Positions 1 through 36,712 of a DNA stretch of 36,712 nt are shown here, in pieces. The notes under the pieces were generated by a model. That model saw only the letters and a program-made list of their open reading frames with translations, had not been told where the DNA came from and made no database searches. Numbering within the stretch: the first letter of the stretch is position 1; each line of letters opens with the position of its first letter. A program made the translations under genes and the position numbers. Origin of the DNA: an uncultured Holophagaceae bacterium (GTDB lineage Bacteria; Acidobacteriota; Holophagae; Holophagales; Holophagaceae); assembly GCA_903937385.1 (NCBI GenBank), contig CAIZZF010000002.1, positions 1-36,712 of the forward strand, in the 5' to 3' direction.

Positions 1-235
1 GACGGCGGGGGGCAAGGCGCTGTACATGCACTGCCTGCCGGCGGACATCACGGACGTGAGCTGCAAGGCCGGGGAGGTCTCGGCGGACGTGTTCGAGCAG
101 TACCGGATTCCGACGTACCACGAGGCGAGCTACAAGCCGTTCGTGATCAGCGCCCTGATGTTCCTCACCCGCCTGAAGGACCCGGGCGCCAAGCTCGAGC
201 AGATCATCCAGCGCGCCCAGAGCCTCAGCCTGTAA
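1..235 (+). CDS. ygeW: YgeW knotted carbamoyltransferase, C-terminal end (5' part outside window)
   Basis: Only the last 77 codons are present, read from base 2 to the TAA at 233-235. The fragment carries the HCLPAD motif (His-Cys-Leu-Pro) that binds carbamoyl phosphate/substrate in the aspartate/ornithine carbamoyltransferase superfamily, followed by VSCKAGEVS, QYRIPTYHEAS and a PGAKLEQ tail, which match the C-terminus of E. coli YgeW closely. YgeW is a cytoplasmic knotted transcarbamylase; in purine breakdown it is thought to phosphorolyse a ureido compound to carbamoyl phosphate and an amine, although its natural substrate was long unknown. The carbamate kinase gene begins 36 bp downstream, which fits use of that carbamoyl phosphate for ATP. 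A second ygeW begins at 36586. The family call is strong; the substrate is inferred. Confidence 0.9.
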   Translation, partial: TAGGKALYMHCLPADITDVSCKAGEVSADVFEQYRIPTYHEASYKPFVISALMFLTRLKDPGAKLEQIIQRAQSLSL

Positions 236-271
236 ACCACTCTGAACCAAGACCCGCACTCAGGAGTCATG

Positions 272-1216
272 ATGTCCCGTACTGTCGTCATCGCCATTGG
301 TGGTAATTCCCTCATCTCCGACAACGATCACCGGAGTGTCTCGGATCAGTACAGCGCCGCCGCCGAGACCTGTGGGCACATCGCCGACATGTTCCAGGAG
401 TCGGACCTGCGCCTGGTGGTGACGCACGGCAACGGGCCCCAGGTGGGCTTCATCCTCCGGCGCTCGGAGCTGGCCGCCCCGGAGCTGCACATGGTTCCGC
501 TGGACAGCTGCGTCGCCGACACCCAGGGCGCCCTGGGCTACCACCTGCAGTGCGCTCTCTACAACGAGTTCAAGATGCGTGGCATCGGGCGCACTGCCGC
601 CACGGTGGTGACCCAGGTGCTGGTGGACGCGAAGGATCCCGCCTTCGCCCAGCCCAACAAGCCCATCGGCTCCTTCATGAGTGCCGAGCAGGCCCAGGTG
701 CACCGGGAGAAGGATGGCTGGGAGCTGGTGGAGGACTCCGGACGCGGCTGGCGCCGCGTGGTGGCCTCGCCCGCGCCTCAGCGTGTGCTGGAGATGGGTG
801 TGGTTAAGACCCTGCTCGATGCGGGCATCGTGGTGGTGGCCTGCGGCGGCGGCGGCATTGCGGTCGTGGAGGACCCGGGGGGGAAGATCCACGGCGCCGC
901 CGCCGTCATCGACAAGGACCTGGCCAGCAGCCTGCTCGCCCAGCAGCTGGGTGCGGACCTGCTGGTCATCTCCACTGCGGTGGAGAAGGTCTGCCTGGAC
1001 TTCGGCAAGCCCACCCAGCGCAGCCTGGACACCATCACCTTGGCGGAGGCCAAGCGCTACATCACGGAAGGCCACTTCAAGCCGGGCAGCATGCTGCCGA
1101 AGGTCCAGGCGGTCGTGGACTTCCTGGAGAAGGGCGGCAAGGAGGCCATCATCACCGACCCCTCGCACCTCGGGGCAGCGCTGGCCAACCGCGGCGGCAC
1201 GCACATCATCCCGTGA
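272..1216 (+). CDS. arcC: Carbamate kinase (first copy, YqeA/ArcC family)
   Basis: This 314-residue cytoplasmic kinase catalyses carbamoyl phosphate + ADP to carbamate + ATP, the energy-yielding last step after YgeW. Visible family features are the N-terminal VVIAIGGNSL nucleotide-binding strand and loop, THGNGPQVG, the GRGWRRVVASP segment, the glycine-rich CGGGGIAVV stretch, AAVIDKDLAS and DFGKPTQR, and the length is normal for the family. There are two in-frame ATGs, at 269 and 272. AGGAG at 262-266 lies only 2 bases from the first but 5 from the second, so 272 is preferred. The gene lies between ygeW and ygeX in a likely three-gene unit. It is homologous to, but clearly diverged from, the carbamate kinase at 23775. 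Confidence 0.93.
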   Translation: MSRTVVIAIGGNSLISDNDHRSVSDQYSAAAETCGHIADMFQESDLRLVVTHGNGPQVGFILRRSELAAPELHMVPLDSCVADTQGALGYHLQCALYNEFKMRGIGRTAATVVTQVLVDAKDPAFAQPNKPIGSFMSAEQAQVHREKDGWELVEDSGRGWRRVVASPAPQRVLEMGVVKTLLDAGIVVVACGGGGIAVVEDPGGKIHGAAAVIDKDLASSLLAQQLGADLLVISTAVEKVCLDFGKPTQRSLDTITLAEAKRYITEGHFKPGSMLPKVQAVVDFLEKGGKEAIITDPSHLGAALANRGGTHIIP

Positions 1217-1265
1217 TCCAGAACGACCCCACCCACCGGTCCGCCTCGTTGCCAGGAGATTGAAG

Positions 1266-2462
1266 ATGAACACCACGGTCGCCAAGGAATCCCTGCTGCT
1301 GCACAACCCGCTCTTTGATGCGGAGAAGCGCTGGCCCGCGCCGGATCCCGTGGTCTGGTCCTTCCACCGCCGCATGCCCGCCTACCTGGCGACCACGCTC
1401 TTCGACTGCCCGGACCTCGCCCGGCACTACGGGGTGGCCCGGGTGCTGGTGAAGGCGGAGACCCAGCGACTGGGCCTCCCCAGCTTCAAGATCCTCGGGG
1501 CCTCCTGGGCCACCTACCGGGCGCTCTGCGACCACCTCGGCTTCGAGCCCGAGCCCTGGCTGAACATCAACGACCTGGCCCGGCGCATCAGCTACCTCAA
1601 GCCCTTCGCCCTGGCTGCCGCCACCGATGGCAACCACGGCCGGGCCGTGGCCTTCATGGCCCGCCTGCTGGGCTTCCAGTGCCACATCTTCGTGCCCGCG
1701 GGCACAGTCCCGGCGCGCATCCACGCCATCCAGAACGAGGGCGCCGCGGTCACCGTGGTGGACGGGGACTACGATGCCGCCGTGGCGCGCTCCGCCGAAG
1801 AAGCCAGCGACCGCTGCCTGGTCATCTCTGACACCTCCTGGCCCGGCTACGACGTCACGCCGCGCCGCGTGGTGGAAGGCTACACCACCATCTACATGGA
1901 GATCGAACAGGCCCTGCGCTCGGCGGGTCTCCCGGACCCGGACGTGGTCGTGGTACCTGTCGGCGTTGGCGCGTTCATGAGCGCCACCGTGAGCTACTTC
2001 CGCAGCCGTCCCTGGCAGGGGGCCCTCGTGGGCGTCGAGCCCGCGGACGCCAACTGTGTTCAGGCCTCCGCCGCGAAGGGTGAGATGACGGCCGTGCCCG
2101 GCCCCCACTCCTCCATCATGGTCGGCCTCAACTGCGGCCTGCCGTCCCCCGTGGCGTGGCCCCGGGTGTCCACCGGCGTCGATTGGATGATCTCCATCGG
2201 GGACCACCGCGCCCGGCAGGGCATGCGGGAGCTGGCAGGTGCCGGCGTCGTCGCCGGCGAGACCGGGGCCGCGGCCCTGGGCGCCCTGGCCGCCCTGCAT
2301 GAGGACGCCTCCACGGCCGAGTTCCGGGAGCGGGGCCTTCTGGGTCCCGACAAGACCCTGCTGCTCATCGTCACGGAAGGTGCCACGGACCGTGGCAACT
2401 ACCAGGCCGTCGTGGGTCGTCCGCCCGAAGAGGTCGGGACCATCCTAAGGCTCGCGCACTAA
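1266..2462 (+). CDS. ygeX: Diaminopropionate ammonia-lyase
   Basis: This 398-residue PLP enzyme (fold type II) converts 2,3-diaminopropionate to pyruvate and two ammonia. The length equals that of E. coli YgeX. The PLP lysine is K75 in PSFKILGAS, the phosphate/substrate loop is TDGNHGRA, and a glycine-rich VPVGVGAF follows. The frame is open much further upstream, but the start is the ATG at 1266, with AGGAG at 1254-1258 and a protein starting MNTTVAKES that aligns with the family. It follows carbamate kinase by 49 bp and is closed by a terminator. In anaerobic purine degradation it is considered the step that sends ring-derived diaminopropionate into pyruvate. The family call is very strong; the pathway role follows from context. 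Confidence 0.95.
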   Translation: MNTTVAKESLLLHNPLFDAEKRWPAPDPVVWSFHRRMPAYLATTLFDCPDLARHYGVARVLVKAETQRLGLPSFKILGASWATYRALCDHLGFEPEPWLNINDLARRISYLKPFALAAATDGNHGRAVAFMARLLGFQCHIFVPAGTVPARIHAIQNEGAAVTVVDGDYDAAVARSAEEASDRCLVISDTSWPGYDVTPRRVVEGYTTIYMEIEQALRSAGLPDPDVVVVPVGVGAFMSATVSYFRSRPWQGALVGVEPADANCVQASAAKGEMTAVPGPHSSIMVGLNCGLPSPVAWPRVSTGVDWMISIGDHRARQGMRELAGAGVVAGETGAAALGALAALHEDASTAEFRERGLLGPDKTLLLIVTEGATDRGNYQAVVGRPPEEVGTILRLAH

Positions 2463-2481
2463 GGGCCGGTTGTTACCAAGC

Positions 2482-2506
2482 AGGCCGGGCTCAGCCCGGC
2501 CTTCTT
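2482..2506. terminator. Bidirectional intrinsic terminator between ygeX and guaD
   Basis: The arms AGGCCGGG (2482-2489) and CCCGGCCT (2495-2502) form a perfect 8-bp stem around CTCAG, and inner bases extend the inverted repeat to 10 per arm. A T-rich TTCTT follows on the plus strand. It lies between the convergent ends of ygeX and guaD and is symmetrical, so it can serve both; the weak T tract makes its efficiency uncertain. Confidence 0.75.
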
Positions 2507-2521
2507 GGGTTCAGGCGACGA

Positions 2522-3004
2522 CTAGTAGCGGATCTTGTCTGGCTTCGCGTCCCAGGCTTGGAAGACCGTCAGGGCTTCGTCCCGCAGGAGGTTCCGGGTC
2601 GGCAGGCTGCGGTCGCTGATCGGCAGAGCCACCTCCCGGTAGAGCCACTGGTCGTCGAACTGGATGGCGGCGGCGTCCGCCTGATTGTTGGCGTACCAGA
2701 CCCGGTCCAGCCGCGCCCAGTAGATGGCCGAGAGGCACATGGGGCAGGGCTCGCAGCTGGTGTAGATCTCGCAGCCCTTCAGCTCGAAGGTGCCCAGGCG
2801 GGAGCAGGCCTCGCGGATGGCCACCACCTCGGCGTGGGCGGTGGGGTCCTGGGTGGAGGTGACACGGTTCCAGCCCTCGGCGACGATCAGCCCCTCCCGG
2901 ACCACCACGGCGCCGAAGGGGCCGCCCTCGCCGGCCTCCATGTGGATGCGGGAGAGCTCGATGGCGCGGCGCATGAAGGCCTTTGGATCAAGGTCCAGGG
3001 TCAT
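2522..3004 (-). CDS. guaD: Guanine deaminase (cytidine-deaminase fold)
   Basis: This 160-residue zinc enzyme should hydrolyse guanine to xanthine and ammonia in the cytoplasm, feeding the xanthine dehydrogenases nearby. It resembles B. subtilis GuaD (about 156 aa): GGPFGAVVV near the start, the HAEVVAI zinc/proton-shuttle motif, SCEPCPMCLSAIYWAR with the two zinc cysteines, and a C-terminal FQAW...IRY tail. An upstream in-frame ATG at 3079 would add 25 residues, but GGAGGA (complement of 3015-3020) lies 10 bases before the ATG at 3004 and a promoter fits just before it, so 3004 is chosen. It is the only minus-strand gene in the window. Another CDA-fold deaminase is possible, but the tail strongly favours GuaD. 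Confidence 0.9.
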   Translation of the reverse strand: MTLDLDPKAFMRRAIELSRIHMEAGEGGPFGAVVVREGLIVAEGWNRVTSTQDPTAHAEVVAIREACSRLGTFELKGCEIYTSCEPCPMCLSAIYWARLDRVWYANNQADAAAIQFDDQWLYREVALPISDRSLPTRNLLRDEALTVFQAWDAKPDKIRY

Positions 3005-3036
3005 GGGAAGGCGGTCCTCCAAGGGGGTTGGGGTGA

Positions 3037-3066
3037 ATTCTAGCGAAAAACGGGATGCATCCACAA
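3037..3066 (-). promoter_or_regulatory. Sigma70-type promoter for guaD
   Basis: On the minus strand a TTGTGG -35 (3061-3066) and a TAGAAT -10 (3037-3042, five of six consensus bases) are separated by 18 bases. Transcription would begin near 3030, giving a short leader that holds the GGAGGA ribosome site. A TGGTGCCA motif lies 5 bp upstream of the -35. Confidence 0.55.
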
Positions 3067-3113
3067 ATTTTGGTGCCATTTACGTATTTCTGAACCCGCC
3101 AGGGCCCGATGGT

Positions 3114-3150
3114 GGGGGGTGGGGCTGTTGGGTGGCGGCTGGGAGGGGGG
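3114..3150 (+). other. Potential G-quadruplex tract between divergent promoters
   Basis: Five G runs (6, 4, 3, 3 and 6 bases) separated by loops of 1, 5, 8 and 1 bases lie between the guaD and ABC promoters. The pattern satisfies a simple G-quadruplex rule. No function can be assigned from sequence. Confidence 0.4.
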
Positions 3151-3179
3151 TTAAGCTACGCCATCCATCCCTGAAACAG

Positions 3180-3196
3180 CCAATTAAATTAATTGG
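3180..3196. promoter_or_regulatory. Perfect AT-rich palindrome, operator candidate
   Basis: CCAATTAA and TTAATTGG form perfect 8-bp arms around a single A. It lies about 44 bp upstream of the -35 of the ABC-transporter promoter, a typical place for an activator or repressor dimer. Confidence 0.4.
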
Positions 3197-3239
3197 GTTT
3201 CTATGGTGCCAGCCCGACGGACATATTTTGTGAAAAAAA

Positions 3240-3268
3240 TTGACTTACCTAGAGAAAAATTTTATGAT
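3240..3268 (+). promoter_or_regulatory. Strong sigma70-type promoter for the ABC importer operon
   Basis: TTGACT (3240-3245), a 17-base spacer and TATGAT (3263-3268) match the consensus five of six at each box with ideal spacing. An A7 tract just upstream resembles an UP element. Transcription would begin near 3275, leaving a leader of about 128 nt before the ATG at 3403, in which no known riboswitch was recognised. The rest of the 398-bp gap (3005-3402) holds the guaD promoter, the palindrome, the G-rich tract and the repeated motif described separately. Confidence 0.7.
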
Positions 3269-3402
3269 CAAACCCATTCTGGCACCAGTCTTATTCCGAA
3301 CATTTCCCGTCGAAGCCCCCCCGTCCAGGATCCAGGCCGATTTTTGGCTCAGGCGTCTGAAGACCCCCGTGTCACCATCTGAAGATTCGCCGGGAATGCC
3401 CG

Positions 3403-4956
3403 ATGCAAACAGAGACACCCGCAACACCCAGGCTCGAAATCAAGGGAATCCGGAAGGTCTACCCCTCCGTGATCGCCAACGACGGCATCGATCTGACCGT
3501 GATGCCCGGCGAGATCCACGCGGTGCTGGGGGAGAATGGCGCCGGGAAGTCCACGCTCATGAAGGTGATCTACGGGGTCATCCGGCCCGATGAGGGCGAG
3601 CTCCGCTGGGAGGGGCAGCCGGTCACCATCTCCAGCCCGGGCCAGGCGCGGGAGCTGGGCATCGGCATGGTGTTCCAGCACTTCTCCCTTTTCGAGACCC
3701 TGTCCGTGGTGCAGAACGTGGCGCTGGCCCTGCCGGGCGATTTCGACCTGCCGACCCTCTCCAAGCGCATCGAGGAAGTCTCCACCCGCTATGGCCTGCC
3801 CGTGGACCCGCGCCGGCTGGTACACGCCCTCTCCGTGGGCGAGCGGCAGCGCGTGGAGATCATCCGCTGCCTGCTGCAGAATCCCCGCCTGCTGATCCTC
3901 GATGAGCCCACCTCGGTGCTCACGCCCCAGGCGGTGCGGAAGCTCTTCGAGACCCTGCGCCAGCTGGCCGCCGAGGGTGTGAGCATCCTCTACATCAGCC
4001 ACAAGCTCGACGAGATCCAGGAGCTCTGCCACAAGGCCACGGTGCTCCGGAACGGCAAGGTCACGGGAACCTGCACGCCCTCGCAGGAAACACCCAAGAC
4101 CATGGCGCGCATGATGATCGGCGAGGACCTGCCGGTCTGCCACCACGGCGAGCCCGGCGACGGCGGCGAGGTGCGGCTGCGCATCGAGCGCCTCTCCCAG
4201 CCCACTGAGGACCCCTTCGGCACCCACCTGCATAACATCAACCTCGAGGTGCGGGCAGGCGAAATCGTCGGCATCGCCGGGGTCTCCGGCAACGGCCAGC
4301 AGGAGCTGCTGCGGGCGATCTCTGGCGAGGAACCTCTGGCTGACCACCAGGCCGTGCAGATGTGCGGCATGCCGGTGGGTCACTTCAATCCGGCCCGGCG
4401 CCGGGGTCTGGGCATGTGCTTCGTGCCTGAGGAGCGCCTGGGGCGGGGGGCTGTGCCGCGCCTGAGCCTCACCGAGAACATCCTCCTCACGGCCTACCGC
4501 AAGGGCATGCTGTTCAGCGGCCTCATCCGCTGGGGCGTGGCCAAGAAGTTCGCCGAGGACTGCATCGCCCGCTTCGACGTGAAGTGCGGGGGCGCCAACT
4601 CCGAAGCCAAGTCCCTCTCCGGTGGCAACCTCCAGAAGTTCATCGTGGGCCGCGAGATCATGCAGGAGCCCCGGCTGCTGGTGCTGGCCCAGCCCACCTG
4701 GGGTGTGGATGTGGGGGCCTCCTCCTTCATCCGGCGGACCCTGCTCGACCTGCGCAACTCGGGCACGGCGATCCTAGTCATCTCCGAAGAGCTGGAAGAG
4801 CTGTTCGAGATCTGCGACCGCATCGTGGTGATCGCCAAGGGGACCCTCTCTCCCAGCAAGGTCACCTCTGAGACCGGGGTCGAGGAGATCGGCATCTGGA
4901 TGAGCGGCATGTGGCCGGACGCCGAGAAACCTGGAGACGCGCCCCATGTGGCTTAA
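3403..4956 (+). CDS. ABC importer ATPase with two nucleotide-binding domains (nucleoside/purine type)
   Basis: This 517-residue protein is the energising subunit of a BMP-type ABC importer, like B. subtilis YufO/NupO. The first domain has Walker [10 protein letters not shown] (residues 43-51), the signature LSVGERQR (from 143) and Walker [10 protein letters not shown] (about 162-170). The second domain has the degenerate GVSGNGQQE loop, signature LSGGNLQK and [10 protein letters not shown] in place of a canonical Walker B, which is normal for this family, where only one site is fully catalytic. The start is ATG 3403 with only a weak GGGAA before it. Its end overlaps the permease gene by 11 bases. 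Transport of purines or nucleosides is inferred from the family and the surrounding genes. Confidence 0.92.
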
Positions 4957-6013
4957 ATTCGAGCAGCGGCCCGAGCCCTCCAAGACCATGAGCTACCTGT
5001 CACCGCTGCTGGCGGTGGCGCTGATGTTCCTGAGCGGGCTGATCCTCTTCCTGGTCCTGGGCAAGAGCCCCCTCGAGGGCTTCAAGGTCTTCTTCCTCAA
5101 TCCCATCAAGGACTCCTACGGGATTGCAGAGCTGTTCCTCAAGGCCACCCCCCTGATGCTGTGCGCGGTGGGCCTTTCGGTCGGATTCAAGGCCAACGTC
5201 TGGAACATCGGCGCCGAAGGCCAGCTGCTCATCGGCGCCCTGGTGGGTGGCGGCCTGGCCCTGCACTTCGAGGGCAGCACCAGTCCCTTCCTGCTGCCGG
5301 GCATGATCGTGGCCGGGGCCCTGGGAGGCATGGCCTGGGCCGCGATCCCCGCCTTCCTGCGGACGCGGTTCAACGCCAACGAGATCCTCACGAGCCTGAT
5401 GCTGGTCTACATCGCCGAGCTGGTGGTGTCCTGGCTGGTGCACGGCCCCTGGAAGGACCCGGACGGCTTCAACTTCCCCCAGACGAAGCTGCTCAGCGCC
5501 AAGGCCACCCTGCCCCTCCTGGTGGAGGGCACCCGGGTGAACGCCGCCCTGCTCCTGGGCATCGGCGCGCTGCTGGTGGGCTGGATCTTCATGAACAAGA
5601 GCTTCCTCGGCTACCAGATGAAGGTGGCGGGCCAGGCGGAACATGCCGGCCGCTACGCGGGCTTCTCCGCCAAGCGCTCGGTGTGGATCGGCATGCTGGC
5701 AGGCGGTGCCATGGCGGGCATCGCGGGCATCTCCGAAGTCTCCGGGCCCATTGGCCAGATCACGGAGCACATCAGCCCTGGCTACGGTTTCGCGGCCATG
5801 ATCGTGGCCTTCGTGGGGCGCCTCAGCCCCATCGGCATCTTCTTCTCCAGCCTGCTCATGGCGCTCCTGTACATGGGTGGCGAGCAGGCCCAGCAGTACC
5901 TCAACCTGCCCTCGTCGATCTCCAAAGTCTTCCAGGGCATGTTGCTGTTCTTCCTCCTTGGATCCGACGTTTTCATCAATTTCCGGCTGCGGCTGGTCCG
6001 GCGCAGGAAGTAG
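4946..6013 (+). CDS. ABC importer permease 1 (BmpC/YufP-like)
   Basis: This 355-residue inner-membrane permease is rich in hydrophobic segments, with a first membrane span at about 17-39 and several more through residue 345. NIGAEGQ (87-93) followed by LIGALVGGG is the hallmark of the branched-chain/nucleoside-type permease family, and [12 protein letters not shown] is also typical. The ATG lies inside the ATPase gene's 3' end with GGAG about 10 bases upstream, so translation is coupled. It should form a heterodimeric channel with the next gene product. A simple-sugar substrate cannot be excluded by the domain alone, but a BMP-type binding protein follows. Confidence 0.9.
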
Positions 6014-6022
6014 GGACCCCCC

Positions 6023-6955
6023 ATGGGACTGAACTTCATCAGCTCGATCCTCTTCGCCACCGTGGTGGCGGGCACGCCCCTCATCATCGTCGCCCTCGGT
6101 GAGCTGGTGACCGAGAAGGCCGGTGTCCTCAACCTCGGTGCCGAGGGCACCATGTCCGTGGGCGCCGTGGCGGCCTTCGCCGTGGCCCACCACACCGGAA
6201 ACCCCTTCCTGGGCATCCTGGCGGGCATGGCCGCGGGCATCCTGATGTCCCTGCTGTTCGGCATCTCGGCCCTGACCCTCATGGCCAACCAGGTGGCCTC
6301 GGGACTGGCGCTGTCGATCTTCGGCGTGGGCCTCTCGGCCTTCATCGGCAAGCCCTACGAATCGGTGGCCCTGGCCAGTGTCGAACCCATCCGCATCCCC
6401 CTGCTTCACAAGATTCCGGTGTTCGGTCCGGCCCTCTTCGAGCAGCAGGGCCTGGTCTACTTCTCCTGGGTCCTGATTGTTCTCGTGGCCTGGTTCCTCT
6501 ACCGGACCAAGGCGGGACTGGTGCTGCGGGCCGTGGGCGAGTCCCCGGTCTCGGCCCATTCCATCGGCTATGGGGTGGTCAAAATCAGGTATCAGGCAGT
6601 CCTCTTCGGGGGCGCCATGGCGGGCATCGGCGGGGCCTTCATGTCGGTGTTCTACACGCCCATGTGGGTGGAGGGCATGGTGGCGGGTCGCGGCTGGATC
6701 GCGCTCTCCCTCGTGGTATTCGCCACCTGGCGTCCGGCCCGGGTCATGATAGGGGCGTATCTTTTCGGCGGGTGCATGATCGCTCAGATGTTCGTACAGG
6801 GTTCCGGCGTGCGGATCAACATCCCCGCCCAGGCCCTGTCGGCCATGCCCTATGCGGCCACCGTCCTCGTCCTGGTCCTGATCTCCAGGAACCGCAGCAC
6901 GATCCGCCTCAACTCACCCGCTTCTCTCGGACAGACCTTCCTGCCCGACGCCTGA
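6023..6955 (+). CDS. ABC importer permease 2 (YufQ-like)
   Basis: This 310-residue polytopic inner-membrane protein starts with a hydrophobic segment and carries NLGAEGTMSVGA (from residue 37), equivalent to the NIGAEGQ motif of its partner. GGAMAGIGGAF near residue 195 is the cytoplasmic coupling region of this permease family. It begins 9 bp after permease 1. The length is usual for the second, shorter permease of nucleoside-type BMP systems. A run of nine C residues begins directly after the stop codon. Confidence 0.9.
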   Translation: MGLNFISSILFATVVAGTPLIIVALGELVTEKAGVLNLGAEGTMSVGAVAAFAVAHHTGNPFLGILAGMAAGILMSLLFGISALTLMANQVASGLALSIFGVGLSAFIGKPYESVALASVEPIRIPLLHKIPVFGPALFEQQGLVYFSWVLIVLVAWFLYRTKAGLVLRAVGESPVSAHSIGYGVVKIRYQAVLFGGAMAGIGGAFMSVFYTPMWVEGMVAGRGWIALSLVVFATWRPARVMIGAYLFGGCMIAQMFVQGSGVRINIPAQALSAMPYAATVLVLVLISRNRSTIRLNSPASLGQTFLPDA

Positions 6956-7016
6956 CCCCCCCCCAACCTCCGCCCCCACGGGCGGTCCCCCCCCATCCAC
7001 CTTGGAGGAACACCGA

Positions 7017-8105
7017 ATGAAAACCCGCAACCTCGCCCTCGCAACCCTGGCAGGGGCCGTGCTGTGTAGCACCGCCCTCACCGCCGCCGAGCCCGTCAAG
7101 GTCGGCTTCATCTACGTGAGCCCCGTCGGGGACGCGGGCTGGACCTACCAGCACGACCTCGGCCGCAAGCAGATGGAGGCCGCCCTCAAGGGTCAGGTCA
7201 CCACCAAGTTCATCGAGAACGTGCCCGAGGGTGCCGACGCCGAGCGCATCATCCGCCAGATGGCCCAGGACGGCAACCAGATCATCTTCACCACCTCCTT
7301 CGGCTACATGAACCCCACCGAGAAGGTCTCCAAGACTTTCCCGAAGGTGACCTTCTTCCACGCCACGGGCTACAAGTCCGGCGCGAACATGGGCATCTAC
7401 AACGCCCGCTTCTACGAAGGCCGCTACCTGAACGGCGTCATCGCCGGCAAGATGAGCAAGACCAACGTGGCCGGCTATGTGGCCGCCTTCCCGATCCCCG
7501 AAGTGGTGATGGGCATCAACGCCTTCGCCCGCGGCATGAAGAGCGTGAACCCCAAGGCTGAAGTGCGCGTCATCTGGGTGAACAGCTGGTTCGATCCGGG
7601 CAAGGAGCGGGAAGCCGCCATGACCCTGATCGCCCAGGGCGCCGACATGATCACCCACCACACGGACTCCACCGCCGTGGTGCAGGCCGCCGAGGAGAAG
7701 CACAAGGAAAAGGGCACCTGGGCCTTCTCCTATCACTCCGACATGGCCAAGTACGGCCCCACCGCCCAGCTGTCCGGAACCACCCACGTCTGGGGCGAGT
7801 TCTACATCCGGACCATCAAGGAAGTGCTCGACAAGAAGTGGAAGGGCACCAACGTCTGGGGCGGCATGAAGGAAGGCATGATCCAGCTCGCGCCCATGAG
7901 CAAGTCCGTGCCCGCCGACCTCCAGAAGCAGATCGTGAAGCTTGAGGGCGAGATCAAGACCGGCAAGCTGCATCCCTTCGCTGGCCCCGTCGTGGATCAG
8001 GAGGGCAAGGAGCGTGTCGCCAAGGGCAAGAACATGTCCGACAGCGACATGAACGCCATGAACTACTACGTCCAGGGCGTGGCTTCCGCCTTCCCCAAGA
8101 ACTGA
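7017..8105 (+). CDS. BMP-family periplasmic substrate-binding protein (purine/nucleoside)
   Basis: This 362-residue exported protein should capture a purine or nucleoside in the periplasm for the importer encoded just upstream. It opens with a signal peptide (basic MKTRN, hydrophobic core, probable cleavage near ALTAA). There is no good lipobox around the only early cysteine, so it is probably soluble rather than a lipoprotein. The BMP fold is indicated by KVGFIYVSPVGDAGWTYQHD and ITHHTDSTAVVQA. A TTG at 7002 is in frame, but GGAGG at 7004-7008 sits 8 bases before ATG 7017, which is preferred. BMP proteins bind nucleosides or free purines; the specificity here is inferred from the neighbours. 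Confidence 0.9.
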   Translation: MKTRNLALATLAGAVLCSTALTAAEPVKVGFIYVSPVGDAGWTYQHDLGRKQMEAALKGQVTTKFIENVPEGADAERIIRQMAQDGNQIIFTTSFGYMNPTEKVSKTFPKVTFFHATGYKSGANMGIYNARFYEGRYLNGVIAGKMSKTNVAGYVAAFPIPEVVMGINAFARGMKSVNPKAEVRVIWVNSWFDPGKEREAAMTLIAQGADMITHHTDSTAVVQAAEEKHKEKGTWAFSYHSDMAKYGPTAQLSGTTHVWGEFYIRTIKEVLDKKWKGTNVWGGMKEGMIQLAPMSKSVPADLQKQIVKLEGEIKTGKLHPFAGPVVDQEGKERVAKGKNMSDSDMNAMNYYVQGVASAFPKN

Positions 8106-8123
8106 CGCACTGTCCAAGGCAGA

Positions 8124-8151
8124 CGGGAAGGGGCCACCGGGCCCCTTCCCG
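8124..8151 (+). terminator. Strong hairpin after the binding-protein gene
   Basis: A perfect 12-bp stem (8124-8135 with 8140-8151) closes an ACCG loop 18 bases after the binding-protein stop codon. No T tract follows, so it may act as an mRNA 3'-end stabiliser or partial terminator, leaving some read-through into the molybdenum hydroxylase operon. No separate promoter was recognised in the 87-bp gap. Confidence 0.55.
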
Positions 8152-8192
8152 CCCCGCCAAGGGGTTCTCTGCACGCTTGAAAGGCACTGAAG

Positions 8193-10757
8193 ATGGCCAC
8201 GCTCCAGATCAACGGCCGGGAAGTTGTCACGTCGAAGGAAGGGAACCTCCTGGACTTCCTCCGGGACGAACTGAACCTCACCTCGGTGAAGAACGGTTGC
8301 TCGGAAGGAGCCTGCGGCGCCTGCATGGTGCTGGTGGACGGCAAGGCCTCCCGCGCCTGCCTGTTCAACACGGCGAAGCTCGAGGGCAAGCGCGTCGTCA
8401 CGCTGGAGGGTCTCTCTCCGCGGGAGAAGGATGTCTACGCCTGGTCCTTCGCCCAGGCTGGCGCGGTCCAGTGCGGCTTCTGCATCCCGGGCATGGTGAT
8501 CAGCGCCAAAGGCCTGCTGGATGCCAATCCGGATCCCCGCCCCGAGGAAGTGACCAAGGCCCTGGCGCAGAACATGTGCCGCTGCACGGGCTATGTGAAG
8601 ATCGAAAAGGCGGTGCTGGAGTCCGCGCGGCTCCTGCGCGAGAACCTCCCGGTGCCCGAGGAAGCGGCCACCCCGCTCAGCGTGGGCGCCCGCATCTGCC
8701 GGACCGACGCCCGGGAGAAGGTCCTGGGCACGGGCCTCTATGTGGACGACATGAAGCGTCCGGGCATGCTGCACGGCGCCGTGCTGCGCACGCCCAAGCC
8801 CCGGGTGAAGGTGCTGGGCATCGATACCACTGAAGCCCTGGCCATGCCGGGCGTGAAGCTCATCCTCACCGCCGCGGATGTTCCGGGCGAGCGGCACCAG
8901 GGCCACATCATTCATGACTGGCCCGCGCTGATCGCCGTGGGCGAGGAGACCCGCTACGTGGGCGACGCCCTCGCCCTGGTGGCGGCCGAGACCCGCGCCG
9001 AGGCCAAGGCGGCCCTGGCCAAGATCAAGCTCGACTACGAGGTGCTGCCGCCCCAGGTGGATCCCCGCCGCGCGCAGGACGAAGGCGCCCCCCGGCTGCA
9101 TCCCAAGGGCAACCTGCTGGCCCGGACCGTGCTCAAGCGTGGCGATGTGGAGGCCGCCTTCGCCAGGGCCGCGCACATCATCCGCCAGACCTTCACCACC
9201 CCGGAGACCGAGCACGCCTTCATGGAGCCCGAGAGCGCCCTGGCGGTGCCCGAGGCTGACGGCACCCTGACGGTCTACACCGGCACCCAGAGCATCTACG
9301 ACGACCACAAGGGCATCATCGGCGTGCTGGGCGTGGGCCCCGAGCAGGTCAAGGTGGTCAGCGCCTACGTGGGCGGTGGCTTCGGCGGCAAGGAGGACCT
9401 CATCGTCCAGCACCATGCCGCGCTCCTCGCCAATGCCGCCGGCGTGCCCGTGAAGGTGACCCTGGGTCGGCAGGAGAGCCTGAAGGTGCATCCGAAGCGC
9501 CATGCCTTCGAGATGGAATATGAGGTGGCTGCCGACGCGCAGGGTCGCGTCACGGCCATGAAGGCCTACCTGCTGGAAGACACTGGCGCCTACGCCTCCC
9601 TGGGAGGCCCCGTGTTGCAGCGCGCCTGCACCCACGCCGCCGGTCCCTACAAGATCCCGAACGTCGACATCGTCGGCGAGGCGGTCTATACCAACAACCC
9701 CCCCGGCGGCGCCTACCGGGGCTTCGGCGTCACCCAGTCCTGCTTCGCCATGGAGTCCTGCCTGACGCTGCTCGCCAAGGAGGTGGGCCTCACCCCCTGG
9801 CAGATCCGCTACCTCAATGCCGTGGAGCCCGGCGACGTGCTGCCCAACGGCCAGATCACCGATGCCGGCACGGCCCTCAAGGAGACCCTCCTGGCCGTGA
9901 AGGACCTGTGCGAGGCCCGGCCTGACGCGGGCATCGCCTGCGCCATGAAGAACGCGGGCATCGGCGTGGGCCTCTCGGATGTGGGCCGCGTGCGGATCCG
10001 CGTCCAGGGCGGCCAGGCCGTCGTCTACACCAGCGCCGCCTGCATCGGCCAGGGCCTGGCCTCGGTGCTCATGCAGTTCGTGGCCGACGCCTCGGGGCTG
10101 GCCTGGGGCGAGATCGAGGTGGCCGTGCCGGACACCTCCACTTCGCCCAACGGCGGCACGACCACCGCCTCCCGGCAGACGGTCTTCAACGGCGAGGCCG
10201 CCCGCCTGGCCGCGACGGACCTGGCCGTGGATCTCAAGACCCACAGCCTGGCGGAGCTCGAAGGCCGCGAATACTACCGCGAGTACTCGGGCATCACGGA
10301 CCCGATGGGTTCCGACAAGCCCAACCCCGTGAGCCATGTGTCCTATTCCTACGCCACCCAGGTCGTCCTGCTGAACGCCGAGGGTCGGCTGGAGCGGGTG
10401 GTGGCGGCCCATGACGTGGGCCGGGCGGTGAACCCCAACCAGGTGGAGGCCCAGATCGAGGGCGGCGTGGTCATGGCCTTGGGCTACGCCCTCACGGAGG
10501 ACTTCCCGCTCAAGGACGGCGAGGTCCTCGCGAAGTACGGCACCCTCGGCCTCTTCAAGGCCACCCAGGTGCCGCCCATTGTGCCCCTCATCATCGAGAA
10601 GAACCTGGATCCCCTGGCCTACGGCGCCAAAGGCATCGGCGAGATCGTCAGCATTCCCACGGCGCCAGCCGTGGCAGGCGCCTACTTCTACCGGGACGGC
10701 CAGTTCCGCACCAGCCTGCCCCTGCTGGGGACGCCCTACAGCCGGAAGAAGGCATGA
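8193..10757 (+). CDS. Fused FeS-molybdenum hydroxylase 1 (selenium-dependent xanthine dehydrogenase type)
   Basis: This 854-residue protein joins a two-[2Fe-2S] unit to a molybdopterin domain and lacks the FAD domain. Cluster one uses C36, C41, C44 and C56; cluster two uses C94, C97, C129 and C131 (QCGFCIPG ... CRCTGY). The molybdenum part starts near residue 165 with VGARICRTDAREKVLG and has GGGFGGKED and the catalytic glutamate E817 in GAKGIGE. Length and layout match the selenium-dependent xanthine dehydrogenase/EF2570 group, in which labile Se replaces the Mo sulfido ligand. This is supported by the maturation genes that follow, starting with a 4-base ATGA overlap. Oxidation of xanthine or another purine is inferred; electrons must leave through a separate flavoprotein. 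Confidence 0.88.
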   Translation: MATLQINGREVVTSKEGNLLDFLRDELNLTSVKNGCSEGACGACMVLVDGKASRACLFNTAKLEGKRVVTLEGLSPREKDVYAWSFAQAGAVQCGFCIPGMVISAKGLLDANPDPRPEEVTKALAQNMCRCTGYVKIEKAVLESARLLRENLPVPEEAATPLSVGARICRTDAREKVLGTGLYVDDMKRPGMLHGAVLRTPKPRVKVLGIDTTEALAMPGVKLILTAADVPGERHQGHIIHDWPALIAVGEETRYVGDALALVAAETRAEAKAALAKIKLDYEVLPPQVDPRRAQDEGAPRLHPKGNLLARTVLKRGDVEAAFARAAHIIRQTFTTPETEHAFMEPESALAVPEADGTLTVYTGTQSIYDDHKGIIGVLGVGPEQVKVVSAYVGGGFGGKEDLIVQHHAALLANAAGVPVKVTLGRQESLKVHPKRHAFEMEYEVAADAQGRVTAMKAYLLEDTGAYASLGGPVLQRACTHAAGPYKIPNVDIVGEAVYTNNPPGGAYRGFGVTQSCFAMESCLTLLAKEVGLTPWQIRYLNAVEPGDVLPNGQITDAGTALKETLLAVKDLCEARPDAGIACAMKNAGIGVGLSDVGRVRIRVQGGQAVVYTSAACIGQGLASVLMQFVADASGLAWGEIEVAVPDTSTSPNGGTTTASRQTVFNGEAARLAATDLAVDLKTHSLAELEGREYYREYSGITDPMGSDKPNPVSHVSYSYATQVVLLNAEGRLERVVAAHDVGRAVNPNQVEAQIEGGVVMALGYALTEDFPLKDGEVLAKYGTLGLFKATQVPPIVPLIIEKNLDPLAYGAKGIGEIVSIPTAPAVAGAYFYRDGQFRTSLPLLGTPYSRKKA

Positions 10758-11794
10758 ACCTGGAGCTCCTCCGGGCCATCGTGGCCCACCCCCAGGACCT
10801 CGTGCTGTGCACGGTCCTGCGGGTTCGGGGCTCGGCGCCCCGCCACGCGGGCTCGAAGATGCTCGTGGGCCGCGAGGGCCGGCTGCTGGGCTCCGTGGGC
10901 GGCGGCCGCGGCGAGGCTCTGGCCCTGGCCGAGGCGGGCACCCGGCTCGGCGGCGCGCAGCCCACCACCCTGGAGATCGACATGCAGGGCATGGACGCGG
11001 AAGGTCCCGCCATGGTCTGTGGCGGGACGAGCCGCCTCTTCGTGGAACCTCTGGGCGAGCGTTCGCCCTACCGGGTAGCTCTCAGCCTGCTTGAGCAGGG
11101 CGTGGCCGCACTGCTGATCAAGCGGCTGGACACGGGGCAGACGGCCGTGCTGGATGCGGCGGGCGCCTGGGTGGAGGATGCCCTCCCGGGTGTGGATGCC
11201 CGCCACGCGAGCCAGGCCCTGGAGCATGGCCTGCCCGTCTTGGACGAGGCGCAGCAGCTGCTCTACGACCCGCTGCTGCCGAAGGAGAAGCTCCTGATCC
11301 TGGGCGCCGGTCACGTGGGCACGGCCCTGGCTGCCCTGGTGCCGAGCCTCGGCTTCGAAGTCACCGTGGGCGATGACCGGCCCTCGTTTCTGGAACCCCG
11401 CCGGTTCCCGGGTGGGGTCTACACCCTGGGCGGGTCCTACGCCGACATCGTGGGAGCCTTCCCCTTCGATCCGTCCACCTCGGTGGTGATCGTCACCCGG
11501 GGTCACCTGAGCGACCTGGAATGCGTCCGGCTGGTCCTCCGCAAGCCCTACCGCTACGCCGGCTTCATGGGCAGCCTCCGCAAGACCCGGCTGGTGCTGG
11601 ATCAGGTGGCCACCGAAGACTTTGATCCCGCCAAGGTGGCGGCCCTGCGGGCGCCCATCGGCCTGGAGATCGGCGCCGAGACCCCCGAGGAACTGGCTGT
11701 GGCCCTGGCCGCAGAGCTCATTGCCGCGCGCCACAAGAGCCCCGCCTACGAAGCCACCCACGCGGCCCGTCAGGCCCGGCGCCAGATCCCATGA
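10754..11794 (+). CDS. xdhC: XdhC/CoxI-family molybdenum cofactor insertion protein
   Basis: This 346-residue cytoplasmic accessory protein belongs to the family that binds molybdenum cofactor and delivers it, after sulfuration, to xanthine dehydrogenase-type enzymes. The N-terminal XdhC/CoxI domain shows VRGSAPRHAGSKM and a SVGGGRGEA loop. The C-terminal Rossmann domain begins at about 177 with LLILGAGHVGTALA and contains VTRGHLSDLECV and GFMGSLRKTR, all usual for the family. The ATG overlaps the hydroxylase stop codon (ATGA), and its own stop overlaps the next start in the same way. It is not the FeS subunit that E. coli nomenclature also calls XdhC. Confidence 0.92.
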   Translation: MNLELLRAIVAHPQDLVLCTVLRVRGSAPRHAGSKMLVGREGRLLGSVGGGRGEALALAEAGTRLGGAQPTTLEIDMQGMDAEGPAMVCGGTSRLFVEPLGERSPYRVALSLLEQGVAALLIKRLDTGQTAVLDAAGAWVEDALPGVDARHASQALEHGLPVLDEAQQLLYDPLLPKEKLLILGAGHVGTALAALVPSLGFEVTVGDDRPSFLEPRRFPGGVYTLGGSYADIVGAFPFDPSTSVVIVTRGHLSDLECVRLVLRKPYRYAGFMGSLRKTRLVLDQVATEDFDPAKVAALRAPIGLEIGAETPEELAVALAAELIAARHKSPAYEATHAARQARRQIP

Positions 11795-12558
11795 CCCTGG
11801 CCGCCTCGCTGCTGCCCCTGCTGCCCGGGGGCGTGGGCGTCATCGCCTTCGTCGGTGCGGGCGGCAAGACCACCGCCCTCTTCTGCTTGGGGGCAGAGCT
11901 GGCCGCCGAGGGGCGCCGCGTGCTGCTCACCAGCACCACCCACCTGATGGACCCCCGGGGAGAAGCCGCCCGGCCCCCGCTGACCCTGGTGCTGCAGGCT
12001 GAGCTGGAGGCGCCGCCGGGGGCCTGCGAGCTGCCCGAGGCCGTGCCGGGACTCACGGTGCTGATGGCCCGACCGGCCGCGGAGCCCGGCAAGCTGAAGG
12101 GTGTCCATCCGGACTGGGTTCCGGCCCTGAAAGCCTCCTGGGACTTCGTCCTGGTGGAGGCCGACGGCTCCCGCCGCCTGCCGCTCAAGGCGCCCGCGGA
12201 CCACGAGCCGGTCCTGCCTCCGGGCACCGATCTGGTGGTGGGGGTGGTGGGCCTGAGCAGCCTGGGTCGCCCCCTGGATGGTCGGACCGTCCACCGGCCC
12301 GAGCGCTTCTGCGAGGTCAGTGGCTGCGCCCTGGGCGAGCCCCTCACGTGGGACCATGTGGTGGCCCTGGCCCGCCATCCCCAGGGCCTCTTCAAGGATG
12401 CTCCGGGACCCCGAGTGATGCTGTTCAACCAGGCCGACCAGGCTACCTCCCTGCCCACCGAGCGCCAGTTCGCGGAGCTGCCCGCGGACCGGGTGCTGCT
12501 GACCACGCTGGCGCCGGACATTCGCATCCTCGCCCGCGGCCCCGGGAGGCGCCCATGA
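11791..12558 (+). CDS. yqeC: YqeC, selenium-dependent hydroxylase accessory P-loop protein
   Basis: This 255-residue protein has a P-loop GAGGKTT at residues 22-28 and a second conserved block LVEADGSRRLPLKAP near 126-140, the two features that define YqeC. The family is known from genomic co-occurrence with selenium-dependent molybdenum hydroxylases; its biochemical role is not established, but a nucleotide-dependent step in cofactor selenation or insertion is plausible. It is in a row of ATGA overlaps with xdhC and yqeB, suggesting coupled translation. The length is typical. Confidence 0.9.
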   Translation: MTLAASLLPLLPGGVGVIAFVGAGGKTTALFCLGAELAAEGRRVLLTSTTHLMDPRGEAARPPLTLVLQAELEAPPGACELPEAVPGLTVLMARPAAEPGKLKGVHPDWVPALKASWDFVLVEADGSRRLPLKAPADHEPVLPPGTDLVVGVVGLSSLGRPLDGRTVHRPERFCEVSGCALGEPLTWDHVVALARHPQGLFKDAPGPRVMLFNQADQATSLPTERQFAELPADRVLLTTLAPDIRILARGPGRRP

Positions 12559-13361
12559 GCCTGCTGCACGGGGAGCTCGTCGTGGTGCGGGGCGCGGGCG
12601 ACCTGGCCACGGGCTGCATCCTGCGCCTGGTGCGCGCGGGCTTCCGGGTGGTGGCCCTGGAGGTGGCGGCGCCCAGTGCCATCCGCCGCACAGTCAGCCT
12701 GTCCGAAGCCATGTATGAAGGCCGCGCCTGCGTGGAGGGCCTCGAGGCCCGGTGCTGCGACACGGTGCCCACGGCCTGGGCGCCCGGCGACCCCGTGCCG
12801 ATCCTGCTGGATCCCGAGGGCCGGTGCCTCGACCATCTGCGGCCTGTGGCCCTGGTGGACGCCATCCTCGCCAAGCGCAACCTGGGTACGCGGCTGGACA
12901 TGGCCCCCGTGGTGGTGGCCCTGGGCCCGGGCTTCGTGGCGGGCCGGGACGCCCACGCGGTGGTGGAGACCAACCGCGGGCACGACCTGGGCCGGGTCCT
13001 CCTGACCGGCGGCGCTGAGCCCAACACCGGCGTGCCCGGCCTCATCGCGGGCCGCGGCGGGGAGCGCGTGATCCATGCGCCCGTGGCGGGCCCGGTGGAG
13101 CCCTGCTGCGCCATCGGCGACCGTGTGCGTGCGGGCGACCCGGTGCTGAGGATCCAGGACGTGACGGTCTGCTCGGCCATCGACGGCGTGGTGCGGGGTC
13201 TCATCCGCCCCGGCTTCAACGCCAAGGCCGGTCTCAAGGTGGCAGACGTGGATCCCCGGGGCCTGCGGGAGCACTGCTTCACGGTGTCCGACAAGGCCCG
13301 GGCCATCGCCGGCGGAGTCCTGGAGGCCATCCTGATGCTGGGGGCCGGGGAGGCCCGATGA
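12555..13361 (+). CDS. yqeB: YqeB, selenium-dependent molybdenum hydroxylase system protein (EF2563 family)
   Basis: This 268-residue protein matches the YqeB/EF2563 family: VVVRGAGDLATGCILRL at the N-terminus, a Rossmann-like start, RRTVSLSEAMYEG, and ETNRGHDLGRVL in the middle. The C-terminal half (VIHAPVAGPVEPC...GDRVRAGDPVLRI) looks like a biotinyl/lipoyl-type hammerhead domain. The family marks genomes using selenium as a labile cofactor of molybdenum hydroxylases; its exact activity is unproven. The frame is open further upstream, but ATG 12555 overlaps the yqeC stop and gives the normal family N-terminus. Confidence 0.9.
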   Translation: MSLLHGELVVVRGAGDLATGCILRLVRAGFRVVALEVAAPSAIRRTVSLSEAMYEGRACVEGLEARCCDTVPTAWAPGDPVPILLDPEGRCLDHLRPVALVDAILAKRNLGTRLDMAPVVVALGPGFVAGRDAHAVVETNRGHDLGRVLLTGGAEPNTGVPGLIAGRGGERVIHAPVAGPVEPCCAIGDRVRAGDPVLRIQDVTVCSAIDGVVRGLIRPGFNAKAGLKVADVDPRGLREHCFTVSDKARAIAGGVLEAILMLGAGEAR

Positions 13362-14488
13362 TCTACCTGGACAACGCGGCCACCAGCCACCCCAAGGCCC
13401 CCGGTGTCGCGGCCGCTGTGGCGCGCTGCCTGGAGGAGGGCGCCTGCAGCCCGGGCCGCGGCAGCCATCTCCTGGCCCTGGCGGCGAGCCGCCTGCTCTT
13501 CGAGGCCCGCGAGGCCTGCGCCGGGTTCCTGGGCGCCCCCCACTCGGAGCGCCTGATCTTCACGCCGAACGCCACGGCCGCCCTGAACCTAGTCCTCCTG
13601 GGCAGCGTTCCGCCCCGGGGGCTGGTGGCCCTCAGCAGCCTGGAGCACAACGCGGTCATGCGACCCCTCCGCCACCTGGAGGCCTCCCAGGGGGTCCGGC
13701 TCCGGGTGATCCCCTTTGATGCCTGCGGTCGGCCTGACCCCGCGGGCCTGCGGGAGGTCCTGGACCAGCGCCCGGACCTCTTCGTGCTGACCACGGCCAG
13801 CAACGTGACCGGGGCCCTCACCCCCGTGGGGGAGATCGCCGAGCAGTGCGCCCGGCGCGGCATCCCGCTCTGCCTGGACGCCAGCCAGTCCCTGGGGCAC
13901 CACCCCCTGCCGGAACGGGGTCAGTTCCTCTGCTTCTCGGGGCACAAGGGCCTGCTGGGTCCCACCGGCACCGGCGGCCTGCTGTTGGGACCTGGGGCCC
14001 TGCCGCAGCCGTTGTGGTTCGGCGGTACGGGCAGCGCCTCCGAGCTGGAGGTCCAGCCGGACATCCTGCCGGACCGCTTCGAGCCGGGCACGCCCAACCT
14101 GCCCGGGCTGGCGGGCCTCCAGGCCGCGCTGCAGTTCCTCGCGAGCACCGGGCTGCCGGCCATCCAGGCGCGGGAGGCAGCGCTTTGTGACGAGCTCCTC
14201 CGGGGCCTGCTCGCGCTGCCGGGCATGGTGGTCCATGGCCCCGGTCCCGGCGAGCCCCGGGTGCCCGTCGTCTCGCTCACGCTGCCAGGCCGGGACCTAG
14301 GCGAAGTCGCCCTGGAGCTGGACCGGCGCGGGATCTGCACCCGGGTTGGCCTCCACTGCGCCCCGGCCGCCCACCGCAGCCTCGGGACCTTGGCCGGGGG
14401 CGGCACCCTGCGCCTCTCCCCGGGATTCTTCACCACGCCCCAGGAGATCCGCGACACCCTGGAAGTCCTGGAGGCGATCCTCACGTGA
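13358..14488 (+). CDS. Cysteine desulfurase/selenocysteine lyase-like PLP enzyme (EF2568 group)
   Basis: This 376-residue class V aminotransferase-fold enzyme starts IYLDNAATSHPK, has PLP lysine K197 in SGHKGLLGP, and C334 in VGLHCAPAAH as the likely active-site cysteine. The subgroup accompanies YqeB, SelD and selenium-dependent molybdenum hydroxylases (EF2568 in Enterococcus), so it probably supplies activated sulfur or selenium for cofactor maturation rather than general FeS assembly. The ATG overlaps the yqeB stop, and the final TGA overlaps the GTG start of selD. Whether it prefers cysteine or selenocysteine cannot be read from sequence. Confidence 0.88.
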   Translation: MIYLDNAATSHPKAPGVAAAVARCLEEGACSPGRGSHLLALAASRLLFEAREACAGFLGAPHSERLIFTPNATAALNLVLLGSVPPRGLVALSSLEHNAVMRPLRHLEASQGVRLRVIPFDACGRPDPAGLREVLDQRPDLFVLTTASNVTGALTPVGEIAEQCARRGIPLCLDASQSLGHHPLPERGQFLCFSGHKGLLGPTGTGGLLLGPGALPQPLWFGGTGSASELEVQPDILPDRFEPGTPNLPGLAGLQAALQFLASTGLPAIQAREAALCDELLRGLLALPGMVVHGPGPGEPRVPVVSLTLPGRDLGEVALELDRRGICTRVGLHCAPAAHRSLGTLAGGGTLRLSPGFFTTPQEIRDTLEVLEAILT

Positions 14489-15504
14489 AGCTCACGTCCT
14501 ACACACGGTTCTCGGGTTGCGGCGCCAAGCTGGGCCCCGGCGTGCTCGAGCAGGCCCTCTGCGGGCTGGCGCAGCCTGCCTATCCGGAGCTGCTGGCGGA
14601 CTTCTCGGGCAGCGAGGACGCGGGTCTGTTCCGCCTGGGGCCCCACCAGGCCCTGGTGCAGACCGTGGACTTCTTCCCCCCCATCGTGGATGACCCGTAC
14701 CTCTTCGGCCGCATCGCCGCGGCCAATGCCCTGTCGGACCTCTACGCCATGGGCGCCCGGCCCATCACGGCCCTGGCCCTGGTCTGCCATCCCCTCAAGG
14801 CCCTGGGCATGGAGCCCCTCAAGGCCATGCTGGCGGGCGGGCTCGCGGCGCTGACCGAGGCCGGCTGCGCCCTGCTGGGCGGCCACAGCATCGAGGATCC
14901 AGAGCCCAAGCTGGGCTATGCCGTCACGGGCCTGGTGGACCCGGACCGGGCCTGGCGGAACAACACCTTGGAGTTCGGCGGCAAGCTGATCCTGACCAAG
15001 CCCATCGGCACCGGCCTTGTGAACATGGCGCTTCGGGCCGAGTGCGCCTCGCCCGCGGCCCAGGCCGCCGCCGAGACCGCCATGGCCACCCTGAACAGGG
15101 CCGCCGCCGAGGTGCTGGCGGGCTTCCGGGTGCAGGCCTGCACGGACGTTACCGGCTTCGGCCTGGCGGGCCACGCCGCCGAGATGGCCACGGGCGAGCG
15201 CTGCGGCCTGAGCCTCTGCATGGCCCAGGTGCCTCTGCTGCCGGAGGTCCAGGACTATGCCGCCATGGGCCTGATCCCCGAGGGCACCTACCGGAACCGG
15301 GAGGGCCGCCTGAAGTTCCTGCGGGGCGACCTCAGCCCCGCGAACCTGGACCTGCTCTTCGATCCCCAGACCTCGGGCGGCCTGCTGGCGGCCCTCCCCG
15401 CGGCCGAGGCCGAGGCGGCCCTGGCCGCCCTTCACGCGGCGGGCGTGCCGGCCTGGATCGTCGGCGACACCGGCGGCGAAGCCGGGCTGGTCCGGATCAC
15501 CTAG
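14485..15504 (+). CDS. selD: Selenide, water dikinase (selenophosphate synthetase)
   Basis: This 339-residue enzyme makes selenophosphate from selenide and ATP, the reactive Se donor. The N-terminal catalytic segment is FSGCGAKLGPG: C12 and K15 correspond to the essential Cys and Lys of E. coli SelD, while the second cysteine of the usual GCGCK is Ala14. The key residue is encoded by TGC, so this SelD is not itself a selenoprotein. TVDFFPPIVDDPY, ANALSDLYAMG and DVTGFGLAGH are further family motifs. The start is a GTG overlapping the desulfurase stop (GTGA). No selA, selB or tRNA-Sec is seen, so here SelD most likely serves the labile selenium cofactor. Confidence 0.95.
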   Translation: MKLTSYTRFSGCGAKLGPGVLEQALCGLAQPAYPELLADFSGSEDAGLFRLGPHQALVQTVDFFPPIVDDPYLFGRIAAANALSDLYAMGARPITALALVCHPLKALGMEPLKAMLAGGLAALTEAGCALLGGHSIEDPEPKLGYAVTGLVDPDRAWRNNTLEFGGKLILTKPIGTGLVNMALRAECASPAAQAAAETAMATLNRAAAEVLAGFRVQACTDVTGFGLAGHAAEMATGERCGLSLCMAQVPLLPEVQDYAAMGLIPEGTYRNREGRLKFLRGDLSPANLDLLFDPQTSGGLLAALPAAEAEAALAALHAAGVPAWIVGDTGGEAGLVRIT

Positions 15505-15506
15505 CC

Positions 15507-15752
15507 ATGCTCCTGCTCGCCACCTATGCCTCCAGCCACGCGGCCCTGCGGGCGGAAAGGGCCCTGAAGGCCGCAGGGGTTGCGGTTGAGCTGATCCCCG
15601 TTCCCCGGCAGGTCCAGAGCCTCTGCGGCTTCGGGCTGCTGGCCGAGGTTCCGGACGGCGCCCTGTTGCAAGAGAGCGGCGCGGAGAATCTGTGGCAAGT
15701 TGGAGAGCCCCAAGCGGGTCACTGGCGGAGGACCTATGAGCCTTATCTGTAG
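15507..15752 (+). CDS. DUF3343 small protein, putative Se/S carrier
   Basis: This 81-residue protein opens LLATYASSHAALRAERALK and continues ELIPVPRQVQSLCGFG, the pattern of DUF3343 proteins proposed to carry selenium or sulfur through the conserved cysteine (here in SLCGFG). It starts 2 bp after the selD stop and its 3' end overlaps yedF by 17 bases. The frame is open upstream, but the ATG at 15507 gives the standard DUF3343 start. The family function is not experimentally settled; the selD-DUF3343-yedF linkage supports a role in Se handling. Confidence 0.85.
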   Translation: MLLLATYASSHAALRAERALKAAGVAVELIPVPRQVQSLCGFGLLAEVPDGALLQESGAENLWQVGEPQAGHWRRTYEPYL

Positions 15753-16359
15753 AACCCTGGACGCCCGCGGTCTGCCCTGTCCCCAGCCCGTGATCCTGGC
15801 GCGGAAGGCCCTGGCCGAGGGGGGCTTCGACACCCTCGAGATCACCGTCGACGACGCGGCCTCCCGGGAGAACCTGCTGAAGTTCGGCGCCTACGCGAAG
15901 TGCCTGGTCGAGGCCGTGGAGGAGGGCGGCCTGACGCGGATCCGCCTGACCCCCCAGGGCTTGGCCCCGGCTCCGGCCCAGGCCGATGCCTGCCCGCTGC
16001 CCGAGGGGAGTTCCGGTGGCGGCCCGGTCGAGGTGGTCCTCCTGTCCGCTGACGGCATCGGCCAGGGGGACCCGGACTTGGCTCGCCTGCTGATGCGCGG
16101 CTTCCTCTACACCCTGACGGAGGCCGAGCGGGTGCCCCGGCGGCTCCTCCTCATGAACAGCGGCGTGAAGCTGGCGGTGGAGGGCTCCGAGTCCCTGGCC
16201 AACCTCCAGAAGCTCGAGGCCCGGGGCGTGGAGGTGCTGGCCTGCGGCACCTGCCTGGAGTTCTTTGGCCTGACCAGCCGCCTTGCCGTGGGAGGCATCA
16301 CGAACATGTATGAGCTCGCCGGGCATCTCATGGAAGGTCCGACCCTGAGCCTGGGCTAG
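15736..16359 (+). CDS. yedF: YedF, sulfurtransferase-like selenium metabolism protein
   Basis: This 207-residue two-domain protein has an N-terminal TusA/SirA-like domain with the CPxP motif (C15 in RGLPCPQPVI) and a C-terminal DsrE-like domain with C170 and C173 in CGTCLEFFGL. The arrangement and length are those of the selenium-associated YedF family, thought to relay Se or S for molybdenum hydroxylase maturation. The chosen ATG at 15736 follows GGAGGA (15727-15732) at a short 3-base spacing and overlaps the end of the DUF3343 gene; it gives the MSLICRTLDARG start typical of TusA domains. It ends the maturation operon; an AT-rich promoter island follows. Confidence 0.9.
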   Translation: MSLICRTLDARGLPCPQPVILARKALAEGGFDTLEITVDDAASRENLLKFGAYAKCLVEAVEEGGLTRIRLTPQGLAPAPAQADACPLPEGSSGGGPVEVVLLSADGIGQGDPDLARLLMRGFLYTLTEAERVPRRLLLMNSGVKLAVEGSESLANLQKLEARGVEVLACGTCLEFFGLTSRLAVGGITNMYELAGHLMEGPTLSLG

Positions 16360-16370
16360 TCCCAGGAAAA

Positions 16371-16430
16371 TTGAAAATTGTGACCTCTTACTGAAAATTT
16401 TTTACTGTTCTCTACGTCCCATTCCATACT
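16371..16430 (+). promoter_or_regulatory. AT-rich promoter island before the xdh operon
   Basis: The 118-bp gap after yedF is AT-rich in its first half. It contains TTGAAAATTGTGACCT (16371-16386), which resembles the A-tract plus TGACC element before two other operons, and a possible TTTACT / 18 bp / CATACT box pair (16401-16406 and 16425-16430). The boxes are weak matches, so the exact start site is uncertain. The following leader can fold a 7-bp GGAGCGG/CCGCTCC stem (16434-16440 with 16455-16461). Confidence 0.45.
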
Positions 16431-16477
16431 TGCGGAGCGGTTGAATCCGGGACTCCGCTCCCCCACTGAGGTGCCAC

Positions 16478-18793
16478 ATGGACCACAAGATCGTGGGAAA
16501 AAACACCCAGAGGCTCGATGCCGTCGCCAAGGTCACCGGCCGCGCCATGTACACGGACGACTTCTTTGAGCGGGACATGCTGGTGGGCAAGGTCCTCCGC
16601 AGCCCCCACGCCCACGCTCGGGTCACGCGCATCGATGCCTCCAAGGCCAAGGCCCTGCCCGGTGTGGTGGCGGTCCTGACCCCAGCCGATCTGCCGAAGA
16701 TCAAGTTCGCCACCGCGGGGCACCCCTGGTCCCTGGACCCCGGTCACCGGGACGTCGAGGACCGCCTGATCCTCACCGACAAGGCCCGCTTTGTGGGCGA
16801 CGCCATCGCGGCGGTGGTGGCCGAGGACCTGCTCACGGCGGAGAAGGCCCTGCACCTGATCGAGGTCGAGTACGAGGTGCTGCCCCACGTGCTCACCGCC
16901 GAGGACGCCATGGCGGAGGGCGCCCCGCTTCTGCACGAGAACCGGCCGGGCAATATCGTCAGCTCCTTCGGGGTCCAGTTCGGGGATGTGGAAGCCGAGT
17001 TCCAGAACGCGGACGTCATCTTCGAGGGCGACTACGAGACCAGCATCGTCCAGCACTGCCACATCGAGTCCATGAGCGCCTACGCCTTCGTGGACTCCGA
17101 CGGGCGGGTGGTGGTGAACTCCTCCACCCAGATCCCCCACATCGTCCGGCGCATCGTGGCCCAGGCCCTGGGCCTGTCCTGGGGCCGGGTGAAGGTCATC
17201 AAGCCCTACATCGGCGGCGGCTTCGGCAACAAGCAGGACGTGGTGGTGGAGCCCCTGACGGCCGCCATGAGCCTGGCCGCGGGCGGACGGCCCGTGCGCT
17301 ACTGCATGACCCGCGAGGAGGTCTTCATCGACACCCGCACCCGGCACGGCATGAAGCTTCACCTCAAGACCGCCCTCAGCCGGGAGGGGAAGCTCCAGGG
17401 CATCCACATGCAGGTGTTGAGCAACACCGGGGCCTATGCCTCCCACGGCCACTCCATCGCCATGTCCGCCGGTGGGAAGTTCCGGCCCCTCTATGACTTT
17501 CGGGCCATCAAGTACGAGCCCAAGACGGTCTACACCAACCTGCCCGTGGCGGGCGCCATGCGTGGCTACGGCACGCCCCAGATCTTCTTCGCCCTGGAGA
17601 GCCACCTGGACGACATCGCCCGGAAGCTGGAGATGGACCCCATCGAGCTGCGCCGGAAGAACCTCATCAAGCTGGGCCACCAGGACCCCCTCACCAAGAA
17701 CGTGGTGCGCTCCTTCGGCATCCCCGAGTGCATCGCAAAGGGGAAAGAGCTCATCCACTGGGAAGAGAAGAAGAAGGTGCACCAGGGCCAGACCGGTCAC
17801 CTGCGTCGGGGCCTGGGCATGGCCTGCTTCGCCTACGCCTCGGGCACCCACCCCGTGGCCCTGGAGCTGGCGGGCGCCCGCATCGTCATGAACCAGGACG
17901 GCTCCGTCACGCTGCAGGTGGGCGCCACGGAGATCGGCCAGGGCAGCGACACGGTCTTCGCCCAGATCACCGCGGAGACCCTGGGACTGCCCGTGGACAT
18001 GGTTCACGTGGTCACCACCCAGGACACGGACATCACGCCCTTCGACTCCGGCGCCTACGCCTCTCGGCAGACCTTCGTCACGGGCATCGCCGTGCGCAAG
18101 GCCGCCCTGGAGGTCCGGGCGAAGGTGCTCGAGGTGGCCGCCCGCCGCACGGGTCTGGCCCCCGCCGAGATGGACATCCGGGACCGGATGATCGTCGAGA
18201 CCAGCCTGGGCCGCACCGTCTGCAGCCTGGGAGACGTGGCCATGGACTCCTTCTACGACCGGCTCCTCGCTGCCCCCATCACCAGCGACACCTCGGCCAA
18301 CGTGCGCATCAACGCCATGTCCTACGGGGCCACCTTCGTGGAAGTGGAGGTGGACATCCAGACGGGCCGGGTGGAGGTCACAGAGCTCTGGAACATCCAC
18401 GACTCGGGCACCATCATCAACCCCAAGCTGGCTGAGGGCCAGGTCCACGGCGGCGTCAGCATGTCCCTGGGGGCCGCGCTGCTGGAGCAGATGCTCTTCG
18501 ATTCCGTCACCGGCAAGCCCCTGAACCCCAACCTGCTCGACTACAAGCTGCCCACGGTCCTGGACACCCCCAAGATCAACGCGGCCTTCGTGGAGACCTT
18601 CGACGCGGCCGGCACCTTCGGCTCCAAGTCCCTGGGTGAGTGTCCGACCATCTCCCCGGCCCCGGCGGTGCGCAACGCCGTCATGGACGCCACCGGCGTG
18701 GCCTTCCACAAGATCCCCCTCTACCCGCAGGTGGTGTTCGAGAAGTTCCGCGAAGCCGGACTCCTGGCCGAAAGGAGCGTGCAGCATGTTTGA
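16478..18793 (+). CDS. xdhA: Xanthine dehydrogenase, molybdenum-binding subunit
   Basis: This 771-residue large subunit of a three-subunit xanthine dehydrogenase is close in plan to E. coli XdhA (about 752 aa). It shows RLDAVAKVTGRAMYTDD at the N-terminus, GGGFGNKQD (rather than GGGFGGK), AMRGYGTPQ, EIGQGSDTVFAQ contacting the cofactor, and catalytic glutamate E721 in KSLGECP. It hydroxylates xanthine or hypoxanthine at the Mo site with water-derived oxygen. The order Mo, FAD, FeS is that of E. coli xdhABC, and the gene overlaps the FAD-subunit gene by 8 bases. The AT-rich island upstream suggests its own promoter. Confidence 0.92.
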   Translation: MDHKIVGKNTQRLDAVAKVTGRAMYTDDFFERDMLVGKVLRSPHAHARVTRIDASKAKALPGVVAVLTPADLPKIKFATAGHPWSLDPGHRDVEDRLILTDKARFVGDAIAAVVAEDLLTAEKALHLIEVEYEVLPHVLTAEDAMAEGAPLLHENRPGNIVSSFGVQFGDVEAEFQNADVIFEGDYETSIVQHCHIESMSAYAFVDSDGRVVVNSSTQIPHIVRRIVAQALGLSWGRVKVIKPYIGGGFGNKQDVVVEPLTAAMSLAAGGRPVRYCMTREEVFIDTRTRHGMKLHLKTALSREGKLQGIHMQVLSNTGAYASHGHSIAMSAGGKFRPLYDFRAIKYEPKTVYTNLPVAGAMRGYGTPQIFFALESHLDDIARKLEMDPIELRRKNLIKLGHQDPLTKNVVRSFGIPECIAKGKELIHWEEKKKVHQGQTGHLRRGLGMACFAYASGTHPVALELAGARIVMNQDGSVTLQVGATEIGQGSDTVFAQITAETLGLPVDMVHVVTTQDTDITPFDSGAYASRQTFVTGIAVRKAALEVRAKVLEVAARRTGLAPAEMDIRDRMIVETSLGRTVCSLGDVAMDSFYDRLLAAPITSDTSANVRINAMSYGATFVEVEVDIQTGRVEVTELWNIHDSGTIINPKLAEGQVHGGVSMSLGAALLEQMLFDSVTGKPLNPNLLDYKLPTVLDTPKINAAFVETFDAAGTFGSKSLGECPTISPAPAVRNAVMDATGVAFHKIPLYPQVVFEKFREAGLLAERSVQHV

Positions 18794-19667
18794 CATCTGC
18801 GAACTCTGCGAACCCGAGACCCTCGCTGAGGCCAAGGCGATCTACGCGGCCAACCCCGAGCTGAAGGTCATCGCCGGCGGCACGGACGTGCTCATCCGGA
18901 TGCAGCACGGAAGTCTGGCCGGCGCCGGCCTGCTCAGCCTGCGGAACATCCCGCACCTGGACGAGATTGAGATGCTGGCGGACGGCACGATCTCCGTCGG
19001 CGCCATGGCGCCCTTCACTCGGATCTTCGAGCACGAGCTCATCCGCAAGCACGTGCCGGTGCTGGGTGAGGCCTCGGTGTCCATGGGCGGCCCCCAGGTG
19101 CGCAACATCGCCACCATCGGCGGCAACCTCTGCAACGGCGCCGTGTCCGCGGACAGCGCCTCGACCCTGTTCGCCCTGGATGCGCTGCTGAAGCTGGAGA
19201 CCGCCGAGGGTGAGCGCATCATCCCCATGCGCGACTTCTACGCAGGACCCGGCAAGGTGAACCTGCTGCCGGGCGAGCTCCTGGTCGCCATCCTCATCCC
19301 CCGCGAGGGCTACGAGGGCATGGGCGGCCACTACATCAAGTTCGCCCCCCGGAAGGCCATGGACATCGCCACCCTGGGGGTCGCGGCGGTGTGCAAGATC
19401 CGGGAGAACCGCTTCGTGGAGCTGCGCATCGGCCTGGGCGTGGCCGCGCCGGTGCCCGTCCGCTGCTTCGAGGCCGAGGACTACGCCAAGGGCCGGGAGG
19501 TGACCTGGGAATGCGTCCAGGAGATCGCCCGGCTGGCCCTGAAGCCTGCCAAGGCCCGCTCCTCCTGGCGCGCCTCCAAGGACTACCGGGAACACCTGAT
19601 CGAAGTGCTGACCCAGCGCGCGGTGGCTGAAGCCGTGAAGCGGGGAGGAGGTTGCTGTGCTGACTAA
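18786..19667 (+). CDS. xdhB: Xanthine dehydrogenase, FAD-binding subunit
   Basis: This 293-residue medium subunit belongs to the CO dehydrogenase/XDH flavoprotein family: AGGTDV at 30-35 and ATIGGNLCNGAVSADSA near 113-129 bind FAD, and the C-terminal CODH-flavin domain follows (IGLGVAAPVPVRC). It passes electrons from the FeS clusters to NAD+ or another acceptor. The length equals that of E. coli XdhB. The frame is open upstream, but ATG 18786 has AAAGGAG at 18770-18776 and overlaps the xdhA stop. It overlaps the FeS-subunit gene by 11 bases. Confidence 0.92.
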   Translation: MFDICELCEPETLAEAKAIYAANPELKVIAGGTDVLIRMQHGSLAGAGLLSLRNIPHLDEIEMLADGTISVGAMAPFTRIFEHELIRKHVPVLGEASVSMGGPQVRNIATIGGNLCNGAVSADSASTLFALDALLKLETAEGERIIPMRDFYAGPGKVNLLPGELLVAILIPREGYEGMGGHYIKFAPRKAMDIATLGVAAVCKIRENRFVELRIGLGVAAPVPVRCFEAEDYAKGREVTWECVQEIARLALKPAKARSSWRASKDYREHLIEVLTQRAVAEAVKRGGGCCAD

Positions 19668-20178
19668 GAACGCCGCAGGCGTGAAGGCAAGGAAGCGGCT
19701 CTGCATGACCGTGAACGGTCGGGCCGTGGAGATCGAGATCGACATCCGTGAGTCCCTCCTAGACGTGCTGCGGGACCGCCTGCAGTTCACTGGCGTGAAG
19801 CAGGGCTGCTCCGTGGGCGAGTGTGGGGCCTGTACGGTGCTTCTCGACGGCACCCCCGTGAACTCCTGCATCTACCTGGCGACCTGGGCCCACGGGAAGG
19901 CGGTCGTCACCATCGAGGGCCTCGCCCAGGACGGGAAGCTCACGCCGGTGCAGGAAGCCTTCGTGGACGAGGGCGCCATCCAGTGCGGGTTCTGCACCCC
20001 CGGCGTGGTGCTCTCCACCACCGCCATGGTGGACAGCGGAAAGTGCTTCACCCATGACGAAGTGCGCCGGGAGCTCTCCGGCCACCTCTGCCGCTGCACC
20101 GGCTACCAGAAGATCGTGGACGCCGCCGAACGGGCGCTGCGCGAGGCCGATATCGCCGCCGACGAGCACCCGGTTTAA
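19657..20178 (+). CDS. Xanthine dehydrogenase, [2Fe-2S] subunit
   Basis: This 173-residue small subunit carries two [2Fe-2S] clusters: C51, C56, C59 and C71 for the plant-ferredoxin-type cluster and C110, C113, C145 and C147 for the helical cluster (QCGFCTPG, CRCTGY). It conducts electrons from the Mo site to FAD. It is the counterpart of E. coli XdhC (FeS subunit), with an N-terminal extension of some 14 residues if the GTG at 19657 is used. That GTG follows a strong GGGGAGGAGG, so the start is well supported. The gene ends 24 bp before the next Mo-subunit gene, so the two hydroxylases may be co-transcribed. Confidence 0.9.
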   Translation: MLTKNAAGVKARKRLCMTVNGRAVEIEIDIRESLLDVLRDRLQFTGVKQGCSVGECGACTVLLDGTPVNSCIYLATWAHGKAVVTIEGLAQDGKLTPVQEAFVDEGAIQCGFCTPGVVLSTTAMVDSGKCFTHDEVRRELSGHLCRCTGYQKIVDAAERALREADIAADEHPV

Positions 20179-20202
20179 CGAATCACCCCGCTAGGAGTCC
20201 CC

Positions 20203-22443
20203 GTGATCGGCGCTTCTTCCATCCGGAAGGAAGGCCGTGCCAAAGTCCTCGGCACCGCCATCTACACTGACGACAAGTTCATGCCCGGCGCTCTCCACGG
20301 GCTCACGGTGCGCTCGGAGGTGCCCCGCGGCATCCTGCGGGCGATCCACTTCGGCGAGGGCATCCCCTGGGAGGAGTTCACGTGCGTGACGGCCGAGGAC
20401 ATCCCCGGCACGAACCTCGTGGCCTCCGTGGTCGATGACCAGCCCTTCCTCATCGGGATCGGCGAGGAGATCACCCACTCCCAGCAGGCGGTGCTCCTGC
20501 TGGCCCACCCAGACAAGTTCCTCGTCGAGAAGGCCCGCCGTGCGGTGCGCCTGGAGATCGAAGAGTTGCCCGCAGTCCTGGATATCCAGAGCTCCCTCGA
20601 CCTGCAGCCGCTGATCTACGGCACGAACAACCTGCTGAAGGAGATCCGGATCGCCAAGGGCGACCCCGACCCCATCTGGGCCCAGGCGGCCCACGTGATC
20701 GAGGGCGAATACCGCACCGGCGCCCAGGAGCAGATGTATATCGAGCCCAACGCCATGCTGTCCGTGGTGGAGCCCAGGGACGGGCTCCTGCAGGTGACGG
20801 TCTGGGGCTCCCTGCAGTGTCCCTACTACGTGCACGGCGCCCTCCGGCAGCTCTTCGGCCTGCCCGAGAAGCAGGTGCGGGTGGTGGCCATGGAGATGGG
20901 CGGAGCCTTCGGCGGCAAGGAGGACTACCCCTCCGTGAACGGCGGCCACGCGGCGCTGCTGGCCTGGAAGAGCGGCAAGCCCGTGAGGCTGATCTATGAC
21001 CGCGAGGAGGACCTGGCCTGCACCACCAAGCGGCACCCCTCCCGCACGCGGCTCCGCACGGCCTTCGATGCAGAAGGGAACCTGCTGGCCCTGGAGGCGG
21101 ACTTCATCCTCGACGGCGGCGCCTACGCCACGCTCTCACCGGTGGTGCTCAGCCGCGGCGCGGTGCATGCGGCCAGCGTCTACCGCTGCCCCCACGTGCG
21201 GATCCATGCCCGGGCCGTGGCCACCAACACGCCGCCCCCGGGGGCTTTCCGCGGCTTCGGCGCGCCCCAGAGCCTCTTCGCCATGGAGCGCCACATGGAC
21301 GTCTGCGCCCGGAAGCTGGGCCTGGACGCCGTGGAGCTGCGACGGAAGAACTTCCTCCACATGGGCGACACCATGGCCACGGGCCAGGTGATCCGCGAGG
21401 ACCTGGACCTGGCCGGCCTCATGGACCAGGCCCTGGCCGCCATCGGCTACCGCGACAAGCGCGCGGCCTTCGCCCTCACCAATCCCGGGGACGGTCCCAT
21501 CAAGCGGGGCGTGGGCTTCTCAGTCTTCATGCACGGCTGTGGCTTTACCGGCAACGGCGAGTCCCACGTGGCCTCCGTGGCCGGGGTCGAGGGCCTGGCG
21601 GATGGCACCGTGGCCGTGCTGGCCGCCTCCACCGAGATGGGCCAGGGCAAGAACACGGTCTTCGCCCAGATCGTGGCCGAGGCCCTGCAGCTGCCTGTGG
21701 AGCTGGTGGACACCGCCCCGGTGGACACGGACCACGTGCCCAACAGCGGCCCCACCGTGGCCTCCCGCAGCACCATGATGGTGGGCCGGATTCTCGAGGA
21801 CGCCGCCATCGGCTTCAAGCTGGCCTTGGTCCAGCAAGGCTTCCTGGTGGAGCCCTACACCCCCGAGTCCTTCCAGGCTGCCGTGGTCAAGGCTGTGGCG
21901 ACGCTGGGCACCCTGCGGTGCTACGGGCAGTATCACCGTCCGCCCAACATCCAGTGGGACGATGTCACCTACCAGGGCGACGCCTACCCCACCTACTCCT
22001 GGGCCTGCTATGCCGCCGAGGTGGCCGTGGACCTGGACACGTTTGAAGTGAAGGTCGCCGACTTCGTCGCCGTTCAGGAGGTGGGCAGGGTGGTCAATCC
22101 GACCCTGGCAGCGGGCCAGATCGAGGGCGGTGTGGCCCAGGGCATCGGCTGGGGCCTCTGGGAAGAGGTCACCATGCAGCGCGGCCGCATGATCAACAAC
22201 CAGATGACCAACTACATCATCCCCACCAGCGTGGACCTGCCGCGCATCCAGGTGGTCTTCCTGGAGAACGCCCACGCGGGCGGCCCCGGCGGGGCCAAGG
22301 GCATCGGCGAGCTGCCCATGGACGGGCCCGCGCCCGCGGTGGTGAACGCCCTGGAGAACGCTCTCGGCGCCCTGCGCCTGGACGAGGTGCCCATGACTCC
22401 GGATCGGCTGCTGGAGCGCTGCGAGGAGGTGTCCCATGGCTGA
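20203..22443 (+). CDS. Second three-subunit molybdenum hydroxylase, Mo-binding subunit
   Basis: This 746-residue xanthine dehydrogenase-family large subunit begins with GTG 20203, with AGGAG at 20193-20197. It has GGAFGGKED and AFRGFGAPQS as Mo-cofactor loops, EMGQGKNTVFAQ, and catalytic glutamate E703 in AKGIGELP. It is clearly a different lineage from XdhA at 16478 (GGAFGGK instead of GGGFGNK), so it probably has another substrate, for example a different purine or purine breakdown product. It is followed by its own FeS and FAD subunits in the order Mo, FeS, FAD. The specific substrate cannot be assigned from sequence. Confidence 0.9.
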   Translation: MIGASSIRKEGRAKVLGTAIYTDDKFMPGALHGLTVRSEVPRGILRAIHFGEGIPWEEFTCVTAEDIPGTNLVASVVDDQPFLIGIGEEITHSQQAVLLLAHPDKFLVEKARRAVRLEIEELPAVLDIQSSLDLQPLIYGTNNLLKEIRIAKGDPDPIWAQAAHVIEGEYRTGAQEQMYIEPNAMLSVVEPRDGLLQVTVWGSLQCPYYVHGALRQLFGLPEKQVRVVAMEMGGAFGGKEDYPSVNGGHAALLAWKSGKPVRLIYDREEDLACTTKRHPSRTRLRTAFDAEGNLLALEADFILDGGAYATLSPVVLSRGAVHAASVYRCPHVRIHARAVATNTPPPGAFRGFGAPQSLFAMERHMDVCARKLGLDAVELRRKNFLHMGDTMATGQVIREDLDLAGLMDQALAAIGYRDKRAAFALTNPGDGPIKRGVGFSVFMHGCGFTGNGESHVASVAGVEGLADGTVAVLAASTEMGQGKNTVFAQIVAEALQLPVELVDTAPVDTDHVPNSGPTVASRSTMMVGRILEDAAIGFKLALVQQGFLVEPYTPESFQAAVVKAVATLGTLRCYGQYHRPPNIQWDDVTYQGDAYPTYSWACYAAEVAVDLDTFEVKVADFVAVQEVGRVVNPTLAAGQIEGGVAQGIGWGLWEEVTMQRGRMINNQMTNYIIPTSVDLPRIQVVFLENAHAGGPGGAKGIGELPMDGPAPAVVNALENALGALRLDEVPMTPDRLLERCEEVSHG

Positions 22444-22915
22444 GTGCATCGACCTGAACCTGAAGGTCAACGGCACGGAGTATCGCGCCAGCGTGCATCC
22501 CTTCGCCCGGCTCCTGGACGTGCTGCGGGAGGACCTGCGCCTCACGGGCACCAAGGAGGGCTGCGGCGAGGGCGAGTGCGGCGCCTGCACGGTGCTGCTC
22601 AATGGCCGGGTGGTGAACAGCTGCCTGGTGCCCGCGGTGCAGGCCCAGGGGGCCGAGGTGGTCACCGTGGAAGGCCTGGCCGAGGGCGAGAACCTGTCCA
22701 GCCTCCAGGCCGCCTTCCTCACCCACAACGGCGCCCAGTGCGGCTTCTGCACGCCGGGCATGCTGCTCTCGGCCACGGACCTGATCAACCGCTGCCCCAA
22801 CCCCAGCGATGACGAGATCCGCGACGGCCTCGCCGGAAACCTCTGCCGGTGCACCGGCTACGCCAAGATCCTGGATGCGGTCCACTCGGCCGCCGAGCGG
22901 GAGGCTGCCCGATGA
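22436..22915 (+). CDS. Second molybdenum hydroxylase, [2Fe-2S] subunit
   Basis: This 159-residue small subunit has cluster-one ligands C43, C48, C51 and C63 (CGEGECGAC) and cluster-two ligands C102, C105, C137 and C139 (QCGFCTPG, CRCTGY). It starts with an ATG that overlaps the end of the large-subunit gene by 8 bases, and its TGA overlaps the following ATG. It relays electrons from the Mo centre to the FAD subunit. The length is standard for the family. Confidence 0.92.
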   Translation: MAECIDLNLKVNGTEYRASVHPFARLLDVLREDLRLTGTKEGCGEGECGACTVLLNGRVVNSCLVPAVQAQGAEVVTVEGLAEGENLSSLQAAFLTHNGAQCGFCTPGMLLSATDLINRCPNPSDDEIRDGLAGNLCRCTGYAKILDAVHSAAEREAAR

Positions 22916-23778
22916 GAGGCTACCTGCCCGACTTCGATGTCCGCGTGCCCGCCAGCCTGGGCGAGGCCCTCGAGCTCATGGCCCAGGCGCCCGGAAGCTA
23001 TACGCCCCTGGCCGGCGGCACGGACCTGATGGTGGTCTACAACGCGGGCCGCCTGAAGCCCACGCACTTCCTGGACCTCTCCCGCCTGGCGGAGCTGCGC
23101 GGTACCGAGGAGGATGCCACCAGCCTGCGCTTCGGCGCCCTGACGACCTTCACGGAGCTGCGCGAGTGCCGCGCGGTCCACCAGCACTTCCCCAACCTGG
23201 TGAAGAGCGCCCGGGCCACGGGGGCCCTGGCTATCCAGAACCGCGGCACCCTGGCGGGCAACATCGCCAACGCCAGTCCCGCGGCGGACACCCCGCCCAG
23301 CCTGCTGGCCTACGGTGCCGAGCTGGCGCTGGTCTCGCCTCGGGGGCTCCGGCGTGTGGCCTACGACCAGTTCCACCAGGGCTACAAGCGCCTGGACATG
23401 GCTGCGGACGAGCTGCTCGCGCGGATCATCGTTCCCAAGCCTTTGGGCCGGGGCTTCCACTACTTCCGCAAGGTGGGCACCCGGCAGGCCCAGGCCATCT
23501 CCAAGACCTGCCTGGCCGCCTACGCCCGGATCGAGGATGGCTGCGTGGCGGAGCTGCGCATCGGCCTCGGGTCCGTGGCTCCGGCACCCGTGCGAGCCCG
23601 GAACGCTGAAGCCGCGCTGCTGGGAAAGCCCCTGGCCAGTCTGCCTGTGGCGGCCGCGCGGGAGGCCCTGCTGGCCGACATGAGCCCCATCGACGACATC
23701 CGCGCCACCGCCCACTACCGCAGCGTCGTCACCCGGAACCTGCTGGGCCAGATGCTCAGGGAACTGGCGAACGCATGA
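22912..23778 (+). CDS. Second molybdenum hydroxylase, FAD-binding subunit
   Basis: This 288-residue flavoprotein has LAGGTDL at 33-39 and NRGTLAGNIANASPAAD at 110-126, the two FAD-pyrophosphate motifs of XDH-type medium subunits, and a C-terminal CODH-flavin domain (RIGLGSVAPAPVRA). An upstream in-frame ATG exists, but the ATG at 22912 overlaps the FeS-subunit stop as ATGA and gives the standard N-terminus. It completes a Mo-FeS-FAD trio and is coupled to the carbamate kinase gene by another ATGA overlap. Confidence 0.92.
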   Translation: MRGYLPDFDVRVPASLGEALELMAQAPGSYTPLAGGTDLMVVYNAGRLKPTHFLDLSRLAELRGTEEDATSLRFGALTTFTELRECRAVHQHFPNLVKSARATGALAIQNRGTLAGNIANASPAADTPPSLLAYGAELALVSPRGLRRVAYDQFHQGYKRLDMAADELLARIIVPKPLGRGFHYFRKVGTRQAQAISKTCLAAYARIEDGCVAELRIGLGSVAPAPVRARNAEAALLGKPLASLPVAAAREALLADMSPIDDIRATAHYRSVVTRNLLGQMLRELANA

Positions 23779-24722
23779 ACGGGAAAATCGCACTGCTGGC
23801 GGTGGGTGGCAATGCCCTGCTCCGGGAAGGGGAGTGGGGTCAACAGGAGGACCAGCTCGCCAACGCCCGGGAGACGGCGGAGATGCTGGCCCGGGTGGTA
23901 GCCGAAGGCTATGCCCTCTGCGTGGTTCACGGCAACGGCCCCCAGGTGGGGAACCTGCTGATCCAGCAGGAGTCCGCCTTTGATCAGATCCCGTCCTACA
24001 CCCTGGACATCTGCGGGGCCATGACCCAGGGCTCCATGGGCTACATGCTGGAGCGCATGCTCATCAACCGCCTGCGCTTCATGGGTCTGGCGGCGCCCGT
24101 CACCTCGGTGCTGACCGAGGTGGTGGTGGACAAGGAGGACCCGGGCTTCCAGGCCCCCGCCAAGCCCGTGGGGCCCTTCTACGAGCAGGCCCGGGCCAAG
24201 GAGCTGATGCGGACCAAGAAGTGGAAGATGAAGGAGGACGCCGGGCGCGGCTGGCGGAAGGTCGTTCCTTCGCCCCGCCCCCTGGAGATCGTCCAGCTGG
24301 AGGCCATCAAGCTGCTGCTCCAGGCCGGGCATTCCGTCATCGCCGGGGGCGGCGGGGGCATTCCGGTGATCCGGGACTCCAGTGGCTTCCTGGTGGGCGT
24401 CGAAGCCGTGATCGACAAGGACCGGCTCAGCGCCCTGCTGGCAGCTGAGCTGGGCGCGGACCTGTTCATCATCCTCACCGGCGTCGCCAAGGTGGCCCTG
24501 GACTTCGGCAAGCCCACCCAGCGCTGGGTGGACCGCCTCACGGCCGCCGAGGCCCGGCAGCACCTGGCCGAGGGCCAGTTTCCGGCAGGCAGCATGGGTC
24601 CCAAGATCGAGAGCGCCCTGGCCTACCTCTCCGCGGGCGGCCAGGAGGTGCTCATCACCACCGCCGAGGCGCTGGCCACCGAGGACCCGGCCACGGTCGG
24701 CACCCGCATCGTGGCCGTCTGA
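23775..24722 (+). CDS. Carbamate kinase (second copy)
   Basis: This 315-residue amino acid kinase-family protein has LLAVGGNALLREGE, VVHGNGPQVGNLL, GRGWRKVVPSP, GGGGGIPVIRD, EAVIDKDRLSALLA and DFGKPTQRW, all carbamate kinase hallmarks. It converts carbamoyl phosphate and ADP to ATP, CO2 and ammonia. It is the last gene of the second molybdenum hydroxylase unit, joined by a 4-base overlap, which ties ATP recovery to that hydroxylase. It differs throughout from the kinase at 272, so this is an old duplication or separate acquisition and not a recent copy. Confidence 0.93.
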   Translation: MNGKIALLAVGGNALLREGEWGQQEDQLANARETAEMLARVVAEGYALCVVHGNGPQVGNLLIQQESAFDQIPSYTLDICGAMTQGSMGYMLERMLINRLRFMGLAAPVTSVLTEVVVDKEDPGFQAPAKPVGPFYEQARAKELMRTKKWKMKEDAGRGWRKVVPSPRPLEIVQLEAIKLLLQAGHSVIAGGGGGIPVIRDSSGFLVGVEAVIDKDRLSALLAAELGADLFIILTGVAKVALDFGKPTQRWVDRLTAAEARQHLAEGQFPAGSMGPKIESALAYLSAGGQEVLITTAEALATEDPATVGTRIVAV

Positions 24723-24839
24723 ACGGAACCGTCCGCCCAGGCATCCCATCCCAGAGGGGAAACCACCCCCCAATGGGCCTTGTCTTTAATTTTTATGCAG
24801 TTGGCTTCATGTGATGAGTAGGGGTTTTGAGGGATAGAT

Positions 24840-24897
24840 AAAAAAATTTTTTTCGAATGAAAAAAATTATTGACCTAGCTGTCGAGATTCCTAAACT
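24840..24897 (+). promoter_or_regulatory. AT-rich promoter for the fused hydroxylase 2 operon
   Basis: An A7T7 block (24840-24853) is followed by an A7 tract and TTGACC (24870-24875), a 16-base spacer and TAAACT (24892-24897). Transcription would start near 24904. It lies in a 280-bp gap after the carbamate kinase gene; no convincing terminator was seen in the first part of that gap, only a T-rich stretch near 24784-24795. Confidence 0.6.
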
Positions 24898-24920
24898 TGA
24901 ACTGCAACCTGACGCACAAC

Positions 24921-24960
24921 TCCCCAGAGCCTGCTGCGCAGAAATGGCGATCCCTGGGGA
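24921..24960 (+). other. Leader hairpin before fused hydroxylase 2
   Basis: TCCCCAG (24921-24927) pairs perfectly with CTGGGGA (24954-24960), and GCC (24929-24931) can pair with GGC (24946-24948). The stem sits in the predicted leader, 42 bases before the ATG. It matches no riboswitch class that I recognise; it may be a regulatory or stabilising leader element. Confidence 0.35.
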
Positions 24961-25002
24961 ACCGAAGCGAACACCCAACAGGTCAAGAGAGGGGAGGGAG
25001 CC

Positions 25003-27609
25003 ATGGACTTCACGCTCAACACTCAGCCCGTGAGCTACAGTCTCGATCCGGACATGGAGGTGCTTACCTACTTGCGGGAAGTGGCCGGCATCCTCAGTCC
25101 CAAGGACGGCTGCTCGGGCGAGGGCGTCTGTGGCTGCTGCACCATCCTCGTGGAGGGCAAGCCGCGCCTCAGCTGCCGCATGAAGATGAAGGAGCTTGAG
25201 GGCAAGAGCCTCACGACGGTCGAGGGCCTCAGCCAGGCCGAGCAGGATGCCTTCGCGGACGCCTTCGTGGTCAAGGGCGGCGTCCAGTGCGGCTTCTGTA
25301 CCCCCGGCATCGTCATGAAGGCCGCCGCCATCGTGCGCAAGAATCCCGATCCCAGCCGCCAGGAGATCACCGAGGGCCTCTCGGGGAACATCTGCCGCTG
25401 CACCGGCTACAAGAAGGTCGTGGACTCCATCGCCTGCGCCGCCGAGGCCCTGCGCGAGGGCAAGGCCGTGGAATACCCGGGCGGCACCGGCAAGGTCGGC
25501 ACCCGGCACCCCAAGTACACCGGCCGCGAGGCCGTGCTGGGGCAGCGGGTCTTCGTGGGGGACATGAAGGAACCGGACATGATCTGGGCGGCCCTGCGCT
25601 TCTCGGACCACCCGCGGGCCAAGGTCCTGAAGATCGACATCTCCGAAGCCCTCGCGACGCCCGGCGTCGTGAAGGTGCTCACCGCCAAGGATGTCCCCGC
25701 CAAGCGCCAGATGGGCTCCATCACCATGGACTGGCCGGTGCTGGTGGCCGAGGGCGAGATCACCTGCTTCGTGGGGGACGTGCTCGCCACCGTGGCCGCG
25801 GAGACCGAGGCCATCGCCCGGGCCGCCGCTGCCAAGGTGAAAGTGGAATACGAAGTGCTGGCGCCCGTCACGGACGTGTTCGAGGCCCTGCAGCCGGGCG
25901 CCGACCAGGTGCATCCGATGTTCCCGGGCAATGTGCTGCACCGGGCTTCGGTGACCGTGGGAGACGCGGAGACGGCCCTGGCCGGCTCGGCTTTTGTCAC
26001 CCGCAACCGCTTCACCACCCAGCGCGTGGAGCACGCCTTCCTGGAGCCCGAGGCCACCCTGGCCCTGCCTTGGCAGAAGGACGGTCGTCCCGGCGTGAAG
26101 CTCTACAGCTGCAGCCAGGGTGTCTACGAAGACCGCCACCAGGTGGCGCTGCTCCTGGGCCTGCCCAAGGAGCTGGTGAACGTGGTGCAGGTACAGAATG
26201 GCGGCGGCTTCGGCGGCAAGGAGGACATCACCACCCAGAGCCACGTGGCGATGCTGGCCTGGTCCACGGGCCGTCCGGCCATGCTGCGCCTCACCCGCCA
26301 GGACTCCCTGCGCATGCACACCAAGCGGCATCCCATCGTCATGGACTACGCCGTGGGCTGCGACAAGGACGGCAACCTGACCGGCATGGTGGTCACCATG
26401 CACTCGGACAGCGGCGCCTACTCCAGCGTCGGGCTGGCCGTGATCGAGCGGGCCGTGTCCCACTCCGCCGCCGCCTACTATGTGCCCAACGTGAAGGTGC
26501 ACGGCACCGCCGTGGTCACCAACAACGCGCCCTGCGGAGCCTTCCGGGGCTTCGGCGTGAACCAGTCCAACTTCGCCTTCGAGTCCTGCCTGGATGAGCT
26601 CTGCAAGCAGGGCGGCTTCGACCGCTGGCAGTTCCGCTGGGACAACGCCCTCACTGAGGGCCGGACCATCGCCACGGGCCAGACCCTGACCTCGGGCGTG
26701 GGCGTGCGCAAGTGCCTCGAGGCCCTCAAGGACCGCTTCCGCGCGGCCAAGTATGCGGGCATCGCCGCCGGCATGAAGAACACCGGCATCGGCTGCGGCC
26801 TGGCGGACTTCGGCCACGCCAAGATCATCATCCGCGCCGAGAACCGCGTGGAGCTCCACCACGGCTGGTGCGAGATGGGCCAGGGCAACTTCACCATGGG
26901 CGTCCAGTCCCTGGTGGAAGAGACGGGCATCGACCCGGCCTTCATCGAAGTCATCGTGGAGACCAACGAGGAGGCCGAGTCCGGCATGACCACCGGCTCG
27001 CGGGGCACCTCACTGCTCGCCAACTCCGTCATTGCCGCCTGCAAGGACCTGAAGGTGGACCTGGCCTCGGGCAAGGGCCTGAAGGATCTCGTCGGCAAGG
27101 AGTATCGGGGCAGCTGGGTCTGTGACTGGACCGTGCCCCCCGGCAAGCCCCCCAAGCCTGGCTATGACGTGATCACCCACTACTCCTTCGGCTACGCGGC
27201 CCAGCTCGTCGAGCTGGACGAGACGGGCAAGATCACCCGCATCACCGCCGCCCACGACGCGGGCCGAATCATGAACCCCACCCTCTATGAAGGCCAGATC
27301 GAGGGCTCGCTGCACATGGGTCTCGGCTACGCCGTGTCCGAGGAGTTCCCCTACAAGGACGGCCGGCCCGTGTCCCTCAAGATGTCCGACCTGGGCCTCA
27401 TCAAGGCCAAGGACATGCCGCCCATGGAGATCATCGGCATCGAGGTGCCGGATGCGGTCGGACCCTACGGCGCCAAGGGCGTGGGCGAGATCGGCCTGGT
27501 CCCCACCGCCGGGGCCGTGGCCAACGCACTCTGCCAGCTCGACGGCATCCGCCGCACGACGCTGCCCCTCAAGGAAATGAAGCTGCTCGGCAAGAAGAAC
27601 AAGGCCTGA
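25003..27609 (+). CDS. Fused FeS-molybdenum hydroxylase 2 (selenium-dependent xanthine dehydrogenase type)
   Basis: This 868-residue protein has the same FeS-Mo fusion plan as the one at 8193, without an FAD domain. Cluster two is standard (C96, C99, C131, C133). The first cluster loop is unusual: C37 is followed by five rather than four residues before C43, and an extra cysteine gives C43-G-C45-C46. The Mo domain has GGGFGGKED, AFRGFGVNQSN, EMGQGNFTMG and catalytic E829 in GAKGVGE. ATG 25003 follows a strong GGGGAGGGAG. It heads a unit with ygeY and ygfK, so it probably acts on a purine or intermediate closer to ring opening. YgfK is a possible electron partner. Confidence 0.88.
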   Translation: MDFTLNTQPVSYSLDPDMEVLTYLREVAGILSPKDGCSGEGVCGCCTILVEGKPRLSCRMKMKELEGKSLTTVEGLSQAEQDAFADAFVVKGGVQCGFCTPGIVMKAAAIVRKNPDPSRQEITEGLSGNICRCTGYKKVVDSIACAAEALREGKAVEYPGGTGKVGTRHPKYTGREAVLGQRVFVGDMKEPDMIWAALRFSDHPRAKVLKIDISEALATPGVVKVLTAKDVPAKRQMGSITMDWPVLVAEGEITCFVGDVLATVAAETEAIARAAAAKVKVEYEVLAPVTDVFEALQPGADQVHPMFPGNVLHRASVTVGDAETALAGSAFVTRNRFTTQRVEHAFLEPEATLALPWQKDGRPGVKLYSCSQGVYEDRHQVALLLGLPKELVNVVQVQNGGGFGGKEDITTQSHVAMLAWSTGRPAMLRLTRQDSLRMHTKRHPIVMDYAVGCDKDGNLTGMVVTMHSDSGAYSSVGLAVIERAVSHSAAAYYVPNVKVHGTAVVTNNAPCGAFRGFGVNQSNFAFESCLDELCKQGGFDRWQFRWDNALTEGRTIATGQTLTSGVGVRKCLEALKDRFRAAKYAGIAAGMKNTGIGCGLADFGHAKIIIRAENRVELHHGWCEMGQGNFTMGVQSLVEETGIDPAFIEVIVETNEEAESGMTTGSRGTSLLANSVIAACKDLKVDLASGKGLKDLVGKEYRGSWVCDWTVPPGKPPKPGYDVITHYSFGYAAQLVELDETGKITRITAAHDAGRIMNPTLYEGQIEGSLHMGLGYAVSEEFPYKDGRPVSLKMSDLGLIKAKDMPPMEIIGIEVPDAVGPYGAKGVGEIGLVPTAGAVANALCQLDGIRRTTLPLKEMKLLGKKNKA

Positions 27610-27626
27610 ACCCAACCAACCCCGTC

Positions 27627-27643
27627 CCGGCGGCTCTCGCCGG
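27627..27643 (+). other. Small intercistronic hairpin between fused hydroxylase 2 and ygeY
   Basis: CCGGCG and CGCCGG form a 6-bp stem around GCTCT, 17 bases after the hydroxylase stop. No strong T run follows, so it is more likely an mRNA processing or stability element than a full terminator. Confidence 0.35.
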
Positions 27644-27678
27644 ATTTCACTTCCCTTCACCTCACCGGAGTCCCCCCC

Positions 27679-29214
27679 ATGTCCAACCTCGACACGCGCA
27701 TCGCCGAACTGGCTGCCAAATACCTGCCCCTGGCGGCAGAGATGCTGAAGGAGGCCATCCGGATCCCCGCCGACTACGTTGAAAAGCCCGTGGACCAGGG
27801 GGGCGATCCCGCCTGCGGCACCTCCAACCACGAGTTCCCCCGCATCGACTACCTCCGGAAGAAGATTGTCGCGATCAAGGCCGTGCGGAAGGATGAGGAC
27901 GCCTACTTTGACGCCTTCGGCAACCTGGTATGGCGGGTGGAAGATCCCAATGACGGCATCCCCGCGGACCAGAAGAAGGTGGTCTACATCGACGGCCACA
28001 CCGACACCGTGAAGCCCCTCCGGGCCCAGTGGCTCCAGAACACCGGCGGCATCGACTGCTTCGACGGGGTCATCGACGCCACCAAGGTGAACAAGGCGTT
28101 CCTGAACAAGGAACTGGGCTATCTGCCCCCCGAGAGTGAGTGGAACCACCTCATCTTTGGCCGCGGCGCAGCCGACCAGCTGGGTGGTGTGATCTCCGCC
28201 GCCATCGCCACCAAGATCATGCTGGAGCTGGAGGCCGAGGGCGCCCTCAAGGGCGTGATCGTCTACTCCTATGCCACGGTCTGCGAAGAGGACAATGACG
28301 GCGCCGGCCCCATGTACCTCAACCGCGACGTCTTCCCCACCGCCGCGCCCGCCGTGGTGCCCGATGTGGTCATCCTCACCGACAGCTCCGGCTGCTCCAA
28401 GAACGGCGCCCTTGGCATCTACCGTGGCCAGCGCGGCCGCATGCAGATCGAGGTCACCGTCAAGGGCAAGTCCTGCCATGGCTCCATGCCCTGGGAAGGC
28501 AAGAACCCCCTGGAGTTCGGCGGCGCCATCCTGAAGGAAGCCGCGGACAAGTACGACCAGCGCATCGGCTTCCTGGACGACAAGTTCCTGGGCCACGGCA
28601 CCCGCACCGCCTCCTGGTCCAAGCTGGACACCCCCAGTGACTGCGCCGTGCCCGAGAAGTTCACCTTCCGCTTCGACCGTCGCCTGACCATCGGCGAGAC
28701 CCCCGAGCAGTCCTGCGCCGACGTCGAGGCCCTCGATGCCGTGGCCGTCGCCCGCAAGGCCGGCCTCACGGTGGAGGTCTCCATCCCCACCTACACCGAC
28801 GCCTCCTGGAAGGGCTACGTCCTGAACAACCCCCAGGTCTACCTGGGCTGGCTCACCCCCGAGGAGCACCCTGCGGTGCAGGCCGCGGTGGCCGCCTACC
28901 GGAACGTCATCTCCCCCAACGTGGACGGCAAGGTGGGCACCGGTGGCGTCCTCACCAAGGAGCCCCGCGTGGACCGCTGGGTCTTCAGCACCGACGGCGT
29001 GGGCTACCCCATCCCCAAGGATGCCAGCGTCCCCGGCGCGGCCAAGAAGCAGTGGGTGAACAACGGGGTCTACAAGCACCCCGCCATGATTGGCTTCGGC
29101 ACGGGCATCGAGCAGAACACCCACAAGATCGGTGAGTGCCTCGATGAGCGCGAGCTGCAGCACAGCGCGGCCTTCCTGGCCCGCTACCCCACCGTCTTCG
29201 CCGGTCTCCTCTAG
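27679..29214 (+). CDS. ygeY: YgeY-family M20 metallohydrolase
   Basis: This 511-residue M20 peptidase-family hydrolase carries metal and catalytic motifs DGHTDTVK (H107, D109), GRGAADQLGG and CEEDNDG (E203, E204), then YRGQRGRMQIEV and GKSCHGSMP of the lid domain and FDRRLTIGET, which correspond block by block to E. coli YgeY. It is some 100 residues longer than the E. coli protein (about 400), with insertions near residues 35-75 and 118-150. In anaerobic purine breakdown YgeY is needed for an amide or ureido hydrolysis after ring opening; the exact substrate is not readable from sequence. GGAG at 27667-27670 supports the start. It is 69 bp after the fused hydroxylase gene. Confidence 0.87.
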   Translation: MSNLDTRIAELAAKYLPLAAEMLKEAIRIPADYVEKPVDQGGDPACGTSNHEFPRIDYLRKKIVAIKAVRKDEDAYFDAFGNLVWRVEDPNDGIPADQKKVVYIDGHTDTVKPLRAQWLQNTGGIDCFDGVIDATKVNKAFLNKELGYLPPESEWNHLIFGRGAADQLGGVISAAIATKIMLELEAEGALKGVIVYSYATVCEEDNDGAGPMYLNRDVFPTAAPAVVPDVVILTDSSGCSKNGALGIYRGQRGRMQIEVTVKGKSCHGSMPWEGKNPLEFGGAILKEAADKYDQRIGFLDDKFLGHGTRTASWSKLDTPSDCAVPEKFTFRFDRRLTIGETPEQSCADVEALDAVAVARKAGLTVEVSIPTYTDASWKGYVLNNPQVYLGWLTPEEHPAVQAAVAAYRNVISPNVDGKVGTGGVLTKEPRVDRWVFSTDGVGYPIPKDASVPGAAKKQWVNNGVYKHPAMIGFGTGIEQNTHKIGECLDERELQHSAAFLARYPTVFAGLL

Positions 29215-29267
29215 TCGGCCGCACCAAGGCAGTTCCGTCTCCTCCGTTTGCACGGGAGCAAGGCACC

Positions 29268-32200
29268 ATGGAAAAAGCATTCCGATCCGCCTCGATCGAC
29301 CTGCTGGCCCGCTGGATCTTCAGCGAGCTCGACAGCCGGGACGCCGTCATGGGCATCCCCAAGGCGAACTTCCAGGTGCCCCATCCCAAGCTGGCCCGGG
29401 AGATGTTCGGGCACACCGTGGCCGCGCCCCTTGGCGTGGCTGCGGGCCCCCACACCCAGCTGGCCCAGAACATCGTGGCCAGCTGGCTGTGTGGCGCCCG
29501 CTTCATTGAGCTGAAGACGGTCCAGATCCTCGACGAGATCGAGGTGAGCCGGCCCTGCATCGACGCAGCGGACGAGACCTACAACTGCGAGTGGTCCCAG
29601 GAACTCAAGCTCGAGGAGTCCTTCACGGAGTACCTCAACGCCTGGGTGCTCATCCACGCCCTGGCCCACAAGCTGGGGCTCAAGGATCCAGGCACCCACT
29701 TCAGCATGAGTGTGGGCTACAACCTGGAAGGCATCCAGCACCCCCGGGTGCAGAAGTTCATCGCTGACATGCGCAATGCCGGCCCGGCCCTGGAGGCCGC
29801 CATCGAGGCCGTCGCCCAGGTCTATCCCGGCGTGCGCGACATCACGATCCCCACGGAACTCTCTAACCAGATCACCCTCTCCACCATGCACGGCTGCCCC
29901 CCGGCGGAGATCGAGCGCATCGCCCGGTTCCTGCTCACGGACATGGGCATGCACACCTGGGTGAAGCTGAACCCCACGCTGCTCGGTCCCGAGCGCCTGC
30001 GGGGACTGCTCAACGACACCCTCGGCTTCGACATCACCGTGCCTGACGAGGCCTTCGGCCACGACCCCAAGTGGCCGGACGCCATGGCCATGGTGAAGGC
30101 CCTGGCCCAGGTGGCCGAGGGCCGCCCGAACGGCTTCGGCCTCAAGCTCTCCAACACCCTCGAGGTGGTGAACCACCGGCCTGTGTTCCCCACCAACGAG
30201 AAGATGATGTACCTTTCCGGCCGGGCGCTGCATCCGCTCACGCTCACCCTGGCCACCCTCGTCACCGAGGAGCTCGACGGCCAGGTGCCTGTCAGCTTCT
30301 GCGGCGGGGCCGACGCCCGCAACTTCGCGGACCTGGTGGCAGCGGGCCTCGGCCCCGTCACCGTCTGCACGGATCTCCTCAAGCCCGGCGGCTACGCCCG
30401 CCTGCAGCAGTATCTGGTCAATCTGGAAGCGGCCATGGACGAGGTGGGCGCCGCCAGCCTCGACGCCTTCATCCAGGCACGCTCCGGCGGCCACGGCGCC
30501 CGCTTCAACCTGGCCAGCTACGGCGTGAAGGCCGTGGGCGATGACGTCTACGCCCGCCGCACCCGCCCCCTGGACTTCAAGGGCGACCGGCCCCTGGGCC
30601 ACTTCGACTGCATCGCCGCGCCCTGCGTGGACGCCTGTCCGACCCACCAGAACATCCCGGACTACCTGTGGCTGGTGGCCCACGGCAAGCCCACCGAGGC
30701 CATGGAGGTCATCCTCCGCACCAACCCCCAGCCGGGCATCACCGGCAGCGTCTGTGATCATCCCTGCACCGAGCGCTGTGTCCGCAACTTCTACGACGCA
30801 CCCCTGGCCATCCGCGAGATCAAGCGCTTCGCCTTCGAGAACGCCGGACCCCTGCCCGCCGAGGTGGCGGGCAAGCCCCTGGGCATCAAGGTGGCCATCG
30901 TCGGCGCAGGCCCCTCGGGCCTGTCGGCCGCCTACTACCTGGCCAAGATGGGCTTCGAGCCCGTCGTGTTCGAAGCCAAGCAGGAGCTGGGCGGCATGGT
31001 GGGGGGCCTGATCCCGGCCTACCGGCTGCCGAACGCCACCCTCGAGGGCGACCTGGTGCGCCTGCGCGAGCTGGGCGTCCAGATCCAGCTGGGCAAGGTG
31101 CTGGGTCGGGACTTCACCCTGGCCGAGCTGCGCCGGGACTACGGCTCCGTCTTCCTCGGTGTCGGCGCCCAGAAGGGCAAGCGCCTGGGGATTCCCGGCG
31201 AGGACACACCGGGCGTCATGGACGCCCTGGACTTCCTCGCGAAGGTGCGGGCCGGAACACCCATGGACCTGGGCCAGCGCATCCTGGTCATCGGCGCCGG
31301 CAACTCCGCCATGGACGCGGTCCGCTCCGCCATCCGGCTGGCGAAGGGCAGCGAGGTCACCATTGTCTATCGCCGCACCCGGGCCCAGATGCCCGCGGAT
31401 CCGGCCGAGGTCCACGACTGCGTGGAAGAGGGCATCCAGATCCGGGACCTACTGGCCCCGGCCTCGGTGGTCGCTGAGCACGGCCGGGTCAAGGCCCTGG
31501 CCTGCACCCGCATGCGCCTGGGCGAGCGGGACGCCTCCGGCCGGCCCCGGCCAGTGCCGGTGGAAGGCAGCGTCGAACTGGTCCCGGCAGACACCATCAT
31601 CTCGGCCATCAGCCAGGAGGCCGTGCTGGACTTCCTGGAGGGCCTCGAGATCAAGCGGAACGGCAGCGGCTACCTCGTGGTGGACCCCGCCACGGGCGCG
31701 ACCTCGGTGCCCGGCCTCTTCGCCGGGGGGGATGTGGTGCACGGCGCCTCCTCGGTGATCATGGCCATCGCGGATGGCCGGGCCGTGGCCGAAGCCATCG
31801 CCCTGCGCCACGGGGTGGAGCTCAAGGCCGAGCCCCTGCTCGAGAAGGGTGCTGCCGACGCGGCGCTCATGGAGAAGAAGGGCCGCCTGGTGGGGGCTCA
31901 GCAGGTGCCCGTGCTGCCCCTGACGGACCGGCACGGCTTCGACGAGGTGCTCAAGCCCTTCACGGCCGAGTCTGCCGCCAAGGAAGCCAGCCGCTGCCTG
32001 GACTGCGACGACCTCTGCAGCCTCTGTGTCACCGTCTGCCCCAACCGCGCCAACCTGGCCTACAGCCTGGAGCCCTTCAGCCTGCAGCTGCCCCTGCTCG
32101 TCCAGCGGCAGGGACAGCTGGTGGCCGAAGGCACCCGTCCCTTCGCCGTGACCCAGCGGGTCCAGACCCTCAACGTCGCGGACTTCTGCAACGAGTGCGG

Positions 32201-32570
32201 CAACTGCGACACCTTCTGTCCCGCCGCCGGCGCCCCCTACAAGGACAAGCCCCGGTTCTGGATCGACGAGGAGGGCTACCGCGAGGCCAGGGGTGATGCC
32301 TTCCGGCTGGTGCGCAAGCCCGCCGGTCGGGTCATCGAGGCCCGCCTGGCTGGGAAGACCTACCACCTGGAGGTCACCGGGGAGCTGGCCTCGTACCGCA
32401 GTGAGCAGGTGAGTGCGCGGTTCCGGACCGGAAACTGGGCCCTGGTGGACTGGACGGCCGCGGCAGTGCTGCCCGAGGGCACCGTGGTGGACCTCTCCCC
32501 CTGCCTCACGCTGGCCGCCCTGGTGCATGCGGAGTCGGTGCTGCCGCCGCTCCCCCAGCCCATTGGGTAA
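29268..32570 (+). CDS. ygfK: YgfK-family FeS-flavin oxidoreductase ('putative selenate reductase subunit')
   Basis: This 1100-residue protein has three parts: an N-terminal barrel resembling dihydroorotate/dihydropyrimidine dehydrogenases (about 1-430), a glutamate-synthase-like part starting with FeS cysteines at 448 onward (CIAAPCVDACPTHQ, CDHPCTERCVRN), and a C-terminal ferredoxin region (CDDLCSLCVTVCP near 910, CNECGNCDTFCP near 975). FAD and NAD(P)H sites are VAIVGAGPSGLSAA (about 543) and LVIGAGNSAMDA (about 673). E. coli YgfK is slightly shorter (1032 aa). The selenate-reductase name is historical; required for anaerobic purine use in gut bacteria, it may reduce a purine-derived ring or exchange electrons with the FAD-less hydroxylases (inference). 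ATG 29268 has GGGAG 9 bases upstream. Confidence 0.9.
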   Translation: MEKAFRSASIDLLARWIFSELDSRDAVMGIPKANFQVPHPKLAREMFGHTVAAPLGVAAGPHTQLAQNIVASWLCGARFIELKTVQILDEIEVSRPCIDAADETYNCEWSQELKLEESFTEYLNAWVLIHALAHKLGLKDPGTHFSMSVGYNLEGIQHPRVQKFIADMRNAGPALEAAIEAVAQVYPGVRDITIPTELSNQITLSTMHGCPPAEIERIARFLLTDMGMHTWVKLNPTLLGPERLRGLLNDTLGFDITVPDEAFGHDPKWPDAMAMVKALAQVAEGRPNGFGLKLSNTLEVVNHRPVFPTNEKMMYLSGRALHPLTLTLATLVTEELDGQVPVSFCGGADARNFADLVAAGLGPVTVCTDLLKPGGYARLQQYLVNLEAAMDEVGAASLDAFIQARSGGHGARFNLASYGVKAVGDDVYARRTRPLDFKGDRPLGHFDCIAAPCVDACPTHQNIPDYLWLVAHGKPTEAMEVILRTNPQPGITGSVCDHPCTERCVRNFYDAPLAIREIKRFAFENAGPLPAEVAGKPLGIKVAIVGAGPSGLSAAYYLAKMGFEPVVFEAKQELGGMVGGLIPAYRLPNATLEGDLVRLRELGVQIQLGKVLGRDFTLAELRRDYGSVFLGVGAQKGKRLGIPGEDTPGVMDALDFLAKVRAGTPMDLGQRILVIGAGNSAMDAVRSAIRLAKGSEVTIVYRRTRAQMPADPAEVHDCVEEGIQIRDLLAPASVVAEHGRVKALACTRMRLGERDASGRPRPVPVEGSVELVPADTIISAISQEAVLDFLEGLEIKRNGSGYLVVDPATGATSVPGLFAGGDVVHGASSVIMAIADGRAVAEAIALRHGVELKAEPLLEKGAADAALMEKKGRLVGAQQVPVLPLTDRHGFDEVLKPFTAESAAKEASRCLDCDDLCSLCVTVCPNRANLAYSLEPFSLQLPLLVQRQGQLVAEGTRPFAVTQRVQTLNVADFCNECGNCDTFCPAAGAPYKDKPRFWIDEEGYREARGDAFRLVRKPAGRVIEARLAGKTYHLEVTGELASYRSEQVSARFRTGNWALVDWTAAAVLPEGTVVDLSPCLTLAALVHAESVLPPLPQPIG

Positions 32571-32587
32571 AAATTTTCTTATATCAG

Positions 32588-32625
32588 TATTTTTTTATTG
32601 ACCTATAGGGTTTCTATTTTAATCT
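32588..32625 (+). promoter_or_regulatory. AT-rich promoter before the Tsx-like porin gene
   Basis: A T7 tract precedes TTGACC (32598-32603), a 16-base spacer and TAATCT (32620-32625). The A/T-tract plus ATTGACCTA arrangement repeats that at 24858-24877. Transcription would start near 32632, so the leader before the ATG at 33007 is about 375 nt. Confidence 0.6.
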
Positions 32626-32631
32626 TTTAAG

Positions 32632-33006
32632 CGTCAGCACCGGCTTTCCAGCAGTTGCGGTCCGTTTTTCGCAAGGTCCCAAATGGTAACGGTTTGCACA
32701 CAAGGCCAGCGGACGTACGGCCCGCTCCAGGCGCCCTCCGGCAAGGCGGTCGGGATTCTTCCGGCCTCATGGCAGGTGCATTTGGCTGGCTTTTCGGTGA
32801 AAATCGAGGCACAGCGGGCCTTTGCACAGCGGACTGGCGCGGTTCTCACCAACTGCATCTCAGACCGTTTTCAACTCGGAGGGAGTTGAACACGGGCAAT
32901 CCCACGGTTCCACCGTCAAGGACTTTGCTGTACCGCTCCCCACCACCCCCACCCCCCCCCACCCGAGGTCCAGGTTTGCCTGGCCACCTCAACCAAGGAG
33001 AACTTC
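32632..33006 (+). other. Long untranslated leader of the porin gene
   Basis: This gene-free stretch of about 375 nt follows the predicted promoter. It contains a TTGCG/CGCAA stem (32654-32673), a direct repeat GCACAGCGG (32809-32817 and 32824-32832), an 8-bp stem TTCAACTC/GAGTTGAA with GGAGG as its loop (32870-32890), and a C-rich tract with a run of nine C (32946-32964) just before the ribosome site AAGGAG. Open frames across it have no recognisable protein and unlikely starts. I recognise no riboswitch class; it may be a regulatory leader or contain a small RNA. Confidence 0.4.
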
Positions 33007-33918
33007 ATGAAGAAGCTCACCCTCACCGCCCTGGCCCTCGTGGCCCTGGCCGCCGTCCCCGCCAGCGCCGCTGACTGGAGCGACACCTCCTTCCAGTACC
33101 GCACGGGCAACAAGTTCCAGGAACCGGCGAATCCCGAGTCCATGACCAAGCAGATCATGAACTTCACCCACGTGTCGGGCTACAGCCTGGGCAGCAACTT
33201 CTTCAGCGTGGACATGCTGACCTCCAGCACCACGGATCCCTCCAACAACGCCGGCACCTCCGCCGCCTTCCCCAAGCAGGGCGCTCATGAAGTCTATGTC
33301 GCCTACAAGCACAGCCTGAACCTGAGCAAGGTGCTCGACACCAAGATCGACTTCGGCCCCGTGCGCGGCATGAACTTCACCTTCGGCTTCGACTACGCCG
33401 CCAAGAACACCACCTTCGCCCCCGCCGTCTACAAGCTCATGGCCGGCCCCGAGTTCTCCTTCAAGGTGCCCGGCTTCCTGAACGTCGCCCTGCTCTACTA
33501 CAAGGAAAAGAACCACAACGCCTTCGGCGGCTTCAGCTCCTCCAAGGGCGGGACCACGGACGTGACCTTCGATCCCACCTACCAGATCGCCGCCGCCTGG
33601 GGCATCCCCGTGGCGCTGGGTTCCGTGAACACCTCCGTCAAGGGCTTCGCGACCTACACGGGCACCAAGGGCAAGGACGGCTCCGCCGTGCAGACCAAGC
33701 CTGAGACCCTGGCCCGCATCTACTGGATGGCCGACTTCAGCCCCCTCGTCGGCTGCAAGAAGGGCACCTGGCAGATCGGCCCCGGCTTCGAGTACTGGGA
33801 CAACAAGTTCGGTGATCCCACCTTCTCGTCCGTTGCTGCTGCCACCGCCTCCGGCACCGGCGGCGGCGTGAACCCCAAGACCACCTGTGTCATGGCTGCC
33901 ATCGAAGTCCACTTCTAG
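33007..33918 (+). CDS. Tsx/OmpK-like outer-membrane channel, probable nucleoside/purine porin
   Basis: This 303-residue exported protein has a signal peptide (MKKL, hydrophobic core, cleavage near ASAAD at about 22) and ends in the aromatic EVHF, typical of outer-membrane beta-barrels. The start of the mature part, with DTSFQYRTGNKFQEP and HVSGYSLGSNFFSVDML, resembles the Tsx/OmpK nucleoside-channel family, and alternating hydrophobic strands continue to the end. The start has AAGGAG at 32995-33000. A nucleoside or purine pore would supply the BMP importer encoded at 3403-8105. The barrel class is well supported; the Tsx assignment is moderate. The gene is closed by a strong terminator. Confidence 0.7.
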   Translation: MKKLTLTALALVALAAVPASAADWSDTSFQYRTGNKFQEPANPESMTKQIMNFTHVSGYSLGSNFFSVDMLTSSTTDPSNNAGTSAAFPKQGAHEVYVAYKHSLNLSKVLDTKIDFGPVRGMNFTFGFDYAAKNTTFAPAVYKLMAGPEFSFKVPGFLNVALLYYKEKNHNAFGGFSSSKGGTTDVTFDPTYQIAAAWGIPVALGSVNTSVKGFATYTGTKGKDGSAVQTKPETLARIYWMADFSPLVGCKKGTWQIGPGFEYWDNKFGDPTFSSVAAATASGTGGGVNPKTTCVMAAIEVHF

Positions 33919-33931
33919 ACCGCACCACCCA

Positions 33932-33968
33932 CCCGCGCGGAGGGGAACCCCTTCCGCGCGGGTTTTCT
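33932..33968 (+). terminator. Intrinsic terminator after the porin gene
   Basis: CCCGCGCGGA and GGGG (33932-33945) pair with CCCC (33948-33951) and TCCGCGCGGG (33953-33962), with a single bulged T and an AA loop, followed by TTTTCT. It is a strong GC stem with a T tract, the clearest terminator of the window. Confidence 0.9.
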
Positions 33969-33985
33969 ATCTCTAAGGAAGCACC

Positions 33986-35200
33986 ATGACCGTCTTCACC
34001 TATCGGTGCACGGACTGCGGACGCGCCTTTGCGCGGGACGAAGTCCGTTACCTCTGCCCCGTCTGCGGCCCGGCCTACCGGCCGGGAATTCCCTTGCTGG
34101 GCGTGCTGGAAGCGGTCTTCGACTACGAAAGCATCGGCCGTACGTTCAACCGTACGAAGCCCGATTGGAGCCTGTTCTGCGCCGTGGAGCCGGAATTCCA
34201 TCCCCCCATCCAGGTGGGCAACACGCCCCTGGGCCGGGTGGACCGCCTCGGCGCCGAGCTGGGCCTGCCCAGCCTGTGGGTGAAGAACGACGGCCTGAAT
34301 CCCAGCGGCAGCCTGAAGGACCGGGCTTCCTTCCTGGTGGTGGCCGAAGCCCGCCGCCTGGGCATCGACCTGGTCGTCGCTGCCTCCACGGGCAACGCCG
34401 CCTCGGCCCTGGCCGCGGTGTGCGCGACCACGGACACCAAGGCGCTCATCTTCGTCCCCGAGAAGGCCCCCAAGGCCAAGCTGGTGCAGATGGTGCTCTA
34501 CGGCGCGAAAGTGGTCCCCGTGAAGGGCACCTACGACGACGCCTTCGCCCTCTCGCTGGAGTACACCGCCCAGCGCGGCGGCCTGAACCGCAACACCGCC
34601 TATCATCCGCTCACCATCGAGGGCAAGAAGACCGCAGGCCTGGAGATCTGGGCCCAGCTGGGCTACCAGGTGCCTGAGGCGATCCTCATCTCCGTGGGCG
34701 ACGGCGTCATCCTCGGCGGCGTGCACAAGGCCTTCGTGGACCTGCAGCGGGCTGGCCTCATCGACCGCCTGCCGCGCCTCATCGGGGTGCAGGCCGAGAC
34801 CTCCGACGCCATCCACCGCTATGTGGAGACCGGCGTCTACAGTGACGCGGCCAACCCCACCACCCGGGCTGACTCGATCTCCGTCACCTGCCCCAGCAAC
34901 GCCCACGGCGCCCGGCGCGCGGTGCTGGACAGCCAGGGGCTGACCCTCACGGTGACCGACGACGAGATCCTCGAGGCCCAGGCTCTGCTCGCGGGCCGCA
35001 GCGGCATCTTCACGGAACCGGCCGGTGCCACGGCCCTGGCGGGTCTGGTCAAGCTGCAGGCGGGCCCGAACCGCCTGACCGGCTCGGGTCCGGTGGTCAT
35101 CCTCGCCACGGGCCACGGCCTCAAGGACGTGGAAGCGCCCCTCTCCCGCATCAGCATTCCCGCCGCCGTCGCGCCCGTGCTGGCTTCGCTGAGCCTGTGA
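33986..35200 (+). CDS. Threonine-synthase-like PLP lyase of uncertain substrate
   Basis: This 404-residue fold type II PLP enzyme has an N-terminal zinc-ribbon (C8, C11, C24, C27) as in many threonine synthases, PLP lysine K111 in NPSGSLKDRAS, and the phosphate-loop region ASTGNAASALAA. Similarity supports threonine synthase or a close relative, and it could simply make threonine. However, no hom or thrB gene is near, and the gene is coupled to hyuA by a GTGA overlap, so a role in eliminating ammonia or urea from a diaminopropionate- or ureido-type intermediate, alongside YgeX, is plausible. Upstream AAGGAAG supports the start. It follows the porin terminator without a clear promoter. Confidence 0.8.
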   Translation: MTVFTYRCTDCGRAFARDEVRYLCPVCGPAYRPGIPLLGVLEAVFDYESIGRTFNRTKPDWSLFCAVEPEFHPPIQVGNTPLGRVDRLGAELGLPSLWVKNDGLNPSGSLKDRASFLVVAEARRLGIDLVVAASTGNAASALAAVCATTDTKALIFVPEKAPKAKLVQMVLYGAKVVPVKGTYDDAFALSLEYTAQRGGLNRNTAYHPLTIEGKKTAGLEIWAQLGYQVPEAILISVGDGVILGGVHKAFVDLQRAGLIDRLPRLIGVQAETSDAIHRYVETGVYSDAANPTTRADSISVTCPSNAHGARRAVLDSQGLTLTVTDDEILEAQALLAGRSGIFTEPAGATALAGLVKLQAGPNRLTGSGPVVILATGHGLKDVEAPLSRISIPAAVAPVLASLSL

Positions 35201-36564
35201 AGACCCTCGTCCGCAACGGCCGGGTGGCCCTCGACGGCAGTCTCCAGTCCCTGGACGTGCTGGTCGAAGGCGAGCGCATCGCGGCCGTGGGTCGTGTGGA
35301 GGTGGCCTCCGCCGATCGGGTGGTGGACGCCCAGGGCTGCTACGTCCTGCCGGGCTTCATCGACTTCCACACCCACGTGGACGACCAGATCGGACCCTAC
35401 TACCTGGCCGACACCTACGAGTCCGCCACCCGGGTCGGCCTGGAGAACGGCATCACCACGCTCTGCACCTTCGTCACCCAGGAGCCGGGCGACACCCTGC
35501 TGCGCGGCCTGGAGCGGGCCCGGGCCAAGGCCGAGGGGCGCACCCACGCCGATGTGCTCTGGCACCTGACGCCCACCACCTTCAGCCCCGGGGACCTCGC
35601 GACCCTGCGGACCCTGCAGGCCGGCGGCTACCGCACCCTGAAGCTCTACACCACCTACAAGGCTGCGGGCATCTTCGCCAGCTACGACCTCATTGAGGAG
35701 CTCTTCCAGAGCCTCGGCGACCTGGGCGGCTGCTTCCTGGTGCACTGCGAGGACGACGAGACCATCGCCGCCGTGGACACCCGCGGGCTGGATCTGAGCA
35801 AGGCCTTCACGCACACCCTCCTGCGGCCCGAGGCCGCCGAGGTGGTGGCCATCCAGCGGGTGGTGGACCTGGCCCTGAAGCATCGGGCCGCCCTGCACGT
35901 GGTGCACGTCTCAACCCTTGAGGGCGCTCAGGTCCTGGTGGCGAACCGCGCCAAGGGCGACCTCAGCTTCGAGACCTGCCCCCAGTACCTGTTCCTGGAC
36001 GAGTCCTGGCTGGCCCGCGAAGACGGCCACCGCTGGCTCTGCTCCCCGCCCCTGCGCGGCCACCGGGCGCCCTTCCTGGAGCTCATGCGCCAGGGTGCCG
36101 CCGATGTGCTCGCCACAGACCACTGCCCCTTCTGTGCCGCCCACAAGGACGCCTGGGACGGCAAGGACCTGCGGCAGGTACCCAACGGCATGCCCGGGCT
36201 GGGTTCCCTCCCGCACACCGCCTGGAAGCTCTGGGAGGGCGACCCCGATCGCGCAGCCCTGGGCCTCGCCACGCAGCTCTCCCTGAACCCTGCCCGCCGG
36301 GCTGGTGTCGGGGACCGCAAGGGCGCCCTGCGGCCGGGCCTGGACGCGGACCTCGTGGTGCTGGACCCCAACGGCCCCGCCCGGCCCCTGCGCTCCTCCG
36401 CTTCCGACGCCTACGAAGCCTTCCCCGGCTTCACCTCCACCCTGGCCTTCCGCGAGGTGCTCCTGCGCGGTGAGTCCCGGGTGCGGGACGGCCGGCTCAC
36501 CCTGCCCCAGACACCCGGCGGCCGCCTCCTCCAACCCTCTCCCGTTTCGCTCTCTCTGTCCTGA
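35197..36564 (+). CDS. hyuA: HyuA/YgeZ dihydropyrimidinase-type amidohydrolase
   Basis: This 455-residue zinc amidohydrolase of the D-hydantoinase/dihydropyrimidinase family opens cyclic ureides. The metal ligands are H58 and H60 in DFHTHVD, carboxylated K149 in TLKLYTTY, the His of VHCEDDE and of HVVHVST, and the Asp of ATDHCPF. The length matches E. coli YgeZ/HyuA (about 461). The start is a GTG overlapping the stop of the PLP-enzyme gene (GTGA), so translation is coupled. Its likely role is to hydrolyse a hydantoin- or dihydropyrimidine-like ring derived from purine; the true substrate is not shown by sequence. ygeW follows after 21 bp. Confidence 0.9.
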   Translation: MKTLVRNGRVALDGSLQSLDVLVEGERIAAVGRVEVASADRVVDAQGCYVLPGFIDFHTHVDDQIGPYYLADTYESATRVGLENGITTLCTFVTQEPGDTLLRGLERARAKAEGRTHADVLWHLTPTTFSPGDLATLRTLQAGGYRTLKLYTTYKAAGIFASYDLIEELFQSLGDLGGCFLVHCEDDETIAAVDTRGLDLSKAFTHTLLRPEAAEVVAIQRVVDLALKHRAALHVVHVSTLEGAQVLVANRAKGDLSFETCPQYLFLDESWLAREDGHRWLCSPPLRGHRAPFLELMRQGAADVLATDHCPFCAAHKDAWDGKDLRQVPNGMPGLGSLPHTAWKLWEGDPDRAALGLATQLSLNPARRAGVGDRKGALRPGLDADLVVLDPNGPARPLRSSASDAYEAFPGFTSTLAFREVLLRGESRVRDGRLTLPQTPGGRLLQPSPVSLSLS

Positions 36565-36585
36565 CCCTTCCTCAAGGAGCCCCAA

Positions 36586-36712
36586 ATGCCGACCCTCGCC
36601 GAGAACCTGAAAGCCTTCCAGGCCCTCAAGACCGACCTCTACCAGAAGGATTTCCTGCTGACGTGGCAGCACCCTGAGGAGGAGCTGCGGGCGATCGTGA
36701 CGCTGGCGGACA
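36586..36712 (+). CDS. ygeW: Second YgeW knotted carbamoyltransferase, N-terminal end (cut by window edge)
   Basis: The ATG at 36586 has AAGGAG at 36574-36579 (6-base spacing), and 42 codons are open to the window edge. The segment KDFLLTWQHPEEELRAIV matches the N-terminus of E. coli YgeW (KDFLLTWEQTPDEL...), which also begins with a short amphipathic helix. It follows hyuA by 21 bp, as expected in a purine or ureide breakdown operon. With the C-terminal ygeW fragment at the left edge, this gives two ygeW genes unless the sequenced molecule is circular with the window spanning nearly all of it. The identity is well supported despite the short length. Confidence 0.82.
   Translation, partial: MPTLAENLKAFQALKTDLYQKDFLLTWQHPEEELRAIVTLAD

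Follow-up and report, generated by a model that had tools for sequence, protein, structure and literature searches.

The window is a stretch of 36,712 nt that makes up one entire contig (C2) of a Holophagaceae (Acidobacteriota) genome, G000, the assembly of which is 97.8% complete. It carries predicted genes for purine uptake and conversion, for a selenium cofactor and for urate-ring and ureido catabolism, which are listed below with their coordinates, strand and basis of assignment.

2-235, plus strand: C-terminal end of ygeW copy 1 (ygeW encodes a knotted carbamoyltransferase), an open frame at the contig edge (59% identity to the E. coli YgeW C-terminus)
269-1216, plus: carbamate kinase 1, arcC/yqeA type (NCBIfam PRK12352, 409 bits, over cut-off; 48% to E. 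coli YqeA)
1266-2462, plus: YgeX-type protein of the diaminopropionate ammonia-lyase (DAPAL) family (NF006058, 309 bits, cut-off 276; 35% to E. coli YgeX)
2522-3079, minus: GuaD-type guanine deaminase of the cytidine-deaminase fold (closest solved relatives the guanine deaminases 1wkq/1tiy, 172 bits)
3403-8105, plus: BMP-type ABC importer, putative purine substrate (profile matches), with ATPase (3403-4956), permeases (4946-6013 and 6023-6955) and PnrA/BMP-like binding protein (7002-8105)
8193-10757, plus: Mo hydroxylase 1, predicted selenium-dependent xanthine dehydrogenase with fused 2Fe-2S and Mo domains (TIGR03311, 1297 bits, cut-off 830)
10754-11794, plus: XdhC-like Mo-cofactor maturation factor (NF045664, 237 bits, below the cut-off of 350)
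11791-12558, plus: YqeC selenium-cofactor protein (TIGR03172, 188 bits, over cut-off)
12555-13361, plus: YqeB selenium-dependent Mo-cofactor protein (TIGR03309, 336 bits, over cut-off), read as 268 aa from the methionine of MSLLH
13358-14488, plus: cysteine desulfurase/selenocysteine-lyase-like protein (TIGR01977, 346 bits, just below the cut-off of 377)
14485-15504, plus: SelD selenophosphate synthase (TIGR00476, 358 bits, over cut-off)
15736-16359, plus: YedF selenium metabolism protein (TIGR03527, 177 bits, over cut-off)
16478-20178, plus: Mo hydroxylase 2, XdhABC (NF007426, NF007427 and NF043084 over cut-off), with subunit frames 16478-18793, about 18786-19667 and 19657-20178 (49/42/53% to E. 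coli XdhA/B/C)
20203-23778, plus: Mo hydroxylase 3, PucD-like Mo, 2Fe-2S and FAD subunits (best models all below cut-off)
23775-24722, plus: carbamate kinase 2 (PRK12352, 326 bits, over cut-off; TIGR00746, 357.5 against 358.25)
25003-27609, plus: Mo hydroxylase 4, ygfK-linked, proposed urate reductase in the XdhD/XdhAC role (TIGR03311, 857 bits, cut-off 830)
27679-29214, plus: divergent YgeY-like M20 hydrolase, 511 aa (35% to E. coli YgeY over 351 aa)
29268-32570, plus: YgfK, predicted NAD(P)H-dependent purine-ring reductase (TIGR03315, 899 bits, cut-off 835; 37% to E. coli YgfK)
33007-33918, plus: Tsx-like 12-stranded outer-membrane channel, putative (AlphaFold2 model and Foldseek)
33986-35200, plus: ThrC-like (threonine-synthase-like) PLP enzyme, proposed YgeX stand-in (co-occurrence with SsnA, residues, TIGR00260 match)
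35197-36564, plus: HyuA-type dihydropyrimidinase/hydantoinase (TIGR02033, 263 bits, below the cut-off of 393; 31% to E. coli HyuA)
36586-36712, plus: N-terminal end of ygeW copy 2, a partial frame at the right contig edge

Every part named in the initial annotation was found, by NCBIfam profiles, by comparison with E. coli proteins and solved structures or, for Tsx, by a structure model, with ygeW present as fragments only. The ThrC-like gene was not in that list. No Rfam match to an RNA regulator was found in the window, tRNAs being seen only in six flanking or related loci, and a window scan gave no sigma-54 site at up to one mismatch.

HyuA, the YgeY-like protein, YgfK and SsnA share no more than 31-37% identity with their E. 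coli counterparts, with HyuA and YgeY below the equivalog cut-offs (196 and 175 bits against about 321 in the case of YgeY), and both carbamate kinases fall just below that of TIGR00746. The YgeY-like protein nevertheless retains the motifs that we take to be the M20 metal ligands. Similarly, the YgeX-type protein is below the TIGR03528 and TIGR01747 cut-offs; its best solved match is 4d9g (DAPAL), and it keeps the aligned Lys, Asp and Asp positions, which are presumably catalytic. The product of 33007-33918 has no Pfam or NCBIfam match; its model (12 strands, pLDDT 77) finds the Tsx crystal structure 1tlw as best Foldseek match (E 7.6e-7, TMt 0.65), and on this model the protein is a Tsx-like barrel and putative channel. 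A homolog of the Mo hydroxylase at 25003-27609 is present in 23 of 37 ygfK loci (L010-L046), several of the others being cut by contig ends. Li et al. suggested that residue E606 of E. coli XdhD may orient the substrate; this position belongs to an insertion missing from each of the window's four Mo subunits and does not help to tell their roles apart.

SelD, YqeB and YqeC, all three over their cut-offs, lie beside the Mo hydroxylases, as in the orphan-SelD trait, and a search for selenocysteine and selenouridine systems by the SelA and MnmH models (TIGR00474 and TIGR03167) gave 0 matches in the host genome. The best MocA score, 104 bits, fell short of the cut-off (186). At least two of the window's Mo enzymes are probably equipped with a selenium cofactor.

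The ThrC-like protein scores 176.6 bits with TIGR00260 (thrC; cut-off 167.1), while none of the other listed ThrC models reaches its cut-off, and a second PLP enzyme, which is cysteine-synthase-like (CysK-like), adjoins ssnA outside the window. The distribution of both was determined in 297 Acidobacteriota genomes, 40 with and 257 without an SsnA match. The ThrC-like gene occurs in 36 of the 297, 34 of which also have SsnA, and the CysK-like gene in 50, comprising 34 with SsnA and 16 without an SsnA match; each is thus present in 34/40 SsnA genomes, and six SsnA genomes are without the CysK-like gene. Nine of the 40 gave a YgeX (DAPAL)-family match, and five of these nine belong to the six SsnA genomes without the ThrC-like gene. 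Overall, 30 SsnA genomes have the ThrC-like gene without a DAPAL-family match, 4 have both, 5 have DAPAL only and 1 has neither (Fisher p 0.001, a value that, like the other co-occurrence p-values, ignores shared ancestry).

It could be argued that the two enzymes are biosynthetic rather than catabolic, supplying threonine, cysteine or serine or assimilating nitrogen or sulfur from the pathway's products, since the ThrC-like protein exceeds the TIGR00260 threonine-synthase cut-off and the closest solved relatives of the pair are threonine synthases and cysteine or beta-substituted alanine synthases. We consider this unlikely, because all but two of the genomes with the ThrC-like gene have SsnA, whereas most of the sampled genomes are without an SsnA match. 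Furthermore, the four solved threonine synthases that were aligned have N, S and R at the positions of Thermus ThrS N154, S155 and R160, presumably the phosphate-binding residues, whereas 35 ThrC-like members have T (32/35), A (30/35) or G (5/35), and T (31/35), with Arg at the last position in 0/35. The single-contig genomes G011 and G036 of the same genus have no match to the ThrC-like gene at E 1e-60, and the idea that it is the general threonine synthase of the genus was not supported. Inspection of two of the weaker ThrC-like matches in the host genome, which look like IlvA and TrpB, did not reveal its other threonine synthase.

In the CysK-like enzyme, the PLP lysine, the STGN loop and the GIGDK motif are invariant in 12 sequences; this 12-row alignment was used because several loci of a 36-row set, which was dropped, hold the same gene. 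The CysK-like gene is also found on two rhizobial plasmids that have no SsnA or YgfK match in the stretches examined. On balance, we favor catabolic roles at least for the ThrC-like enzyme, which may well act on amino-acid intermediates of the urate pathway, although the TIGR00260 match slightly lowered our confidence. A corresponding action of the CysK-like enzyme is suggested more tentatively, as possible but somewhat doubtful. The host genome also has a YgeX-type enzyme, and the ThrC-like enzyme therefore need not be a replacement here.

Taken with the adjoining ssnA, the locus is probably a purine-catabolic island that would run the known reductive urate route. Purines would enter through the Tsx-like channel and then the BMP/ABC importer, together with NCS2-family permeases; GuaD and the Xdh enzymes would convert guanine, hypoxanthine and xanthine to urate and, in the reaction order of PMC12507026, the ygfK-linked Mo hydroxylase (25003-27609) would reduce urate to yanthine. 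YgfK with SsnA would carry out dearomatization and ring opening, and HyuA would open the hydantoin. Phosphorolysis by YgeW would then turn one ureido group into carbamoyl phosphate, which the carbamate kinases would use to make ATP, while the other ureido group would be removed by the YgeY-like enzyme and a PLP lyase would finally release pyruvate and ammonia. In this variant, the final lyase would usually be the ThrC-like enzyme instead of YgeX, and the CysK-like enzyme might catalyze a second step, on diaminopropionate or a ureidoalanine. The selenium cofactor would be made by SelD, YedF, the desulfurase, YqeB, YqeC and the XdhC-like factor. The initial annotation had read the locus as leading from purines to ATP, which is consistent with its genes and with the published pathway (PMC12507026). 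That the locus instead serves other N-heterocycles, such as nicotinate or pyrimidines, might be proposed because the trio at 20203-23778 has no assigned substrate, the enzyme at 25003 is only just over the TIGR03311 cut-off and HyuA scores as a generic dihydropyrimidinase; however, this is very unlikely, since YgfK, SsnA, YgeW and the YgeX/YgeY-type enzymes together with GuaD, XdhABC and the NCS2-family permeases fit the urate route (PMC12507026) best among the pathways considered.

Only ssnA of the known core had been reported missing. It is indeed absent from the window, but is present in the genome on contig C16 (TIGR03314, 476 bits against 455.5 in a profile search), and its true absence from the genome was rejected. 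The gene is not in the window because the assembly broke in ygeW, and it broke there because the ygeW copies are near-identical. The first 141 bp of the window are an exact copy of the end of C16, and exact 141-bp overlaps occur at both window ends, each inside ygeW; the same 141-bp exact sharing links contigs C3 and C14 of a related genome, G041, and probably represents the leftover of a 141-mer assembly graph at a two-copy repeat. Relatives with unbroken contigs indicate that ssnA sits two genes beyond the right end of the window. Among loci with a complete ygeW, the CysK-like gene comes next in 12 of 15, and 9 of those 12 continue into ssnA. One of these relatives, locus L045, covers the end of ygfK, hyuA, ygeW, the CysK-like gene and ssnA in one contig; its genes are 94-100% identical to those of the host, except tsx (63%), and its complete ygeW ortholog shares 66% identity with the E. 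coli protein. The contig could in principle be a 37-kb circle closed through one ygeW, which would yield such ends with exact 141-bp overlaps, or a misassembly, rather than a chromosomal stretch beside ssnA, but this is highly improbable given that hyuA-ygeW-CysK-like-ssnA is contiguous in G033 (L091, judging by its length the contig also seen as L011), G065 (L093, a single-contig genome), L045 and L026, and that the sharing at both junctions and between C3 and C14 fits the assembly-graph explanation. With ssnA two genes beyond the right end of the contig, the locus is more complete than was first thought. Also outside the window and not previously listed are the CysK-like enzyme, a second BMP/ABC importer and two NCS2-family permeases, the latter on neighboring contigs.

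The gene layout extends beyond the host genome, the order of the core genes being found again in related loci of Holophagaceae and Thermoanaerobaculia. A synteny comparison, which the initial annotation had proposed, showed the same order on contig C3 of G041 (36,613 bp), also broken in ygeW at both ends, and the window is thus not a unique assembly of parts. YgfK is above the family cut-off in 23 of 77 genomes of the host family. The duplicated catabolic arms are part of the story; what is distinctive, however, is that two further PLP enzymes are present and that YgeX-family matches are rare in the SsnA genomes of the phylum.

It was not until 2023-2025 that the enzymes of reductive urate degradation were elucidated, in gut bacteria, which are also the main source of what is known of the pathway. 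What is new here is the proposed end of the pathway, namely the ThrC-like and CysK-like enzymes that travel with SsnA across the Acidobacteriota, the route itself being already known; among the literature listings examined, we recognized no paper on the pathway in Holophagaceae or Geothrix, or on these two PLP enzymes in it. Related clusters occur in Acidobacteriota MAGs titled bog, fen, sediment and groundwater, several cut by contig ends; within 23 kb, the groundwater locus (L034) carries every core gene but YgeX and carbamate kinase. In the SsnA tree, E. coli SsnA and the SsnA of E. faecalis, Collinsella and Cetobacterium join different Acidobacteriota sequences. A recent commentary (PMC12990295) left open whether the pathway arose long ago or as an adaptation to the gut, as well as the order and stereochemistry of ureido-group departure. 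The environmental clusters and the split SsnA tree make the first question testable, and the two SsnA-bound PLP enzymes bear on the second; Rhodoplanes serenus DSM 18633, which carries a related cluster, provides an isolate for testing. A broader proposal, which we regard as speculative and less likely than not as a whole, is that Acidobacteriota and Rhodoplanes (Alphaproteobacteria) run a distinct reductive urate form with a two-enzyme PLP last stage, in which the ThrC-like enzyme would stand in for YgeX and the CysK-like enzyme would act on beta-ureidoalanine or diaminopropionate, the YgeX-using gut versions being later offshoots of an old environmental pathway. In such a two-enzyme stage, the CysK-like enzyme may racemize, eliminate the ureido group directly or exchange groups to give a useful amino acid.

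The locus can be compared with several known systems. As described by Haft and Self (2008, PMC2276186), the orphan-SelD trait shares selD, yedF, a desulfurase, yqeB and yqeC beside a selenium-dependent XDH, as well as the lack of a SelA or MnmH match; the orphan genomes named there include E. faecalis, H. marismortui and C. phytofermentans, whereas the present one belongs to the Acidobacteriota. With threonine synthase, the ThrC-like family shares the fold type II PLP core, the N-terminal CxxC pairs and the TIGR00260 match, but differs at the three Thermus ThrS positions and is tied to SsnA loci. The CysK-like enzyme has the PLP lysine, STGN loop and GIGDK motif of cysteine and beta-substituted alanine synthases, its best Foldseek matches being S-methylcysteine synthase and cysteine synthases, but it is longer (about 485-506 aa, extended at both the N- and the C-terminus), ssnA-linked and ~28% identical at best. 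The uricolytic clusters of Enterococcus faecalis (plasmid pCF3A-343-2) and Cetobacterium somerae share ssnA with YgeY, HydA and a purine permease, and the Enterococcus cluster also ygfK-ygeW-arcC. Unlike the usual Acidobacteriota variant, both use dpaL (YgeX), and neither stretch contains a ThrC-like or CysK-like gene of the window's kind. The E. coli reductive uric acid cluster, xdhABC-ygeWXY-hyuA-yqeA ... ygfK-ssnA-ygfM-xdhD (PMC12507026; region read in MG1655), has in common with the present locus YgfK, SsnA, HyuA, YgeW, carbamate kinase, a YgeY-type hydrolase, a YgeX-type lyase, XdhABC, YqeB and YqeC. In contrast to E. coli, no mocA was seen among the window genes scanned, the candidate for urate reduction is a fused enzyme of the TIGR03311 type with no YgfM-like gene next to it, the guanine deaminase is of another fold and YgeY is divergent, while two extra PLP enzymes are present and Tsx, the BMP importer, SelD and YedF lie inside the locus.

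The assembly of the window's genome (G000) comprises 30 contigs and 3.68 Mb at 97.8% completeness, and the window is the whole of contig C2. YgfK of the window matches that of Holophagaceae MAGs at up to 98-99%, on which basis the genome is placed in the Holophagaceae (Acidobacteriota). A profile check of the window genes re-derived the entire order, and the gene list of the initial annotation proved right.

Genes of the window, by part
Left part: end of ygeW; arcC; ygeX; guaD (minus strand); ABC ATPase; two permeases; BMP-type binding protein
Middle: selenium-dependent XDH; XdhC-like; yqeC; yqeB; desulfurase; selD; yedF; xdhABC
Further right: second Mo/FeS/FAD trio; second arcC; second TIGR03311 enzyme; YgeY-like M20 enzyme
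Right end: ygfK; Tsx-like barrel; ThrC-like PLP enzyme (33986-35200); hyuA; start of ygeW

Several assignments are weaker: HyuA, the YgeY-like protein, the XdhC-like factor, the desulfurase and the third Mo trio do not reach the cut-off of the model closest to each, and the window YgeX does not reach those of stricter models. In an alignment with YgeY of E. coli and E. faecalis, the HxD, D, EE and H motif residues, which we take to be metal ligands, are conserved in the YgeY-like protein. The Tsx assignment of the barrel protein rests on a predicted structure of 12 strands (mean pLDDT 77, from an alignment of 19 sequences), the best PDB match of which is 1tlw, Tsx with thymidine. When window positions 33050-34250 were compared with two related loci (L015 and L045), the flanks were mostly 86-99% identical per 100 bases of DNA, but identity was only 67-85% in a block with one edge just within tsx and the other within the ThrC-like gene; the reverse pattern was seen in L016 and L017 (tsx 91-95%, ygfK 84%). 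This looks like an allele swap, in which recombination would have replaced a surface protein. No tRNAs and no Rfam matches were found within the 36,712-base window. G+C across it is 64-74%, the selenium set (10000-16000) standing at 71-74% versus 64-71% elsewhere. SelD, YedF, YqeB and YqeC exceeded their cut-offs, and a genome search gave no match to SelA or to the selenouridine enzyme MnmH with models that were positive in an E. coli control. The genome, having SelD without a SelA or MnmH match, fits the 'orphan SelD' setting that in PMC2276186 is the basis for predicting selenium-dependent molybdenum hydroxylases. Of the four Mo hydroxylases, two passed the cut-off of the selenium-dependent XDH model, one by a narrow margin.

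The reductive urate route was compared with PMC12507026, the commentary PMC12990295 and PMC11448449. According to the first of these, urate is converted to yanthine by XdhD, to ureidomethylhydantoin by YgfK with SsnA, to diureidopropionate by HyuA, to a monoureido amino acid by YgeW, to diaminopropionate by YgeY and finally to pyruvate by YgeX. A candidate enzyme was found in G000 for each of these steps, and the initial finding is real, its purine-use reading appearing correct in outline. The best candidate for the urate-to-yanthine step is the Mo hydroxylase at 25003-27609, since a homolog is present in 23 of 37 ygfK loci (L010-L046), several of the remaining 14 being cut by contig ends. Like C. 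difficile XdhD as described in PMC12507026, it is without an adjacent FAD-subunit gene. E606 of E. coli XdhD falls in an insertion that all four window Mo subunits are without. Some other Acidobacteriota loci (L099, L100, L102, L103) have only a partial YgfK match near ssnA; in L100, an 828-aa protein adjoining ssnA (6890-9376) has a dihydropyrimidine-dehydrogenase-like layout (Fer4_20, Pyr_redox_2, C-terminal 4Fe-4S) and is perhaps another kind of yanthine reductase.

The absence of ssnA, noted initially, holds for the window but not for the genome: SsnA is encoded on contig C16 (69654-70970, minus strand; 476 bits, cut-off 455.5), where it is followed towards the contig edge by a CysK-like PLP enzyme and the end of ygeW. 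The first 141 bases of the window are identical to the C16 end and the last 141 to the end of contig C28, whose terminus carries an NCS2-family permease and then the start of ygeW; we infer that these exact overlaps are the residue of a 141-mer assembly graph at a two-copy repeat. The CysK-like gene directly follows a complete ygeW in 12 of 15 loci, the exceptions being two Rhodoplanes records and L038. Nine of the 12 continue into ssnA; of the other three, two stop at a contig end and one (L034) has ssnA at another place. Apart from tsx (63%), the genes of L045 are 94-100% identical to those of G000. This locus extends from the C-terminal part of ygfK through tsx, the ThrC-like gene, hyuA, ygeW, the CysK-like gene and ssnA, beyond which come an XdhC-like and a BMP gene, each the second of its kind. 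The order hyuA-ygeW-CysK-like-ssnA also occurs in G033 (L091, whose length marks it as one contig with L011) and the single-contig genome G065 (L093). Since relatives with unbroken contigs show that order, the window continues into ygeW, the CysK-like gene and ssnA; C28 is placed before it by elimination only. The ygeW copies of G000 (window 1-235 and 36572-36712; C16 and C28 ends) differ at 3 of 138 sites, those of G041 (C3, C14) at none of 138, inside the 141-base overlap of both contigs, and the two genomes differ from each other at 7-10 of 138, a pattern that suggests concerted evolution through gene conversion or else recurrent duplication. Such direct repeats, 37 kb apart, could permit loss or amplification of the island.

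Acidobacteriota genomes at least 85% complete were searched with four queries (297 genomes per query, assumed to be the same draw; the genome handles agree), at thresholds that leave more divergent family members out of the counts: E 1e-60 for SsnA and the ThrC-like protein, 1e-30 for the CysK-like protein and 1e-20 for the DAPAL/YgeX family (TIGR01747). SsnA was found in 40 genomes, under 21 family labels, 18 of which include the ThrC-like gene. The ThrC-like protein was present in 36 genomes, 34 of them with SsnA; the two genes share a contig in 22 of the 34, always within 20 kb. In the two genomes without an SsnA match (G124, G215), the ThrC-like and CysK-like genes are at most 2 kb apart. 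The CysK-like protein occurred in 50 genomes, 34 with SsnA (25 on one contig within 20 kb); against this, 16 genomes had it without an SsnA match and six SsnA genomes were without it. The DAPAL/YgeX family was found in 33 genomes, only nine with SsnA. Among the 40 SsnA genomes, 30 had the ThrC-like protein without DAPAL, five the converse, four both (G000, G041, G047, G108) and one neither (G289; Fisher p 0.001, ignoring shared ancestry). The ThrC-like and CysK-like proteins are both PF00291 members, and since PMC12507026 scored 'YgeX' in ssnA neighbourhoods by this Pfam family, that survey would not separate YgeX from either.

The ThrC-like protein passes the NCBI threonine-synthase model TIGR00260 (176.6 bits, cut-off 167.1), the other listed ThrC models being below cut-off. 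The Thermus synthase residues N154, S155 and R160, which presumably bind the phosphate of O-phosphohomoserine, are N, S and R in each of four solved bacterial synthases. Among 35 ThrC-like family members (at least 38% identical to the window's protein), 32 have T at the first of these positions, 30 have A and 5 G at the second, and 31 have T at the third, where Arg never occurs. The protein probably does not act as a threonine synthase, and we lean slightly towards a role on the amino-acid intermediates of the urate pathway. In the CysK-like protein, the PLP lysine, STGN loop and GIGDK motif are kept in 12 of 12 sequences, and its predicted model (pLDDT 76) best matches beta-substituted alanine synthases. 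These act on C3-substituted alanines, a class to which diaminopropionate and albizziin belong, and by analogy, which is not evidence, such chemistry would fit. It is possible, and we propose it tentatively, that the pathway has a distinct form with a two-enzyme PLP end, the ThrC-like enzyme replacing YgeX and the CysK-like one acting on ureidoalanine or diaminopropionate, of which the gut versions would be later offshoots. The TIGR00260 match slightly lowers our estimate of both the catabolic role and this wider reading, and raises that of the rival in which the two enzymes are biosynthetic, which we nevertheless regard as unlikely.

In an SsnA tree (IQ-TREE, 46 rows, only Acidobacteriota broadly sampled; six of the 40 genomes, G088, G091, G158, G289, G316 and G320, left out), E. 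coli SsnA pairs with G273, from the window genome's class (100/100), inside a 12-row set of Acidobacteriota and Rhodoplanes (99/98). SsnA of E. faecalis, Collinsella and Cetobacterium joins G083, from another family (100/99), so that Acidobacteriota branches separate the host-associated groups, in a tree with a very long outgroup branch, 12 open inner branches and unusual composition in several rows, including these three.

Outside the Acidobacteriota, a Rhodoplanes serenus locus (L027) encodes a distant ThrC-like protein (83 bits), a CysK-like protein (49%), an SsnA-like protein below cut-off and a Mo hydroxylase, with a YgeY-like protein, YgfK, YgeW and carbamate kinase encoded divergently. 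SsnA occurs on nine plasmid records (three of the nine examined) and the CysK-like protein on two (42-43%), both rhizobial, with no match to SsnA or YgfK in the 25 kb examined on either. On one of these, from Bosea vaviloviae (L128), a DAPAL-like frame that is absent from the gene table, and possibly a pseudogene, lies within 6 kb of the CysK-like gene, and an M20 hydrolase and RidA are encoded as well; this set perhaps serves the breakdown of another diaminopropionate compound. The Collinsella stretch yielded neither YgeX nor a ThrC-like or CysK-like protein. Over the stretches examined, the host-associated clusters of E. coli, E. faecalis and Cetobacterium carry YgeX, with neither a separate ThrC-like protein nor a separate CysK-like one of this kind. 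The pathway itself is already known; judged from the genes, what would be new here is chiefly the putative PLP end-module, alongside the host lineage and the joining of the transport set with the selenium set.
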